From positions 248,001 through 312,000 of the forward strand of contig NZ_FUKM01000033.1 in NCBI RefSeq assembly GCF_900163645.1: DNA of 64,000 nucleotides, given 5' to 3'. Both the position numbers and the translations under genes were made by a program. The stretch's first letter is position 1; the number at the start of each line of letters is the position of its first letter. The notes under the pieces were generated by a model. That model did not search any database and was not told the DNA's origin. It worked only from the letters and a program-made list of their open reading frames with translations. This DNA is from Halomonas citrativorans (GTDB lineage: Bacteria; Pseudomonadota; Gammaproteobacteria; Pseudomonadales; Halomonadaceae). Positions 1-64,000 of this stretch are shown here, in pieces.

Positions 1-18
1 AAGTGAAGGAGTCAGCTT

Positions 19-35
19 AATCGATAATGCTTATC
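19..35. promoter_or_regulatory. Fur-like box at left edge
   Basis: The core GATAATGCTTATC (23-35) is palindromic, and bases 20-35 match a 16-base Fur-type consensus at about 12 positions by eye. It probably controls a gene to the left of the window. Two similar sites flank the iron-uptake genes to the right, which supports the reading. Confidence 0.45.
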
Positions 36-58
36 AGTTGAAGTGTTAGTTGCGAATC

Positions 59-81
59 AGTGCGTTTTACAAAAACGCACT
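59..81 (-). terminator. hairpin at the 3' end of the FhuC-like gene
   Basis: A perfect 10-bp inverted repeat (AGTGCGTTTT and its complement, 3-base loop) touches the stop codon of the minus-strand ATPase gene. The stem contains a T/A run, but no clear T-tract follows it in the minus direction. It could be an intrinsic terminator or an mRNA-stabilising hairpin. Confidence 0.5.
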
Positions 82-848
82 TATTGAGCGACCGCGATAT
101 TATGCTCGCCGTTAGGATGTTTCATGACCTGCATGGGCAACCCATAAATAGCTTCCAGGGTGCTGTTACTCATCATGTCACTTGGCCTGCCGTGAGCGAG
201 CAAGCGGCCGCTGTGCAGGGCCATCAATTCATCGCAGTAGCGCGAGGCCATATTAATATCGTGCAGAACGATAATAACCCCCAGACCGAGCTCATCGCAG
301 AGCTTGCGAATGAGCGCGAGGACTTCCACCTGGTGAGCAATATCCAGCGCGGCCAGCGGCTCATCAAGCAGCAAAAAGCGGCTACCTTGTGCCAATAGCA
401 TGGCAAGCCAGACGCGTTGGCGTTCACCTCCAGAAAGCGTATCGACCAAGCGGTCGGCAAACGCTTCGGTATGGGTGAGCGTGATGGCTCGGTCAATCGC
501 GTCTTTATCTTTCTGGTTATGGCGACCCAGTAGGCCGTGCCACGGGTAGCGGCCAAAAGCGACCAATTCGCGACCGGTTAAATTTTCGGCGCTGGGTAAG
601 TGCTGGGGAAGATAGGCCACCTGGCGCGCAAACTCCCGGTTGCCCCAGGCACTTAGCGAGCGTTGATCAAAATGGATCTCGCCCTGACTTACCGGCTGCT
701 GCTGGGCCAGCAGCTTGATCAGGGTCGATTTTCCCGAGCCGTTATGACCAATCAGGCCGTAGACCTTGCCTTGCTGAAAGGTATGCTCAATGGGCTGTAA
801 AAGGGGCTTGCCGTTGATCGCAAAGGTAGCGCCTTTGACCTCGAACAT
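81..848 (-). CDS. fhuC: ABC transporter ATPase, FhuC/FecE family (iron-siderophore import)
   Basis: This 255-residue protein is the ATPase subunit of an importer for ferric siderophores or a similar metal chelate, acting on the inner face of the cytoplasmic membrane. Walker A GHNGSGKST is at residues 34-42, the Q-loop near 82, the signature LSGGERQRV at 138-146, Walker B FLLLDEP at 158-164 and the switch His at 196. Length and motifs are normal for FhuC. The partner permease lies at 1738-3762 on the opposite strand, with a cytochrome b561 gene between. No periplasmic binding protein is present in the window. A Fur-like box at 897-912 upstream suggests iron repression. Hydroxamate specificity is inferred only. 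Confidence 0.85.
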   Translation of the reverse strand: MFEVKGATFAINGKPLLQPIEHTFQQGKVYGLIGHNGSGKSTLIKLLAQQQPVSQGEIHFDQRSLSAWGNREFARQVAYLPQHLPSAENLTGRELVAFGRYPWHGLLGRHNQKDKDAIDRAITLTHTEAFADRLVDTLSGGERQRVWLAMLLAQGSRFLLLDEPLAALDIAHQVEVLALIRKLCDELGLGVIIVLHDINMASRYCDELMALHSGRLLAHGRPSDMMSNSTLEAIYGLPMQVMKHPNGEHNIAVAQ

Positions 849-896
849 GGAGAACTCCTGGCCGTCAGAAGGTGATTACGAAAAACCGATTGTATC

Positions 897-912
897 GTGA
901 ATGGTTATCATT
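897..912 (-). promoter_or_regulatory. Fur-like box upstream of fhuC
   Basis: Read on the minus strand the site is AATGATAACCATTCAC, matching about 13 of 16 positions of the Fur-type consensus AATGATAATCATTATC. It lies about 50 bases before the fhuC start. Confidence 0.5.
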
Positions 913-949
913 TAGTAGCGCTGGTCCAGCGCTTCACGAAAGCGGCTGT

Positions 950-1546
950 CTAATCACGAAGGGGCCCCGCCATACGGGAAAGCACGCCATCTTTGAGCCC
1001 GATGGGGTGAATAAGCGCCATTATCACGTGCCCAACCACCAGTGCTAAAAGCAGCCAGGCGAGCGGACTATGTAGTGCGTTGGCCGTCGCTATCATCCAT
1101 GGGATTTCGCGCTCGGCTGCGCTGAAAAGCGGTAGGCCATAAATATCCAGCGCACCGCCTCTGCCGTACTGGCGCAAGATGGCAAGCGTTGGTAGCGCGA
1201 TCAGCAGCGCATACAAAGTGACATGCACGCCATGCGCTAGCGCGCCACTTATCCCAAGCGCATACGAAGGACGCTGCTGACGATTTAGCCATGCCCAGCC
1301 CGCACGCAGTAACGTCATCACTAAAAGTATAACGCCCAACGAGCCGTGAGGGCCGACGCTTGATAGCAGCAAGGTGAGGGGCGTTTCGCCAAACCCGCGC
1401 CACGCCAGCACAACGCTGAACTGAAGCAATACGATAGCGGCCGTTAACCAGTGCAGAGTGCGGCTTATGATGCCGTAGCGCGTAGCGCTGTCCCGCCAGA
1501 AGAAGGAGGGGTTTGTTAAAGCAGCAGGGGAGGTTATGTCGGCCAT
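950..1546 (-). CDS. cytochrome b561-family membrane protein
   Basis: A 198-residue integral membrane protein with four predicted helices, matching the dihaem cytochrome b561 (CybB/YodB) family. Likely haem-ligand histidines sit in the first helix (H32, in RTLHWL), at H67 (GPHG), in the third helix and in the last helix (VVGHVIMALIHP). Such proteins pass electrons from quinol to acceptors in the inner membrane. Its place between the FhuC-like and FhuB-like genes suggests a link with ferric-chelate reduction, but that is inference. The ATG start has only a weak purine-rich ribosome site. It could instead be a general quinol oxidase fragment such as a superoxide-scavenging CybB. Confidence 0.8.
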   Translation of the reverse strand: MADITSPAALTNPSFFWRDSATRYGIISRTLHWLTAAIVLLQFSVVLAWRGFGETPLTLLLSSVGPHGSLGVILLVMTLLRAGWAWLNRQQRPSYALGISGALAHGVHVTLYALLIALPTLAILRQYGRGGALDIYGLPLFSAAEREIPWMIATANALHSPLAWLLLALVVGHVIMALIHPIGLKDGVLSRMAGPLRD

Positions 1547-1632
1547 TATTATCTTTCTCGATTCAATAACTGTTTTGATGGTGCGCTGTTACAGCCCTGC
1601 AGAGCGGCACTAACGAGGGCATCAATTGTAGT

Positions 1633-1648
1633 GCTAATCGTTATCATT
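1633..1648 (+). promoter_or_regulatory. Fur-like box upstream of the fhuB-like gene
   Basis: The minus-strand reading AATGATAACGATTAGC matches about 13 of 16 positions of the Fur-type consensus. It lies in the divergent interval between the cytochrome b561 gene and the permease gene, so it could repress both. Confidence 0.55.
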
Positions 1649-1737
1649 TAAAATCACGCGCTTATATTCACCCATGACTGATTAAAAAGCCAAGGCGCTT
1701 AAATGACCGTGCTGCCTATCGCGTCCACCACACAAGC

Positions 1738-3762
1738 GTGGACGATTATCCGAGATACCCCGCCATGCTAGATGCAGCCGCCCTTCAAAAAGCGTGCCGT
1801 ATGTCGCCTGCCAAGGCCGTTTGGTTGCTTAGCCTACCGTTGCTGGTGCTGTTCGGCATTAGTCTTCATGTTCAGGGCGGTATTGTTTCCGGGTTTCAGG
1901 CACTGCTGGCGCCTTCGTTTGGAAATACCCATGAGGTATTACTCTATTATGCCTGGTGGCCACGGGTGTGCGTGGCATTGCTGGCTGGCGGCGGTTTGGC
2001 GCTGGCGGGTGTGTTGATGCAGCAGGTGCTGCGAAACCCGCTGGCGTCACCCACTACGCTGGGGGTGGCATCGGGTGCTAACCTGGCGTTGCTGGCTACC
2101 ACGTTGATGGCGCCAGGGCTGCTGGTCATCGGACGTGAGTGGGTGGCGTTAATCGGTGGCGGTTTAGCCGTTGGGCTGGTGTTCGCGCTGACCTGGCGGC
2201 GTGGGCTAGCGCCCGTGGTCGTGGTATTGGCTGGGTTGGTGGTTAATCTGTATTTGGGCGCACTTTCGACCGCGCTGTTGCTGTTCAACCATGAGACGCT
2301 GGCGGGGCTATTGATTTGGGGGGCGGGGTCGCTTGCCCAGAACGGCTGGAGCGGGGTAGCCACCTTATGGCCCCACCTGGCCATCAGTGCTGTGGCTGCA
2401 GGGCTGTTGTTACGCCCACTGGCCGTGTTGGAACTTGACGATGCCAGCGCCAAGAGCCTGGGTATCTCGCTTAAATATCTGCGTTTTGCTGGACTCGGGC
2501 TTGCGGTGTTTATTACCGGCAGCGTGGTCAGCGTTGTCGGTATTATTGGCTTTATTGGCTTGGCGGCGCCCAATATTGTGCGCATGGCCGGGGCACGCCG
2601 ATTAGGCAGCCGCATACTCTGGTCGACGCTGCTGGGCGCGGTACTGCTGGCGACCACGGATCTTCTACTACAGCGCTTTTCGGGCATGCTGACGACGCTG
2701 GTTCCCACCGGCGCCATTACCGGCGCGCTGGGTGCACCGCTGCTTTTATGGCTCATTTCTCGACTGAAGCTTCAGGGGGACAGGCCTCCGCAACCCCCGG
2801 GGATGTTGGTAAGCCGTCATCCAACGCCGTACCGCTTGGCGATGGGGCTTTTAATCGCGTTATTAATGGCAGCGTGCTTAGGGCTTCTATCAGGCCAGGG
2901 TGCCAACGGCTGGGAGTGGGTTAGTCCGGCCCACTGGCAGGTGATGGAGTGGCGCCTGCCCCGAGTCATCGCCGCGGCAGCCAGTGGCTTGATGTTAGCC
3001 ATCGCCGGAACAGTGCTTCAACGCCTTTCCGCTAACCCTATGGCAAGCCCCGAAGTGCTGGGTATCAGTGGGGGCTGCGCGATTGCGTTGGTCCTGGGTA
3101 TTTACGTGCTGCCTGCACCGAGCAACGCAGCGCTGATCGGCATTGGAACTCTAGGGGCGTTGACTACGCTGGCCGTGCTAGTGATTTTGAATCGCCGTAG
3201 TGGCTTTGTGCCTGAGCGGCTGTTGCTTAGCGGCGTTGCGATTGGCGCACTGTTTGATGCGGTGCGTAGCGTGCTGCTGGCGGGCGGCGACCCGCGGGGG
3301 CAGCAGGTTATTGCCTGGCTGGCGGGCTCTACGTATTACGTGGATGTGACCAGCGCGGTGGTCGTGGGAAGTATCGCTGCTGTGTTGGCAGTGATAACCC
3401 TTCCTTTTACCCGCTGGCTCGACATCCTGCCGTTGGGCGCGCCGATGGCCCAAGCGCTGGGTGTTTCACTGAATCGAGCAAGGTTGGGGCTGTTGTTGCT
3501 GGTGGCACTGTTAACCGCGTGTGCCACGCTGGTCGTCGGGCCGCTCTCGTTTATCGGCCTGCTGGCACCGCACATGGCGCGGTTGGTGGGTTTTTCCCGC
3601 GCTCGGCAGCAACTGGTTGGCGCCGCACTGATCGGAATGTTGCTCATGGTGCTGGCCGACTGGGTCGGCCGCCAGATTATGTTTCCGTATGAGATCCCCG
3701 CAGGCCTTGTTGCCTCGTTGATTGGCGGCGCCTACTTTATGTGGGGCCTGCGGCGTTTATGA
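1738..3762 (+). CDS. fhuB: fused iron-siderophore ABC permease, FhuB type
   Basis: A 674-residue permease made of two tandem FecCD-type domains, as in FhuB, in which both halves of the membrane channel lie on one chain. The ATPase-contact motif occurs twice: [11 protein letters not shown] at about 272-282 and [11 protein letters not shown] at about 605-615. About 20 transmembrane helices are expected. The coordinates use a GTG start; ATG at 1765 is an alternative. Neither has a convincing Shine-Dalgarno sequence, whereas a 22-codon ORF at 1703-1771 does and overlaps the ATG at 1765. The ATPase partner is fhuC at 81-848. A Fur-like box lies at 1633-1648. Substrate is inferred. Confidence 0.88.
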
Positions 3763-3786
3763 GGCTTACGCGCTTAAGTGTTACCC

Positions 3787-4797
3787 CTAAGTGTGTTGTT
3801 TGAAGTAAACGGCCATCACGTCGAGTACCTTTTCGATATCGGCATCAGCGATATCGCGGTGCACGACAAGACGCGTGGCGTATAGAAGCTCAATTAAAAT
3901 ATCGTGCTGTTTAAGCCATGTTGCAAGAGGCTGAAGGTGCTCTTCCGAAATGTGTATAAACAGCATGTTGGTGGCTTGAGACGTCACCTCTATGCCCGGA
4001 AGCAGGGCCAGGCCTTCGGCCAAGCGTGCTGCGCGGCGGTGGTCGTCGGCCAGGTCCTGAATATTGTTATCTAACGCATACTGGCAGGCGGCGGCTATTA
4101 TTCCTGCCTGGCGCATACCTCCTCCCGCTACCTTGCGCCAGCGGCGGGCGCGCTCGATAAAGTCTCGTGGACCTACCAACGCCGAGCCGATCGGTGCGCC
4201 CATCCCTTTTGAAAAGCACAATGAAACGCTATCAAAGGGGCGGCATAGTTGTTCAAGCGGCACCTGGCTTGCAACGGCCGCATTAAAAAGCCGCGCGCCG
4301 TCCAGGTGCGTTGCCAAACCTCGTGAACGGGCAAATTCGGTGGCTTGATGAACGTAGGTTTCGGGCAGAACTTTACCGGCAATGGTATTTTCCAACGCCA
4401 AAAGACGCGTGCGGGCAAAGTGAACATCATCGGCTTTAATCGCCGCGCTGATTTTCTCTAATGGCAGGCTGCCATCACTGGCATTTTCAATTGGCTGTGG
4501 CTGAATACTGCCCAACACCGCAGCGCCGCCGCCTTCATAACGATAGGTGTGGGCTGACTGCCCAACGATATATTCATCACCTCGCTCGCAATGCGCCATC
4601 AGTCCCACCAGGTTGCTTTGGGTGCCGCTTGGAAACAGCAGTGCCGCCTGCTTGCCGGTTAAGGTGGCAAGGTGCTCCTGAAACGCATTGACCGTTGGAT
4701 CATCGCCCCAGACATCGTCACCAAGGGGCGCACTCATCATGGCTTCTAGCATGGCGGCATCGGGTCGGGTGACCGTGTCGCTGCGTAAATCGATCAT
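3787..4797 (-). CDS. ltaE: low-specificity L-threonine aldolase
   Basis: A PLP enzyme of fold type I that splits L-threonine or L-allo-threonine into glycine and acetaldehyde in the cytoplasm. The 336 residues match the E. coli LtaE length closely, and key residues fall at the same numbers: H83 (SAHTY), H126, and the PLP lysine K197 in CFSKGMGAPIGS. The start codon at 4797 is preceded by AAGGAAA. It converges on the fhuB-like gene and is divergent from the flavoprotein gene at 4882, with about 80 bases of shared upstream DNA. Confidence 0.93.
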   Translation of the reverse strand: MIDLRSDTVTRPDAAMLEAMMSAPLGDDVWGDDPTVNAFQEHLATLTGKQAALLFPSGTQSNLVGLMAHCERGDEYIVGQSAHTYRYEGGGAAVLGSIQPQPIENASDGSLPLEKISAAIKADDVHFARTRLLALENTIAGKVLPETYVHQATEFARSRGLATHLDGARLFNAAVASQVPLEQLCRPFDSVSLCFSKGMGAPIGSALVGPRDFIERARRWRKVAGGGMRQAGIIAAACQYALDNNIQDLADDHRRAARLAEGLALLPGIEVTSQATNMLFIHISEEHLQPLATWLKQHDILIELLYATRLVVHRDIADADIEKVLDVMAVYFKQHT

Positions 4798-4881
4798 AAA
4801 GATTTCCTTTATAAATAAGTGATTTCTACGTTAACCCACTATGGTTAAAGCTATCGATAAAAACGTTGCGAAGGGGACATG

Positions 4882-6093
4882 ATGGATCTTAAAAGCGGCT
4901 ATCCGTTTTGGGCGGTAAAGAACGGTCTATTGACTACTTTCCCACAGCTAACCCATGACCATCAATGCGAGGTGGCCGTCATCGGCGGCGGCATAACCGG
5001 GGCGCTGATTGCCAATGAACTAAGCCAGCATGGTCATCACGTGGTGGTGGTTGAGCGCCGTGATATAGGCTGGGGAAGCACGGCCGCCAGTACCGCACTG
5101 CTGCAGTATGAAATTGATACCCATATGACCGAGCTTGCCGAGCGTTACGGCGAGGCAAACGCGGTGCTTGCCTATCGGGCGTGTGCCGAATCAATTTTTG
5201 AGCTTGAAGCCTTGGCGCTTGAGCTGGAGGATGTGGAGTTTGAGCGCCAGCAAAGCCTCTATTATGCAAGCAGTGGGGAAGACGTAGCGTCGTTAAAAGA
5301 GGAACTTTTGCTGCGTCAGAAACATGGTTTTAAGGCCAGTTGGCTTGAGCGGGCAACGCTTTTGGAACGCTACGGCTTTGATGCGCCAGGCGCTATTTTA
5401 ACCGAGCTTGCGGCACGCATGGACCCTTATCGAATGGCCTATCAGCTGTTTGGCAAGATAACCACGCGGGGCAGCAAGGTATACGACCGTACCAGGGTTG
5501 AGCGCATGACCCGGCACGGTGAGCATATAGCGCTTACGTTGACGAACGGCGCGACGCTCAACTGCCAGCAGGTCGTGGTGGCCGCAGGCTATGAGTCTCA
5601 AGCGTGGCTGCCTGAGCCGATGGCTAAAAACCGGAGCAGCTATGCATTCATTACCGACCCGCTAACGCCTGACATGCTGGGCGAGCTTAAACATACCCTC
5701 GTCTGGGAGTCTGCGCGGCCCTATCTTTACTTGCGGACTACTCAAGAGGGTCGGCTGCTGGTGGGCGGCGATGATGATGAGCAGGATATACCCAAGCGCC
5801 GCGATGAACGAGTGCTGGAAAAAGCCCAAGGGTTGGCAGATAAGATCAAGATGCTCTGGCCGTCGTTAACGATTAACCCTACCTTTAGTTGGGCGGGCAC
5901 GTTTGCCGAAACATGCGACGGGCTGCCTTATTTTGGTCCTCATGATTCCCATGGGCCAAACGTGCACTTTGCCATGGCGTACGGCGGAAACGGCATTAGT
6001 TACAGCATGATAGGGGCCAAGCTGCTGCGCGCTTTAATTGAAGGAAAACCGCATCCGCTGGCAGAGTTATTTTCGTTTAAACGCCACATTTAA
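4882..6093 (+). CDS. FAD-dependent oxidoreductase, DAO family
   Basis: A 403-residue flavoprotein of the D-amino-acid oxidase (DAO) superfamily, close in architecture to gamma-glutamylputrescine oxidase and glycine oxidase. The dinucleotide-binding motif [15 protein letters not shown] starts near residue 33 and is followed by the acidic ribose-binding VVVER. The C-terminal FAD-contact region GLPYFGPH and [15 protein letters not shown] is intact. Two adjacent ATGs exist (4879 and 4882); GGGGA lies only one base before the first, so 4882 is preferred. SpeG, a polyamine acetyltransferase, follows 64 bases later on the same strand, which may hint at an amine substrate. The true substrate cannot be read from the sequence. 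Confidence 0.85.
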
Positions 6094-6157
6094 GCCACGT
6101 AACGGGCTATGTGATATTGCCACCCCACATTGCCGCTACACGATGAGGGCTGCGCCC

Positions 6158-6691
6158 ATGAACCACTTGCTATTTTTACGTGCCCTTGAGCGTGGCGACC
6201 TGCGCTTTGTACATGAACTTAATAATAATCAAAGCATTATGTCGTACTGGTTTGAGGAACCCTACGAATCATTTGATGAGCTGGAAGAGCTTTATAACAA
6301 ACATATTCATGATAATGCCGAGCGACGTTTTGTAGCGGAAGACAGCACCGGCACGGCGATTGGCTTGGTGGAACTGATTGAAATTGATTACATCCATCGC
6401 AGCGCAGAGTTCCAAATCATCATTACTCCGGACCATCAGGGAAAAGGGTTTTCACGTTCGCTGATCCGCCAGGCCCTACACTACTCGTTTACCATCCTGA
6501 ACCTTCATAAGGTGTTTCTCATCGTCGCAGTGGAGAACGTTAAGGCGATTCATCTTTATGAAGAGAGTGGGTTCATCGAAGAAGGCCACCTGGTTCAGGA
6601 GTTCTTTATCAACGGCAAATACCGAGACGTAAAGCGGATGTATATCCTGCAGGAGGCTTATTTAGCAGCGCTTGAAAGCGACGCTACCTAG
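6158..6691 (+). CDS. speG: spermidine N1-acetyltransferase
   Basis: A 177-residue GNAT enzyme that acetylates spermidine or spermine with acetyl-CoA, limiting polyamine excess. It follows E. coli SpeG along its length: [26 protein letters not shown], the acetyl-CoA loop DHQGKGF, and [10 protein letters not shown] near the end. The start at 6158 is chosen because GAGGG lies 7 bases upstream and the product then begins like known SpeG proteins; longer in-frame starts reach back into the previous gene. Cytoplasmic, normally a dodecamer. Confidence 0.93.
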
Positions 6692-6730
6692 TGGCTGGCT
6701 GATGGGTGGTTTGAATCGACTACTCATGTA

Positions 6731-6760
6731 CAAAAAATAACGCCTCCAAGGGGAGGCGTT
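6731..6760 (-). terminator. rho-independent terminator for the 40-residue minus-strand gene
   Basis: A perfect 9-bp stem (AACGCCTCC, 4-base loop) at 6739-6760. Read on the minus strand it is followed by ATTTTTTG, a good T-tract, so it fits the end of the small gene at 6786-6908. It may also stop speG transcripts from the other side. Confidence 0.75.
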
Positions 6761-6785
6761 GATAGGGAATAAATAGCAGCAGGCT

Positions 6786-6908
6786 TTAGCAATCGCAAAT
6801 ATAAGCGGCAAAGGCGTCAAACGCTGCGCGCTGCGCAAGCGCGTGCTGTGCCCATACTTCCATAATGTCCGCATTAGTGGCCGGGTACTGAGTCATTGAG
6901 TGTTGCAT
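6786..6908 (-). CDS. small protein of unknown function, 40 residues
   Basis: I do not recognise this gene. The ORF encodes 40 residues beginning MQHSMTQYPATNADIM and ending AAYICDC. Three things suggest it is real: AGGAG lies 8 bases before the ATG, a terminator with a T-tract on the right strand follows 26 bases after the stop, and the sequence reads as a plausible amphipathic helix (EVWAQHALAQRAAFDAF) with a Cys-Asp-Cys tail. It has no signal peptide or membrane helix. It lies alone on the minus strand between speG and a long non-coding stretch. Confidence 0.6.
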   Translation of the reverse strand: MQHSMTQYPATNADIMEVWAQHALAQRAAFDAFAAYICDC

Positions 6909-7823
6909 AGCATGCACTCCTGTTAGCAGGGGAGTTAACAACGGTTCTTGTTATGAGGATTTTTGGTTGTGCGTCGCAGCATTGGCTGCGGCGGAGGATA
7001 GTAGGCGCTTTTGAGGGTTGATGCTAGTCCTAACGTTGTAGGTAAAAGATGATGGGCTGTAAGTAATGGCTTACAGATTGAGTAGATGAGTGCTTACATT
7101 GTTGAATGAAAAAGGTTTTCACAAACAATATAAAAAAGCCTCAGGGTGGCATGAGTTGGATATTTTTTAGCAGTTCGCTGGTGAACTAACGTGTAATTCC
7201 CAAAAGCTAAAGCCCATGGCCATATGTCTGGCTTTAAAGCGCCGTCACGGCCCCTCCGTGAGCCTTTACACCTGGAGTAGCTCGCAGCTCCCCATTAAGC
7301 GCTGTCTTGGCTAGCGCATGAGCTTTTACAGTTATTTTTGGGTCTATTGGTTAGCTATGGGCCATCATGCACCATTTTATGGGGCATGATTAATAGTTGT
7401 GCTGCTTATATTTGCTGCGCTGCACTCTGTGCTCAACCGTTTGTTTTAATAGTTTTTTGCTTTTCGGTTGAGACGAAAGTCTATGTCCTGTGTGATTAAA
7501 ACTTTGGTCTCAATTTAAGCAATAAGCCTTGCGACACTCGGTACTTGGCAATAATGTTTATTTGTATGATGTATGACGATAAGCCGTGATAGCGCTGTGT
7601 GTGAGAGACGACTCTGCTCTCAAGGTTTTAACTAATAACTTATTAGCTTGTGAAATGAGTTGATGTGGCTGTATTCGCAGGTTTGTGAAAGATGCTTAAT
7701 TTTCGTAAAGATAGGGTACTGAATCGAATGGCAGTGGCAGCCGTTGGAACAGCTTTTTGATAGTGCCAACGAATAAGTATCTTCAAACCGATAAAATCAA
7801 CAATGAACGCAAAAGGTGAATTT
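6909..7823. other. 915-base non-coding stretch upstream of aldarate operon A
   Basis: No convincing ORF is visible and the sequence is AT-rich compared with its neighbours. It holds the promoter side of the 40-residue gene, an imperfect 60-base-period repeat (7231-7270 and 7291-7330, both ending GAGCYTTTACA), and the candidate GntR operator at 7562-7579. The rest may be decayed sequence. Confidence 0.5.
7562..7579 (+). promoter_or_regulatory. candidate GntR operator, site 1 (operon A)
   Basis: TTGTAT-GATGTA-TGACGA, built as 6-6-6 with outer half-sites and a GATNNA spacer. A 17-base core, TTTGTATGATGTATGAC, is identical to that upstream of kdgD. It lies about 245 bases before the TctC start. 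See the four-site finding. Confidence 0.6.
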
Positions 7824-8879
7824 ATGTTGCTATCAAAGAAAACAATGATGGGCGTTGGCTCTGCTGGCTTGATTGCAGCATTAGCTATGCACTCCGGCAT
7901 TGCCATGGCACAAGACGCCCAGATGCGTGGCAATATCCGCGTCGTAATTGGCTCTACTTCTACCGGTGGCGACACTTACCAAAACGCCAGCATCGTTGTT
8001 GATCGTCTAGCCGAGCATCTCGGCTTAAATATGAAGGTTGATGCCGTAGGCGCAAGCTCAGCGTTTCGCACACTGGATAGGGATTCTCGGGGCAATACCC
8101 TGATGATTTTTCATGATCAATCCTATCTTGGTCATCTCTATGGCGTGCAAGGCTATGACGATATCTTTGAAAAGTACACGATTGGGCCGACTATCGCGAT
8201 CAACCCCGGCAACGCCTATCTCGTGGCCAAAGACTCTCCTTATGAAACCCTCGACGATATCATCGAGGCGGTAGGTAACGGCGAAACCGTGCGCGTAGCG
8301 ATCCAGCCTGGCGGCGTTTCCGAGATCGGCTTCAGTGCATTGAAAAATGCCATTGCTATTGAGCACCCCGGACAGGAAGACAATCTGGTAGCCGTTAATA
8401 CAGGCTCTCAGTCTGATAAAAACCAGCAGCTGTTTGATGGTCAAGCCGATGTCATTAATGGCAGTGTCCAAGCCAATGAGCAATACACCCGTTTACCCGA
8501 AGATGATCAGAAAGCCATGCGCTTTGTATGGTTGACAGCACGCCAAGGCACTATCGAGCAGGCGTTGGAAGAGGGTCTTGGCCAGACGACCCGCGAGCAA
8601 CTTCTTGAATACGTCGAGCCTAATGTGGATGTCACCATGGGTGAAGACGAAAACTTTACCTTCGATAAAGAGTTCTTCTTCCTTTACAACAAAGAGATGG
8701 ACCAAGGTATCGTAGATCAGATTGATGAGGCGCTTGCTGCAATATATGACGAAGGCAGCATTCAGGAAGCGCAGTTAAATGCGTTCTTTATTCCTGACTT
8801 CAACCCCTCAGAAGAGGCTTCTGAATACCTCCAAGAGAAAATGACTCGCTACGAAGAAATCATTAGCAACATCAACTAA
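7824..8879 (+). CDS. TTT transporter periplasmic binding protein (TctC family), operon A
   Basis: A 351-residue secreted solute-binding protein of the tripartite tricarboxylate transporter (TTT) class. The signal peptide ends AMA before QDAQ. The start at 7824 is preceded by AAAAGGTG; an ATG at 7803 has no ribosome site. It is longer and more divergent than the two other TctC proteins here: the usual IVVPF.AGG start of the mature domain is replaced by RVVIGSTSTGGDTYQN. The protein is rich in Asp and Glu, as in halophile periplasmic proteins. TctB and TctA follow, then garD and a gudD-like gene, so an aldarate or related ligand is likely. A 12-bp hairpin follows the stop. Confidence 0.85.
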   Translation: MLLSKKTMMGVGSAGLIAALAMHSGIAMAQDAQMRGNIRVVIGSTSTGGDTYQNASIVVDRLAEHLGLNMKVDAVGASSAFRTLDRDSRGNTLMIFHDQSYLGHLYGVQGYDDIFEKYTIGPTIAINPGNAYLVAKDSPYETLDDIIEAVGNGETVRVAIQPGGVSEIGFSALKNAIAIEHPGQEDNLVAVNTGSQSDKNQQLFDGQADVINGSVQANEQYTRLPEDDQKAMRFVWLTARQGTIEQALEEGLGQTTREQLLEYVEPNVDVTMGEDENFTFDKEFFFLYNKEMDQGIVDQIDEALAAIYDEGSIQEAQLNAFFIPDFNPSEEASEYLQEKMTRYEEIISNIN

Positions 8880-8884
8880 GCGGG

Positions 8885-8914
8885 TAGGCGCTAGTAGCTT
8901 GTTACTAGCGCCTA
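8885..8914 (+). terminator. intra-operon stem-loop between TctC and TctB (operon A)
   Basis: A perfect 12-bp inverted repeat (TAGGCGCTAGTA, 6-base loop) six bases after the TctC stop, with no T-tract. It is more likely an RNA-stabilising or attenuating element that keeps binding-protein mRNA above membrane-subunit mRNA than a full terminator. Confidence 0.6.
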
Positions 8915-8995
8915 TCCATGCGCTGAGCATGGGTATGGGGCCAAGCGTATATACCTTACTTATACGCACGCTGCGTTAATACTTCTGGAGTAAAT

Positions 8996-9430
8996 ATGGA
9001 GTCAGGGCTGTTTAGTGTTTCGATAGATTTCGAGACTTCACACTTATTCTTTCCCACTATTATTCACTGGATTCTGGGTGGGCTGTTTGCCTTGATTCTA
9101 ATAACCAAAGTAGCCCCCTTTATGGTTGCGGTTAAGCGAGGAGAGCGCACTTTACCCATTATTGGCGAATCAAGAGACAATTTTCGTTTCTTCGGCACCT
9201 TTGCTTTGATAGCCGCGTACTTTTATCTAATGGCGGTTGTCGGTGATCTGTTCCCCTATACGGGCTATGGCTTTCTGTTTGTCTCAATAGCTTTTGTACT
9301 TCTCATGTCGCTGCTTTATCTGCATGAGTGGACGAAAAAAGCCCTCGTTATTGTCGTCATCAATGCTGTTGTTGCGCCAACGCTAGCTTGGTTTGTGCTC
9401 GCCAAGCTATTCACCATCACACTGCCATAA
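8996..9430 (+). CDS. TTT transporter small membrane subunit (TctB family), operon A
   Basis: A 144-residue hydrophobic protein with about four transmembrane helices, placed between TctC and TctA genes as usual for the TTT class. TctB sequences are poorly conserved, so the call rests on size, topology and position. TGGAG lies 5 bases before the ATG. The TctA gene starts 17 bases after its stop. It probably forms the membrane complex with TctA at 9448-11007. Confidence 0.8.
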   Translation: MESGLFSVSIDFETSHLFFPTIIHWILGGLFALILITKVAPFMVAVKRGERTLPIIGESRDNFRFFGTFALIAAYFYLMAVVGDLFPYTGYGFLFVSIAFVLLMSLLYLHEWTKKALVIVVINAVVAPTLAWFVLAKLFTITLP

Positions 9431-9447
9431 CCAACGCGAGTACCGCC

Positions 9448-11007
9448 ATGGAATTTTTGTCAGTTCTCGATTTTACTTTTTTTCTACTCGTTGGATTTGG
9501 CACCCTTGTAGGTATCATTTTCGGCGCGATCCCAGGCATGACGGCTACCATGGCCGTCGCTGTCTGTCTGCCGCTTACCTATGCTTTGGGGTTGAACCAT
9601 GGCTTGGCACTGTTGCTGGGCCTCTATGTGGGCGGAATTTCAGGCGGTATGGTACCAGCGGTACTTCTGAATATCCCCGGTACGCCTTCTTCGATAACCA
9701 CCACCTTCGACGGCTATCCTATGGCGCGTAAAGGGGAGGGTGAAAAGGCATTGCGCATTTGTGTCATTGCCTCTGTCATTGGCGGGCTTATTAGCGCAGC
9801 CGTACTGTTCCTGTTTGCGCCACTGCTGGCGGATTTTTCGATCAAATTCTCTTATGTAGAGAAGTTCCTGATTATCTTGCTGGCATTGAGCGTTATTGCC
9901 TCTCTTTCAAATAGCATGCTGATCGGTATATTTAGCGGCGTCATTGGCGTCTGGCTAAGCCTTATTGGCGATTACAGCATTTCTGACGGTGGTAATGGCC
10001 ATACGCGGCTGATGTTCGACTTCATGGAACCTTACCTGTTTGAAGGCTTCTCGCTGTTACCGGTGCTAATCGGCATTTTCGGTATTTCCACCATTTTGCT
10101 GGAGGCTGAAAAAGGCGTAAAACGCGATGTCGCTGGGCAACGTATTAAAATTGGTAAAGAAGGTGGGTTTTCGCTGTCTATCTTTAAGGGCAGCCTGACC
10201 AATCTGACACGCTCTTCTTTTATTGGCACTTTTGTGGGGATGTTGCCGGGCGTGGGTGGCAGTGCTGCTTCCGTTCTCGCCTATACCCAAGAGAAAAACC
10301 TGGCACGTAACTCGTCTCAGATGGGCAAAGGAGCGCCACAAGGGTTAATCGCCTCGGAGTCTGCTAATAACGCGCTGACCGGTGGTGCGCTCATCCCCCT
10401 GCTCTCGCTTGGCATTCCAGGTGATGCTACCACGGCAGTACTGATTGGCGCCTTTACGCTACAGGGAATACAGGTCGGGCCTCTGTTCATCCCGGAAAAT
10501 CATGAAACATGGTACGTCATGATGACGGCTTTGGTGCTTGCCAATTTCGTGATGTTCTTTTTGATGTTCTTTGCCATCAAGTACATTGCCAAAGTGGTAA
10601 TGGTACCCAAACATATTCTCTATCCCATTATTGTGATGATGTGCGTAGTGGGCGCTTACGCCATTAATTACGGCATCATGTTCGATGTTTGGACTCTGCT
10701 TATCTTTGGCGTTCTGGGGTATTTGATTCAGAAAATCGGCCTTGAAATAGCGCCACTGATCATCGGCTTTATTCTGGGAAGTCAGGCCGAGGTATATTTT
10801 GTAAAAAGCCTTGAATCCTTTGGCACCTACTCGGTCTTCTTCACTAAAAGCCCGATTGCTATGGTGCTATGGGGATTGATCGCTGCCTCTGTGGTGTTTG
10901 CAATCATCATGGGCATCAGGTCTCGTGCTCGCCAAAAGATGGAGCTAAGCCAAGCCTCGGGCCCGCACACCGTTTCAGGAAAACACCATGGCTCAAACAA
11001 TGACTAA
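9448..11007 (+). CDS. TTT transporter large permease (TctA family), operon A
   Basis: A 519-residue permease with about 11-12 helices that carries out ion-driven uptake of the ligand delivered by TctC. Family signatures are intact: [11 protein letters not shown] near residue 23, [12 protein letters not shown] near 270 and [10 protein letters not shown] near 320. The start at 9448 (MEFLSVLDF) fits family N-termini; a longer reading would run back into tctB. The ribosome site is weak (GCGAG), suggesting coupling to tctB. Its 3' end overlaps garD by 20 bases, tying transport to galactarate breakdown in one transcript. Confidence 0.92.
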
Positions 11008-12556
11008 TTCGCGCGTAATAAAAGTACATCCGAACGATAATGTTGCCATTGTGATTGAGCAGGGCGGGTTGGCTGAAGGTGTGAGTATCAGCGAGGGGTG
11101 TACTACCTTGATGCCTATTCCGCAGGGTCACAAGGTGGCATTGACAGCGATTGCCCAGGATAGCCCAGTGATTCGCTATAACGAGGTAATCGGCACCGCC
11201 GTGGTTGCTATCGAGCGTGGCGGCCACGTCAATGAAACCAATGTACGCCTGCCGACGGCCCCAGGCCTTGGCGAGCTCTCGTTGGCCACGCGACAGGCGC
11301 CAGCTTCCGAACCGCTCGAAGGCTATACCTTCGAAGGGTTTCGCAATCCGGACGGCGGCGTGGGCACCAAGAACGTACTGGGGATTACCACCAGCGTTCA
11401 GTGCGTGGCCGGCACCGTGGATTATGTAGTCAGTCGTATCAAGCGTGAATTGCTGCCACGCTTTCCCAATGTTGATGATGTGGTCGGGCTCAACCATAGC
11501 TATGGCTGCGGCGTGGCGATCAACGCACCGGCGGCGATTGTGCCTATTCGTACGCTAAAAAATATTGCGCTGAACCCCAACTTCGGTAACGAGATCATGG
11601 TGATCGGATTGGGTTGCGAAAAGCTTCAACCCTCGACACTGCTCGAAGATCGCCCGGTCAAAATCTATGAAAACAGCGAAGCCGCCGATCCGGAAGCCAA
11701 CGTACTGAGCCTTCAGGATGAGAGCTTTGAAGGGTTTGGTGACATGGTCGACGGCATTTTAGCCATGGCCGAGCGCCATTTGGAACGGCTCAACAAGCGC
11801 AGCCGTGAGACCTGTCCTGCATCTGATCTTGTGGTAGGTATGCAGTGTGGAGGAAGTGATGCTTTCTCTGGCGTCACTGCGAACCCAGCCGTCGGCTTTG
11901 CTACTGATCTGATCGTAAGAGCTGGCGGTAGCGTGATGTTCTCTGAAGTCACGGAAGTGCGCGATGCCATCCACTTGCTAACGCCGCGAGCTATTAACAA
12001 GGAAGTGGGAGAAGCGCTGATTGAACAGATGGCTTGGTACGATGATTACCTCTCTCAAGGACAGGCTGATCGTAGTGCCAACCCCTCGCCTGGCAACAAG
12101 AAAGGCGGGTTAAGTAATGTCGTTGAAAAGGCGCTTGGTTCGGTGATTAAGTCGGGTAACTCGCCCATTGTGGATGTGATTGGTCCTGGTGAGCGCTTAC
12201 GGCGTAAAGGACTCACCTTTGCAGCTACACCGGCGAGCGACTTTATTTGTGGGACTCTGCAATTGGCTGCAGGCATGAACATGCAGGTGTTCACCACAGG
12301 CCGTGGAACGCCCTATGGTTTGGCAATGGTGCCGGTGCTAAAGGTCTCCACTAATTCACAGTTAGGAAGACGTTGGCACGACATTATCGATTTGGACGCC
12401 GGTCGCATCGCCACGGGTGATGCCAGCATTGAAGACGTTGGATGGGAGCTTTTTCATCTGATTCTCGATGTGGCGAGTGGGCGCAAGCAAGCCGCTGCTG
12501 ATCGATTGGGTATCCATAACGATTTAGTGTTATTTAATCCTGCACCTGTGACGTGA
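10988..12556 (+). CDS. garD: galactarate dehydratase
   Basis: A 522-residue enzyme dehydrating meso-galactarate to 5-dehydro-4-deoxy-D-glucarate (EC 4.2.1.42). It follows E. coli GarD (523 residues) closely throughout: IPQGHKVAL in the N-terminal SAF domain, [52 protein letters not shown], and the C-terminal [10 protein letters not shown]. The family needs Fe2+ or another divalent metal. CAGGAAA precedes the ATG at 10988, and the gene overlaps tctA by 20 bases. Next comes a gudD-like gene. The other UxaA-family possibility, altronate dehydratase, is less likely given the close full-length match to GarD. Confidence 0.95.
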
Positions 12557-12607
12557 GTGTGGAAAAGACATCCTGGCTGGACTAATAGTACAAGAGGTTA
12601 GTGATTT

Positions 12608-13933
12608 ATGTTCCCGAGAATTAAATCCATGAGCGTCGTTCCTGTTGCTGGCTACGATGGGTTTTTGCTCAACTTGAGCGGCGGCCATGCACCATGGTTT
12701 ATCCGTTGCGTTGTCATTCTTGAAGATGACGCCGGTAATAAAGGGGTAGGTGAAATTCCTTCTAGTGCCGGTATTCTTAAGGGTTTGGAACAGTGCCGGG
12801 GTATCGTTGAAGGGTCGCGCATCAACAATATCAAACAAACCCTCAATAACGCGCGCTTGGCATTGGCCAAAAATGGCCGTGAAGAGCGCGGTCGCCAGAC
12901 GTTTGATCTACGAGTCGCTGTTCACGTTATTACGGGTATCGAGTCCGCATTGTTAGACCTTTATGGCCAAACGTTGCAGCTGCCTGTCGCCGATTTGTTA
13001 GGGCAATATGGTCGCCAGCGCGATGAGGTAGAGGCTTTAGGTTATTTGTTTTTACTTGGAGATCCTGGCAAAACCGATCTCCCATATCCTCAAGCATCAG
13101 ACCCTAAAGATGCGTGGGATGAAGTTCGCTATCAGGAAGCGCTAACGCCTGACGCCGTGGCGAGCTTGGCTAAGGCTGCCTATGAGCGTTACGGATTCAA
13201 GGATTTCAAACTTAAAGGCGGTGTGCTGCGCGGTGAAGAAGAAGCTGACTGCATTCGCGCCCTTTATGAAGCCTTCCCTGAGGCGCGCTTGACGTTGGAT
13301 CCCAACGGCGCATGGAAGCTTGATGAGGCGGTGCGTGTTCTGGACCCGATCAAGCACCTGCTTAGCTATGCAGAAGATCCTTGCGGTCAGGAAGAAAGCT
13401 ACTCAGGCCGTGAAACCATGGCTGAGTTCAAGAAGCGTACAGGCCTGCCCACAGCAACAAACATGATTGCGACCGACTTTAAGCAATTGCAGTACGCCGT
13501 ACAACTTAATGCAGTGGATATTCCGCTTGCTGATTGCCATTTCTGGACCATGCAAGGAGCGGTCATGGTTGGCGAATTATGCCACGAGTGGGGTATGACT
13601 TGGGGCTCGCACAGCAATAACCATTTTGATATTTCACTTGCGATGATGACGCATGTTGCGGCCGCCTGCCCAGGAGAGATTACGGCGATTGATACCCACT
13701 GGATCTGGCAGGATGGGCAGCGTATTACGAAAAATCCGTTTTTAATTCGAGATGGAAAAATTAAGGTTCCTACCACACCTGGCTTAGGAATTGAATTGGA
13801 TGACGATAAGCTTATGGAAGCACATCGCCTTTATAAAACCCTGGATGTAACGCAACGAAATGACGCCATGGCTATGCAGTTCCTTGTTCCTGATTGGAAG
13901 TTTGATCCTAAACGCCCAGCATTGGTTCGTTAA
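12608..13933 (+). CDS. glucarate dehydratase-like enolase-superfamily enzyme, copy 1
   Basis: A 441-residue enolase-superfamily acid-sugar dehydratase of the GlucD type. All catalytic residues are present, offset by -4 from E. coli GudD: K201 and K203 (FKLKGG), metal ligands D231, E256 and N285, and the D309-H335 dyad with N337 (WGSHSNNHF). It departs from GudD in places, for example ADC instead of ADP beside the catalytic Asp and GEIPSSAG instead of GEIPGG in the capping region. It may therefore be GudD proper or a GudX-like paralogue with another or weaker specificity. It is the last gene of operon A, 51 bases after garD. The second copy is at 18861-20201. Confidence 0.88.
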
Positions 13934-14368
13934 ATGAACGGTAAGTCTTGTATGCTAGTCGAGTAGAAGTTTCTCTTACGCTTTGGTTAACTATAATTTT
14001 CTTGCTTGTATAAAAGATAGTTGATGTTTCCAAGTTTGCTGCTTATTAATCAGCGTGGTTTTGCTTTTAATTTGCAGCTTACTTGGTGTGTTTCATCAAG
14101 TTATAATTAGTGACTTTGCACAATTTGTGTAGAGTAGCAAAACTTTCTGTTCCTGTTCCTGTTGCCATTATCGTGTATCACTTTGACCGGTACGAATGTA
14201 GGCAGAGTAAACTATTTGGCTAAGTCTGGACTATAGTCGTATGTTCAACGTATTAAACCCACGCTAGGTTATGGTTGTATGATTAAATACATATGACGTT
14301 TGAGGCGGCATACTAATTAATACCGAGATTTGACATAACTATAAAATTAACAACCTGGAGCAGATGTC
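13934..14368. other. 435-base AT-rich intergenic stretch between operons A and B
   Basis: No ORF is supported. It contains the candidate operator at 14275-14292. I saw no strong terminator after the gudD-like gene. The AT-rich composition continues into the operon B transporter. Confidence 0.5.
14275..14292 (+). promoter_or_regulatory. candidate GntR operator, site 2 (operon B)
   Basis: TTGTAT-GATTAA-ATACAT, with matched half-sites TGTAT and ATACA around a 6-base spacer. It shares the TTGTAY-GATNNA pattern of the other three sites and lies about 77 bases before the TctC start. Confidence 0.55.
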
Positions 14369-15343
14369 ATGATAAATATCAAAAGCTTATTTGTAGGTTC
14401 TGCGTCTGTATCGCTGATCGTAGCCGGTAATGTCGCTTTAGCTAATGAATTTCAAGGGCCTGTTAGGATCGTTGTTCCGTTTGCTCCTGGAGGCACCTCA
14501 GATATTCTTGCACGCTACATTGCGCCAGAACTCTCCGAAGCCATTGGTCAACCCGTCATTGTCGAAAATAAGGCGGGGGCAGGGGGGAATATTGGCGCGG
14601 ACTATGTGGCTAAAGCAAACCCTAACGGGCATACGCTTTTACTTTCGGATCTGACTGCACTACTAGCTGCGCCCAGCGTACTTGATAATGTTGCTTATGA
14701 TATTGAAAGCGACTTGTCGCCTGTGACGATGGTTTCTTATTCGCCTTATGTGTTAGGCATGTCACAGCAGCATAATTTTGAAAGCTTTGATGATCTTGTC
14801 GAGTATTCTCGCAATAATCCTGGTGATATTGCCGTCGCAACATCCGGTGTAGGAGCAAATAATCATATTACTACCGAGCGATTAATCCAGGATTTAGGGC
14901 TTGATTGGACGGTCATTGCTTATCGAGGTGGGTCTGATGCTACACGTGCCGTAGTGTCTGGTGAAAGTGATATGTTATTGAACGGTACAACAGCTTCCCT
15001 TCCTTTTGTTTTAAATGATCAAATGAATGCGCTAGCAGTAACTGGAGAAGAGCGGTTAGAGGAGCTCCCTGATACGCCAACGTTTCGTGAGCTAGGACTT
15101 CCGGGGGAGCTTGATGGAACCTATCAAGGTATTTTGGTAACAGCAGGCAGTCCGCCAGAAGTAGTTGAACGCCTTCAGAAAGAGCTTGCTGATATACTGG
15201 CGACTGAAGATTTACAAGCAAAAATTGCCCAACAAGGCGGCCAGGCTCGACCTTCTGAAACCTCTGCTCAGTTACAGGAATGGATGACCGAACAAATGGC
15301 AGAGTTAACTGAGTTTATTGCTGGATCTGATATTAAACAATAA
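14369..15343 (+). CDS. TTT transporter periplasmic binding protein (TctC family), operon B
   Basis: A 324-residue secreted binding protein with a signal peptide ending ALA before NEFQG. The mature start VRIVVPFAPGGTSDILAR and the motif VIVENKAGAGGNIGADYVAK are classic for the TctC/Bug family. CTGGAG lies 8 bases before the ATG. TctB and TctA follow, but no catabolic enzyme does, so its ligand is judged from the shared operator and neighbouring aldarate genes only. Codon use is visibly more AT-rich than in operons A and C, which may point to separate acquisition. Confidence 0.9.
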   Translation: MINIKSLFVGSASVSLIVAGNVALANEFQGPVRIVVPFAPGGTSDILARYIAPELSEAIGQPVIVENKAGAGGNIGADYVAKANPNGHTLLLSDLTALLAAPSVLDNVAYDIESDLSPVTMVSYSPYVLGMSQQHNFESFDDLVEYSRNNPGDIAVATSGVGANNHITTERLIQDLGLDWTVIAYRGGSDATRAVVSGESDMLLNGTTASLPFVLNDQMNALAVTGEERLEELPDTPTFRELGLPGELDGTYQGILVTAGSPPEVVERLQKELADILATEDLQAKIAQQGGQARPSETSAQLQEWMTEQMAELTEFIAGSDIKQ

Positions 15344-15380
15344 TTGTTAGCTATTAAGAAGTTTAAATATAAAAATAGAA

Positions 15381-15400
15381 TCCTGCTCTTTGGAGCAGGA
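15381..15400 (+). terminator. intra-operon stem-loop between TctC and TctB (operon B)
   Basis: A perfect 8-bp stem, TCCTGCTC, with a 4-base loop TTTG, 38 bases after the TctC stop. No T-tract follows. Same position in the operon as the hairpins of operons A and C. Confidence 0.5.
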
Positions 15401-15431
15401 CTCTCGTTGCCCAAGAAAAGAGAAAAGAAGG

Positions 15432-15878
15432 ATGAGAGTACTCACCAATAGAGATTTTCTGGCAGGGTTAATGTGCCTTGTATTGTCGATATGTGTACTT
15501 TGGCAGGCGCAAGACTATAGTTTAGGAACTTTGAGAAATATGGGGCCTGGATATTTGCCAAGAGTCTTGGGCTACTTTCTTGGTGCGCTTGGTGTTCTGA
15601 TAATAGCTTTTTCAGCCAAGACAGCGACTGATTTTCCGAAAATTAACGTTAGAGCGTTAGTTTGTATTACTGCTGGCATCGTTGTGTTTGCATTCTTAAT
15701 GAACCCCGCCGGGCTGTTCATTTCAACAATTACGCTTGTTTTTTTGTGCGGTTTAAGTGAGAAAAAGTTCAAGCCAGTAAGGTTGGCTTTGCTATCACTT
15801 GCATTATGCCTAATGTCGTATCTAATCTTTATACTGGGGCTTAATATGCCAATTCGCCTTTTTCCTTGGAGTTTCTAA
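15432..15878 (+). CDS. TTT transporter small membrane subunit (TctB family), operon B
   Basis: A 148-residue protein with about four hydrophobic helices and the family-like early motif GPGYLPRVLGYFLGALGVLI. The start at 15432 (MRVLTNRDFLAG) gives a normal TctB N-terminus; an upstream TTG start would add an unlikely charged stretch. A purine-rich GAGAAAAGAAGG runs up to the ATG. Its stop overlaps the next start (TAATG), so TctA is translationally coupled. Confidence 0.85.
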   Translation: MRVLTNRDFLAGLMCLVLSICVLWQAQDYSLGTLRNMGPGYLPRVLGYFLGALGVLIIAFSAKTATDFPKINVRALVCITAGIVVFAFLMNPAGLFISTITLVFLCGLSEKKFKPVRLALLSLALCLMSYLIFILGLNMPIRLFPWSF

Positions 15879-17383
15879 TGGAAATTATAAATAATTTGGC
15901 ACTTGGTATATCCGTTGCTTTTACCCTTGAAAACCTTATGTATTGCGCTTTGGGCGTAACGATTGGAATGTTTATTGGGGTTATCCCGGGTGTTGGCCAC
16001 CTCGCTGCTATTTCGATGCTCTTGCCCTTAACATATTATGTACCTGCTACAACGGCGCTCGTAATGTTAGCAGGCATTTATTATGGGGCACAATATGGTG
16101 GGTCCACGGCGGCAATTCTCCTGAATTTGCCTGGTACACCGTCTTCGTCTGTCATCTGTTTGGACGGCTATCCCATGTCGAAAAATGGGCGGGCTGGTGT
16201 TGCGCTTTTTATGACGACGATTGCATCGTTTGTAGGTAGCTTTATTACAGTAATTGTACTGGCTGCTTTTGCACCACCTTTGGCAAATTTTGCCGTTGCT
16301 TTTAATTCGGCAGATTATTTTGCCATGATGTTGCTTGGACTCGTGGCTGCTGCAATTCTAGTGCAGGGATCGCCTGCTAAGGGGTTAGCAGCAGTCGTGT
16401 TCGGTCTTATGTTAGGGATGGTAGGTACTGACGTAAGTACTGGTATTCAACGATACACGTTTGGGCTTACCTTTCTCTATGATGGTATCAATATTGTAGC
16501 CATTGCTATGGGCATTTTTGGTGTTACAGAAGTCATTGCAAATGTTGGTAAAGTGGCCCAGATAAAAAATGATCAAAAAATCACGTTTCGTTCACTTCTA
16601 CCAACGAAGCGCGATGTTAAAGATAGTGTATTCCCTATATTAAGAGGTACTGGAATAGGTACCGGGATTGGCATATTGCCAGGAACGGGCACGTCAATAG
16701 GGTCTTTTATAGCCTATGCCTTGGAAAAAAGAATTTCTAAGGACCCTTCCAAATTCGGCAAAGGGGCGATAGAAGGTATTACTGCGCCTGAAAGTGCAAA
16801 TAATGCAGCAGCTCAATCTGCTTTTATACCTACTTTAACCTTGGGTATTCCCGGTGATGCAGTTATGGCTCTTATGCTGGGCGCGCTTTTAATCCACGGT
16901 ATCACGCCAGGGCCTAATGTCATTTCAGATAACCCTGATTTATTTTGGGGATTAGTTGTTAGTTTTTTAATTGGTAATTTACTTCTTTTGATACTTAATA
17001 TTCCTATGGTGGGGTTATGGGTTCGCTTGTTGAAAATACCTTATCCTATACTTTATCCCGCAATTATTCTGTTTATTGTGATTGGTGTTTATAGTATTAA
17101 TTATGCCAATATGGATATTATGCTAGTGGCTATGTTTGGCGTTATTGGATGCGTGTTATTAATCTTGGGTTTTGAGCCAGCGCCATTGCTCCTCGGGTAT
17201 ATTTTGGGGCCGATGATGGAAGAAAACTTTCGGCGTGCCATGTTGATAAGCCGGGGAGATTTGATGGTGTTTTTAGAAAGACCTGTTAGCGCAACCTTTT
17301 TTGCGTTAATAGCGCTTTTTTTATGTTGGTCAATCTATTCAGCAATTAAGCAAAGGCGTAGCCCAGTTGAGGGTGAGCTTTAG
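15878..17383 (+). CDS. TTT transporter large permease (TctA family), operon B
   Basis: A 501-residue permease with the family signatures GVIPGVGHLAAI near residue 30, GILPGTGTSIGS near 265 and LGIPGDAVMA near 325. TTGGAG precedes the ATG at 15878, which overlaps the tctB stop. It completes the second TTT set. No enzyme gene is in this operon; a MITE-like element lies just downstream. Gene composition is AT-rich relative to the neighbouring transporter operons. Confidence 0.92.
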   Translation: MEIINNLALGISVAFTLENLMYCALGVTIGMFIGVIPGVGHLAAISMLLPLTYYVPATTALVMLAGIYYGAQYGGSTAAILLNLPGTPSSSVICLDGYPMSKNGRAGVALFMTTIASFVGSFITVIVLAAFAPPLANFAVAFNSADYFAMMLLGLVAAAILVQGSPAKGLAAVVFGLMLGMVGTDVSTGIQRYTFGLTFLYDGINIVAIAMGIFGVTEVIANVGKVAQIKNDQKITFRSLLPTKRDVKDSVFPILRGTGIGTGIGILPGTGTSIGSFIAYALEKRISKDPSKFGKGAIEGITAPESANNAAAQSAFIPTLTLGIPGDAVMALMLGALLIHGITPGPNVISDNPDLFWGLVVSFLIGNLLLLILNIPMVGLWVRLLKIPYPILYPAIILFIVIGVYSINYANMDIMLVAMFGVIGCVLLILGFEPAPLLLGYILGPMMEENFRRAMLISRGDLMVFLERPVSATFFALIALFLCWSIYSAIKQRRSPVEGEL

Positions 17384-17433
17384 CGTTTTAAACTAATTCT
17401 TAAAAAGCTGTTTTTAACCTTGGGAAGTTTTTT

Positions 17434-17562
17434 AGGTTCTGTCTGAAAAGCTGGCGAGCGAAAGCAAGGCAAAATCGGTAAAGAAACGGAGTTTACTAAA
17501 GAGCAAACTGAGCTGATTTTTACGCTGTATTGCCGAACACAGGAAATTTTCAGACAGGGCCT
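17434..17562. mobile_element. MITE-like element, about 129 bp
   Basis: Terminal inverted repeats of 16 bp match at 14 positions: AGGTTCTGTCTGAAAA at the left and AGGCCCTGTCTGAAAA read inward from the right. The interior also shows an imperfect inverted repeat (GGCAAAATCGG near 17469 against a GGCAA end near 17534). No transposase ORF fits. CTGTCTGAAAA ends resemble those of IS4/IS5-group elements, so it is probably a non-autonomous derivative. I could not see a clear target-site duplication. Confidence 0.6.
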
Positions 17563-17710
17563 GTGGTTCAGCTACACATTGCTGCCTAGAATTTTTTCAT
17601 ATTAATAATAATTTTCAGTTACTTAGCCAGTAAGCGGCTCCACGTCCTGATCGATAATCCCGGGGGTTGTCTCATTCAGAACCGTCTTAGGCTAAAGTCT
17701 AGAGGAAACT

Positions 17711-17728
17711 TTGTATGATGTATGACAA
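17711..17728 (+). promoter_or_regulatory. candidate GntR operator, site 3 (operon C)
   Basis: TTGTAT-GATGTA-TGACAA. It matches 14 of 18 positions of the palindromic site upstream of the GntR gene, and shares 17 identical bases (with one base to its left) with site 1. It lies about 107 bases before kdgD. Confidence 0.62.
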
Positions 17729-17834
17729 TGTTGGCTATATGATACTGAGATATTCAACCTGGTACTAAATAACTGAGCCACACGAGTCACCGCTCGTCCA
17801 GGTTCGCTTACTGTATAAACAAGAGGAGATTACC

Positions 17835-18752
17835 ATGAACTTTTCCAAAGCGACGCTTAAAGCTTCTATTTCTGACGGCCTGCTTTCCTTCCCTGTAACT
17901 GATTTCGATGCTGACGGTAAATTTGATGCTGAAAGTTACCGTAAGCGCCTGCTATGGTTGAAAGATTATGAAGTGACCGCACTTTTTGTCGCTGGCGGTA
18001 CGGGTGAGTTTTTTAATATTACGATCGACGAGTATCGTGAAATTGTTAAGGTGGCTGTTGAAACCATCGATGGAGATGTGCCGGTCATTGCGAGTGCGGG
18101 CCAAAATGTCGAGCTAGCGAAAGAGCAGGTTAAAGCCGCCCAAGAAGCAGGCGCCGACGGCATTTTGTTAATGCCTCCCTATCTTACCGAGTGTTCGCAG
18201 TCCGGGATTGTTGATTACGCTGCTAGTGTTTGTGAAGCGACTGAGCTAGGTGTTATCTATTATAACCGTGCTAACGGGTATCTGGGTGTAGATGGTGTCA
18301 AGGCGTTAGCCGATCGTTGCGATAACCTGGTCGGGTTAAAAGATGGTAAAGGCGATATGCAAACGCTGAACATCACCATCAAAACGCTAGGTGACCGTTT
18401 GGCCTATGTTGGCGGCGTGCCAACGGCAGAAATCATTGCTGAAGCTTACTTGGCCATTGGTGTGAGCACCTACTCCTCGGCGGTCTTTAACTTCGTGCCG
18501 GAGATGGCCGTGACGTTTTACAAGGCAATGCGTCAAGGCGACAGTGAGTTCGTTAAGAAAGTAACCCGCGAGTTTTTCATTCCTTTCGTTACTTTGCGCG
18601 ACACCACGCCGGGGTATGCAGTGAGCTTGGTTAAAGCAGGGGCTGGCATCGTGGGCTACCCAGGCGGCAACGTACGCGCCCCCCTGACTATGCCTAATGA
18701 TCAAGAGATGGGGCAGCTTAAGCAACTGGTTGAGAAAGCAAAGTCTTTTTAA
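17835..18752 (+). CDS. kdgD: 5-dehydro-4-deoxyglucarate dehydratase
   Basis: A 305-residue DapA-superfamily class I lyase that dehydrates and decarboxylates 5-dehydro-4-deoxyglucarate to 2,5-dioxopentanoate (EC 4.2.1.41). The Schiff-base lysine is K169 in GLKDGKGD, the catalytic Tyr is Y143 in YYNR, and the carboxylate-binding GGTGE is at 54-58. Length is typical for KdgD. GAGGAG sits 6 bases before the ATG. It opens operon C and uses the product made by GarD or GudD; the semialdehyde it makes is oxidised by the enzyme at 23566-25143. Confidence 0.94.
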   Translation: MNFSKATLKASISDGLLSFPVTDFDADGKFDAESYRKRLLWLKDYEVTALFVAGGTGEFFNITIDEYREIVKVAVETIDGDVPVIASAGQNVELAKEQVKAAQEAGADGILLMPPYLTECSQSGIVDYAASVCEATELGVIYYNRANGYLGVDGVKALADRCDNLVGLKDGKGDMQTLNITIKTLGDRLAYVGGVPTAEIIAEAYLAIGVSTYSSAVFNFVPEMAVTFYKAMRQGDSEFVKKVTREFFIPFVTLRDTTPGYAVSLVKAGAGIVGYPGGNVRAPLTMPNDQEMGQLKQLVEKAKSF

Positions 18753-18766
18753 GTATTTCTGTTAGT

Positions 18767-18798
18767 TCATGAGGGATGGCGTTTTGCCGCCCTCGTGA
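18767..18798 (+). terminator. intra-operon stem-loop after kdgD
   Basis: A 12-pair stem with one small internal bulge and one T-G wobble: TCATGAGGG pairs with CCCTCGTGA and GGC with GCC, loop GTTTT. Only TTT follows it. It probably attenuates or protects the kdgD message rather than ending the operon. Confidence 0.5.
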
Positions 18799-18860
18799 TT
18801 TCAAAAGCTGACACCTAAAATGGTTACGCGCTGAAGAAGTAGAATGATGGAGAAGTGTTT

Positions 18861-20201
18861 ATGCCAAGTCACAGTACTCCCACAATAACCGAAATGCGGG
18901 TCATACCTGTTGCTGGCCGCGATAGCATGCTGCTCAATATCGGGGGGGCGCATTCGCCTTACTTCACTCGTAACCTGGTTATTTTGAAGGATAGCGCTGG
19001 CAACGTTGGCGTCGGCGAGGCACCTGGCGGCGCGACGATTGAGCAATCACTTGAGCAGGCAAGAGAGCTTGTGGTGGGGCAGTCGATTAGCCGTTTACGC
19101 TCTATGGTCTCTTCTTTAAGTAATGCGGGGCGAAGCGCTGACTTCGAGGATTTTGGTAAGGGGTCTTGGACCTTTGAGTTGCGCATCAATGCGGTTGCGG
19201 CACTAGAAGCCGCTTTGCTCGATCTAATGGGTAAGTTCTTAGGCGTACCGGTTGCTGAGCTATTGGGCAACGGTAAGCAGCGCGATAGCGTCGAAGTACT
19301 GGGATACTTGTTCTTCATTGGCGATGGTCACGCCACGCCGCTCGACTTCCGCCGCGGTACGGATGGGGTAAGTCATGAATGGTACCGTCAGCGCGATGAA
19401 GCATCGATGACACCTCAGCGTATTGTAGAGTTAGCTCAAGCTGCTCATGATCGCTACGGTTTTAAAGACTTCAAGCTCAAAGGTGGTGCATTGCCGGGCG
19501 AGCAGGAAATAGAAGCGGTCAAGGCACTGCATAAAGCTTTCCCTGAAGCGCGCACCACGATTGACCCGAACGGTGCCTGGTCGCTAAATGAAGCCATTCA
19601 TCTTTGTAAGGATCTGCATGGCGTCATCGCGTACGCAGAAGATCCGTGCGGTGCTGAACAAGGCTTTTCAGGACGAGAAATTCTGGCTGAATTTCGTCAT
19701 GCCACAGGGTTGCCGGTGGCGACCAACATGGTAGCAACTAACTGGCGTGAAATGGCCCATGCCTTGATGCTTCGCTCAGTGGATATACCGCTGGCCGACC
19801 CGCATTTCTGGACACTGTCAGGCGCTGTACGAGTTTCACAGCTTTGTCAGGACCATGGCATGACCTGGGGTTCTCACTCCAATAATCATTTCGATATTTC
19901 GTTAGCCATGTTTGCTCACGTGGGCGCAGCGGCGGTAGGACGTACGACGGCCCTGGATACCCATTGGATCTGGCAAGAGGGAGATGCTCGTTTGACGCAT
20001 AACCCACCCGAGATCGTTGATGGGAAAGTGGCGGTTACTGATGAGCCTGGCTTGGGTATTGAAATTGATATGGATCAGATCGAAAAAGCCCATGAACTTT
20101 ATCGCAGTTTACCGGCAGGCGGACGCAACGACGCCATGGCGATGCAGCATTTAATTGATGGGTGGACCTTTGATCCAAAAAGGCCAGCATTAGTGCGCTA
20201 A
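18861..20201 (+). CDS. gudD: glucarate dehydratase, copy 2
   Basis: A 446-residue enolase-superfamily enzyme converting D-glucarate (and idarate) to 5-dehydro-4-deoxyglucarate (EC 4.2.1.40). It has exactly the E. coli GudD length, and catalytic residues fall on the same numbers: K205, K207, D235, E260, N289, D313, H339 and N341. The neighbourhoods LADPHFWT and [16 protein letters not shown] are unchanged. The ATG at 18861 is preceded by GGAG at a spacing of 8; a GTG two codons earlier is less likely. It follows kdgD in operon C. This copy is the better candidate for true GudD; one GEAPGG substitution near residue 54 is noted. Confidence 0.93.
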
Positions 20202-20282
20202 GTCGGCTCGAATGACCCAGTCGCCGGAAATAACTTCAAAAAGTGATTGGGCTTATAAACGCTAGATAGAGGTAACTTAACA

Positions 20283-21224
20283 ATGAAAAAATTATTAGGC
20301 ACGCTAACACTGGCCGTAGGGCTTGTCGCTGGTAGTCAGGCTATTGCGAACGATTACCCTAATAAAAGTATCAATATGATTGTGCCATTCTCGGCCGGTG
20401 GTGGTAACGATACCTTTGTCCGGGCGCTTCAGCCGTTGCTTGAGGAACAGCTAGGAGAAACGCTGGTCATTCGCAATATTGCGGGCGGCGGTGGTGCGGT
20501 GGGCATGTCTCGTGCAGTCGCTTCTAAGCCCGACGGCTATACATTGCTTGCCGCTAGTAACGCAATGTTGACGCTCGAAGCGATGGGTAACGTCCCGTTT
20601 ACGCATGATGATTTTGATTTTATTGCGAAAATCATCGAAGAGCCGTACCTCATCGCGGTAAGTGAAGATAGCCCTTACCAGGATCTGGATAGCCTGGTGG
20701 AAGCCGCTTCAGATAGCTCTATCCGGATCGGGGCGTCGGGTGTCGGTTCTTCTGCGTACATCACCGCTAATGCTATCGCCAACCGCACCGATTCCAACTT
20801 CAACCTTATTCCTTACCCGGGTGGCTCTGAAGCTATCTCCGCCGCTATGGGCGGGCATGTTGAAGCGGTAGTGCTGGGCGGGGCAGAGCTACGTTCAGCG
20901 CTGGAATCCGGTCGATTGAATGCGCTTGCGACTACTTACGCCGAACGTAGCGACAATCTACCTGATGTGCCCACCTTTCAGGAGTCTGGTTACGATCTTA
21001 CGCTTACCGTGTGGCGCGGCATTGTAGCTCCTAAAGGTATTTCTGATGAAGTGAAGGAGCGCTGGGTGACGGCGATTCAGCAGATCATAAGCGACGGCTC
21101 TTATGAAGAAACGGCCAGCAACTTAGGTACTGATCTATCGCCTCTTTACGGTGAAGAGCTTGATGTTTTCATCAATGAGTCCGCAGGCGTCATGCGCGAA
21201 GCCGCTGGCGATCTAGCCAAGTAA
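20283..21224 (+). CDS. TTT transporter periplasmic binding protein (TctC family), operon C
   Basis: A 313-residue secreted binding protein. The signal peptide ends AIA before NDYPNK. The mature start INMIVPFSAGGGNDTFVRAL and GEGG-like motif VIRNIAGGGGAVGMSRAVA identify the TctC family. AGAGGT precedes the ATG. It lies between gudD and tctBA, so glucarate or galactarate is the likely ligand. A 9-bp hairpin follows the stop. Confidence 0.9.
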   Translation: MKKLLGTLTLAVGLVAGSQAIANDYPNKSINMIVPFSAGGGNDTFVRALQPLLEEQLGETLVIRNIAGGGGAVGMSRAVASKPDGYTLLAASNAMLTLEAMGNVPFTHDDFDFIAKIIEEPYLIAVSEDSPYQDLDSLVEAASDSSIRIGASGVGSSAYITANAIANRTDSNFNLIPYPGGSEAISAAMGGHVEAVVLGGAELRSALESGRLNALATTYAERSDNLPDVPTFQESGYDLTLTVWRGIVAPKGISDEVKERWVTAIQQIISDGSYEETASNLGTDLSPLYGEELDVFINESAGVMREAAGDLAK

Positions 21225-21236
21225 AAGCTCTCTTGT

Positions 21237-21264
21237 GCAGCCAAGGCCTCTAGGGCTTGGCTGC
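21237..21264 (+). terminator. intra-operon stem-loop between TctC and TctB (operon C)
   Basis: A perfect 9-bp stem (GCAGCCAAG, 10-base loop) 12 bases after the TctC stop, followed by TTTGTC. A weak terminator or attenuating hairpin; third case of the same arrangement. Confidence 0.6.
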
Positions 21265-21322
21265 TTTGTCATTAATCAAAACATGATGGGGCTGCCATTA
21301 AGAAGGGGCTGGGGTCTGAATA

Positions 21323-21829
21323 ATGGAACGTGATATTGGAAAGCCGCTATTTAATCTTTTTCTACTGGTCGCTTCGGCAAGTGCTTTTGTGGCAGCTGCA
21401 GCGCTACCCAACATTGAAATCGTAGGGGATTTATCACCTGCCTTTTTCCCTCAGCTGTTATCTGGATTGATATTTCTATTTGCTATTCCGTGTCTGATTA
21501 AAGATGCGCGAGAATGGTGGATAGCCAAGCAAATACATTCGGATACCCCACATGCTTTACAGGTACGAAGTATCGCGCAATGGCTGTTTGTTGTGGCCTT
21601 GCTGGCGGGCTATATCTTTGTATTTGAACGAATTGGATATATCGCCAGCACAGGGCTTTTTACCTTTTTCTGCATAATGGGATTCGTAGTGATAAGCGGC
21701 GTATGGTCGACGCTTTCGATGTCTCAACGATGGAAGTCGCTTCTCTCTACCTTGGTGTTTTCCACGATATTAGCCGTAGCTATTTTTTATGTTTTTACCG
21801 TTCTTTTCAAAATTCCGCTCCCGACTTAA
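21323..21829 (+). CDS. TTT transporter small membrane subunit (TctB family), operon C
   Basis: A 168-residue hydrophobic protein with about four helices and the motif LSPAFFPQLLSGLIFLFAI, similar to the early membrane region of TctB proteins. Called mainly from size, topology and its place between TctC and TctA genes. A G-rich ribosome site lies upstream. The permease gene follows after 36 bases. Confidence 0.85.
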   Translation: MERDIGKPLFNLFLLVASASAFVAAAALPNIEIVGDLSPAFFPQLLSGLIFLFAIPCLIKDAREWWIAKQIHSDTPHALQVRSIAQWLFVVALLAGYIFVFERIGYIASTGLFTFFCIMGFVVISGVWSTLSMSQRWKSLLSTLVFSTILAVAIFYVFTVLFKIPLPT

Positions 21830-21865
21830 GCGGGTAGCTCTTTTCCTGAGATTTGGGAGACTTAT

Positions 21866-23368
21866 ATGATTTCAGGTTATCTCGATGGCCTAGGTATGGT
21901 GCTGCAAATCAGCACGTTACTGGCCATTGCTGGCGGTACTCTGCTCGGCATCATTATGGGGTCGCTCCCCGGCTTGACCTCGGCAATGGCGATAGCGCTA
22001 CTGTTGCCGGTGACCTTTGGTATGCCGCCCGTCGCGGGAATAGGTATGCTGCTAGGTGCTCTGTGTGGCGCCGGCGCTAGCGGATCAATTCCTGCGATAC
22101 TGCTTAATATTCCCGGGACCCCCTCATCGGTAGCCACCACCTTCGATGGCTTTCCCATGGCTCAGAAGGGCGAAGCGGGCCGTGCACTTGGCTTGGCGAT
22201 CGTAGCCTCCTTCTTTGGTGGTGTCGCGAGCATGGTTATTCTCAGCCTATTGGCGCCGCCCATCGCTGAGTTCGCCCTACGATTCGGCCCTGCTGAATAC
22301 TTTTCTTTGAGTATCTTTGGCTTGGTTATCATTGCTTCTGTCGCTGGTAAGTCGTTACTCAAAGGTTTAATTGCCGGCCTGATCGGCTTTTTTGTATCGA
22401 CTATCGGAACCGATCCTATTACCGGCGTGGGCCGATTTACCTTTAACGAACTTTCGCTGCTGACAGGGGTTAATTTATTGCCAGCTCTCATTGGCCTATT
22501 TGCCGTTTCTCAGGTGCTTAAAGATACATTTGAGTACGACCCTCACGAGCGAATGAAAGAAAGTGCGCATCGCATTGATATTGCACGCCCGCGTTTTATT
22601 GAAACGTTGAAACACTGGAAAGCTGTCGTAATCGGTGTGATTTCTGGATCGGTGGTCGGTCCTATCCCAGGCGCCGGGGGGAGTATTGCCTCACTGGTAG
22701 CCTATGACCAAGCACGACGTTTTTCCAAAACCCCCGAAAAATTCGGTTCGGGTCATGCGTCGGGTATTGTGTCTGTAGAGAGCGCCAATAATGCATTGCT
22801 TGGTGGGGCACTGATACCTACGCTCGCACTGGGGATTCCAGGCGAAGCAGCGACGGCGGTACTGCTCGGTGGGTTGATGATTCAAGGGATCACTCCAGGC
22901 CCCCTTCTATTTGCGGATCAAAGTGGCACGGTATACGGCATTTTTCTAGCTTATCTGATCGCCAACATCTTCATGCTATTGATTATGTGTCTCGGTATTA
23001 AGCTATTTATTCGGGTGCTTACTGTGCCTAGAAAACAGCTCCTTGCTGCCATTTTAGTGTTCTGCTTTATCGGCGTGTACGGCGTGGATGGAGATGTATT
23101 CAATCTTTACTTAATGCTTGGCTTTGGCATTTTAGGCTATTTCCTTAACCGCTATGGTTTCGGGACTGCGCCCGTCATTCTAGGGCTGATTTTAGGGCCG
23201 ATTGCTGAGTCAAATTTACGTCGAGGGTTACAGTCCTTCCAGGGAGACTGGACACCGTTCTTTACACGTCCCATCAGTATCACCTTCTTGATCATTGCTT
23301 TGGCCTTGTTGGTGCTAACGTTGTGGCAGAACTATCGTACCAACCAGAAAAACGCTGCTTCGGGCTAG
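21866..23368 (+). CDS. TTT transporter large permease (TctA family), operon C
   Basis: A 500-residue permease with family signatures GSLPGLTSAMA near residue 32, GPIPGAGGSIAS near 267 and LGIPGEAATAVLLGG near 323. GGGAG lies upstream of the ATG. It forms the third TTT system of the window with the TctC and TctB genes before it, and shares its operon with kdgD, gudD and the semialdehyde dehydrogenase, so it most likely imports aldarates. A short GCTATA/TATAGC hairpin overlaps its stop. Confidence 0.92.
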   Translation: MISGYLDGLGMVLQISTLLAIAGGTLLGIIMGSLPGLTSAMAIALLLPVTFGMPPVAGIGMLLGALCGAGASGSIPAILLNIPGTPSSVATTFDGFPMAQKGEAGRALGLAIVASFFGGVASMVILSLLAPPIAEFALRFGPAEYFSLSIFGLVIIASVAGKSLLKGLIAGLIGFFVSTIGTDPITGVGRFTFNELSLLTGVNLLPALIGLFAVSQVLKDTFEYDPHERMKESAHRIDIARPRFIETLKHWKAVVIGVISGSVVGPIPGAGGSIASLVAYDQARRFSKTPEKFGSGHASGIVSVESANNALLGGALIPTLALGIPGEAATAVLLGGLMIQGITPGPLLFADQSGTVYGIFLAYLIANIFMLLIMCLGIKLFIRVLTVPRKQLLAAILVFCFIGVYGVDGDVFNLYLMLGFGILGYFLNRYGFGTAPVILGLILGPIAESNLRRGLQSFQGDWTPFFTRPISITFLIIALALLVLTLWQNYRTNQKNAASG

Positions 23369-23565
23369 CTATACTCGAAAGTTATAGCGGTAAAAAAGTG
23401 CGCGTCGCGAAAGCGAAGTAGCCTAATTCCTCAGCGCGGTTGAAGACAATCAAAGCAACAAGTTTTGGGTTGTGCTCGCGGTACTGCTAGATGCGCGAGA
23501 AAAATGTAAGTAACGCTTGGTCTAAACCGAGAAACTACGAAAACCACTCTCATTTAGGAGGCAAG

Positions 23566-25143
23566 ATGAATCTGACAGGTGAAATGCTCATAGGACAACA
23601 GGCTGTTAAAGGTAGCCGTAGTCCCGTTCAGGCAATAAACCCAGCAACCAACGAGCTCCTTGAACCGGCCTATGCGGGTGGTACTCAAGCCGAAGTCGAG
23701 CGGGCTTGCGAGTTGGCTTGGAACGCCTTTGATGTTTATCGTGAAACTTCACTTGAGGACCGAGCCAGGTTCTTGGAAACTATCGCTGATGAGATTGAAG
23801 TGATTGGCGAGGACCTGATTGAGCGCGCAGTGGCTGAGTCTGGTTTGCCGAAGGCTCGAATTCAGGGGGAGCGCGGGCGCACCTGTGGACAGCTACGTCT
23901 GTTTGCAAAAACTGTACGCGCTGGCGAGTGGTTGGACGTACGCATTGATCCGGCTATGCCTGATCGTCAGCCTATGCCACGTTCTGATCTTCGTCAGCGT
24001 CATATTGCACTAGGCCCGGTTGTTGTATTTGGTGCGAGTAATTTTCCGCTAGCATTTTCTGTCGCTGGCGGTGATACCGCTTCTGCACTAGCGGCTGGCT
24101 GTCCTGTCATCGTTAAGGCTCACGCTGCCCATCCTGGAACCGGTGAGCTGGTTGGCCGTGCTATACAGGCTGCAGTTAAAAAGTGCGCTTTACCAGAAGG
24201 TGTTTTCTCGCTGATGTTTGGTTCTGGCCGAGAAGTGGGGACTGCCTTGGTTTCTGATTCACGTGTCAAGGCTGCTGGCTTCACAGGCTCTAGAAGTGGA
24301 GGTTTGGCGCTTTGGAAAGCTGCTCAATCACGGCCCGAGCCGATTCCTTTCTACGCTGAAATGAGCTCTATTAATCCGGTTTTCCCGCTACCTGCGGCCC
24401 TCAAGTCGCGTGGCGCAGAAATGGGCAAGGCATTTGTTGGCTCACTCAACATGGGCGCAGGCCAGTTCTGTACTAACCCAGGGCTGGTCATTGCGGTTAA
24501 GGGGGCCGAGCTAAACACCTTTATCGAAGCCGCAGGTGAGGCCGTTAAAGCGAGTGGCGCGCAAACAATGCTGACGCCAGGTATTTTCGAAGCCTACGAA
24601 AGCGGCGTGAAGAGTTTTGCCGACAGTGGTAAGGCGCAAGAAATCGCGCGAGGGCGGAAGGGTGATGGCCCCAACCAGTGTCAAACCGGCTTGTTCGTAG
24701 CCAGCGCTCAGGATTTTCTTGGCAATGAAGCATTGCAGGGAGAAGTGTTTGGTTCGACCTCGTTAATCGTTGAGTGTGCTAATACCGCAGAACTCACGCA
24801 AGTTGCAGAGCATTTGGAAGGCCAACTGACTGTAACGCTACAGATGGATGATGCTGATCTGGAAGCCGCGCGAGAGTTGTTGCCGACGCTGGAGCGCAAG
24901 GCAGGTCGTATTTTGGTTAACGGCTGGCCAACCGGGGTTGAAGTGTGTGATGCAATGGTTCACGGCGGGCCGTTCCCAGCAACATCCGACTCACGTACTA
25001 CCTCTGTAGGTACGGCAGCAATCTTCCGCTTTCTGCGGCCGGTTTGCTATCAAGACCTTCCTGATGCGCTATTGCCCGCTGCTATTAAACAGGAAAACCC
25101 ATTAAAACTACGTCGTTTAGTCGATGGTGCACGAGAGAGTTAA
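23566..25143 (+). CDS. alpha-ketoglutarate semialdehyde dehydrogenase (2,5-dioxovalerate dehydrogenase)
   Basis: A 525-residue aldehyde dehydrogenase of the KGSADH group, oxidising 2,5-dioxopentanoate to 2-oxoglutarate with NAD(P)+ (EC 1.2.1.26). Catalytic residues are N159 ([11 protein letters not shown]), E265 (YAEMSS) and nucleophile C302 ([10 protein letters not shown]). The start at 23566 is set by TAGGAGG 5 bases upstream and gives the usual 525-residue length; an earlier ATG at 23491 would add 25 unlikely residues. It ends operon C, completing the route from galactarate and glucarate to the TCA cycle, and is followed by a good terminator. Confidence 0.93.
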
Positions 25144-25176
25144 GACGTTCGCGTGTATAAATGTTAATGACAACAT

Positions 25177-25202
25177 AGGCCGCTCTCACGAGTGGCCTTT
25201 TT
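25177..25202 (+). terminator. rho-independent terminator after operon C
   Basis: A 9-bp stem with one G-T wobble (AGGCCGCTC against GAGTGGCCT, loop TCAC) followed by TTTTT at 25198-25202. It closes the kdgD-to-dehydrogenase transcript. Confidence 0.85.
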
Positions 25203-25291
25203 AAGCTACGAATATAAAAATATGCACGGTTATATTAAGTCCTTTTATTTCGCCTGAGTATAAAAGCACCTTCATTATGTTTGGAGAAAAT

Positions 25292-26299
25292 ATGGCTGAC
25301 GTTGACTTTGCGACATTGCAAAATACCCTTGAAAAGGCACTATTAAAGGCGGGTCTCACACCAGATGATGCTGCAGTCTGTGCCCAAATTCATGCTGAAA
25401 GTACTCGCGATGGTGTCCATTCTCATGGGATTGGCCGGATCCCTCGATTTATTGAATATGTTGGACGTGGATGGATAAATATTAATGCTACGCCAAGCGT
25501 TGTACAGCGGTTAGGAGCGATTGAGGTGCTTGACGGAGGCCAAGGCATTGGTGTGCTTAACGCTCTTAGTGCAACAGATCGAGCAATCGCATTAGCGCGT
25601 GAACACGGTATGGGGCTGGTAGCGTTACGTGATACTACCCATTGGATGCGTGGAGGAAGTTACGGATGGCGTGCAGTTGAGCAAGGGTTCGCTGCGATTA
25701 TGTGGACCAATACCGAGTCTTGTATGCCTGCTTGGGGAGGAGTATCGCAGTCTATCGGTAATAATCCATTAGTGATGGCTGTACCGCATAGTTCAGGCCC
25801 ACTAGTACTCGATATGGCGATGTCCCAATTTTCCTACGGAAAGTTGCAAACAACAGAGTTAAAAGGTGAACAATTACCTATTGATGGTGGTTTCAATGAA
25901 CGTGGAGAGTTGAGTCGCGATCCTGCAGCTATCGCCGCGACACGGCGCTTGCTTCCAACCGGTTATTGGAAGGGGTCAGGGCTTGCGATTCTACTTGATG
26001 CAATGGCCGCTTTACTCGCGCAAGGGAGGCCAAGCCATGAAATTGATGCAGTTCAGCGTGGAAGCGGTGGTGGTAGTTGCCAAGTGTTTATGGTTTTTGA
26101 TCCAGAGCAGCTGGGTAGCCGTGCGGCCTGTGATGCCCTTGTTGAGGGAATTCAGACGCATTTAGCCGCCACTAGGCCCGCTAAGCAAGGATGCAAAGTA
26201 CGTTGGCCGGGAGAGTCTACTTTTCGACAGCGATATGGTCGTGAGTTAATCTCAATTGATGATACTTTATGGCAAGCTGTTTGTGAGTTAGCTATCTAG
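25292..26299 (+). CDS. malate/L-lactate dehydrogenase family oxidoreductase, YiaK-like
   Basis: A 335-residue NAD(P)-dependent 2-ketoacid reductase of the Ldh_2 family, most like E. coli YiaK (2,3-diketo-L-gulonate reductase). Shared features are the catalytic SHG (H45), GLVALR..THWMRGGSYGW, the nicotinamide-site run IGNNPLVMAVP and RR.LP.GYWKGSGLAI.LD. The start at 25292 is set by GGAG 5 bases upstream. It is separated from operon C by a terminator and has its own promoter region. In this setting it may handle an oxidised sugar acid or a keto-acid by-product; the substrate is not known. Confidence 0.85.
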   Translation: MADVDFATLQNTLEKALLKAGLTPDDAAVCAQIHAESTRDGVHSHGIGRIPRFIEYVGRGWININATPSVVQRLGAIEVLDGGQGIGVLNALSATDRAIALAREHGMGLVALRDTTHWMRGGSYGWRAVEQGFAAIMWTNTESCMPAWGGVSQSIGNNPLVMAVPHSSGPLVLDMAMSQFSYGKLQTTELKGEQLPIDGGFNERGELSRDPAAIAATRRLLPTGYWKGSGLAILLDAMAALLAQGRPSHEIDAVQRGSGGGSCQVFMVFDPEQLGSRAACDALVEGIQTHLAATRPAKQGCKVRWPGESTFRQRYGRELISIDDTLWQAVCELAI

Positions 26300-26951
26300 C
26301 TGTATGTTAACAAAGGTTAATGATTGTTTGAGATAGTGTATGGTTTGCTAAGTATATATTGGATTTCATCATGATTAGATAGTTTAAATATAGTGGCTAA
26401 ATAAAACTTGACATCAATGTGTGTGGAGAAGCCATTATCTTAACTAGGCGCCTATGACTGAGGGAGTTGCGATGTTTTATATGAGTTTAAGCCAATTTCC
26501 CCCTCATTTGCTGCTAGTAGTCGAGCGCTTTTATGAAATTAATAGATTGACATAAAACATTATTGTGAGGAAGAAACCTGAAACTTTGTATAGCTTTAAA
26601 TTTAAGCACAGAGTAGTCGCAGCATAAGATGGAAAAGGTATACTGCAAAAGCGATTGCTCTTTTGATGTTAGGTGGTATATGTCGTATGTTCTAATAGAC
26701 CCCTTGAGTGAGTAAACGCCTGTTGAAAGGGTAGCAGGTCTCCTATGGTGGCTGAAAAAAGCCTCGAGTTAATACCTTATATCAGCCGACCATAGCAAAT
26801 ATCTTTACGTTGAACACGGTAAGGAAACAGTACGGTAGCATGGAGGAAAATTTTTCTTCGCTGGGCATCCTTATAAAGCCTAATAGTACTTATATAACTT
26901 TGTTTGTACGATATAGTACAAACAAGTAAATAAATGGAAAGGATCGTTGAT
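26300..26951. other. 652-base AT-rich interval before the GntR gene
   Basis: No supported ORF. It contains the palindromic operator at 26904-26921 near its right end. Two TTGACAT sequences (26409 and 26549 areas) could be -35 elements, but I could not pair them with convincing -10 boxes. Confidence 0.45.
26900..26925 (+). promoter_or_regulatory. palindromic GntR operator, site 4 (autoregulation)
   Basis: A perfect 10-bp inverted repeat, TTGTTTGTAC and its complement, around a 6-base centre GATATA. The inner 18 bases (26904-26921) read TTGTAC-GATATA-GTACAA, the most symmetric of the four related sites. It ends 27 bases before the regulator start. Confidence 0.72.
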
Positions 26952-27701
26952 ATGATCAAACAGACACCTAGTACGGCGTCATTTAAGGTCAATAAAGTCG
27001 CTCAGCAGGGCAGTTTGTCTGTTCATGTGGCGGATCAGTTAGAGGCGCTTATCACACAAGGCAAGGTGGCGGTAGGTGATAAATTGCCAACAGAAAATAG
27101 CCTTTGTGAATCCTTTGGTGTAAGCCGTACCGTTATCCGAGAAGCCATTACTCATCTAAAATCATTAGGGTTGGTAGAAACCCGGCGTGGTGTAGGTACG
27201 TCCGTTCTGCGTTCTTCTAAATTGAAGGCGCTTCCAGCAGAGCGTATCAATCCCACTACGGTGGAAGATATTTTGCATCTTTTGGAGCTGCGCTTAACAT
27301 TGGAACCTGCGGCCGCCGAGTTGGCAGCCCTGCGCTACGATGATGAAGACCGGCAGCGCTTGGAATTCCAACACCAAGCGTTTGCCAACGCTTATGAAAC
27401 CAAGTCCCAGGCTCGGGAAGAAGATTATCTATTTCATTTTGCAATTGCTACGGCGACTAAAAACCCTTTTTTTCAATCGTTCTATGAGCAGTGGAGTCAA
27501 AGCGTGATTCCACGAGCCAAGCTTCTGAGTAATGATATTAATCCGCTTTCTTCTCAGCGCTATCTGGAGCGGGTGCAAGAAGAGCATGTCCAAATTCTCA
27601 ATGCTATTTTATGCCGTGATGGCAATGCCGCACGAGAAATGATGCGTCAGCATCTTGGCCGGGCTCGAGATACCTATGCCCAGTATCGTGATTTAAAATA
27701 G
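26952..27701 (+). CDS. GntR-family regulator, FadR/FCD subfamily (aldarate regulon candidate)
   Basis: A 249-residue transcription factor with an N-terminal winged helix (LPTENSLCESFGVSRTVIREA and LETRRGVGTSVL, about residues 15-80) and an all-helical FCD effector domain with candidate metal-binding residues including D and H in the EEDYLFHFAIA region and the C-terminal EEHVQILNAI segment. The start at 26952 is preferred because AAAGGA lies 9 bases upstream; an ATG six codons earlier lacks a ribosome site. It sits at the end of the aldarate island. The palindrome before it recurs in degenerate form before all three TTT operons, so it is the probable island repressor. The effector is unknown. 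Confidence 0.88.
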   Translation: MIKQTPSTASFKVNKVAQQGSLSVHVADQLEALITQGKVAVGDKLPTENSLCESFGVSRTVIREAITHLKSLGLVETRRGVGTSVLRSSKLKALPAERINPTTVEDILHLLELRLTLEPAAAELAALRYDDEDRQRLEFQHQAFANAYETKSQAREEDYLFHFAIATATKNPFFQSFYEQWSQSVIPRAKLLSNDINPLSSQRYLERVQEEHVQILNAILCRDGNAAREMMRQHLGRARDTYAQYRDLK

Positions 27702-27760
27702 CGCAGAGAATATCTATCGGCTCTCTCTATCCAGAGAAGCGAATGCCAATTCAGGCCTGA

Positions 27761-27970
27761 AATGCCATCGGAGGCGCACTCTATGGGCTGCAACTACGTG
27801 GCGTAACTGCCAGCGCGCCCATGGTAAGTGTCTATCCTTTACTGGGGCAGCGTTATGGTATGGGGAACGTGGCTGCCGGTGCATTGATGGCGAGCACACT
27901 CATGTCCTTTATCACCATCACCATCAGCGTCATCGTTGGTTTGATGACCTATTTTGGCGTGTTGCCTTGA
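27761..27970 (+). pseudogene. remnant of an AEC-family (auxin efflux carrier/malonate) permease
   Basis: An open frame without a start reads AIGGALYGLQLRGV, then SAPMVSVYPLLGQRYGMGN, then a hydrophobic C-terminal helix ending TYFGVLP and a stop at 27968-27970. The first piece resembles a mid-protein AEC helix and the second the C-terminal helices, so the N-terminal two thirds and an internal part are missing. The 3' end overlaps the convergent MocR gene by 22 bases. Family assignment is by recalled pattern, not a search. Confidence 0.6.
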
Positions 27971-29349
27971 TCGCTATTGGCGGCAATAAACGCTTTAGCT
28001 CTTGGGTCCTGCAGATAGGCGATATTCAGGCGCAGCCATGGCGTTGTTTGATTGTCAGGGAAAAACAAGTGGCTGGGCGATAGCATGATGTCAAAACGGC
28101 GTGCGCTCTCCATTAGTGCCTCCTTCTCTACCGGCGATTTGGCCCATACAAACATGCCGCCTGCCGGTTCAGTGAATACCACCCAACCGACTTGCTTGAG
28201 CTGCGTAAGCGCCAGTGCCATCTGGTTGGAGAGCCGGGCCCTTAAGCGTTCAGCGAGTTTTCGATAGCTGCCGTTTTGAAGCAGCGTGATCAGCACCTGC
28301 TCAGCAAAACGGGAGGAGGAAATACTGGTCAACATCTTGATATCCACAAGCCGTTGCACTAGTGAAGGCGGGGCGGCTATAAAGCCGACCCGCAGCGATG
28401 AGGTGAGCGTTTTGGAAAAGCTGGATAGGTAAATAACCCGTTTAAGACCATCCAGTGCGGCGAGCCGTGTGGTCGGGGTGTGCTGAAAATCAGCGTAGAT
28501 ATCGTCTTCTACAATCGTGAAATCGTACTGCTCGGCGAGCTGTAAAACGCGATGTGCAATCGCCGGTGTGAGCGAACTGCCGGTAGGGTTATGAAACACG
28601 CTGTTCACGTAAAAAAGCCTGGGACGGTACTCTGCTAAGAGGGCTTCCAAACGGTTAATATCCGGCCCATCAGCAAGGCGCGGTATTCCTATCACGCGAA
28701 CGCGCTGTAAATGCAGCAAGCCGAATAGGTTGTAATAGCCCGGCGATTCCACAAACACCACGTCGCCGGGCTCAAGCAGCATTCTCACCAATAAATCCAG
28801 TGAATGGCTGCCGCCGCTGGTCATGACAATTTGCTCAGCACTTGCCGATATTGCGAGGGGGCGCAAGCGCTCCTGGATCAAGCTGCGAAGCTCCTGCAGT
28901 CCTTGGGGCGTGCTGTATTCAAAAATTCCTGATTGGCTTTTACGCGCCACTTGGCGAATGGCGTAGGTCAGGTCTTCGCTCTCGCGCCAAGCATTAGGCA
29001 ACCACCCGCAGCCCAGTTTTAGCGAGTGCTCATTAGCGCTAAAAAGCCCCCACAGCCCATTGGTAACTTCTTGAAGAGGGGTAGAGGCTAACGATGGTTG
29101 GGGAGTAACGGCAGCGCCATCAGCGATAAAGAACCCGGAGCCGGGTCTTGAGCGAACCAAGCCAATAGCCACCAACCGTTCGTAGGCGTCAATAACCGCG
29201 TTACGGCTAATATCGAGCTCTGCCGCTAGGCGGCGTATGGAAGGTAAGCGACGCCCACCCGCTCCATTCTCTTGAATCCAATGGCGAATACTCTCTTCAA
29301 GCTGCTGCGCAATCGGGGAAGCGGCATGTCGGTCGACCTGAAGTTTCAT
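27949..29349 (-). CDS. MocR-type regulator (GntR winged helix fused to aminotransferase domain)
   Basis: A 466-residue MocR-family protein. The N-terminal GntR winged helix (about residues 1-75, LPSIRRLAAELDISRNAVIDAY) is joined to a fold-I aminotransferase-like domain from about 100. The PLP lysine lies in the motif YLSSFSKTLTSSLRVGF near residue 305, and the upstream EDDIYADF aspartate is kept. Such proteins sense PLP or an amino compound and control a divergent gene. Here the divergent neighbour is the MFS gene at 29486, its likely target, with about 135 bases between. The 3' end overlaps a decayed AEC permease. Confidence 0.9.
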   Translation of the reverse strand: MKLQVDRHAASPIAQQLEESIRHWIQENGAGGRRLPSIRRLAAELDISRNAVIDAYERLVAIGLVRSRPGSGFFIADGAAVTPQPSLASTPLQEVTNGLWGLFSANEHSLKLGCGWLPNAWRESEDLTYAIRQVARKSQSGIFEYSTPQGLQELRSLIQERLRPLAISASAEQIVMTSGGSHSLDLLVRMLLEPGDVVFVESPGYYNLFGLLHLQRVRVIGIPRLADGPDINRLEALLAEYRPRLFYVNSVFHNPTGSSLTPAIAHRVLQLAEQYDFTIVEDDIYADFQHTPTTRLAALDGLKRVIYLSSFSKTLTSSLRVGFIAAPPSLVQRLVDIKMLTSISSSRFAEQVLITLLQNGSYRKLAERLRARLSNQMALALTQLKQVGWVVFTEPAGGMFVWAKSPVEKEALMESARRFDIMLSPSHLFFPDNQTTPWLRLNIAYLQDPRAKAFIAANSDQGNTPK

Positions 29350-29485
29350 AAAAATCTCTGCTGCCGGCCACTGTTCTCAAAAACGCAGGAACAGTGCTTG
29401 GGTAATGATGGATAAGTGTACCTTACCTCTAGGCGGGAAGGGTGCGAGCGTAATGGCTTAACCCATGACCCGTTTAGGAAAAAAG

Positions 29486-30658
29486 ATGGACCGATATAAC
29501 GCGCCTCGGTTGGCTTTTGCACTATGTATGATTACCACTGCGGTTAATTTACAGGCACCGCTTTACGATATTCTGGCGGCGAAAGCAGGCGTAGGCGTGG
29601 GCGCAGCCACACTCGCGTTTGCCTGTTACGTCGCGGGCGTCATGCCGGTATTGCTGGGGCTTAATGGGCTGGCGGATCGGGTGGGTCCTAAACCGCTAAT
29701 TATTGTCGCACTTCTGCTCTGTTTAAGTGCCACTGCGCTAACCCTATTGATGCCTGGCTTGATAACGCTGGGGGTTGCGCGCTTTTTATTAGGCATTGGT
29801 ACCGGGCTGACCTCAGCCGTCGCGCCTGGATATATGCATCAGTTACTTAATAGTGACGACAGTCGCATGGCAACGACGTACGTAACGTCCAGTACCGCGC
29901 TTGGGTTTGGTTTGGGTGCGGCGGTTACCAGTTTGTTTATTCTCCATACGCCCAGTGTGACGCCGCCAAGCCTATGGCTGTATCTGGGCGTAGGCACCAT
30001 TGCGTTAGTTGCAGTGATGCCACTAAAAAATATCGCACCTGCTGTTACCCAAAGTGCGATGTGGCGACTGCCAGGTTATCCGCCGGGAACACTGAGCTTT
30101 GGGCTAGCCATTTTACTTGCATGGGCAACCGTAGGGTTGGTGATTGCTATATTGCCTTCCACGTTAAGCCAGCACGGTTTAACACCCTGGAGTGGTTTTG
30201 CCACGTTTGGCATTTGCAGCTGCGGAGTACTGTTTCAGCCTTGGGCACGCGCCTTGGCACCCGTGAAGGCCACGGTGCTGGGGTTGATGATTTTACCTCT
30301 CGCCTACGGATTAATTGCCTGGGGCGCCCTTCAGGGGAGCCTGATAGCTGTGTTACTGGGAGCAGTTGCGGCCAGCAGCGCCTGCTATGGGTTTATCTAT
30401 TTGGGTGGCTTAAGCGGAGTGCTCGCCATTGCTGGCCCGTCTTCTACCCAGACAAGCGCCGGCTATTTTTTGATGGCGTATGTGGGATTTAGCCTCCCGG
30501 TAATTACAACGGGAGCCCTTGTTGATTCAGTAGGCCATGTAGCCGCATTGACGCTATTTGGCGTGGCGTTACTGGTGGGCGCCATTGCCACGGTTAGTCT
30601 GCTGCTCATCGGCCCGAACAAATCTTCCAAGCGGCTGACGGCCATTCGCCAGCCATAA
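29486..30658 (+). CDS. MFS transporter
   Basis: A 390-residue major facilitator superfamily protein with about 12 helices. The cytoplasmic loop 2-3 signature GLADRVGPKPLIIVALLLCL follows the second helix, and VARFLLGIGTGLTSAVAPGY marks helix 4. AGGA lies 6 bases before the ATG at 29486; an ATG at 29465 would add seven residues with no ribosome site. It is divergent from the MocR regulator, which probably controls it. Substrate unknown; drug or metabolite efflux is common for this branch. Confidence 0.85.
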   Translation: MDRYNAPRLAFALCMITTAVNLQAPLYDILAAKAGVGVGAATLAFACYVAGVMPVLLGLNGLADRVGPKPLIIVALLLCLSATALTLLMPGLITLGVARFLLGIGTGLTSAVAPGYMHQLLNSDDSRMATTYVTSSTALGFGLGAAVTSLFILHTPSVTPPSLWLYLGVGTIALVAVMPLKNIAPAVTQSAMWRLPGYPPGTLSFGLAILLAWATVGLVIAILPSTLSQHGLTPWSGFATFGICSCGVLFQPWARALAPVKATVLGLMILPLAYGLIAWGALQGSLIAVLLGAVAASSACYGFIYLGGLSGVLAIAGPSSTQTSAGYFLMAYVGFSLPVITTGALVDSVGHVAALTLFGVALLVGAIATVSLLLIGPNKSSKRLTAIRQP

Positions 30659-30672
30659 GCCGTGCGCTTCGC

Positions 30673-31608
30673 TTACGTGTGTCGCTCAATCAGCAACCCA
30701 CAAGAGGGCGCTGCCCATAGCGTGTCTGCGGTAAACACCACATCGCACACGACCGGTGCATAGCAGCGCCGCACCTGCTCATCAATCCGTGCGCGAAGCT
30801 CATCCTGAGCGGTTAACGACGTGGTGACGCCTTCATCAGGCAGCACCACGTGCACCATAACGTAAAGCAGGCGCCCTGGACGTACCATACGCACACGGAC
30901 TTCTTGGGTATGCGTTTCTGCCAGTGCCTGAGAGATAGCGTCGCGCACAGGGGCAGCAATGGCTTCTTCGGGCGTTTTATTGAGTAACTCCTTCAGCGCT
31001 TGGGAGGCCATGCGTACAGGCACGCCCAAGCACAGCACGACGACCGCAATAACCAGTACCGAATCGATATACGGCACTAGCGTGTTCAAATTTAACTGCT
31101 CAAGGAGTACTACCAGGCAGAATGCCGCGAGAACCGCAGCAGAAATCACGCTATTGACGATCCAGTTGAGTTTGTCGGCCGCGATCAGAGGGCTTGCGGT
31201 GTAGCGTTGGCTGCGGTGCATTACCCAAGCGGTCAGCGAGCAGGCAAGTGTGGCAAACAGGGCATAGATGACCGCAAGGCCCGCTGCAATCTCTCGCCCG
31301 CCTGAGAGGAGCGCGACAATGGCATCGACCAAAGCAAAGATGGAAACACCCAGAATTAATAACCCTTTACACAGGTTAACCAGCGACTCGAAGTAACTGT
31401 ATCCAAACGGATAAGATTCACTATCAGGACGGCTGGCTAATTTACTCACCTTGATCGTCACTAAAGCTACACTAAAGTAGATTAGGTTAAATAACCCATC
31501 GAGCAAAATAGCCTGGGAATTGGAGGCGAGTGTAGCGGTAATCCCGGCACAGCCAATCAAGAACGCCATAAAGGCGGAAAATGCCAGCGTACGCGTTTCT
31601 GTTTTCAT
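30673..31608 (-). CDS. cation diffusion facilitator-family transporter
   Basis: A 311-residue membrane protein of the cation diffusion facilitator (CDF) type with about six helices. The loop motif YPFGYSYFESLVNLCKG after the second helix is typical. Metal-site positions appear as LLDGLFN in helix 2 and AADKLNWIVNSV in helix 5, so the usual HxxxD/DxxxD pairs are altered and the metal or function may differ. The start at 31608 (MKTETRTLAF) gives normal CDF length; upstream in-frame codons would add a Cys-containing stretch. It is divergent from the GNAT gene at 31738. Confidence 0.82.
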   Translation of the reverse strand: MKTETRTLAFSAFMAFLIGCAGITATLASNSQAILLDGLFNLIYFSVALVTIKVSKLASRPDSESYPFGYSYFESLVNLCKGLLILGVSIFALVDAIVALLSGGREIAAGLAVIYALFATLACSLTAWVMHRSQRYTASPLIAADKLNWIVNSVISAAVLAAFCLVVLLEQLNLNTLVPYIDSVLVIAVVVLCLGVPVRMASQALKELLNKTPEEAIAAPVRDAISQALAETHTQEVRVRMVRPGRLLYVMVHVVLPDEGVTTSLTAQDELRARIDEQVRRCYAPVVCDVVFTADTLWAAPSCGLLIERHT

Positions 31609-31737
31609 GGATATTTGGCCCCGCCGCCAGTGATATAACCCGCAAGCATAGCAATATTTGTCATCTTCTAACCAACGAAAGCTATGCATTAAGGCCACAA
31701 AGGCGAGTGACAAAGCACTCACAAAGAGAAGGACGTT

Positions 31738-32265
31738 ATGCGTTATGCCAAGGACTTAACCTTTTCGCTATTAACCCCTGAGGACGCTGTCGACCTGTTG
31801 GCGTTTGAAACCGCCGAACGTGCCTGGTTTGAGCAGCATATTGAAGCGCGTTATAGGCATTTTTATACGCCTCAAGGCGTCTCACAGCATATTGTTGAGT
31901 GCCTTTCCCTGAATGCCCAGCGTCGAATGAGCCCGCTGTTGATACGCAATAGAGGAATGCTTATAGGCCGCGCCAATTTGCGCGATATTGACGAAAACCA
32001 AGCGAAGGTAGGTTATCGCATTGCAAAAAGTGCCTGTGGTCAAGGAGTTGCTTATAGGGCGCTTAAGCATCTAATGAAGGAAGCGCGTGGTGTCTATGGT
32101 CTCACTACGCTAACGGCGATTGTTTCTGTCGAGAACGATGCCTCTCAGCACGTGTTGCAGAAAGCCAGCTTCGATGCCATGGATATCTTGCCAGCGCACT
32201 CCCGAGTGGCCGACAAGCGCGTTGATTGCCTGGTATATCAGTGTGTCTTGAATGCAATCTGCTGA
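31738..32265 (+). CDS. GNAT-family N-acetyltransferase, RimJ/RimL-like
   Basis: A 175-residue acetyltransferase. Recognisable parts are FSLLTPEDAVDLLAFE at the N-terminus, GRANLRDID in the central strand, VGYRIAKSACGQGVAYRALK as the acetyl-CoA loop (normally Q/RxxGxG/A) and VENDASQHVLQKASF near the C-terminus. These fit the RimJ/RimL type, which acetylates protein N-termini or small amines. AAGGA precedes the ATG. It is divergent from the CDF gene; no functional link is evident. Confidence 0.85.
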   Translation: MRYAKDLTFSLLTPEDAVDLLAFETAERAWFEQHIEARYRHFYTPQGVSQHIVECLSLNAQRRMSPLLIRNRGMLIGRANLRDIDENQAKVGYRIAKSACGQGVAYRALKHLMKEARGVYGLTTLTAIVSVENDASQHVLQKASFDAMDILPAHSRVADKRVDCLVYQCVLNAIC

Positions 32266-32384
32266 AAGCGGCGTTATAGAGCCCAGCAACGCTCTGTGCT
32301 GCGTACCTTGGTAACGTTAAAAAGCGTGTACTACCTTGAAGGCATGCCGTTGATCAATACGCAGCCAATCAGGAGGGGCTAACG

Positions 32385-33221
32385 ATGCCAATGTTAAGCG
32401 CGGGGACAGAACAGGGAACGCCGGTAGAGATTTATTACGAGGTATATGGTGCAGGCAAACCTGTGGTGCTTATCCATGGATGGCCATTAAGCGGTCGTTC
32501 TTGGGAAAAGCAGGTACCAGCGCTAGTGCAGGCGGGTTATAAAGTCATTACCTATGATCGCCGTGGGTTTGGCAAATCAACCCAGACAGACGGCGGCTAT
32601 CACTACGATACGCTTGCGAGTGACCTAAAAAAGCTCATTGATACGCTGGACCTGCACGATGTTACGCTAGTGGGTTTCTCAATGGGCGGTGGCGAAGTGG
32701 CCCGCTATCTTGGAAGTTACGGCACTAGCCGCGTGACAAAATGCGTATTTTCCGCCGCCGTTCCTCCGTATCTTTATAAGGCAGATGACAACCCGGAAGG
32801 CGGTCTGGACGATGCGACCATTAACGGGTTTTTGGAAGGTGTCAGCGGTGATCGAATCGCTTTTCTGGAAGACTTCACCAAAGATTTTTTCTCAACCGCG
32901 GAGAACAGCGATTTAATCAGCGAGCCCAATCGGCTTTATCATCGCGATATCGCCGCCTTTGCCTCGCCGCTAGCCACCTATGAGTGCGTTAAAGCGTTTA
33001 GCTATACCGACTTTCGCAAAGACCTGCCCAAAATCGACGTGCCTACGCTGATACTCCATGGCGACGGCGATCAAATCGTTCCGTTTGAGGTTAGCGGTAA
33101 GCGTGCCGCCGAGCTTTTACCCAAGTCCCAAACGTATGTTATTAAAGGCGGCCCGCATGCGATTAACGCCACCCACGCTGATGAGTTTAATAAAGCGCTG
33201 ATTAATTTTCTTAATGCTTAA
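32385..33221 (+). CDS. alpha/beta hydrolase (non-haem haloperoxidase/esterase type)
   Basis: A 278-residue alpha/beta-hydrolase of the group annotated as cofactor-free chloroperoxidases or arylesterases. The nucleophile S99 lies in GFSMGGGE, the oxyanion-hole HGWPLSG is at 31-37, the acid is in HGDGDQIVP and the catalytic His in GGPHAIN near the C-terminus. AGGAGGGG lies upstream of the ATG. No signal peptide, so cytoplasmic. It stands alone with its own terminator at 33247-33275. The natural substrate cannot be inferred. Confidence 0.9.
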   Translation: MPMLSAGTEQGTPVEIYYEVYGAGKPVVLIHGWPLSGRSWEKQVPALVQAGYKVITYDRRGFGKSTQTDGGYHYDTLASDLKKLIDTLDLHDVTLVGFSMGGGEVARYLGSYGTSRVTKCVFSAAVPPYLYKADDNPEGGLDDATINGFLEGVSGDRIAFLEDFTKDFFSTAENSDLISEPNRLYHRDIAAFASPLATYECVKAFSYTDFRKDLPKIDVPTLILHGDGDQIVPFEVSGKRAAELLPKSQTYVIKGGPHAINATHADEFNKALINFLNA

Positions 33222-33246
33222 TGGCTAATGGTTGTAACGCGCTTCT

Positions 33247-33275
33247 AACGCCGCCTTGATAGGCGGCGTTTTCGT
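33247..33275 (+). terminator. rho-independent terminator after the hydrolase gene
   Basis: A perfect 9-bp stem (AACGCCGCC, loop TTGATA) followed by TTTTCGTT. Confidence 0.88.
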
Positions 33276-33358
33276 TGGGGAAAACTGAACTGGGATTTCA
33301 CCAAAGCAGAAAATCGGCTAAAACAATAAATTGTATTTTTGAGACGTAAAGTGCAATT

Positions 33359-36046
33359 ATGACGCCTGAGATCGACTCATCAATCAATAACGACAATCGT
33401 CAGATACGGCGGCGAACTATGCACAATATTGAGAAGCTAACCCACTACACGCACGGCTATTTGACGTTCAAGGGCCATGATTACGCGATTATCGAACTAC
33501 CCAAATTACTCGGCGAGGCGCTTCACAAGCTGCCCTATGTGCTGCGCCTTCTGCTTGAAAATATTATGCGTAATACGACGGGGGAGGAGCGTAAGCGCAG
33601 TGCTCAAGCGCTTTTGAGGTGGCTGGAAAACGGCACGAGCAGTGATGAAATCGCTTTTCAGCCGGGGCGGATATTGATGCACGATACAACGAGTACACCT
33701 GCGTTAGTGGATATTGCCGCTATGCGTGACGTGATACGTGAGGCGGGTGGTGACCCTGAAGTGCTTAAGCCGCATTTGCCGGTAGATGTTTCAGTAGATC
33801 ATTCGCTTGCTGTAGAAGTGTTCGCCAGCATCAGCGCCTCAGAAGACAACCTTCAGCATGAAATGCGCCGTAATCACGAGCGGTATCGTTTTTTACGCTG
33901 GGCCTCCTGCGCACTTGAAGGCGTGACCATTCACCCGCCGGGCACCGGTATTATGCACACGCTAAACCTTGAGCAACTGGCCACCGTCGTAACCACTCAA
34001 GAGCGGGATGATGAGTGCTGGATGGTGCCCGATACGATGATAGGTACCGATAGCCATACGCCAATGATTAACGGCATTGGTGTATTGGGCTGGGGAGTAG
34101 GTGGCCTGGAGGCGGAAACGGTAATGTTTGGTGTACCCACCATGCTACGCATTCCTGACGTGGTGGGGGTTAAGTTGACAGGCACACTGGCGCCACATGC
34201 ACAGGCCACCGACTTGGCGCTGATAGTCACTCAGCGCTTGAGGGCGCTGAACGTAACGGGCAAGTTCGTTGAGTTTTTTGGACCGGGCGTGAGCACATTA
34301 ACGGCCGGTGATCGTGCAGTCGTGGCAAATATGGCGCCTGAGTACGGCGCCACTACCGGTTTTTTTGCGGTGGATGAGCAAACCCTGCGCTATCTTGACC
34401 AAACAGGGCGTTCAAGAGAAGCCGTTGAACGGGTAAAGCACTATTGCCAAGCGACAGGGCTTTGGTTTGAAGCCGATGAGCAGCCTACCTATACACAGTG
34501 TATAGAGATTGATTTAAGCGTTATTGGTGTACAGGTCGCCGGGCCTACGCGACCCCAGGATGTGCATGGCTACACCGATGTGGGAGAAGTGTTGTCACAG
34601 CTTGAATTTAAGCCAAGTGCAGTATCTCACCGCGCAGTTTCAGACCTGCCCCGCCACCCCGTAGCGATTGCTGCCATTACCAGCTGCACCAACACGAGCG
34701 ATCCACGCCTTATTATCACCGCAGGGCTATTGGCCAGAAAGGCTCGCCGCTATGGGTTAACACCGCCTGCTTGGGTAAAAACCTCGCTTGCTCCAGGCTC
34801 ACCAGCAGCGGCTACCTATCTCAAGCGGGCGGGGCTAATGGAAGATCTGGCCGCTATCGGTTTTGATATCGTCGGGTATGGGTGTACCACCTGCATCGGT
34901 AACTCGGGGCCATTGACCCCAGAGATCAGGCAGGCACAGAAAGCAGGCAACTGCCGTGCAGTAGCGATGCTGTCGGGTAATCGAAACTTCCCAGGCCGTG
35001 TGCACCCAGACCTTGATCTGGGTTTTATCATGTCGCCTGCGCTGGTCGTGGGTTTTGCCTTGGCAGGTAATGCCGAGCATGATTTCAAGCAGCCACTGGC
35101 GGAGTATGACGGTAGGAGTATCTACCTGCGTGACTTATGGCCTGCTAGGGATGACGTCGATGCCGCATTAGCCAAGGCGCTGAACGCTGCCGATTTTGCA
35201 AAAGATTTCAAACAGGCAAGCCGTAACGCCCGTTGGGAGGCTCTGGATGCGCCTAAAACAGCGACCTTCCCATGGGAGGAAGCCTCTAACACGCTGCGCC
35301 GCCCACCGTTTGCTTCGGTATCCGAGGGCAGCCAGCTAGGCCATTACACTGCTTACCCGCTGCTGATAGTCGGTGATGATGTCACGACCGACCATATCTC
35401 ACCTGCCAGCGCCATTCCGGCTGATAGCCGTGTCGCTGACTATCTGGTTGAGCGCGGTGAACGTCGTGACGATCTGAACGTATTTGCCTCACGCCGGGGC
35501 AATTGGGAGGTCATGGTAAGGGCCGCCTTCCACAATAAAACGTTAAAAAACTATCTCGCCCCTGATGCACCGGTTGCACATACGCGTCATCTACCCAGCG
35601 GCGATGTTATGCCTCTTTTTGAGGCAGCCAGGCGCTACCGTGAAGCCAATGAATCCGTTGTGATCGTCGCGGGTGAGCGCTACGGTATGGGGTCATCGCG
35701 AGACTGGGCTGCAAAAGGTCAGCGGTTGCTGGGCGTTCGTGCGGTGCTCGCCGCAAGTTTTGAGCGTATTCACCGCTCAAACTTGATCAGCATGGGAATT
35801 TTGCCACTGAACTTACCCGCGGGCGTTAGCTCAACCACGCTGAATATTGAGCCGGGTGATCAAATCGACATTCAGGCGCAGGCCGAAACGCTAACCCCTC
35901 GTGCTCGAATTACGGTTAATATTTTAAGAGCGCAAGGCGAGATAGAGTCGCTAATGACTATCGCCCAGGTCGATACGCAGGCAGAAATTGTACTGCTTAA
36001 AGAAGGCGGCGTTATTCCCTCTCTACTGAAAAAAACATTGGCCTGA
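33359..36046 (+). CDS. acnA: aconitate hydratase, AcnA type
   Basis: An 895-residue [4Fe-4S] hydro-lyase of the AcnA/IRP1 family, interconverting citrate and isocitrate. Cluster ligands are C443 (ITSCTNTSDP), C509 and C512 (GYGCTTCIGNSG). GTDSHTPMINGIGVLGWGVGG near residue 230 and the C-terminal swivel-domain GERYGMGSSRDWAAKG are intact. The start is uncertain: ATG at 33359 lacks a good ribosome site, and ATG at 33419 (MHNIEKLTHY) gives an N-terminus of usual length. It is followed on the same strand by a solute-binding-like gene and a GntR gene. That company is unusual for a housekeeping aconitase, so a specialised substrate is possible. Confidence 0.88.
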   Translation: MTPEIDSSINNDNRQIRRRTMHNIEKLTHYTHGYLTFKGHDYAIIELPKLLGEALHKLPYVLRLLLENIMRNTTGEERKRSAQALLRWLENGTSSDEIAFQPGRILMHDTTSTPALVDIAAMRDVIREAGGDPEVLKPHLPVDVSVDHSLAVEVFASISASEDNLQHEMRRNHERYRFLRWASCALEGVTIHPPGTGIMHTLNLEQLATVVTTQERDDECWMVPDTMIGTDSHTPMINGIGVLGWGVGGLEAETVMFGVPTMLRIPDVVGVKLTGTLAPHAQATDLALIVTQRLRALNVTGKFVEFFGPGVSTLTAGDRAVVANMAPEYGATTGFFAVDEQTLRYLDQTGRSREAVERVKHYCQATGLWFEADEQPTYTQCIEIDLSVIGVQVAGPTRPQDVHGYTDVGEVLSQLEFKPSAVSHRAVSDLPRHPVAIAAITSCTNTSDPRLIITAGLLARKARRYGLTPPAWVKTSLAPGSPAAATYLKRAGLMEDLAAIGFDIVGYGCTTCIGNSGPLTPEIRQAQKAGNCRAVAMLSGNRNFPGRVHPDLDLGFIMSPALVVGFALAGNAEHDFKQPLAEYDGRSIYLRDLWPARDDVDAALAKALNAADFAKDFKQASRNARWEALDAPKTATFPWEEASNTLRRPPFASVSEGSQLGHYTAYPLLIVGDDVTTDHISPASAIPADSRVADYLVERGERRDDLNVFASRRGNWEVMVRAAFHNKTLKNYLAPDAPVAHTRHLPSGDVMPLFEAARRYREANESVVIVAGERYGMGSSRDWAAKGQRLLGVRAVLAASFERIHRSNLISMGILPLNLPAGVSSTTLNIEPGDQIDIQAQAETLTPRARITVNILRAQGEIESLMTIAQVDTQAEIVLLKEGGVIPSLLKKTLA

Positions 36047-36083
36047 GTAATGCTGGCCAAACCCTTCATAAGGAAAGTGATAA

Positions 36084-36815
36084 GTGAACGATATTAACAA
36101 GCTAAGAGAGCTAATGGCGCCTACCGGCGTGTTGCGCACCACTATTAACGTGGGTAACCCAATTTTGGCGGGGCTCGATGCTGATCAGCAGCCCTACGGC
36201 GTTTCGGTTGATTTGGCAAAGATGATTGCGCACAGGCTGGACGTTGAGCTTGAGCTTCAAGTATATGCTTCCGCCGGTGAGGCCGTTGCCGTTGTCAGCG
36301 ATGAAAAGGCCGATATGGGCTTTTTTGCGCTAGACCCCAAACGCGCTGAAAGTATTCAATTCACCGCGCCCTACGTGCTGATAGAAGGCTGCTATCTGGT
36401 GCGCGAGGATTCGCCGATTACTGATCAGCAAGAGGCTGACCGCCATGGTCAGAAGATCGTGGTTGGTAAGGGCAGTGCTTATGATCTTTACCTTAGCCGC
36501 GCTATTCAACACGCCGAGCTGGTTAGAGCACCTACTTCTCCGAAAGTGGTGGCGTTCTTTATTGAACACAAGCTGGATATCGCCGCAGGCGTGAAGCAGC
36601 AGCTGGAAGCGGGTATTGAGGAGTTTGGTGGTTTGCGGCTGTTGCCTGGGCACTTTATGACGATCCAGCAGGCGATGGGCGTTCCGAAAAACCGGCCTCG
36701 GGAAGCCGCTGCTTTTCTATCCGCGTTTATTGAAGAGGCAAAAGCGGAAGGGGATGTTGCTCGCTTGTTAGCCAAGCATAATATTCAGGGTGCTTCGGTC
36801 GCGCCAAGCGCGTAA
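36084..36815 (+). CDS. solute-binding protein family 3-like protein lacking a signal peptide
   Basis: A 243-residue protein with the fold signature of amino-acid ABC binding proteins (SBP_bac_3): GVLRTTINVGNPILAGLDAD, then GVSVDLAKMIAHRLDVELEL, then DMGFFALDPKRAESIQFTAPYV. It has no signal peptide, and an in-frame TAA lies directly before the GTG start at 36084, so no N-terminal extension is possible. AAGGAAA supports the GTG. No permease or ATPase gene is near. It lies between acnA (37 bases before) and a GntR gene (10 bases after), suggesting a cytoplasmic ligand sensor, a cyclohexadienyl-dehydratase-like enzyme, or a relic. Function not assigned. Confidence 0.8.
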   Translation: MNDINKLRELMAPTGVLRTTINVGNPILAGLDADQQPYGVSVDLAKMIAHRLDVELELQVYASAGEAVAVVSDEKADMGFFALDPKRAESIQFTAPYVLIEGCYLVREDSPITDQQEADRHGQKIVVGKGSAYDLYLSRAIQHAELVRAPTSPKVVAFFIEHKLDIAAGVKQQLEAGIEEFGGLRLLPGHFMTIQQAMGVPKNRPREAAAFLSAFIEEAKAEGDVARLLAKHNIQGASVAPSA

Positions 36816-36825
36816 AGGATAGGTC

Positions 36826-37737
36826 GTGGTTAATAGTGCATCACCTCTTACCGCTGAGCTTTTGGCAAAGCGTATTCACACGTTGATTAATGAAGAGGCT
36901 ATACCCGTAGGGAGCCACCTGACGGAGGCGAGCTATGTAACGAAATTGAAGGTCTCCCGAACACCCATTCGCGCGGCCTTTCAGTTTTTGGAAGAGCAGG
37001 GGGTGGTGAAGCGTCAGCCTAATCGCGGCTTCTTTTTAGTGGATACCAAGCGTGGGCTTTTTGCCGATGCTGACGAGCCGCTAGAGCAAGGGTCTTCTAT
37101 CTCGCCACTATGTTTTACGATTGGCGTCGATTATTTAAAGAATCAGATCGCCGGGAAAATTACCGAGGCGGAACTTGCTAAAAAATATACGCTTGGTCGT
37201 AGCACGGTCCTTCAAGCGATGCATGCCATGGAGGCCGAAGGCTGGGTGTCCAGGCTTTTGGGCTATGGCTGGGAATTTAACGAATTCTTAACCTCTCAAG
37301 CAACGTATGATCAGTGTTTTCGTTTTCGTCTGTTAATTGAGCCCGCCGCGTTAAGAGAGCCTGGCTACCAGGTTAATGAAAAAGTCTTCGGTCAGTTAAG
37401 GCAGTCATTAACCGAGGCCGTGTCTGAAGAAGGTAGCACGATCTCTGAACGCCAAATGTATATAAACGGCACCTACTTCCATGAAAGCATCGTTAATGGC
37501 TCAAATAACCAGTTTCTGATTGAGAGCCTTAAACGCGCTAACCGGTTGCGTCGCCTGATTGAATACCACGTTTATGCCCGGCGTGAATCGCCAGTGCCCG
37601 AGTATAAAGAGCACTTGGCGATTCTTGATCTGCTGGAGGCGGGGGATAATCAACAAGCGGCTGTTTATCTAACGGAACACCTGGAGCGAACGCGTCAGGA
37701 AAAAATGCGCATTGCTCAAGGTATCTTTGCCCGTTAA
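36826..37737 (+). CDS. GntR-family regulator with two apparent winged-helix domains and FCD-like domain
   Basis: A 303-residue regulator. Residues about 8-72 form a GntR winged helix (LTEASYVTKLKVSRTPIRAA, then RQPNRGFFLV). Residues about 100-145 look like a second one (ITEAELAKKYTLGRSTVLQA, then MEAEGWVSRLLGYGWEF). An FCD-type helical domain follows, with conserved His in YFHES and EYKEHLAIL. The GTG start has AAAGGA 6 bases upstream. It is the third gene after acnA and the solute-binding-like gene, and probably controls that set. Length exceeds the usual 220-250 residues by about one wHTH domain. Confidence 0.85.
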   Translation: MVNSASPLTAELLAKRIHTLINEEAIPVGSHLTEASYVTKLKVSRTPIRAAFQFLEEQGVVKRQPNRGFFLVDTKRGLFADADEPLEQGSSISPLCFTIGVDYLKNQIAGKITEAELAKKYTLGRSTVLQAMHAMEAEGWVSRLLGYGWEFNEFLTSQATYDQCFRFRLLIEPAALREPGYQVNEKVFGQLRQSLTEAVSEEGSTISERQMYINGTYFHESIVNGSNNQFLIESLKRANRLRRLIEYHVYARRESPVPEYKEHLAILDLLEAGDNQQAAVYLTEHLERTRQEKMRIAQGIFAR

Positions 37738-37794
37738 CGGCGCGGCAGGGAAAGATGAAGCTGCTTCTTGCATGGGTATCTTCGCCTATGTGGC

Positions 37795-38184
37795 TTATTC
37801 CTCAATCCACACATCAACCCCTTTAAAACTCACCTTCCAGGTGCGTAGCGTGACGCTGTCATCTTCCAGGCACTGACCATCTTCTAAACGAAAATGCTGC
37901 TTGTAGAGGGGGGAAGCCACCACGGCGGCGCCCTTTATATCGCCCACAATGCCGTGGGCGATGACATTGGCGTTGGAAAACGGGTCGTGGTGGTCAATGG
38001 CGTAAAGTTCACGCGGGTGGCCGGGTAGGTAGAATAGCGCGACTTGCTTTGGCCCCTGTGGCGTTTCAAACCACGCAGCAACCCCGGAAAACGCGACCAA
38101 ATCGGCTTTACTGCACAGTTTCTGGCCGGTCGGTACCTGTCTGCTTTGTGTAACCATTGCTTGCTTCATTGCGGTAGCGGTCAT
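37795..38184 (-). CDS. nirD: assimilatory nitrite reductase small subunit
   Basis: A 129-residue NirD subunit of the NADH-dependent siroheme nitrite reductase. It has the Rieske-like fold but lacks the Cys and His cluster ligands, as E. coli NirD does. Matching segments are FYLPGHPRELYAIDHHDPFS, ASPLYKQHFRLEDGQCLEDD and the C-terminal strand. It lies 26 bases after nirB on the minus strand and ends the flavoprotein-nirB-nirD operon. I saw no clear terminator in the short interval to the GntR gene on the other strand. Confidence 0.92.
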   Translation of the reverse strand: MTATAMKQAMVTQSRQVPTGQKLCSKADLVAFSGVAAWFETPQGPKQVALFYLPGHPRELYAIDHHDPFSNANVIAHGIVGDIKGAAVVASPLYKQHFRLEDGQCLEDDSVTLRTWKVSFKGVDVWIEE

Positions 38185-38210
38185 GGAGTAGCCCTTTGAA
38201 ATGATGACGA

Positions 38211-40721
38211 TTAGGCAGGCCGTAGCTGGCCGCGCTCACTGGTCATGATGATTGACGGATCTGGGCGGCTGTCGTTGACGTAGCTTCTAAAGCGCTTGAG
38301 TTTATCCGGGTCGCTGATGGCGCCTGCCCATTCGCACTGATAGTTATCCACTACGGTTTGCATCTGGCGCTCCAGTTCCTCGCCCATGCCCAGGCTGTCG
38401 TCGAGAATCACTTCTTTTAGATACTCCAGCCCGCCTTCCAGGTTTTCCCGCCATACCGAGGTGCGCTGCAAGCGATCCGCCGTGCGCACGTAGAACATCA
38501 AAAAGCGGTCGATGGTGCGGTAGAGGGCTTCATTGTCAAGATCGGTGGCAAACAGCTCGGCATGGCGTGGGCGCATGCCGCCGTTGCCGCACACGTAGAG
38601 GTTCCAGCCGTTTTCGGTGGCGATAATCCCGATATCCTTGCTTTGCGCTTCGGCGCACTCGCGGGTACAGCCTGATACGCCAAACTTGATCTTGTGCGGT
38701 GCACGAAGGCCCTTGTAGCGGTTCTCAAGTTTGATCGCCATGCCCACGCTGTCCTGCACGCCGTAACGACACCAGGTGCTGCCCACGCAGGATTTCACCG
38801 TACGCAGCGACTTGCCGTAGGCGTGGCCGGTTTCAAAGCCGGCCTCGATCAGCTCGCCCCAGATATCAGGCAGGTCCTCCAGGCGGGCGCCGAACAGGTC
38901 AATCCGCTGGCCGCCGGTGATCTTGCTATAAAGGCTGTACTTTTGAGCCACCTGGCCCAGCACCACCAGTTTATCCGGCGTGATTTCCCCGCCTGCGATG
39001 CGCGGTACTACCGAGTAGGTGCCGTTCTTCTGCATATTGGCCATGAAGGTATCGTTGGTATCCTGCAGCGGAATATGCGCGGCATCGGTAATCGGCTCGT
39101 TGAAGCAGGAGGCCAGAATGGAACCCACGGCGGGCTTGCAGATATCGCAGCCCAAGTGGTGGGCGCCAGAAGCACCGTGCTTTTCGATCAGTTCGCTGAA
39201 GGTTTTGATACCTTCCACACGCACGATGTCGTAAAGCTCTTGGCGGGTGTGCTGAAAGTGCTCGCAAATCGACTTGTCCACCTCAACGCCGCGTGCGGCC
39301 AGCTCATGATCCACCACGCTTTTCAAAAGCGATGCGCAGCCACCGCAGCCGGTGCTGGCGCGGGTATCACCTTTCACGGATGCCAAGTCGCTGGCGCCAG
39401 CATCAATGGCCGCGAAAATGCTGCCCTTGGTCACGTTATGGCACGAGCAGATCATCGCCGTTTCCGGCAGCGCGTCCGGGCCCAGTGCTGGCGCAGCGCC
39501 GCTTTGAGGCAGAATCAGCGAGGCGGGCTCTTTGGGTAGCTCGATACCGTTGGCGTAGTACTGAAGCAAGGTGTCGTAGACGCTGTTATCGCCCACCAGC
39601 ATGGCGCCCAAGAGCTTCTTGCCGTCGCTTGAGACCACCATCTTGCGGTAAATCTGGGTAAGTGGGTCAAGGTAGCGAAACATCCGCGCGCCGGGATTTT
39701 GGTTGCCGTGGGCATCGCCAATCGAGCCGACGTCCACACCCAGCAGTTTAAGCTTGGTGCTCATATCGGCACCAACAAAAGAAGCGTTGCCGTCGGTGAG
39801 TGTCGAAAGCGCTGTCTTTGCCATCTGATAGCCAGGCGCCACCAGGCCAAAAATGCTCTGATTCCACAGCGCCACTTCGCCAATGGCTAAAATCGCCGGG
39901 TCGCTGGTTTGACACTGATCGTTGATCACCACGCCGCCGCGCTCGCCGATTTCTAGGCTGCACTCCCGGGCCAACTGGTCCCGGGGGCGAATACCCGCCG
40001 AGAACACGATCAGGTCGGTTTCCAGTATTTTGTCATCCTGAAACACCATGCGATGGCGGCTGGCTGCACCATCTTCAATGCGCTGAGTGGCCCGCTCGGT
40101 CAGTACCTGAACACCCAAGGCTTCGATTTTTTCGCGCAGCAGCTCGCCGCCCTCAGCATCTACCTGCATGGGCATCAGGCGTGGAGCGAACTCGATCACC
40201 GCGGTTTCCAGATTCAATCCGCGCAGTGCGTTGGCAGCTTCCAAACCTAACAGGCCGCCGCCCACCACGACACCGGTGGCGGCACTTTGCGCCGCGTCGC
40301 GTATGGCGTCCAGGTCATCCAGCGTGCGATACACCAGGCAGCCTTCGCGATCATTGCCGGGAATGGGTGGCACGAAGGGGTAGGAGCCGGTGGCCAGTAC
40401 CAGGTGATCGTAGGCGTAATGGCCGCGCTCGGTGGCCACCGTTTTTGCTGCGCGGTCGATGGATACAACCGCTTCGCTGCTGTTGAACGTCACGCCATGG
40501 CGTGCGTAGTAATCGGCATCGCAGAGGGCCAGCGCTTCGGCGTCGCGGCCTTTGAAGTATTCGGAAAGGTGCACGCGGTCGTAGGCGCGGTGGCGCTCTT
40601 CGCCAAACACGGTGACGTTCATCTGCGTCAGGGCGCCGTTTTCAACCAGCTGCTCGACCAGATGGTGGCCGACCATACCGTTACCAATAATAACCACGTT
40701 GCGTTTAGAAGTGGTGGACAT
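38211..40721 (-). CDS. nirB: NAD(P)H-dependent assimilatory nitrite reductase large subunit
   Basis: An 836-residue enzyme reducing nitrite to ammonium in the cytoplasm. In order: an FAD/NAD(P)H domain (VIIGNGMVGHH at 9-19, VVVGGGLLGLEAANAL near 151-166), a BFD-type [2Fe-2S] site with C425, C427, C459 and C462, then the siroheme/[4Fe-4S] domain with C645, C651, C685 and C689 in CVGSTWC and SGCTREC. Length is normal for NirB. The gene starts 2 bases after the stop of the upstream flavoprotein gene, indicating translational coupling. Siroheme is supplied by the SUMT encoded at 45487. Confidence 0.95.
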   Translation of the reverse strand: MSTTSKRNVVIIGNGMVGHHLVEQLVENGALTQMNVTVFGEERHRAYDRVHLSEYFKGRDAEALALCDADYYARHGVTFNSSEAVVSIDRAAKTVATERGHYAYDHLVLATGSYPFVPPIPGNDREGCLVYRTLDDLDAIRDAAQSAATGVVVGGGLLGLEAANALRGLNLETAVIEFAPRLMPMQVDAEGGELLREKIEALGVQVLTERATQRIEDGAASRHRMVFQDDKILETDLIVFSAGIRPRDQLARECSLEIGERGGVVINDQCQTSDPAILAIGEVALWNQSIFGLVAPGYQMAKTALSTLTDGNASFVGADMSTKLKLLGVDVGSIGDAHGNQNPGARMFRYLDPLTQIYRKMVVSSDGKKLLGAMLVGDNSVYDTLLQYYANGIELPKEPASLILPQSGAAPALGPDALPETAMICSCHNVTKGSIFAAIDAGASDLASVKGDTRASTGCGGCASLLKSVVDHELAARGVEVDKSICEHFQHTRQELYDIVRVEGIKTFSELIEKHGASGAHHLGCDICKPAVGSILASCFNEPITDAAHIPLQDTNDTFMANMQKNGTYSVVPRIAGGEITPDKLVVLGQVAQKYSLYSKITGGQRIDLFGARLEDLPDIWGELIEAGFETGHAYGKSLRTVKSCVGSTWCRYGVQDSVGMAIKLENRYKGLRAPHKIKFGVSGCTRECAEAQSKDIGIIATENGWNLYVCGNGGMRPRHAELFATDLDNEALYRTIDRFLMFYVRTADRLQRTSVWRENLEGGLEYLKEVILDDSLGMGEELERQMQTVVDNYQCEWAGAISDPDKLKRFRSYVNDSRPDPSIIMTSERGQLRPA

Positions 40722-40723
40722 GG

Positions 40724-42007
40724 CTAAGCTGCCTCCAGCGTCGATGAGGGAGTGGACGGATTATCAAGAAGCAGGGCGTTGGCATCGGCTTCACCAAACA
40801 GCAGCGCCTGGCGGCAAGTGCCAAGATTGGTTTTGGCCAGCGCCTGGGCGAAATACCAGGGGCCAGAATGGGTATCTCCATACAGCACGGCGCCTTCCAG
40901 CTTGCCATTGCGCAGTAACAGGCGGCGGTAATCTCCGCTTTCTGGGTCGCTGTAATGCAGTACTTCATGCTCTGGCGCCGCCACGATGGGGCCAAATGCG
41001 TAGAGGGCCACCCCGCTGATTTTAAGCTTGGTGGCGGTCGGCGCTTCACGGTAGCGGGCGCTGCCATCGCCGCACAGGGTGTTGGCTAACACATCCACCT
41101 GGCGCCAGATCGGCTCGACCAAGCCGTAGGTGTGCTGCTCGAACTGGCAACACTCGCCCAATGCATGAATATGCGGGTCAGAGGTAGTGAGCGTGTCATC
41201 AACCATAATGGCGCGCTGCGTTGCCAGGCCTGCCTGATGGCCCAGCTCTGCGTTAGGCGTAACGCCGGTTGCCACGATAACGCTCTGAGCAGGCAGGCGA
41301 TGGCCATCCTCGAGTACGACAGCGGTTAAGCTTCCCGCGCCGTCGTCTTCAAAGTGGCTGATGCGTGCGTGGGTGAAAATATTTAAGCCACGCTTGGCAA
41401 GCGTCGTTTCAAGCAGCTCAGCGGCCACGCTATCCAGCTGACGATTCATTAATCGCTCGCTGCGTTGTAGAACGCTGACGCTGGCGCCACGCTTGCGAAG
41501 CCCTTCGGCGGCCTCCAGGCCCAACAGCCCGCCGCCGACCACGACACACTCGCCGCCCTGTCGGGCAAGCGTTGCGAGCGTGTCGGCATCTTGCAGGGTA
41601 CGAAACCCATACACGCCGTTAAGGTTAATGCCGGGTACCTCAGGTAGCGTCGGGCGTGAGCCGGTGGCAATCACCAGGCGGTCATAAGTCAGCGTACGGC
41701 AGGTGGTGACAACGCGCTGCTCTGCACGGTCGATCTCCAGCACGCATTCATTCAGGTGCAGGGTAATACCGTGCTTGGCGTACCACTGAGGGCCCCGCAA
41801 GGCGAGAGCGCTAGGCGGCATTTCATCGGCGAGTAGGGGCGATAGCAGTATCCGGTTATAGGCGGGAGATGCTTCTGCACCAATCACCGTTATCTGCTGG
41901 GGTCGATGAGGCAATTTAATGACGGCCTCTAGCAGTCGATGGCTCGCCATGCCGTTGCCGATAACGACTAAGTGATCATCAGGCGAGCACCGAGAGATAG
42001 CGATCAT
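40724..42007 (-). CDS. NAD(P)/FAD-dependent oxidoreductase, nitrate reductase electron-transfer type (NasB/NirB N-terminal-like)
   Basis: A 427-residue flavoprotein related to the N-terminal part of NirB, with FAD motif LVVIGNGMASHRLLEA near residue 13, NAD(P)H motif VVVGGGLLGLEAAEGL near 154 and the central ATGVTPNAEL. It ends before the [2Fe-2S] and siroheme domains of NirB. Its place first in the nirBD operon, opposite nasA, suggests it passes electrons from NAD(P)H to the nitrate reductase NasA. It is preceded by a leader with hairpins and a terminator (42112-42236). Confidence 0.87.
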   Translation of the reverse strand: MIAISRCSPDDHLVVIGNGMASHRLLEAVIKLPHRPQQITVIGAEASPAYNRILLSPLLADEMPPSALALRGPQWYAKHGITLHLNECVLEIDRAEQRVVTTCRTLTYDRLVIATGSRPTLPEVPGINLNGVYGFRTLQDADTLATLARQGGECVVVGGGLLGLEAAEGLRKRGASVSVLQRSERLMNRQLDSVAAELLETTLAKRGLNIFTHARISHFEDDGAGSLTAVVLEDGHRLPAQSVIVATGVTPNAELGHQAGLATQRAIMVDDTLTTSDPHIHALGECCQFEQHTYGLVEPIWRQVDVLANTLCGDGSARYREAPTATKLKISGVALYAFGPIVAAPEHEVLHYSDPESGDYRRLLLRNGKLEGAVLYGDTHSGPWYFAQALAKTNLGTCRQALLFGEADANALLLDNPSTPSSTLEAA

Positions 42008-42111
42008 GGGTTGCTCCTTACTGTTTAGCGCTTGGCTACAAATGCCTATCTACAAATACGCGGCAGCGATAAATGCTGTCGTGGCGCAGCGCTGAAGAAA
42101 AACCAATAAAA

Positions 42112-42170
42112 AAGCCCCTGAGTTAGCGCCCCAGGCAAGTGGATTGCCAGGAAAGCAGACTCAGGGGCTT
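42112..42170 (-). terminator. leader terminator of the nirBD operon
   Basis: A perfect 12-bp outer stem (AAGCCCCTGAGT, 42112-42123 with 42159-42170) enclosing a smaller imperfect stem. On the minus strand the stem runs straight into a six-T tract (42113-42108). It lies about 105 bases before the first gene, so transcription would stop unless antiterminated. Confidence 0.8.
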
Positions 42171-42191
42171 CGTTGCCCGGTAGCTGAGGCC

Positions 42192-42236
42192 AAACCCGTT
42201 AGCTGGGTTTCGCACAGAGCAGCCACCGTTGGCTGC
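42192..42236 (-). promoter_or_regulatory. tandem leader hairpins, candidate ANTAR-type antitermination signal
   Basis: On the minus strand a 6-bp hairpin GCAGCC-AACGGT-GGCTGC comes first, then after 8 bases AAACCC-AGCTAAC-GGGTTT, then the terminator at 42170-42112. ANTAR proteins such as NasR and NasT bind two tandem hairpins with A at loop position 1 and G at 4. The first loop (AACGGT) fits; the second has seven bases and fits less well. Confidence 0.5.
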
Positions 42237-42364
42237 CAGCTAAGCTTGAATTTATCTAACCAGTACAGGGCAATTTATCAGCCAAGCCTCGGCTATTATT
42301 TATTTTTATATTGATTATCAATGCTTTGATTTAAAGAGATAGATTGAAGGCAGCGCCTTTTCAG

Positions 42365-42407
42365 CCGCTTACGCTCAGCCTGCGCACGCTATTGGTGCGC
42401 TAAGCGG
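42365..42407. repeat. long stem-loop in the nitrate regulatory region
   Basis: Outer arms CCGCTTA and TAAGCGG and inner arms GCGCAC and GTGCGC form a bulged hairpin. It has no T-tract. It may be an RNA element or a palindromic protein site. Confidence 0.4.
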
Positions 42408-42720
42408 TAAGAATGCACCGTGAGTAGTCAGCGTTAGCAAAAAACCTGCCTACAAGATAAGTCGAAAGATATTTTATTGGTTATTAACCTTCTGTTTAAT
42501 TTGGTGTTTTTATTTTAATTGGCTTGTTGGCGTAGGCCTTGCTATTACCTTATCAACAAGCAACAAAGCACAGACGGGTTTATCGGCACAATAAAAGGCA
42601 GCCATCGAGTTTGACGGGCAAATAACAACGCTAATGCCATTAGACGACAGGCCATTAATAAATGTGCCCAATCCCGGCAGTGCGACATTTGGCACCGGTG
42701 CAGGTGTCCCTGAGACAACG

Positions 42721-42770
42721 GCGTCCAGGCAGGCTTCTTGTGAGGCTCGCTTGGGCGCTTTTTGCTTTTT
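42721..42770 (+). terminator. terminator-like structure just before nasA
   Basis: GCGTCCA (42721-42727) can pair with TGGGCGC (42752-42758) through one T-G wobble, and TTTTTGCTTTTT follows directly. The T-rich end lies 6 bases before the GGAGG of nasA, so it would work only as a leader attenuator. Confidence 0.5.
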
Positions 42771-42788
42771 AAGCGGGAGGAAATCAGT

Positions 42789-45527
42789 ATGTCCCAGGCC
42801 ACACGCTCGGCTTGTAAAGCAAACACGACGTGCCCTTATTGCGGTGTCGGCTGCGGCGTCACCGCCACTGTAGCTGGCGGCACAATCAGCGCCGTTGAAG
42901 GCGACCGCGACCATCCCGCCAACTTTGGTCGGCTATGCGTTAAAGGCTCGGCACTGCAAGAAACACTTGGCCAGCATGACCGGCTCACCACGCCCTGGGT
43001 CGATGGGCAAGCGGTTGACTGGAATGTGGCGTTAACCACCTTGGCAGAGCGGTTGCAGGCGACTCGCGCAACTTACGGTGCTGAGTCAGTGGGTGCCTAC
43101 CTTTCAGGCCAGCTATTAACCGAAGATTACTATGTGGCCAATAAGCTGTTTAAAGGCTTTTTAGGCACGCCACACCTGGATACCAACTCGCGACTCTGCA
43201 TGGCCTCTGCCGTAGCGGCGTATAAACGCTCGCTGGGCGCGGATGCCGTTCCTTGCAACTATGAAGATATTGAAGAGGCTGAACTGGTGGTGCTGGTGGG
43301 CTCGAATCTGGCTTGGAATCATCCAGTGCTCTATCAGCGTTTGAAGGTTGCCAAAACGCGCAATCCGCTGATGCGGGTGGTGGTGATCGATCCGCGCGTG
43401 ACCGACAGCTGCGAGATTGCCGACCTTTACCTGGGCATCGCCCCCGGCAGCGATGCGGTGCTTTTCAACGGCCTGCTGGCCTGGATGGCTGAGAATAACA
43501 AGCTGGACCAACTCTATCTGGATCGTCATACACAAGGTTTCGACGAAGCCCTGCTAGCCGCGAGCCAGTATGGTATTAACGACGTAGCGGCCATATGTGA
43601 TATCGACCCTGAGCGGCTAGAGACCTTTTACTACTGGTTTGCCAGCCAACTCCATGTCGTGACGCTCTACTCCCAGGGCGTCAACCAATCCACCAGCGGT
43701 ACCGATAAGTGCAATGCGATCATCAACTGCCATCTGGCGGGCGGCAAAATCGGATTGCCGGGGGCGGGGCCTTTCTCGATTACCGGCCAGCCCAATGCCA
43801 TGGGCGGGCGCGAAGTGGGCGGGCTTGCCAACCAGCTGGCCGCGCATATGGATTACCACACGCCCGGTGCCCTCGGCCGAGTCACCCGCTTCTGGGCGAC
43901 GGAAACGTTAACGCCCGAACTGCCCCAGGCGCCCGGCTATAAGGCGATTGAGCTTTTTGGCGCGGTTGAGCGGGGCGACATAAAGGCGCTGTGGATAATG
44001 GCCACAAACCCGGCGGTCAGCTTGCCGGATGCCGCCCGCGTGCGGCGTGCGCTTGAAAAGTGCCCGCTGGTGATTGTGTCAGAGTGCGTCAGCCATACTG
44101 ATCTGCTGGCCTATGCCGATATTATCCTGCCCGCGACGGGATGGTCTGAAAAAGATGGCACGGTGACCAATTCCGAGCGGCGTATTTCACGGCAGCGTGG
44201 TTTGCTACCTGCGCCAGGCCAGGCGCGTCACGACTGGTGGATTATGTGCGAAGCCGCCAAGCGGTTGGGCTTTCATGAGGCGTTTGACTATACCTATCCC
44301 CATGAGATTTTTGATGAGCACGCGCGCCTTTCCGCTTTCGAGAATGAAGGGACGAGTAAACGGCTATTCGATATTTCCGGCCTGGTGGGGCTTGGGCGCG
44401 AGGGCTACGACGCGCTGGCGCCAATTCAATGGCCGGTGACGTCTTCAGCACCTCACGGAACGGCGCGGCTGTTTGAAGACGGTGAATTCGCCACGCCTAA
44501 TGGGCGAGCCAATTTCATCGCCATAACGCCGCGCTTGCCGGAGCAACGCTTAAGTGACGCCTATCCGCTGCGCCTGAATACCGGGCGTATTCGCGACCAA
44601 TGGCACACCATGACGCGGACGGCGCGCGCCCCCCGGCTGATGAACCACCGCTATGAGCCGTTTATCGAACTCCACCCAAACGATGCCGCGAACTATGGCA
44701 TTGGCGACCAGCAGCTGGCAGTATTGTCCGCCGCCAGCGGCGAGTACCGGGGGCGGGTGCGAATCTCAAGCGCCCAGCGGCGTGGTGAGGTGTTTATTCC
44801 CATGCACTGGAGCGATGCGTTCAGTAAATCGGCGCGTAGCGGTGCCCTGCTAAAATCCATCACCGACTCCGTTTCAGGCCAGCCGGAAACCAAGCACGGC
44901 GCGGTGGCGTTGGCGCCGCTTAACACGGCTTGGGAGGCAACGCTGTTGATTGCTCACCCATTAGGGGATAATAGCCAGCAGGAAGCGCCCTCGTGGTGTA
45001 AAAGCGATTACTGGGCGCGCGTGCCCATGCAGGGCTGCCAGCGCTGGCAGCTGGCAGATGCAAAGCCGGTACATGACTGGGTGGCGCTGCTCGCTACGTG
45101 GCTACCCGAAGGGGCTTCTTTGTGGTGTGAAGACAGCGGCAATGGCCGCCTGCGCGCTGCGGCTATTGTGCAGGGCAAACTGCGCTGGTGGCTGATGGTC
45201 GGCCCGCCGCGCGAATTGCCCGGGCTTGCCTGGCTTGAAGCGCGTTTTAATGAAACAGTCATAAGTGATAAGCACCGGCGCCGGCTGTTAGCGGGGTGTG
45301 ACGATGGCGCCGCCGATACCGGCCCTGTGGTATGCAGTTGCCACCAGGTGGGCCAAACGATGATTGTTAATGCTATTCGTGCCGGTGATGCCAGCGTTGA
45401 AGCATTGGGCGCACGGCTTGCCTGTGGAACCCAATGCGGTAGTTGTTTGCCTGAATTGAAGTCCCTGATTGAAGAGGAGCGTTCACATGCGCGTGCTAAG
45501 CAAGCGTCTACTACAGAAGTGGCCTGA
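42789..45527 (+). CDS. nasA: assimilatory nitrate reductase catalytic subunit
   Basis: A 912-residue Mo-bisMGD enzyme reducing nitrate to nitrite in the cytoplasm. The N-terminal [4Fe-4S] motif uses C15, C18, C22 and C50 (CPYCGVGCG, then LCVKG), and the likely Mo ligand is C137 in SRLCMASAV. A C-terminal BFD-like [2Fe-2S] domain (VCSCHQVGQ, then CGTQCGSCLPEL) is present, as in long NasA proteins. No Tat signal. GGAGG lies 8 bases before the ATG at 42789. Its 3' end overlaps cobA by 41 bases. A terminator-like leader lies directly upstream. Confidence 0.95.
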   Translation: MSQATRSACKANTTCPYCGVGCGVTATVAGGTISAVEGDRDHPANFGRLCVKGSALQETLGQHDRLTTPWVDGQAVDWNVALTTLAERLQATRATYGAESVGAYLSGQLLTEDYYVANKLFKGFLGTPHLDTNSRLCMASAVAAYKRSLGADAVPCNYEDIEEAELVVLVGSNLAWNHPVLYQRLKVAKTRNPLMRVVVIDPRVTDSCEIADLYLGIAPGSDAVLFNGLLAWMAENNKLDQLYLDRHTQGFDEALLAASQYGINDVAAICDIDPERLETFYYWFASQLHVVTLYSQGVNQSTSGTDKCNAIINCHLAGGKIGLPGAGPFSITGQPNAMGGREVGGLANQLAAHMDYHTPGALGRVTRFWATETLTPELPQAPGYKAIELFGAVERGDIKALWIMATNPAVSLPDAARVRRALEKCPLVIVSECVSHTDLLAYADIILPATGWSEKDGTVTNSERRISRQRGLLPAPGQARHDWWIMCEAAKRLGFHEAFDYTYPHEIFDEHARLSAFENEGTSKRLFDISGLVGLGREGYDALAPIQWPVTSSAPHGTARLFEDGEFATPNGRANFIAITPRLPEQRLSDAYPLRLNTGRIRDQWHTMTRTARAPRLMNHRYEPFIELHPNDAANYGIGDQQLAVLSAASGEYRGRVRISSAQRRGEVFIPMHWSDAFSKSARSGALLKSITDSVSGQPETKHGAVALAPLNTAWEATLLIAHPLGDNSQQEAPSWCKSDYWARVPMQGCQRWQLADAKPVHDWVALLATWLPEGASLWCEDSGNGRLRAAAIVQGKLRWWLMVGPPRELPGLAWLEARFNETVISDKHRRRLLAGCDDGAADTGPVVCSCHQVGQTMIVNAIRAGDASVEALGARLACGTQCGSCLPELKSLIEEERSHARAKQASTTEVA

Positions 45528-46401
45528 GGCCACGATGCGCTTTACGCAGCGTGTGCTGTCGCCATTCCAGCGCTCCACGCGCAGCGCCTCAAGCACTCCT
45601 TCGCTTAAGCTGCGCGGAGAATGCACGGCCGGGCATGTGTATCTGGTGGGCGCGGGCAGTGGCGATATGGAGCTGTTAACGCTGAAAGCCGCCCGGCTGT
45701 TAATGCAGGCCGATGCCATCGTGTATGACCGTTTGGTCGGCGATGATGTGCTGGGGCTGATTCCGCTTTCCGCCGAGCGCTACTACGTTGGCAAGGCCAG
45801 TGGCCATCACAGTATGCCTCAAGCGGAAATTGGCGCCTTGATGGTCAAGCTGGCGACCGCCGGCAAATCGGTGGTGCGCTTGAAAGGCGGCGACCCCGGC
45901 ATATTTGCGCGTATGGGCGAAGAGCTTGCCGCTCTGGCGGATGCCAATGTGCCCGCGCACATCGTGCCCGGCATTACTGCGGCGTCTGCCGCCGCCGCAA
46001 GCCTGGGGATCCCGCTAACCGACCGGGGCCACTCTCAGCAGCTGCGCTTTATTACCGCACAGCTATGCCGTGAGGGCGGCGCGCCCGACTGGAAAACTCT
46101 GGCCCGCCGCGATGAAACCCTGGTGTTTTATATGGGGCTTTCCAAGGTAGAGGCCATTTGCGCAGGGCTACGTCAGGCCGGCTTGCCCGATGAGTGGCCG
46201 ATTATGCTGGTAGCCAATGCCAGCCTGCCTGAACAGCAGGCATTGGTGGGTACCCTTAACGATATGCCCCAACGCCTGGCGGATCATCCGCTGCCATCAC
46301 CCTGCGTGATTCTGGTGGGCAGCGTGGTGAGTATGGTGGCGAGCAGCCCCGCTAATGCGCTTGCCTCAGCGGGCATCATCGAATCGGTCGACCTGACGTA
46401 G
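45487..46401 (+). CDS. cobA: uroporphyrinogen-III C-methyltransferase
   Basis: A 304-residue SUMT enzyme making precorrin-2 from uroporphyrinogen III and two SAM, the first step to siroheme for NirB. Motifs are VYLVGAGSGDMELLTLKA, YDRLVG, VVRLKGGDPGIFARMGEE, PGITAASAAAA and GIPLTDRG. The first 50 residues are a basic extension not typical of the core enzyme. GAGGAG lies 7 bases before the ATG at 45487, which is inside nasA, so both are co-translated. The dehydrogenase/ferrochelatase part of CysG is absent. The 3' end overlaps the convergent MFS gene by 36 bases. Confidence 0.92.
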   Translation: MRVLSKRLLQKWPEATMRFTQRVLSPFQRSTRSASSTPSLKLRGECTAGHVYLVGAGSGDMELLTLKAARLLMQADAIVYDRLVGDDVLGLIPLSAERYYVGKASGHHSMPQAEIGALMVKLATAGKSVVRLKGGDPGIFARMGEELAALADANVPAHIVPGITAASAAAASLGIPLTDRGHSQQLRFITAQLCREGGAPDWKTLARRDETLVFYMGLSKVEAICAGLRQAGLPDEWPIMLVANASLPEQQALVGTLNDMPQRLADHPLPSPCVILVGSVVSMVASSPANALASAGIIESVDLT

Positions 46402-47625
46402 CGTTGGGAACAGGCGCATCCACAGGCCGACCACCGCCAACGTGCCCACGCCGCCAATCACCGCGGCGGGCACTACGCCAAACCCGGCAGCCATGCTGCC
46501 TGCGCGGAACTCGCCCAACTCATTGCTTGAGCCAATAAACAGCATATTGACGGCATTCACCCGGCCGCGCATTTCATCCGGCGTGGCCAGCTGAATCACA
46601 GTGGTGCGTACATAAACACTGATCATATCGGCCGCACCCGCCACCAGCATGGCGATCATTGACACCCAGAACAGGGTTGAGAAGGCGAACACCAGATTCG
46701 CTAGGCCAAACACGGCCACGGCGGCAAACATCACATGCCCGGCGCGGCGCTTGATGCCGCGAACGCCAAGATAAAGCCCCATCAATAATGCACCCACCGC
46801 AATTGCGCTGCGCAATGCACCTAGCCCTTCAGGGCCAACATGCAGAACTTCCTGAGCGTAAATGGGCAGCAGCGCCACGACGCCACCCAGCAGCACGGCA
46901 AATAGATCCAACGAAATGGCGCCCAGAATAATCGGCTGATAGCGGATATAACGAATGCCGGCGGAAAAGCGCTTCCAAGCGGTGCTTTCTAATACCTTGG
47001 CTTTCTCGACATAGCGCACTGGTACCAGCATCAGTAAGGCCAGCGCGACGATAAAGCAGCCCAAGCACACGGCATAAGCCAGGCTGCCGCCGCCCACACT
47101 GTAAAGTACGCCGCCCAGCAATGGCCCGCTAATCACTGCGACTTTCATGATCGAGCTATTCAGCGCAATGGCCTGGGCAAGCTGAGCGCGGGGCACAATA
47201 TTGGGCAACATACTTTGCAGCGTGGGGCCGGTAAATGCCCGAGCACAGCCAAACAGAGCCAGCACAACATAAAATTCAATAACGCTACCGTGATTGGCCT
47301 GCGCCAATAAAAGCAGTAGTGCACTACAAATGCCCTGTACTGCCCAGCTGAGTTGCAGAATGCGCTTGCGCGGAAAACGGTCGACCACATCGCCGGCGGG
47401 CAGCAGTAAAATCACCATAGGCAAAAACTGCGCAAGCCCCACATAGGCAAGCGACATGGCATCACGGGTAATGTCATATACCTGCCAGGCCACCACAATG
47501 GCTTGAATTTGCATGGCAAAAACGGCTGCAAGGCGGGAGAGAAGAAAGCTTAGAAAGCCCGGTTGGCGATGAATGGGAAGCAGTGGGGCATCGGTCGCTG
47601 CAGGCGTGTTGTTGTCTGGGGGCAT
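46366..47625 (-). CDS. MFS transporter, EntS-like
   Basis: A 419-residue major facilitator protein of the MFS_3 branch that includes the enterobactin exporter EntS. About 12 helices are expected. The loop 2-3 motif LPAGDVVDRFPRKRIL and FGCARAFTGPTLQSMLPNIV are typical. The ATG at 47625 is used; a TTG seven codons earlier is possible, and neither has a good ribosome site. It converges on cobA with a 36-base overlap. Nothing nearby suggests a substrate. Confidence 0.85.
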   Translation of the reverse strand: MPPDNNTPAATDAPLLPIHRQPGFLSFLLSRLAAVFAMQIQAIVVAWQVYDITRDAMSLAYVGLAQFLPMVILLLPAGDVVDRFPRKRILQLSWAVQGICSALLLLLAQANHGSVIEFYVVLALFGCARAFTGPTLQSMLPNIVPRAQLAQAIALNSSIMKVAVISGPLLGGVLYSVGGGSLAYAVCLGCFIVALALLMLVPVRYVEKAKVLESTAWKRFSAGIRYIRYQPIILGAISLDLFAVLLGGVVALLPIYAQEVLHVGPEGLGALRSAIAVGALLMGLYLGVRGIKRRAGHVMFAAVAVFGLANLVFAFSTLFWVSMIAMLVAGAADMISVYVRTTVIQLATPDEMRGRVNAVNMLFIGSSNELGEFRAGSMAAGFGVVPAAVIGGVGTLAVVGLWMRLFPTLRQVDRFDDAR

Positions 47626-47828
47626 GGGCGGTATCTTGGTTAGCAAGAGAATGTTAGCAAGCGAATTTTTATAATTCTATCGCTTATGGCGCCAAACGTG
47701 GATCAAAATGCCCGTAAATTCCGCCTGGTTAATGCCAAGCCTATTAAGGGGTTTTTCTAGTGAGTGGTTGAAGTCACGTGACGGCTGCCCCATGTTAATT
47801 AACACGCTATCAATAGAAAAGGATGTTA

Positions 47829-48641
47829 ATGATGCAAAAGGTTATGCCTAACCCCGGTTTCGGTACTTTTCGCTTGGAAGGCGATACGCTAAAAGAGAGC
47901 ATTCATGCGGCGCTTGAAGCAGGCTACCGCCATATCGACACCGCTCAGTTTTACGGTAATGAGAAGGGCGTTGGTGAAGCGATCCGTGACAGCAGCGTGC
48001 CACGTGGCGACATTTTTCTAACCACCAAGGTGTGGCACGACAACCTGGCGCCGCAGCGCTTGAAAGAGAGCGTTGATGAAAGCCTTGAAAAACTGGGCAC
48101 CGATTACGTTGACCTACTACTGATCCATTGGCCATCGCCGGATAACGAAGTGGCGATGGAAGAGTATCTGGCTGCTCTCAAAGAAGTAAAGGCACTGGGC
48201 AAGGCGCGCCATATCGGCGTATCCAACTTCACCATCGAGCAGCTTGATAAAGCGGTGGAGATTTTGGGTAAAGGCGAAATCCTCACCAACCAGATCGAAG
48301 TGCATCCTTTTCTGCAAAACCGCAAGCTGGTTGAGCGCTGCGAGCATCACGGTATTCAGGTAACGGCCTTTATGCCGCTGGCGGTGGGCAAGGTAATGGA
48401 CGATGCGACCCTCAAGCAGATTGCTGATGCACATAGCGTAACGCCTGCGCAAATTGCCTTGGCTTGGGTCAATCAGCGCAATATGGTCACCATTCCCTCT
48501 TCCACCAAGGCGCGTAACATCCAAAGCAATATTGCCGCGTTTGATCTTGTGCTAAGCGACAGCGAAATGACCGACATTGCCAAGCTGGACCGCAAGGAGC
48601 GCATCGCCAACCCCGACTTTGCGCCCGCCTGGGACGAGTGA
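47829..48641 (+). CDS. dkgB: 2,5-diketo-D-gluconate reductase B-like aldo/keto reductase
   Basis: A 270-residue NADPH-dependent aldo/keto reductase close to E. coli DkgB, which reduces 2,5-diketogluconate and methylglyoxal. The catalytic tetrad is D37, Y42, K67 and H100, and the NADPH-binding IPSSTKARNIQSN is near residue 225. IHWPSP and NQIE..P.LQNRKLV match DkgB. AAAAGG lies 6 bases before the ATG at 47829; neighbouring ATGs are possible. A strong terminator follows. Confidence 0.9.
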   Translation: MMQKVMPNPGFGTFRLEGDTLKESIHAALEAGYRHIDTAQFYGNEKGVGEAIRDSSVPRGDIFLTTKVWHDNLAPQRLKESVDESLEKLGTDYVDLLLIHWPSPDNEVAMEEYLAALKEVKALGKARHIGVSNFTIEQLDKAVEILGKGEILTNQIEVHPFLQNRKLVERCEHHGIQVTAFMPLAVGKVMDDATLKQIADAHSVTPAQIALAWVNQRNMVTIPSSTKARNIQSNIAAFDLVLSDSEMTDIAKLDRKERIANPDFAPAWDE

Positions 48642-48685
48642 TCTTAAATGAGTGCTGAGGAACCTTAAGCTTCTTATAATGTCTT

Positions 48686-48717
48686 AGCGGTGCCTGTTTT
48701 AGCAGGCACCGCTTTTA
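48686..48717 (+). terminator. rho-independent terminator after dkgB
   Basis: A perfect 11-bp stem (AGCGGTGCCTG, loop TTTTAG) followed by TTTTATAT. It separates dkgB from arfA. Confidence 0.88.
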
Positions 48718-48754
48718 TATAGCTTTTAAATAATCGGCTGTACAGGAAGATTCC

Positions 48755-48901
48755 ATGAAGCAAAAGATTCGCGACAACGCGCTCAAAGCGCAGCTACGAA
48801 CCCCCATGTTCAAGATGCAACAACAAACGCCCAAAAAAGGTAAAGGCAGCTACTCCCGTAAAGGGCGCAAGGCCCTGCGGGGGTATCGCCAAGCCGCTTA
48901 A
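48755..48901 (+). CDS. arfA: alternative ribosome-rescue factor A
   Basis: A 48-residue basic protein matching ArfA, which with release factor 2 frees ribosomes stalled on mRNAs without a stop codon and backs up tmRNA. The match to E. coli ArfA covers IRDNALKAQLRTPMF (E. coli IKDNAIEALLHDPLF) and KKGKGSYSRKGRK (KKGKGSYMRKGK). AGGA lies 7 bases before the ATG. The long hydrophobic tail of E. coli ArfA (72 residues) is missing. A hairpin inside the last third of the gene (48855-48881) recalls the RNase III/terminator hairpin that makes E. coli arfA mRNA lack its stop codon. Confidence 0.85.
   Translation: MKQKIRDNALKAQLRTPMFKMQQQTPKKGKGSYSRKGRKALRGYRQAA
48855..48881 (+). promoter_or_regulatory. 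hairpin inside the arfA coding region
   Basis: CCCG and CGGG (48855-48858, 48878-48881) enclose AGGGC and GCCCT (48862-48866, 48872-48876) with loop GCAAG. It spans codons 34-43. In E. coli a comparable hairpin causes truncation of arfA mRNA and tmRNA control; the same role here is inference. Confidence 0.5.
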
Positions 48902-49017
48902 TCAGGCGTTTTGGTGATACCACTGCTTTGCTTTGTGCAACGTATTTGAATAATGCTGGTTTTGTAAAAGTGCTAGAAACAGGATCTAGTTATCGATGCT
49001 AACTCACTTTCATTAAA

Positions 49018-49866
49018 TTATTGTTGTGGCGCATTAGTATTATTTTTAATGCCGGTTAAGTATTGAATGCTGTCTTCAATATCGTCTTTATTGATTTCAT
49101 CCATAATAATATTGATGTGCGGCTTACGAGAAATCAGTTGCTCAAAAACCAGCTCGTAATTTAGCCAGCCTTTGCCCAATGGCACAAACATCAGGTTTCC
49201 GTCCTCGACTCTAAAGTCCTTGGCATGAACAACCGCAACTCTATCTCCCCAGGAGCTGATGGCTTCCTGCAATATACTCTGTTGTTGGAGATAATTATCA
49301 CTGGTTAAAAAATTGACAGGGTCAAAAATGATTTGCAGGTTGTTGGAATTGACCATTTCTAGCATGCGGGTGACTTTCTTCGGGGTATGAAGTGGATGAT
49401 TAACGCCTGGTTCTATACCCACGATAACGCCACATTTTTCTGCTTCGGCGACCAGTTCACGAACGCTTTCCAGCATGTCCAGGAAGGGTGCTTCAGAAAA
49501 ATTTTCGTCAGTGTAAGCAATTTCAGCATGTATATTGCCCGTTTCGGTGCCTACGATGCTGCAGCCAAAGTCACGCGCATAGCGCAGATGCTCCTTAAAT
49601 TGCGCCAAGGCTTGCCGTCTCTCTTTCCTGTCAGGATGTATAATATTGACATAACAGCCGAGTACGGCGATCTGTATGTTAGCCTCCCGAAACGCGGTGC
49701 CAATATGATGGGCAAGTCCGGGTGATAAGAAACCGGGTGCTGTTGTAAAGTCGAATGATTTGTTAAGAGCGAGTTGAACGGCGTTAAGATTGCGCTGAGA
49801 TAGATTTTTAACGAGATCTTCTAGCGGCATTTTAGGAAGGTCATGTGCCCTTATGCCCAACTTCAT
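49018..49866 (-). CDS. sugar phosphate isomerase/epimerase-like TIM-barrel protein
   Basis: A 282-residue AP-endonuclease-2-type TIM barrel. Candidate metal ligands are the Glu in GIEPGVNHP, the Asp in IIFDPVNF, the His in VVHAKDF and the Glu in IIMDEIN near the C-terminus. Members are isomerases or epimerases for keto-sugars or inosose. AGGAG precedes the ATG. It lies 144 bases downstream of the TRAP binding-protein gene on the same strand, so it probably belongs to the uronide operon. The exact reaction is unknown. Confidence 0.82.
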   Translation of the reverse strand: MKLGIRAHDLPKMPLEDLVKNLSQRNLNAVQLALNKSFDFTTAPGFLSPGLAHHIGTAFREANIQIAVLGCYVNIIHPDRKERRQALAQFKEHLRYARDFGCSIVGTETGNIHAEIAYTDENFSEAPFLDMLESVRELVAEAEKCGVIVGIEPGVNHPLHTPKKVTRMLEMVNSNNLQIIFDPVNFLTSDNYLQQQSILQEAISSWGDRVAVVHAKDFRVEDGNLMFVPLGKGWLNYELVFEQLISRKPHINIIMDEINKDDIEDSIQYLTGIKNNTNAPQQ

Positions 49867-50010
49867 AAGCTCTCCTAATGCAGGTTAGTATAGGCCAAGA
49901 GACTGCCTTTATTACGATTGCTATAAATATAAAGACAGCCGCCTTGGTTTAAATGGTAATGAACGAGATACGCTGTGTAAAAGGCAGCTATATCTCGTAT
50001 TCATCGACAA

Positions 50011-51012
50011 TTATTGTGCGTTTGTCGCTTTGATTTGCTGATAAACAGCGTATTGTTCCGGCATGTTTTCAAGTTCTTCGTACATGGGTTGTACGGCTGC
50101 CTGGAAGGGCTCGATATCGACATCATTAATTTCGACACCAAACTCTTCTTGAATTTGAGTTCTGGCGTCAGCGATGCCTTTTAACCATTGTTCGATTTGG
50201 AACTCAGTTGACTCCTGAAGTGCTTCCGCAACAGCTGTACGTTGTTCATCAGAGAGCGAGTCAAGCACTCGGTTGCTGATCAGAATAATATCTGGAATGC
50301 GGGTGTGGCCATCAAGAGAGTAGTAGTCAACGACCTCGCCATGGCGAGCAGCGGTAAGGGCAAACTCATTGTTTTCGGCACCGTCCAGTACGCCTTGCTG
50401 TAACGCGGTGTACACCTCTTCTTGAGCCATTACAACGGGGGATGCACCCAGCAGACGCATCATATCAATGGCCGTTTGGCTTTGCATAACACGTACTTTC
50501 TTGCCCGCCAAATCTTCAACCGTTTCTATCGGAGCGCCTGTGGTATAAAAGTTACGCTGCCCAGAGTCGTACCAGCCAACGCCAACAAAGCCTTGGTTTT
50601 CCGTTGAGCGGTATACGTCACTCATAATCTCTTCATCATTCATGACCTGATAAAAATGGTCCTGATCATCGAAGAGGTAGGGCATTGAAAAAACATCGTA
50701 AAGGGGTGAGAAACTTCCCATTAAGCCGCCCGACACTTTGGTAATATCAATAGCGCCTGCCTGGAGAAGTTCAACCAGCTCGCTTTCTCCGCCTAGTTGG
50801 CTATCAGGAAAATAAGAGACACTGATTGAGCCATCCGTTTTTTCTTCGACAAGCTCGCCAAAAAGCGCGAGTGCATCTTTTACGGGCTGGGAGTTTTGTG
50901 CATAGGCTAGCTTAAGATTAACGTTTTCCTGCGCATAAGCGGTGTTTGTACCAAGGGCGAGCGTAGCGATTGCAGCGGCAAGTATTGTTTTTGTGTAGCG
51001 GTGCGTCGTCAT
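50011..51012 (-). CDS. TRAP transporter periplasmic binding protein (DctP family)
   Basis: A 333-residue secreted binding protein. The signal peptide ends AYA before QENVNL. Family features are LKLAYAQNSQPVKDALALF, GELVEEKTDGSISVSYFPDSQLGG, and the ligand-binding Arg in GKKVRVMQS. AGGAG precedes the ATG. The matching permease subunits are at 52240-54026, with a GH105-type gene between. Context points to unsaturated galacturonides or keto-uronates as ligand. Confidence 0.92.
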   Translation of the reverse strand: MTTHRYTKTILAAAIATLALGTNTAYAQENVNLKLAYAQNSQPVKDALALFGELVEEKTDGSISVSYFPDSQLGGESELVELLQAGAIDITKVSGGLMGSFSPLYDVFSMPYLFDDQDHFYQVMNDEEIMSDVYRSTENQGFVGVGWYDSGQRNFYTTGAPIETVEDLAGKKVRVMQSQTAIDMMRLLGASPVVMAQEEVYTALQQGVLDGAENNEFALTAARHGEVVDYYSLDGHTRIPDIILISNRVLDSLSDEQRTAVAEALQESTEFQIEQWLKGIADARTQIQEEFGVEINDVDIEPFQAAVQPMYEELENMPEQYAVYQQIKATNAQ

Positions 51013-51068
51013 GATTAACTCCTGATGTTGGTCTTATTGGTGTAGAGCGTCCTGCATGGTGATGTTGA

Positions 51069-52208
51069 TTATAGATATGTCCGCATATACTCGGATAAAC
51101 ACAAAATAGCCATTGCTTGTCCATAAGGCGTTGATGTTAAAGGGATGTTTCTGTAGTAATCCAGATTTTCACCCATCGCTGTTCCGAAAGAGACTTGCTC
51201 AAGCTCGCCGTCTGAATTGATATTATTAATGACGCCTTTAATAGCTTTTTCAGCGGCATCGAAGTAAGAAGCGTCGATATAGCGCAGCCTTATCGCTTTT
51301 AATAGACCATAAGAAAACCCAGCGGTGGCTGATGCTTCAAGATATGAGGATGGATCATCTAGCAAGGTATGCCAAAGGCCACTATCGGATTGCCATTGAA
51401 TCAACGCCTCAACTTGAGCTTCAAGCACTTGAATAAGGTAGCGATGAAATGAGTCGGTTTTGGGTAGATCTAAAAGTTCTAAAAATTCTGGAATAACGAT
51501 GGTGACCCAACTATTACCACGGGCCCAAAGCGCATTCGCATAATTGTGATGACCGTCAAATGTCCAGCCATGAAACCAGGCACCGCTTTGTCGATCCATT
51601 AGATATTGAATATGCAGTAAGAATTGATATTTAGCTTCTTCCACATATTCAGGCTTGTTTAGCAAAAGACCAATTTTTGCTAATGGAAGCACCGTCATCA
51701 TCAGCGTGTCATCCCACATCTGCTGATGATTTTCATTATTGTAAACTATATGCTGTAAGCCTCCTCGCTTTGTGCGAGGCATTTCATACATGACCCATTC
51801 TGCCCAGGATTGCAGGTAGGGAAGCCATTCTTTACGTCCGGTTTCTTCATAGCGATAAGCCAGGGTTAAGAAAGGGCACATGGTGTTAACGTTTTTGGTG
51901 GCTAAGCGCTCGCTGAAACGCTCCTTAAACCATTCATCAATAATACCCAAGGCATGAGGATCCGATGTCTGCTCGTAGTATTTATAAATTCCATATAGGC
52001 CAATGCCATGCGTCCATTCCCAACCAGCCCATCCTTTGGTGTCTATCGTGCGGCCATCATCTAAATGAAGCAGAAACTCGCCTGTTTCATCCTGAATGTT
52101 GATCAGGTTATGAATGGTTTTCTTTATAAGCTCGCTGACATCATTTTTTTCGATAAAGCGTTCATCCTGTCTTAAGAGATCGCTGTGTTTTACGCTAAAT
52201 ACGTTCAT
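51069..52208 (-). CDS. glycoside hydrolase family 88/105, unsaturated uronyl hydrolase
   Basis: A 379-residue (alpha/alpha)6-barrel enzyme of the YteR/YesR type, which removes the 4,5-unsaturated galacturonate from pectin-lyase oligosaccharides by hydration. The catalytic Asp is most likely D166 or D167 in MWDDTLMM. WAGWEWTHGIGLYGI near residue 60 and RGNSWVTIVIPEFLELL near 230 are family patterns. There is no signal peptide, so it acts in the cytoplasm on imported oligomers. It sits between the TRAP binding protein and permease genes. Its product feeds KduI and KduD. Confidence 0.88.
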   Translation of the reverse strand: MNVFSVKHSDLLRQDERFIEKNDVSELIKKTIHNLINIQDETGEFLLHLDDGRTIDTKGWAGWEWTHGIGLYGIYKYYEQTSDPHALGIIDEWFKERFSERLATKNVNTMCPFLTLAYRYEETGRKEWLPYLQSWAEWVMYEMPRTKRGGLQHIVYNNENHQQMWDDTLMMTVLPLAKIGLLLNKPEYVEEAKYQFLLHIQYLMDRQSGAWFHGWTFDGHHNYANALWARGNSWVTIVIPEFLELLDLPKTDSFHRYLIQVLEAQVEALIQWQSDSGLWHTLLDDPSSYLEASATAGFSYGLLKAIRLRYIDASYFDAAEKAIKGVINNINSDGELEQVSFGTAMGENLDYYRNIPLTSTPYGQAMAILCLSEYMRTYL

Positions 52209-52239
52209 ACACCATAGACTCCGTTCATGTTAAATAAGA

Positions 52240-53538
52240 TCAAAGGCCCATAAGTCTGGGTAAAAATAGCGTTATTTCTGGGATGTAAGTGATCAAAAGT
52301 AATGTCATCATAATTACCAAGTAAAAAGGTAAAAGAGGAATCAATAGATTTTCTACCTTTTCCCTGGCAATCCCTGCGCCTACAAATAAGCCAGTGCCAA
52401 CGGGAGGAGTAATAGTTCCAATACAGAGATTGAATACCATCACGATACCAAAGTGGACAGGGTCAACCCCGATTTGGTTAGTAATGGGTAGCAGTATCGG
52501 AGTAAAAATTAGTATCGCCGGACCAATGTCCATAAAACACCCGACAGCCAAGAGCATCGCTGTGATGACCAATAAGACGATCACCGGGTTGTCGGATAAT
52601 CCAAGAATAATGTTACTTAACGCAGAGGGTAGCCCGGTAATTGACATGGCAAACGACATAGCGGCCGATGCCGCCAATAGAAACATAATCACACCGGTTG
52701 TCTCTAATGCTTTAATTAAAGCAGCTTGGAAAGCTGAAAAATCAATGGTTCTATAAAAGCCGATGGTTAGTAACATTGTATAGATAACAGAAATGGCAGA
52801 GGCTTCAACAGCGGTAAAAACGCCAAATACAATTCCTCCAATAATGATAACAATCAAAAATAAGCTGGGAAGCGCATCTGTTATCACTTTTCGAACGGAG
52901 GAGTGGCGTAAGTCTATTTTAGTCGTATAGCCACGAGCCTTAGCGGTAATATAGGCAACGACCATGCAGCCGAAACCCCACAAACAGCCCGCTATTAAAC
53001 CGCCTGCAAAAAGTGCGGAAATGGATGTTCCTCCGCTTGCTAATGCATAAAGAATAAACGCGGTTGTAGGGGGGATTAGCATCCCGGTAGGTGCAGAAGC
53101 GATATTGGCAGCGGCAGAAAAAGGTCGGCTGTAGCCTTCTTTTACGCTCATTGGCACCATTACACCGCCAATTGAGGTAGAGGCAGCAATGGCTGAACCT
53201 GAAATAGCTCCGAACATCATGTTACCCATGATATTGGTATGCGCTAGCGAGCCGGGAATACGACCACTAAATAATTTGGCAAAATTAACCAAGCGTAGGG
53301 CGATACCGCCATGGTTCATTAACACCCCAGAAAGTATAAAAAAGGGAACTGCCAAGAGTGTAAAGCTATCCAGACTTGATACCATTTTCTGAGCAGTAGT
53401 GAAAATAGCGATCTCAGCGGGTAACGCCATCAAGATGGTAGTGGTTGAAGAAACGGCAATACAAATACCGATTGGCACGCCAATGATCAGCAGGCCGAGA
53501 AACGTTGCGATCAATATAACGCCAGCGTCCAGCATCAT
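52240..53538 (-). CDS. TRAP transporter large permease (DctM family)
   Basis: A 432-residue membrane protein of the ion-transporter superfamily with about 12 helices, driving sodium-coupled uptake. Family motifs are GVPIGICIAVSS near residue 20, SAIAASTSIGGVMVPMSVKEGYSR near 112-136 in shortened form, and GTITPPVGTGLFVGAGIA near 375. CAGGAG precedes the ATG. It overlaps dctQ by 4 bases (ATGA), coupling the two membrane subunits. Confidence 0.93.
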   Translation of the reverse strand: MMLDAGVILIATFLGLLIIGVPIGICIAVSSTTTILMALPAEIAIFTTAQKMVSSLDSFTLLAVPFFILSGVLMNHGGIALRLVNFAKLFSGRIPGSLAHTNIMGNMMFGAISGSAIAASTSIGGVMVPMSVKEGYSRPFSAAANIASAPTGMLIPPTTAFILYALASGGTSISALFAGGLIAGCLWGFGCMVVAYITAKARGYTTKIDLRHSSVRKVITDALPSLFLIVIIIGGIVFGVFTAVEASAISVIYTMLLTIGFYRTIDFSAFQAALIKALETTGVIMFLLAASAAMSFAMSITGLPSALSNIILGLSDNPVIVLLVITAMLLAVGCFMDIGPAILIFTPILLPITNQIGVDPVHFGIVMVFNLCIGTITPPVGTGLFVGAGIAREKVENLLIPLLPFYLVIMMTLLLITYIPEITLFLPRLMGL

Positions 53539-54026
53539 GGTGTTTCTCTCCTGATGAAATACTTGTTTTTATACAAAATTAAACAGTTGTTTAAGCAATA
53601 TACGATGATGAGACTGCCTGACACGGGAAGGGATAAATAAAGAAGGCCTTTGGGGATATTCAGCATGGGATATATCTGGCTCATGCTGTTTGAGGTAGCT
53701 TGCATGCCGCCGTAAATAAGCACTACTGCGGCGAAAATAATAAACAATAATTCTATTGAAAAATCTGAAAAAAATCGCCAGTTACCAGTTAGCTTATCGG
53801 TAAGCAGTGTTAATCGAACATGCTCTCGTTGTCCGGTAACATACGCAATCGCTAACATTGATAGCCATACGAGCGAAAACCTGAGTAACGCTTCTGAAAC
53901 GGTGCTTGGGTTGTTAAGTACGTAGCGTGCAATAACTTGCCAGCTGGCCACACCAACCATGGAAATAAATAGCAGGCAGCATACAAATTTTAATATTTTG
54001 TCGATGGCAGCGTGTAGCGTTAACAT
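53535..54026 (-). CDS. TRAP transporter small permease (DctQ family)
   Basis: A 163-residue membrane protein with four helices. LLFISMVGVASWQVIARYVLN and SEALLRFSLVWLSMLAIAYV match the DctQ pattern with its conserved WQ and R. It is the first gene of the minus-strand uronide operon, about 370 bases from the divergent kdgR gene, with a KdgR-type box between. It overlaps dctM by 4 bases. Confidence 0.9.
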   Translation of the reverse strand: MLTLHAAIDKILKFVCCLLFISMVGVASWQVIARYVLNNPSTVSEALLRFSLVWLSMLAIAYVTGQREHVRLTLLTDKLTGNWRFFSDFSIELLFIIFAAVVLIYGGMQATSNSMSQIYPMLNIPKGLLYLSLPVSGSLIIVYCLNNCLILYKNKYFIRRETP

Positions 54027-54392
54027 TGCAGTTACTCTGTAATGAATAGGCAGGAATAAGGCTAACCTTCTTGTTCCCTTGTGCTTGGGAATTTATGCTT
54101 AAGAAATAAAGTCATATTGTCTCCGTGGCTAGCTTTATTAGCCTGTATATAAGCCAAGTCCGATTTATTATTTTTTGAAGACATCACCAAAAGCCTTTCT
54201 TTCCTATTGGTCCGTTGGTTCTTATTTAATGTATCAATGTGCCTATAAAATTGAAACGTCGTTTCTTTTATACTTTAGTCGTTCGTTCTCTTTATCCCGC
54301 TAGATGAATTTCTTCAGGTAATGGAAAACAGGTGCTTTTTAAGGTAAATTCAGACCAGTAGTCCAATTTTTATGAAACGAGGTATGAGGCAT
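54027..54392. other. 366-base divergent promoter region of the uronide genes
   Basis: Lies between dctQ (minus) and kdgR (plus). AT-rich, with the KdgR-type palindrome at 54253-54265 and a TATAAAA-like sequence beside it. No ORF is supported. Confidence 0.6.
54253..54265. promoter_or_regulatory. KdgR-type operator
   Basis: GAAACG-T-CGTTTC is a perfect 6-1-6 palindrome flanked by A/T, matching the GAAAC/GTTTC pattern known for enterobacterial KdgR operators. It lies between the TRAP operon and kdgR, so it could control both. Confidence 0.75.
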
Positions 54393-55202
54393 ATGGTCGC
54401 TTCGCAGAAGCCTGATAATGTGGCCGCTGTCATGAAGGTGTTCGCTATTCTTGAAGGGCTTGCTGAGCGGCCGAGCATAGGTCTTTCTGAGCTTTCACAA
54501 CGTTCGTTTACATCCAAAAGTACGGCGTATCGCTTCCTGCAGACGATGAAAGAACTGGGCTATGTCTCTCAGGAAGAGGAGACTGAAAAATATGCTCTTA
54601 CCCTCAAGTTATTTGAGTTGGGTGGGGCGGCCCTTGAAAATGTCGATATGATTAAGTTGGCTAATGCTGAAATGCAAGCTTTGTCTGACAGCACACACGA
54701 AGCCATCCATTTAGGTGCATTGGATGAAGACGGTCGGCATATTGTTTATCTTCATAAATACGACTCGCAATTCAATTTATGCATGAACTCACGGATTGGC
54801 CGACGTAGCCCGGTTTATTCCACCGCTATGGGTAAGACGCTTTTGGCTTGGATGGATGAAAGTAAGGCGCGTCAAATTCTTGAAAGTACGGAATTTGTCT
54901 CGCGCACTCAGCATACCTTAATCAGCGCAGACGCTGTGATAAGTGAGTTGCCTGAGATTCGCCAGCAAGGTGTGGCTGAAGACCGTGAAGAAGCGGAGCT
55001 TGGTGTGCGCTGCCTATCCGTGCCTGTGTTTGATCGGTTTGGTAAAGCAGTGGCAGCGATAAGTCTGTCTTTTCCGGTGGTTCGTTATGATGAGAAAAAA
55101 CGCGACGAGTACGTCCAGCTACTGTTTAAAGCAGGGCGGCGCGTTTCTGCTGGGTTAGGGTTTCATGAATATAAGTTTACAAGCCCGTTAGAAGACTCCT
55201 GA
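54393..55202 (+). CDS. kdgR: IclR-family regulator KdgR
   Basis: A 269-residue IclR protein close to E. coli KdgR, the repressor of pectin and KDG genes that is released by 2-keto-3-deoxygluconate. The winged helix reads SELSQRSFTSKSTAYRFLQT; the effector domain has IHLGALDEDG, SRIGRR.P.YSTAMGK.LLAW, and LGVRCLSVPVFDRFGKAVAA. The start at 54393 gives the KdgR-like N-terminus VASQKPDNVAAVMKVF; ATGs at 54372 and 54384 are alternatives. It faces the TRAP operon across a KdgR-type box, and a terminator follows. Confidence 0.92.
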   Translation: MVASQKPDNVAAVMKVFAILEGLAERPSIGLSELSQRSFTSKSTAYRFLQTMKELGYVSQEEETEKYALTLKLFELGGAALENVDMIKLANAEMQALSDSTHEAIHLGALDEDGRHIVYLHKYDSQFNLCMNSRIGRRSPVYSTAMGKTLLAWMDESKARQILESTEFVSRTQHTLISADAVISELPEIRQQGVAEDREEAELGVRCLSVPVFDRFGKAVAAISLSFPVVRYDEKKRDEYVQLLFKAGRRVSAGLGFHEYKFTSPLEDS

Positions 55203-55228
55203 TAACCATGCTTCAAGTTCCAATAAAT

Positions 55229-55259
55229 AAGGCGCCACCATCAGGGGGCGCCTTTTCTT
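55229..55259 (+). terminator. rho-independent terminator after kdgR
   Basis: A perfect 8-bp stem (AAGGCGCC) with a 10-base loop, followed by TTTTCTT. It may also stop kduD transcripts from the opposite side. Confidence 0.85.
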
Positions 55260-55291
55260 ATGGTACTTGCTAGAGGTGACTTCCCCACAAA

Positions 55292-56053
55292 TTAGCGTGC
55301 AAGCCACCCGCCATCTACCGCGAGCGTATGACCATGCACGTAATTTGATGCATCAGAAGCCAGAAAGACGGCGGCGCCCGCAAGGTCCTCGGGGTTGCCC
55401 CACTGGCCAGCAGGAATACGGTTTAAAATTTCCTTGCTGCGATCAGGATCATTTCTTAGTGCTTCCGTGTTATTGGTCGCCATATAGCCAGGCGCAATGG
55501 CGTTAGCGTTGATGCCCTGTGAGGCCCATTCATTTGCCATTAGCCGAGTTAGCCCCAGTACACCGCTTTTTGATGCGGTGTAGGAAGGCACGCGAATACC
55601 ACCCTGAAACGAGAGCATTGAGGCAATGTTTATAATTTTTCCTCGGCGCTGCTGCTGAATGCAGGCCTGTGCAAATGCTTGGGAGAGAAAAAAGAGGCTT
55701 TTGAGATTTACATCAAGGACATCATCCCAATCCTGTTCAGTAAAACTGAGCGCGTCGGCGCGGCGAATAATACCGGCGTTATTGATTAAGATATCTGCCT
55801 TGCCAAAGTGCTGCTCAGTTTTTTGCATGATTTCAGCGATAGGCGCAGTGCTTCCCAGGTCGGCTTCAATCTCCAAAAACTGGGCGCCTGCTGCTTCGAC
55901 AAGCTGCCGTGTTGTTTCGGCAGAACGGCGATTGACCCCCACAATGTTGCAGCCAGCTTCTGCAAGGCCTGAAGCCATGCCTTGCCCAAGCCCGGTGTTA
56001 CAGCCGGTAATGATCGCAGTCTTGCCGCTAAGGTCGAACAGCGTGGTTTGCAT
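55292..56053 (-). CDS. kduD: 2-dehydro-3-deoxy-D-gluconate 5-dehydrogenase
   Basis: A 253-residue short-chain dehydrogenase reducing 2,5-diketo-3-deoxygluconate to 2-keto-3-deoxygluconate with NADH (EC 1.1.1.127). The cofactor motif GCNTGLGQGMA is at 17-27, NNAG at 91-94, and the active site is S145, Y158, K162. Length is exactly that of KduD in E. coli. GGAG lies before the ATG. It follows kduI by 16 bases, so the two form an operon controlled by KdgR. Confidence 0.94.
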   Translation of the reverse strand: MQTTLFDLSGKTAIITGCNTGLGQGMASGLAEAGCNIVGVNRRSAETTRQLVEAAGAQFLEIEADLGSTAPIAEIMQKTEQHFGKADILINNAGIIRRADALSFTEQDWDDVLDVNLKSLFFLSQAFAQACIQQQRRGKIINIASMLSFQGGIRVPSYTASKSGVLGLTRLMANEWASQGINANAIAPGYMATNNTEALRNDPDRSKEILNRIPAGQWGNPEDLAGAAVFLASDASNYVHGHTLAVDGGWLAR

Positions 56054-56069
56054 GGTTTCTCCTCACGGT

Positions 56070-56906
56070 TTAGCGCAGATTTTCCATTGGAATATGATCC
56101 ATGTCCGAGAAGGTCTGATTTTCACCCGCCATGGCCCATATAAAGGTATAGCGCCCCGTGCCTACGCCTGAGTGCAAGGACCAGCTGGGTGAAAGGGCTA
56201 CTTGTCGATTGCGGATGACCAGGTGACGTGTTTCCTGTGGTTCGCCCATCATATGAAAGACAACACTATCGTCAGCCATATCGAAATAGAAATAGGCTTC
56301 CATACGACGCTCATGAGTATGGCAGGGCATGGTGTTCCATAAGCTACCTTCTTCAAGACGCGTCATTCCCATCAGTAGCTGACATGTCGGTAGTACATCA
56401 GGAACCAGATACTTATAAATGGTGCGCTCGTTGCTATTGGCAGAATTACCGAGCGTCTGCGGAGAAGCTTGGTCAAGCGTGACTTTTCGCGTTGGATATT
56501 TTTGATGAGCCGGTGTGCAGCAGATATAAAAAACGGCAGGGTTAGAGGCATCAGTACTTTCAAACTGTATCTCGCGGCTCTCTTTGCCAATATACAGCGC
56601 TTCATGCGTGTTCACTGTATGTTGTTTACCATCTACGACGATCTTGCCTGGGCCACCAATATTGATGGTGCCTAGCTCTCGGCGTTCAAGAAAATAATCG
56701 GTGCCCGTGTGTTTGCACATGGACGTAGAGATAGATATTGGCTCATTGACGGGCAATGCACCGCCGACGATCAAGCGGTCAAGGTGACTATAAACAAGCG
56801 TTAACTCATTTTTAACAAATATCTCTTCAATCAAGAACTGGTCACGCAGCCCTTGGGTGTCGAGTTGCTTGGCATGTTCGCTGTGAATAGCTTGACGAAA
56901 TTCCAT
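56070..56906 (-). CDS. kduI: 5-dehydro-4-deoxy-D-glucuronate isomerase
   Basis: A 278-residue cupin-fold Zn enzyme isomerising 5-keto-4-deoxyuronate to 2,5-diketo-3-deoxygluconate (EC 5.3.1.17). The length equals E. coli KduI and the Zn ligands fall at the same positions: H196, H198, E203 and H245 ([22 protein letters not shown]). It is the first gene of kduI-kduD. A KdgR-like box lies about 30 bases before its start. It takes the ring-opened product of the GH105 enzyme. Confidence 0.95.
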
Positions 56907-56937
56907 GTATCCTCCGGATTGCTGTTCTTGTAAAAAA

Positions 56938-56950
56938 GAAATGGTGGTTC
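56938..56950. promoter_or_regulatory. KdgR-like operator upstream of kduI
   Basis: GAAATG-G-TGGTTC has the 6-1-6 KdgR layout with one departure in the right arm. Its place before kduI and the perfect site at 54253 support it. Confidence 0.5.
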
Positions 56951-57036
56951 AAAATAACAGGAGCTATATTTCTTTTCAACGCAGCGACTCATAACCACCC
57001 TGTTTTCTACAGAACAGAGGGCAGAAAATGGTGAAG

Positions 57037-57065
57037 CGCCCCGACCACTTCCTGTGGCCGGGGCG
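57037..57065 (-). terminator. GC-rich hairpin after the DUF1127 gene
   Basis: CGCCCCG and CGGGGCG, with CCAC and GTGG inside, form an 11-pair bulged stem just after the minus-strand stop codon. The following T content is low, so strength is uncertain. Confidence 0.55.
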
Positions 57066-57069
57066 TTGG

Positions 57070-57315
57070 CTATGTCAACGGGCTCCCGCAGTGGGGACAC
57101 GTTTCATAAGCATTGCGAGTGTCAGCCTGATGGCGCTGTGTGCGGGCGGCTGCTTCTTCTACGCCATGAATTGAGACCAGTTGGCCGTGCTCCCAACGCA
57201 AGCCGATATCGTTAAGCAGGTGAGCATCGTGTAGACGCAGGTCTGTAGGCAGGCGGCGCTGTATGCGGTGCTTTCTTAGGATTTTTAACAGGTTACGGGT
57301 AAGGGTGATTGCCAT
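57070..57315 (-). CDS. DUF1127 protein with CPHCG tail
   Basis: An 81-residue basic protein. The DUF1127 (YjiS-like) pattern lies at about 20-45: LPTDLRLHDAHLLNDIGLRW. Such small arginine-rich proteins bind RNA or affect phosphate and carbon metabolism in some bacteria. The start at 57315 is set by GGAG 8 bases upstream. Unusually, the C-terminus carries CPHCG, a single zinc-knuckle-like pair, on a longer tail than common for the family. Function here unknown. Confidence 0.75.
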   Translation of the reverse strand: MAITLTRNLLKILRKHRIQRRLPTDLRLHDAHLLNDIGLRWEHGQLVSIHGVEEAAARTQRHQADTRNAYETCPHCGSPLT

Positions 57316-57550
57316 GAGTTCGGTCTCCATATATTCATTGGGAGGCCGGACGGGCTTGCGGTCAGTCGTTAAGCGAAGGGCTGGTTTTAACTGAGACTGG
57401 CCGCGAGATCGTCGCAGCCAGTGATAGCTCTCTTACTCTGGCGCACGATGACAATAAGCACTCGCCACGTTATGCATAACGCGGGGTAGCTTATTGGATC
57501 GTGTGACGCGGATTTGCCAGCGCATGATAGTTTCTCGGTTAATACAGCGA

Positions 57551-57597
57551 GTTAAAACAAAGAGGTTGCCTTCAGCAGACAACCTCTTTGTTTTAAC
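57551..57597 (-). terminator. strong bidirectional terminator after the ABC exporter gene
   Basis: A perfect 18-bp inverted repeat (57551-57568 and 57580-57597) with an 11-base loop. Both ends carry AAAACAAAG or CTTTGTTTT, so a T-tract exists on each strand. It lies 29 bases after the exporter stop. Confidence 0.88.
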
Positions 57598-57625
57598 GTA
57601 TTGATAAAAATGCTGCAACATTTAC

Positions 57626-59476
57626 TTAGCGATAACCTTTCGCCTGAAGATGAAATAAATGAGCATAACGACCATTGATGGTCAGCAACGCCTCATGCGT
57701 GCCGCGTTCAATAATTTCTCCTTGGTCGATAACGAGGATGAGATCCGCATTGCGGACGGTTGAGAAGCGGTGCGATATAAGAATCGTCATTTTATTGCGG
57801 CTATGCTGCCGAAACCGGGTAAATACGTCGGCTTCAGCGGCAGCGTCCATCGCGGCGGTGGGTTCATCCAGTACTACAATATCGGCCTCTTCGCGCATGT
57901 AAGCACGTGAGAGCGCTATTTTTTGCCACTGCCCGCCGGAGAGTTCCTGTCCGTCCTTAAACCAGCGGCCCAACTGAGTGTTATAGCCTTGAGGCATGCG
58001 TTTGATAAAACTGTCAGCCATGCCATTGCGAGCGGCCTGCTGCCAGCGCTCTTGATTATTAAACGCCTGGATGTCGCCCACGCCCAGATTTTCGCCAACC
58101 GGCAATTGATAGCGGACAAAGTCCTGAAAAATAACCCCGACGCGTTTGCGTAGCGCACTGCTTTCCCAATCACGAAGATCACTGCCATCCAGCAGAATTC
58201 GCCCCTTTGTAGGGTGATAAAGCCGCGTTAAAAGCTTAATGAGGGTGGTTTTTCCTGAGCCGTTTTCGCCGACCAAGGCAAGGCTTTGACCGGGAGACAG
58301 GTGCAGTGAGATATGCTGCAATACCTGCTTGCCGCCTGGGTAAGCAAAGCTTACATCTTCAAAGCGCAGCCCATCGCCGGGAAGCGCGCCTTGCAAGCGC
58401 GTGCCGCCTTCCTGCTGGGTAGGTTGTTCCAGGTACTCGTAGAGGTTGGAAAGATAGAGGTTGTCTTCGTACATGCCGCTGATAGCTGTCAGGCTTGCAG
58501 AAAGCGCAGACTGGCCCTGTTTAAACACCATCAAGTACATGGTCATCTGCCCCAGCGTGATAGCACCTGCAATCGTCTCAACCACTACCCATCCATACGC
58601 CGCGTAGAATGTTAGCGTGCCCAGCAAACCAAGCAAGAAGCCCCAGCCCTCACGGCGGAGTGTTAATCGCCGGTCTTCGCTAAATAGCCGGTTGAAAATG
58701 TCGCGATAACGTTGCAAAAAAAGCGTCTCAAGGCCAAACAGTTTGACTTCTTTAATGCTGTCTTCGCGGGCCAGCACGGTTTCCAAATAGCCCTGCATAC
58801 GCGTTTCGGGTGAGCGCCTGCGAAACAAGCGAAACGCATCACCTGAAAACTTGGCTTCTGAAACGAACACCGGCAGGGCGCCTGCCGCTAGAATCAGCAG
58901 CGCCCAAGGGGAAAACTGCACAAGCAGTACACTAAAACTGACCAGTGAGATGGCATTTTGCAGCAGCCCGAAGGTTTTATTCACCAGCGCTAAAGGTCGC
59001 GTGGAGGCTTCACGGCGAGCACGTGTTAATTGGTCATAAAGCTCTGAATCCTCGAACTGGCTTAATGATAGCGTGCCCGCTTTTTCTAAAATCATGACAT
59101 TGACTTTCTGGCCCAGCAGGGCGCGAAGCAGCGACTGCTGAGCAGAAAGACCGCGTTGGGCCAGTGCGATCAAGGCGATGATGAGAGCCTCTAACGCCAC
59201 AAGCTCAAGCACCGGCATAATAATAACCGTCAGGTTAGCGGAAGGGTTGTCGTGATAGGTGTCCATCGCGCTGACGACGCCATCAACGATTAGTTGGCCC
59301 ACCCAGGCACCCGCCGCAGGCAACACGCCAGCCACCAGAGTGCAAAGCGCCAGCCCGAACATCATCCAACGAGAGGTTTCCCAAACAAGGCCCAAGGCTC
59401 GCTTGCTGTAGCGAAAAACGTTGAAAAAACCGTTAACCGACGGGGCATTATCAGAGGTGGAAAACAGTGGAGGCAT
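57626..59476 (-). CDS. ABC transporter, fused permease/ATPase (exporter type)
   Basis: A 616-residue half-transporter with six N-terminal helices (about residues 30-330) and a C-terminal ATPase. Walker A is GENGSGKTT near 410, the signature LSGGQWQKIALSRAYM near 525 and Walker B DIVVLDEPTAAMD near 545, followed by ISHRFSTVRNAD. Such proteins work as homo- or heterodimers exporting lipids, peptides or drugs. No partner gene is adjacent, so it is probably a homodimer. The ATG at 59476 has no clear ribosome site. Substrate unknown. Confidence 0.88.
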   Translation of the reverse strand: MPPLFSTSDNAPSVNGFFNVFRYSKRALGLVWETSRWMMFGLALCTLVAGVLPAAGAWVGQLIVDGVVSAMDTYHDNPSANLTVIIMPVLELVALEALIIALIALAQRGLSAQQSLLRALLGQKVNVMILEKAGTLSLSQFEDSELYDQLTRARREASTRPLALVNKTFGLLQNAISLVSFSVLLVQFSPWALLILAAGALPVFVSEAKFSGDAFRLFRRRSPETRMQGYLETVLAREDSIKEVKLFGLETLFLQRYRDIFNRLFSEDRRLTLRREGWGFLLGLLGTLTFYAAYGWVVVETIAGAITLGQMTMYLMVFKQGQSALSASLTAISGMYEDNLYLSNLYEYLEQPTQQEGGTRLQGALPGDGLRFEDVSFAYPGGKQVLQHISLHLSPGQSLALVGENGSGKTTLIKLLTRLYHPTKGRILLDGSDLRDWESSALRKRVGVIFQDFVRYQLPVGENLGVGDIQAFNNQERWQQAARNGMADSFIKRMPQGYNTQLGRWFKDGQELSGGQWQKIALSRAYMREEADIVVLDEPTAAMDAAAEADVFTRFRQHSRNKMTILISHRFSTVRNADLILVIDQGEIIERGTHEALLTINGRYAHLFHLQAKGYR

Positions 59477-59542
59477 AGGGAGTTAACATGAACCGAGAAC
59501 GAAAGAAGCTATTATGATGCGTGGGTTGCGTCGCAATAGCCA

Positions 59543-59582
59543 CTTCAACCGCCGGCGCTTTAATAGCGCGCGACGGTTGAAG
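59543..59582. repeat. nested stem-loop between exporter and chromate transporter genes
   Basis: CTTCAACCG and CGGTTGAAG (9 bp) enclose GCGCT and AGCGC. No T-tract on either strand. Placed 41 bases after the last chromate transporter gene, it may still end or protect that transcript. Confidence 0.45.
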
Positions 59583-59622
59583 CGGGAGAAGAAGATGAGC
59601 ACAGGCTCTTTTCGTACAAACC

Positions 59623-60153
59623 TTAGGGAAGGATAAAGGCACCGTATACAAGCGCACCCATTACCACAAACGCGGGATGAACGCTGAACCGTATCAGCGC
59701 AATCGCGGCAATGGCGCCGATAATCAGCGTATGTACCCACCCCGCGCCATTAACGCCTTCAAGGAAAAAGCCAAACGTTAACCACACCATCATAATGGCG
59801 ATCACTGGGCGTACCCATTGGCTCATACGCTTGACTTGGGGCGACTCGCGATGACGGTACAAAAGTCCTAGTGCGGCAATCATCAGCAGTAGCGAAGGCA
59901 CAACAGTTGCCGCTATCGCGACGGCGGCACCGCCGATGCCGGCCACTTCATAACCCACGTAGCCGGCCATTTTAGTAGCAATCGGGCTAGGCAGCGCGTT
60001 TCCAAGTGCAAGCGTTTCCGCGAAACCCTGAGACGTCATCCAGCCATAGCGGCCGACTACTTCGGCTTCAAGCAGGGGGATAATGGCTGGGCCACCGCCG
60101 TAGCCAACAATGTTCGGGACAAAAAATGCCAGGAAGAGCTCCCAATAAATCAT
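59623..60153 (-). CDS. chromate transporter family protein, second half (short-chain CHR)
   Basis: A 176-residue membrane protein equal to one half of ChrA. The signature VGYGGGPAIIPLLEAEVVGR is near residue 15, with LGNALPSPIATKMAGYVGY near 50. It overlaps the first-half gene by 4 bases (ATGA). Paired short CHR proteins work as heterodimers with opposite topology. Chromate or sulfate-like anion export is the family role. Confidence 0.88.
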   Translation of the reverse strand: MIYWELFLAFFVPNIVGYGGGPAIIPLLEAEVVGRYGWMTSQGFAETLALGNALPSPIATKMAGYVGYEVAGIGGAAVAIAATVVPSLLLMIAALGLLYRHRESPQVKRMSQWVRPVIAIMMVWLTFGFFLEGVNGAGWVHTLIIGAIAAIALIRFSVHPAFVVMGALVYGAFILP

Positions 60154-60707
60154 GCTGAGCGCTCCGCTTTTTTAGCCGTGGAAGGGCGTAACAGCGCCGC
60201 CAGCAAAATCGCGCCAATAATAAAACCGGGGTGAATGCCCAGCCAATAAATCAATATGCCAGCGGTAATCGCCATTAGGCTACTGACAAGCCAACCTAGC
60301 GCCTTTTGCGATTTATCAAAGAAGTCCCAGGCCAGTTGCCCCATCATCACCATCACGACGGGAACCACGGCTTGCCCCATCCCACGAATCCAGGCCACAT
60401 CCCGATACCGGCTAAAAACGCCCAGCATGACCACCATGGCAACTATCATGGGAAAACAAACTGCAAGTACCGACGCTATACAGCCACTAATGCCGCCTAC
60501 ACGGTAGCCGATATAACCAGGCATTTTAGTTGCGATAGGACCAGGTAAGGTGTTGCCAATGGCTAATACATCGGCAAACTCTTCGTCCGTCAGCCATTGG
60601 TGGCGTGTAACGACTTCTGCATGTACCAGCGGTATCATTGAGGGGCCGCCACCGAAACCAAAAATACCGACTCGAAAAAAGGCCCAGAACAGGGCTGTCT
60701 GTTTCAT
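60150..60707 (-). CDS. chromate transporter family protein, first half (short-chain CHR)
   Basis: A 185-residue membrane protein, partner of the following gene. The signature FGFGGGPSMIPLVHAEVV is near residue 16, with IGNTLPGPIATKMPGYIGY near 50. It starts 191 bases from a divergent GntR gene, which probably controls the pair. The ribosome site is weak. No reductase or efflux gene confirms a chromate role. Confidence 0.88.
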   Translation of the reverse strand: MKQTALFWAFFRVGIFGFGGGPSMIPLVHAEVVTRHQWLTDEEFADVLAIGNTLPGPIATKMPGYIGYRVGGISGCIASVLAVCFPMIVAMVVMLGVFSRYRDVAWIRGMGQAVVPVVMVMMGQLAWDFFDKSQKALGWLVSSLMAITAGILIYWLGIHPGFIIGAILLAALLRPSTAKKAERSA

Positions 60708-60898
60708 CAGCGTGTCACGCTATGGTAAGCAGGCCGAAAACGGTAGTAGATGCGTTGAAAAACCATATTTTCTCTTTATATCGTTTATAAGTGATAAAAT
60801 CGATTATTTTTCAGGATAGAATAATATAATCAAGAGCGTTAGCAGGCGTCAAACGGAATAAATGATATGCGCTCACCGGTGGATGAAAGGACCCTACC

Positions 60899-61567
60899 AT
60901 GAACCAGTACATTCAGCCCTCCACAACGACAGCATCTAGCCGTATTTACGATATTTTACGCAAAGACTTGGTTAATGGGCGTTTTGCTGCTGGCGAAAAG
61001 TTGGCAATCAATGCGCTTAAAGAGCTGTATCAAGTGGGTTTAAGCCCCTTGCGTGAAGCGTTAAACAAGTTGGCCGCCTATGGCCTGCTGATACAGGAAA
61101 ATCAGCGCGGTTTTCGGGTGCCAACACTTTCACGCAGTGAACTGGATGATATTGTAAAAACGCGCTTAGCCTTGGAAGGCATGGCATTTGAACAGGCAAT
61201 TTCGCTGGGGGATGCGGCGTGGGAGGCAAACCTTCTCGCGGCAGAGCATCGCCTGAAGTGTGCCGACATGACGCTGGATAATGACGATGAGTGGGAGCGA
61301 TTGCATACCCAGTTTCATCGCACGCTGGTCGCATCGTGCGGCTCTATATGGTCGCTGCGGTTTATTGAGCAACTGCATGATCAATTTGATCGGTACCGGC
61401 GCTTGGGGCCCAAAATGCCGGTAATTCGCCAGGAGTTGGATCAGCAGCACCATGAGCTAGTGGCGCTCGCTTTAAAGCGCGATGTGAAAGCAGCGCGAAA
61501 GCTTCTTGATGAGCATATCCTTAAATCCTATGAGGCTGCGCTAACGTGCTTTGCGCAGCACGGATAA
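60899..61567 (+). CDS. GntR-family regulator, FCD type
   Basis: A 222-residue regulator with an N-terminal winged helix (LAINALKELYQVGLSPLREA, then QENQRGFRVP, about residues 12-75) and an FCD domain with conserved His in HTQFHRTLV and the final HHELVALALKRD. AAGGA precedes the ATG. It is divergent from the chromate transporter pair; the AT-rich interval contains ATCGATTAT-like short palindromes that may be its operator. The regulated function is inferred from position only. Confidence 0.87.
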   Translation: MNQYIQPSTTTASSRIYDILRKDLVNGRFAAGEKLAINALKELYQVGLSPLREALNKLAAYGLLIQENQRGFRVPTLSRSELDDIVKTRLALEGMAFEQAISLGDAAWEANLLAAEHRLKCADMTLDNDDEWERLHTQFHRTLVASCGSIWSLRFIEQLHDQFDRYRRLGPKMPVIRQELDQQHHELVALALKRDVKAARKLLDEHILKSYEAALTCFAQHG

Positions 61568-61642
61568 AAGCATCAGCTAAGCCGTTAGTGATCGGTGTAC
61601 ACTGGCGCGCACTAAACACGATAAAGCGGATGTAAAAGAGCG

Positions 61643-62218
61643 ATGCAATATTCAGATAATGATGTCATTGAGCAAACGTTGAGCTGGGTGCGCAACTTTA
61701 TTGTGGCTGAAAACGTATGTCCTTTTGCTCAGCGAGAAGTAGAGCGTGACACTATTCGTGTGGGCGTCGTACGCTCAAAAAAGCTTGAGGTGGCATTGGA
61801 AGAGCTGATGGTCGAAGTGCAGTGGTTGGATGAGCATCCGGAAACAGAAACCACGCTGCTGGTCTTTCCCACGCTTTTTAAGCACTTTGACCATTACCTG
61901 GACTATGTAGAACTGGCAGAAAGCATGCTGGCCGAACAGGGCTATGAAGGTGTTTATCAGCTGGCGACTTTTCACCCCGACTACTGCTTTGAGGACGCCA
62001 CGCCAGAGGACGCCTCGAACTACACCAACCGCTCACCCTACGCAATGGTGCACCTATTGCGCGAAGCGAGCGTTGAAAAAGCCATTGAGTTTTATGGTGA
62101 TACCTCGGTCATCCCGGAACGTAATGTGGCCCACTTGACCGCGATGGGAAGCAGTAGGGCAGAGCGCTATCTTCAGGATGCATTAGCGCAACGGGCATTT
62201 CCGGATAAAGCGCCATAA
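61643..62218 (+). CDS. DUF1415 family protein
   Basis: A 191-residue cytoplasmic protein of the DUF1415 family, conserved in gammaproteobacteria and without known function. Typical segments are VAENVCPFAQREVERDTIRV near residue 20, and YQLATFHPDYCFEDATPEDA with NYTNRSPYAMVHLLREASVE near 110-145. The conserved Cys in NVCPF and the HPDY motif could be functional. AAAGAG lies before the ATG. Confidence 0.85.
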   Translation: MQYSDNDVIEQTLSWVRNFIVAENVCPFAQREVERDTIRVGVVRSKKLEVALEELMVEVQWLDEHPETETTLLVFPTLFKHFDHYLDYVELAESMLAEQGYEGVYQLATFHPDYCFEDATPEDASNYTNRSPYAMVHLLREASVEKAIEFYGDTSVIPERNVAHLTAMGSSRAERYLQDALAQRAFPDKAP

Positions 62219-62235
62219 CACCTTGTTCGTGTTGT

Positions 62236-62364
62236 TTATTTAAAGCTCAAACGTCCTTGCTTTGGATCGATTGTTACGCTTTTCTTTGCTTGTATTCCAA
62301 GCGCCGCCACTACAATCAACATGACAACGAGCAAACCTAATGCACTTGCCGGAGTATGGTTCAT
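62236..62364 (-). CDS. small single-helix membrane protein, 42 residues
   Basis: An ORF starting MNHTPASALGLLVVML, with one hydrophobic helix (about residues 8-25) followed by a polar tail KKSVTIDPKQGRLSFK. Helix with positive residues after it suggests an N-out or signal-anchor small membrane protein. No clear Shine-Dalgarno sequence is seen before the ATG, so the call is tentative. I do not recognise a family. Confidence 0.4.
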   Translation of the reverse strand: MNHTPASALGLLVVMLIVVAALGIQAKKSVTIDPKQGRLSFK

Positions 62365-62421
62365 CGGGGTGGTTGTAATATCGATTAAAAATCATAAAAA
62401 TTAATATGCTAGTCGATTAAT

Positions 62422-62916
62422 TTATAAAAATTTATGCATCACGTAGCTGTCTACGAGTCCTTGTGCCGCGTGACAATAAGCCTTCGGCACCGTGCCCACA
62501 ATACTAAATCCTAAACGCTGCCAAAGCGCTACCGCTGCGTCGTTCGTAGCTACGACAGCGTTAAACTGCATGGCTTTAAAATCATGGGTGCGGGCGAGTT
62601 GCTGAGAGTGTTCACACATCGCGCGCGCAACGCCTTTGCCGCGGGCGGCAGCGGTGACCATATAGCCGCAGTTACACACATGGCTACCCGGGCCTGCCGC
62701 ATTGGCTTTTAGGTAGTAGCTTCCCACCAGTTCGCCTGCTGAATCTCTTACGGCATACGTGGCTTTGGGTACTTGGCACCATAGTGAGTAGGCCGCCTCG
62801 TAGCTAATGTCGGGGTCAATGGCATAGGTGTGTTGTTCCGCCACAATCGCCTTAAAAGTGGGCCAGAAAATAGCGAAGTCGTCTTGCGTCATCAAGGTGA
62901 AGGTAAGTGTAGACAT
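62422..62916 (-). CDS. GNAT-family N-acetyltransferase
   Basis: A 164-residue acetyltransferase. The acetyl-CoA loop is AARGKGVARAMCEHS near residue 92, preceded by HVCNCGYMVT and followed by QFNAVVATNDAAVALWQRLGF. The start at 62916 (MSTLTFTLMTQDDF) gives a normal GNAT N-terminus; a longer frame upstream has no ribosome site. CCAGG lies upstream. Substrate unknown. Confidence 0.87.
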   Translation of the reverse strand: MSTLTFTLMTQDDFAIFWPTFKAIVAEQHTYAIDPDISYEAAYSLWCQVPKATYAVRDSAGELVGSYYLKANAAGPGSHVCNCGYMVTAAARGKGVARAMCEHSQQLARTHDFKAMQFNAVVATNDAAVALWQRLGFSIVGTVPKAYCHAAQGLVDSYVMHKFL

Positions 62917-63004
62917 GGTTAATACCTGGTAGAGATAAGCCGCGTAGCATGTGATGGGCGTTAATGGTACCAGGCCGCAGCGATACATGCGGCTGTCAAC
63001 ATGG

Positions 63005-63028
63005 AAGGGGCATCTGCTGAAGCCCCTT
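63005..63028 (-). terminator. hairpin after the LLM oxidoreductase gene
   Basis: A perfect 7-bp stem (AAGGGGC, 10-base loop) 20 bases after the minus-strand stop. Only TTCC follows, so it is a weak terminator candidate. Confidence 0.5.
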
Positions 63029-63047
63029 AAGCGGCTGCACGTTGCGC

Positions 63048-64000
63048 TTATTTTGCTACTTGAGCAACGATTTCGTAGCTACGCACGCGGTTGGCATGAT
63101 CAAAAAAGTCACTATTAATCATTAATTCATCGGCGCCTGTACGTTCCTGAAAGTCTTCAAGTCCCGCTTTAACTGTTTCTGGACCACCAATAATCGCGGC
63201 ACCCAGGAACTGGTTGACCTGCGACTGCTCCATGGGTGACCAGTCCAACTGCTCTACCGGGGGCTGCGACTGAGTGGGCTTGCCACGAATAAGGTTCAGA
63301 AACTTCTGCTGGGCGGAGGTAGCAAGGTAATGCGCCATGGCATCATTTTCAGCGGCCATCACCGGCAGTCCGACCATGGCATAAGGCTTATCCAGATGCT
63401 CAGACGGGCGGAAGTTATCGCGGTAGAGGCGTAACGCTTCAAATAGATAGCCGGGTGCAAACTGCGCCGCAAACGCAAAGGGCAGGCCCAGCCTGGCGGC
63501 CAGTTGGGCGCTGTAGCCGCTTGAACCCAACAGCCAGATAGGCACGTTAGTTCCTTGGCCAGGTACCGCTTTCACCTGCTGGCCGGGCTCTGCATCACCC
63601 AGGTAACGACGCAGCTCGCTTAGTTGCTCGGGGAAATCATCTACGCCAGCATGCATGCTGCGCCGCATGGCACGCATAGTGGCACCGTCAGAACCAGGCG
63701 CCCGCCCAAGCCCCAGGTCAATGCGCCCAGGGTAGAGCGTTTCCAGCGTGCCAAACTGCTCGGCAATCACAAGCGGAGGATGATTAGGCAGCATTACCCC
63801 GCCCGAGCCTAGCCGTATAGTGGAAGTGTGGCCTGCCAAATGGCCAATCAGAACGGACGTGGCGGCACTGGCGATTCCAGGAATGTTGTGATGTTCGGCA
63901 AGCCAGTAACGGGTATAGCCCAACTGCTCGGCTCGCTGTGCCAGTGAAATGCTATCACGGAACGTTTCAGCAGCGCTGCCGCCTTGACGTATAGGGGCAA
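63048..64000 (-). CDS. LLM class flavin-dependent oxidoreductase (5' end beyond window)
   Basis: A luciferase-like monooxygenase family protein; 316 residues are visible and the frame stays open to the right edge, so the start is missing by roughly 15-20 codons. The visible N-terminus reads [20 protein letters not shown], then [32 protein letters not shown] and [11 protein letters not shown], close to the YhbW/MsnO8 group. These enzymes use FMNH2 and oxygen. Substrate unknown. Confidence 0.9.

Follow-up and report, generated by a model that had tools for sequence, protein, structure and literature searches.

GguR is a regulator of the FCD/FadR type which, in other Proteobacteria, is said (Bouvier et al., 2019) to be FadR-type, to regulate oxidative hexuronate/aldarate pathways and to respond to aldarate effectors. 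According to PMC5507952, a GguR regulon under a GntR-family regulator has already been predicted for Halomonas sp. HL-48 and HL-93, comprising galactarate/glucarate genes and TctABC and, in one strain, also Udh/Gli/Gci/TRAP. Further comparison is offered by DgoR of E. coli (PMC7674646), a FadR-family protein that represses a sugar-acid pathway, has a metal pocket of Asp and His residues (Asp146/His150/His195) and uses inverted-repeat operators; its pathway is that of galactonate and its target genes are others. NanR of E. coli (PMC8012715) is a GntR-type repressor of the sialic acid pathway, bound as three dimers to a (GGTATA)3 repeat; this repeat operator may be compared with the TGTATGA repeat, 7 bp long, of both site 1 and site 3 described below. 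In DhdR, likewise, an FCD-type domain takes a dicarboxylate as inducer (L2HG, from the entry title of 9jpj/9vkn); it belongs to another pathway.

The window analyzed in the current work, a 64,000-nucleotide stretch of the Halomonas citrativorans genome, contains an island of sugar-diacid genes (Table 1) which we take, with a probability of about 0.9, to be a GguR regulon. By family and gene content, the island resembles the HL-48/HL-93 regulon (PMC5507952) in that a GntR-family regulator accompanies galactarate/glucarate genes as well as a TctABC (TTT) transporter; it differs in the number of TTT systems, here three, in the dlgD-like gene, and in that no hexuronate branch (Udh/Gli/Gci/TRAP) was recognised within the island. 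The genes garD (galactarate dehydratase; TIGR03248, 885 bits) and kdgD (TIGR03249, 390 bits) both scored over the respective cut-offs, and the genes at 7803 and 8996, without a family match in these scans, were named from gene order. At the corresponding locus of H. colorata (L065), which harbors the nearest named ortholog of the regulator (90% identity), the order is site-kdgD-DctP-DctQ-DctM-MR_MLE-Amidohydro_2-Epimerase family-GntR, and a linkage of the Udh/Gli/Gci/TRAP type was found there, the three enzymes being named by family and order, all under the equivalog cut-offs. Two further GntR-type genes are located in the window, at 36826 and 60899.

Table 1. Features of the sugar-diacid island and its putative control elements (positions within the window).
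Feature	Position	Strand	Remarks
Second element AACTTTGGTC, 62 bp before site 1	7500..7509	+	
Promoter-like pair TTGCGA - 17 bp - TAATGT before site 1	7529..7557	+	By eye, from a 7-genome alignment and a weak profile (0.4-0.7 bits, 65 promoters)
Site 1, candidate operator before the TctC1-TctB1-TctA1-garD-glucarate-dehydratase-like operon	7562..7579	+	1 mismatch to family consensus
Operon 1	7803..12556	+	TTT receptor-like gene (7803); small ORF in the place of TctB (8996); TctA (9328); garD (10988-12556)
Glucarate-dehydratase-like enolase-superfamily gene	12608..13933	+	TIGR03247, 687 bits, under cut-off of 828.7
Copy of second element GACTATAGTC, 46 bp before site 2	14229..14238	+	GAC-N4-GTC kept in the window and 4/5 relatives
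Site 2, variant candidate operator before the TctC2-TctB2-TctA2 operon	14275..14292	+	3 mismatches to family consensus
Operon 2, TctC2-TctB2-TctA2	14369-17383		Downstream of site 2
Site 3, consensus candidate operator before kdgD	17711..17728	+	0 mismatches to family consensus
Series 3	17835..26299	+	kdgD, glucarate-dehydratase-like gene, TctC3-B3-A3, aldehyde dehydrogenase, 3-dehydro-L-gulonate 2-dehydrogenase (dlgD-like)
Site 4, symmetric candidate operator before the regulator gene	26904..26921	+	1 mismatch to family consensus
GntR/FCD (FadR-subfamily) putative repressor, GguR-like	26952..27701	+	PF00392, 75.9 bits; FCD PF07729, 88.2 bits; over cut-off

An earlier note on this DNA had proposed four related 18-bp sites with a common pattern, and all four were read back on the + strand at the positions claimed and are matched by that pattern, TTGTAYGATNNANNAC, which occurs four times in the window against 0.02 matches expected (100 shuffles, largest 1). 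The note had named frequent occurrence at unrelated places as evidence against its proposal; a search of the entire 3.98 Mb genome retrieved the same four island sites and nothing else, with 0 matches for the reversed control. The site count alone is partly circular because the pattern was fitted to these very four sites, and independent support comes from the lack of further genome matches and from conservation elsewhere. Sites 1 and 3, described as sharing 17 identical bases, indeed differ at 1 of 18, and the perfect 10-bp inverted repeat ascribed to site 4 is composed of TTGTTTGTAC (26900-26909) and GTACAAACAA (26916-26925) separated by a 6-base spacer. The placement of sites 1 to 3 upstream of TTT operons can be refined for site 3, which heads kdgD, the first gene of series 3, a TTT gene not being directly next to it.

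The 16-base core of site 1 (≤1 mismatch) is present upstream of TctC1 in 24/24 loci of the genus with TctC1, our own included, and the same 18 bases as in site 3 are found at three named loci (L066, L067 and L081). In 14 of the 44 named loci a TTGTACGATATAATACAA-type site (0-1 mismatch) lies ≤100 bp ahead of the gene for the regulator ortholog, this self-site being changed in L065 and unrecognisable in L066, L067, L081 and L082. Site 2 (TGTATGATTAAATACATATGAC) is the weakest member and by sequence alone stands at background level, as one of ten 3-mismatch matches in the genome (reversed control: 7 matches at ≤3 mismatches). L156 and L159 carry the identical sequence, L157 and L158 an altered one, and in L160 its place is taken by a 4-mismatch relative farther upstream, so that site 2 appears partly footprinted in relatives.

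Conservation across genomes was assessed around the orthologous regulator, for which 51 of the 78 loci were scanned (L065-L115, with L116-L142 left out). Within the 44 named loci (L065-L108), which comprise Halomonadaceae and Marinomonas, a site with ≤2 mismatches was present in every case (44/44), including nine from Marinomonas at 52-54% protein identity, and in 35/44 it was positioned within 260 bp before kdgD; sites thus precede orthologous genes in other genera. No site was found in the seven loci L109-L115 (0/7), where the regulator identity is 33-38%. That the four sites represent chance or a functionless repeated sequence has, in our view, a near-negligible probability: the pattern was indeed built from the sites and site 2 by itself does not rise above background, but such a reading is contradicted by the cross-genus conservation, by the uniqueness of the sites in the genome and by the strict core TTGTATGATGTATKAC, which was found in 112/275 family genomes with a reversed control of 0 in all 275. 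A loose version of the pattern is less discriminating, its reversed control being non-zero in 22/275 genomes; it was found without the ortholog in 14 genomes, and its hit sequences among the matches listed (7 genomes) are all off consensus.

Across the 274 other family genomes, with presence of the GntR ortholog called at E≤1e-60, strict core and ortholog occur together in 111, the core only in 0, the ortholog only in 35 and neither in 128; the 35 include all 18 genomes of one genus (g21), with identities of 54-58% among the 17 listed. Such co-occurrence alone is no proof of a regulator-site pairing because the regulator and its targets are linked. A different GntR-family protein of the genome might bind the sites, the linked GntR gene being merely one of its targets: the genome yields 35 loose GntR candidates (9 scored, 1 match at cut-off) and therefore does contain other GntR-type proteins, the window itself holds the two extra genes mentioned above, and GT..AC boxes are common to FadR-type proteins. 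We nevertheless consider this improbable, given that the strict core tracks the linked ortholog in one direction without a single core-only genome, that a site precedes the ortholog's own gene in the 14 loci noted above, and that the Halomonas regulon is assigned to GguR in PMC5507952. Control of all three operons by one regulator, as the earlier note had suspected, is supported by the genome-unique sites, the core that tracks the ortholog, the cross-genus sites and that published regulon, and may accordingly be regarded as the probable arrangement.

The FCD residues D158, H162, H212 and H234 of the GguR-like protein are invariant in 26/26 aligned orthologs (25 from the 44 named loci plus the one encoded in the window), and their spacing of +4/+50/+22 is like the +4/+44/+22 of Ps5454, whose pocket is given as Asn144/His148/His192/His214 in PMC7674646. 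The best solved fold match is DhdR (PDB 9jpj, 9vkn), whose L2HG (inducer)-bound domain aligns to the regulator at 2.8 A over 141 columns, at an identity of ~30% over the aligned part. Most FadR-subfamily sites are palindromes with TKGT/ACMA boxes in which GT and AC are usually 3 nt apart (PMC4494728). The outer TTGT and ACAA of the sites are 10 apart, and a right half GT-ATG-AC with 3-nt spacing is present in sites 1 and 3 and absent from sites 2 and 4.

From these observations we infer binding, repression, autoregulation and an effector, as follows. The FadR-subfamily protein encoded at 26952-27701 would bind 18-bp operators of the form TTGTAYGATRTAWKACAA, which is partly symmetric and may alternatively be seen as a pair of GT-N3-AC-like boxes 7 bp apart. 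These operators would coincide with the promoters of the three operons or directly follow them, and would cover the regulator's own promoter. In a profile of 65 non-redundant promoters, the end of a -10-like box of weak conservation falls ~5 bp upstream of the operator, and a sigma-70 consensus scan returned no + strand promoter at any of the four sites, the 7529..7557 pair included. When substrate is absent, the regulator would keep the genes for TTT uptake and for the galactarate/glucarate enzymes from being transcribed and would limit its own synthesis, while a sugar diacid or an early product occupying the metal-type FCD pocket is predicted to cause release of the repressor.

A second conserved element, RACTTTRGTY, is located farther upstream. 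In 24/24 TctC1 loci of the genus, our own included, the first base of ACTTTGGTY lies 61-62 bp ahead of the operator. For wider counts L109-L142 were left out and look-alikes were merged, which reduced 107 operator places to 87 or 85; some genomes are counted both as named and unnamed loci, and merging removes near-identical copies. Exact DACYWTRGTY was found in 57/85 non-redundant operator upstreams against 1/85 for the reversed control, these counts being inflated by shared promoter ancestry, and 47 of its 59 occurrences are 62-64 bp upstream of the operator. In the 44 named loci all matches to the extended T..DACTTTRGTY..A (17/17) sit 47-71 bp before an operator, and element and operator searched as a single pattern were retrieved from 6/390 genomes of the order, all six among the 18 own-family genomes. 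The full palindrome TTNRACYWWRGTYNAA, a pattern too strict in that it misses the element at site 1, has one genomic place against four control matches, between genes resembling aroB and gltB by eye. A second palindromic element is not mentioned in the available portion of PMC5507952.

This element suggests a second regulator. We lean slightly towards an arrangement in which GguR acts at the operator and an activator at RACTTTRGTY ~60 bp upstream of the start, which would supplement the GguR reading and not replace it; the wide counts, the TctC1 loci and the extended matches argue for it, while an exact copy is absent from 28/85 upstreams, among them the kdgD promoters of the window type and each of the 14 Marinomonas sites considered, and the position varies from -64 to -46. 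The broader proposal, that Halomonadaceae sugar-diacid genes are doubly controlled by GguR at the start site and by an undescribed factor at T..RACTTTRGTY..A ~60 bp upstream, in a combination that would be nearly confined to these promoters, is in our estimation evenly balanced. CdaR (Diacid_rec), which acts by activation in E. coli, was rejected as the binder, PF05651 being absent from our genome and present in 5/275 family genomes at E≤1e-10. The KdgR/IclR protein (54372) was rejected because its ortholog occurs in 6/82 genus genomes, own included, while the element is in every TctC1 locus; its gene has TACTTTAGTC upstream, at 54271. The MocR/PdxR-like gene (27949) is retained next to the cluster in 13 loci besides the window, and its product is an unlikely binder, because L083-L096, where the gene has no match, include several loci with the element. 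Among the partly annotated protein groups common to at least 4 of 35 loci and the window, no other cluster-conserved regulator was recognised by eye.

Halomonas is used as a production host. Judged from sequence comparison, the four sites are most likely docking sites of one GguR-type repressor, and the island would add one more, well-supported case to a system already known. A guess made from one window has become a family-wide candidate operator with a likely named regulator, which allows clean predictions for the control of aldarate uptake in Halomonas. The presence of three TTT systems under one putative repressor may offer a route to learning the substrate transported by each of them, and the second element hints at a partner regulator beside GguR.

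On reading the sequence, the four 18-bp candidate operators (sites 1 to 4) described in an earlier note were found at the positions claimed for them, and the degenerate pattern fitted to these sites (the loose pattern) matched the window four times as compared to a mean of 0.02 in shuffled sequence. A search of the 3.98-Mb genome retrieved four matches to this 18-bp pattern, all corresponding to sites 1 to 4, and none to its reversed form. The genome was also rescanned with the family consensus TTGTAYGATRTAWKACAA, allowing up to three mismatches, for which a reversed control gave seven matches in total. Sites 3, 1 and 4 (zero, one and one mismatch, respectively) represent the best places genome-wide; site 2 carries three mismatches and is one among ten matches of that level, of which eight fall outside the island and one is site 4 read on its reverse strand. 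Considering these mismatch counts against the background matches, sites 1, 3 and 4 are distinct by sequence and site 2 is not.

Window coordinates of the candidate operators and associated features
Feature	Position	Content
Site 1	7562	heads operon 1
Site 2	14275	heads operon 2
Site 3	17711	heads series 3
Site 4	26904	before regulator gene
Operon 1	7803-13933	TTT receptor-like gene (no family match), TctA, galactarate dehydratase, glucarate-dehydratase-like gene
Operon 2	14369-17383	TctC-TctB-TctA
Series 3	17835-26299	kdgD, second glucarate-dehydratase-like gene, third TTT system, aldehyde dehydrogenase, 3-dehydro-L-gulonate 2-dehydrogenase
Glucarate-dehydratase-like genes	12608-13933, 18855-20201	
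Regulator gene (+)	26952-27701	GntR and FCD domains
Second element before site 1	7500-7509	AACTTTGGTC
Second element before site 2	14229-14238	GACTATAGTC
Further DACYWTRGTY matches	8700, 9103, 15513, 42921, 54271	
Block upstream of TctC2	14236-14248	GTCGTATGTTCAA
Block directly before site 3	17690-17705	CTAAAGTCTAGA
Second sugar-acid cluster	49018-56906	TRAP transporter receptor, KdgR, KduD, KduI, BglB-like protein

The two glucarate-dehydratase-like proteins score 687 and 720 bits, both under the model cut-off of 828.7, and their substrate is therefore uncertain. The nearest named relative of the regulator is that of Halomonas colorata (90% identity).

At least one site with no more than two mismatches is present in all 44 named loci, a set consisting of Halomonadaceae and nine Marinomonas; in 35 of these a site lies within 260 bp upstream of kdgD, and in 14 a site with at most one mismatch lies within 100 bp upstream of the regulator gene. 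All 18 bases of site 3 are the same upstream of kdgD in L066, L067 and L081. TctC1, the receptor-like gene of the first TTT system, occurs in 24 of 82 genus genomes, our own included, being preceded by the core (at most one mismatch) at 113-241 bp in eight loci and at 1,030-1,066 bp in 16, a gap large enough for kdgD, as in named loci such as L070. TctC2, the receptor gene of the second system, occurs in six of the 82: the upstream sequence TGTATGATTAAATACATATGAC is the same in L156 and L159 and altered in L157 and L158, and L160 contains only TTGTATGACGACATACAT, with four mismatches and at a greater distance. Upstream of TctC2, the GTCGTATGTTCAA block of the window recurs unchanged in L156, L157 and L159, carries one change in L158, and was not found in L160. 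The self-site preceding the regulator gene is altered in H. colorata (L065), and the alignment revealed no recognisable copy in L066, L067, L081 or L082.

Across 275 genomes of the family, the loose pattern was found in 133 (reversed control non-zero in 22), the narrower strict core TTGTATGATGTATKAC in 112 (reversed control zero among the genomes listed), and an ortholog of the GntR regulator (E<=1e-60) in 147. With our own genome left out, strict core and ortholog occur together in 111 genomes, core only in 0, ortholog only in 35 and neither in 128; the corresponding numbers for the loose pattern are 118, 14, 28 and 114. Three of the 35 GntR-only genomes (G207, G209 and G265; L178-L180) contain TTGTACGATGTATGAC, one base from the strict core, and 18 represent the complete genus g21 (G173-G190), whose GntR relatives exhibit 54-58% identity (17 of the 18, among those listed) and are possibly paralogs with changed specificity; TTGTATGATGTAAGAC is present in two of these genomes (G174, G180). 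Since the regulator and its target genes travel together, this co-occurrence places operator and regulator in one cluster and does not imply contact between them.

A profile of 65 non-redundant promoters with an exact core displays two weakly conserved boxes (0.4-0.7 bits) before the operator, TTG at about -34 and TA..TT at about -11 to -6. At site 1, the alignment reads TTGCGA and TAATGT separated by 17 bp, a pair not listed by the promoter consensus scan. From these box positions the operator would cover the transcription start, which fits repression, and TATAGT inside site 4 could be a -10 box.

Alignment of the promoters furthermore revealed a second element, a RACTTTRGTY-type palindrome. 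Of 85 non-redundant operators, 57 have an exact DACYWTRGTY upstream (reversed pattern, one of 85), with 47 of 59 occurrences at -64 to -62 relative to the operator; ACTTTGGTY is located 61-62 bp upstream of the operator in all 24 TctC1 loci, and all 17 matches to T..DACTTTRGTY..A in the 44 named loci sit 47-71 bp upstream of an operator. The same letters arise elsewhere by chance. None of the 14 Marinomonas sites in the set has the element, nor does the window-type kdgD promoter. The CTAAAGTCTAGA block, conserved in all four aligned kdgD promoters, could represent either a -10 region or this element in a shifted position. The position of the element would be compatible with an activator, a lead rather than a result; CdaR and KdgR were each tested as its binder and rejected.

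Sites 1 and 3 contain a 7-bp direct repeat, TGTATGA, within their core, but site 4 has a symmetric sequence, so the operators may be bound by either one dimer or two; weaker extra boxes 7-12 nt away have been described for GntR-family sites (PMC4494728). Across 26 regulator orthologs, residues D158, H162, H212 and H234 do not vary, and their spacing (+4, +50, +22) resembles that of the metal site reported for Ps5454 (+4, +44, +22; PMC7674646). The AlphaFold model of the regulator (mean pLDDT 80, pTM 0.58) superposes poorly as a whole chain (rmsd 9-14 Å among the matches listed, domain-only chains apart), which is to be expected where two modelled domains are joined by a loose linker. Its best PDB match is DhdR, whose inducer-bound domain aligns at 2.8 Å over 141 columns, which, purely by analogy, favours a dicarboxylate-type effector.

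GguR, of the GntR family, has been described in two Halomonas strains as regulating galactarate/glucarate genes together with a TctABC transporter, and HL-93 possesses a second operon comprising Udh, Gli, Gci and a TRAP transporter (PMC5507952). Judged by titles and abstracts, none of the other papers listed names a regulon of this type in Halomonas. Both Halomonas layouts described there are matched by loci in our analysis, and the regulon presented here is therefore most likely a further case of already published GguR-type regulation.
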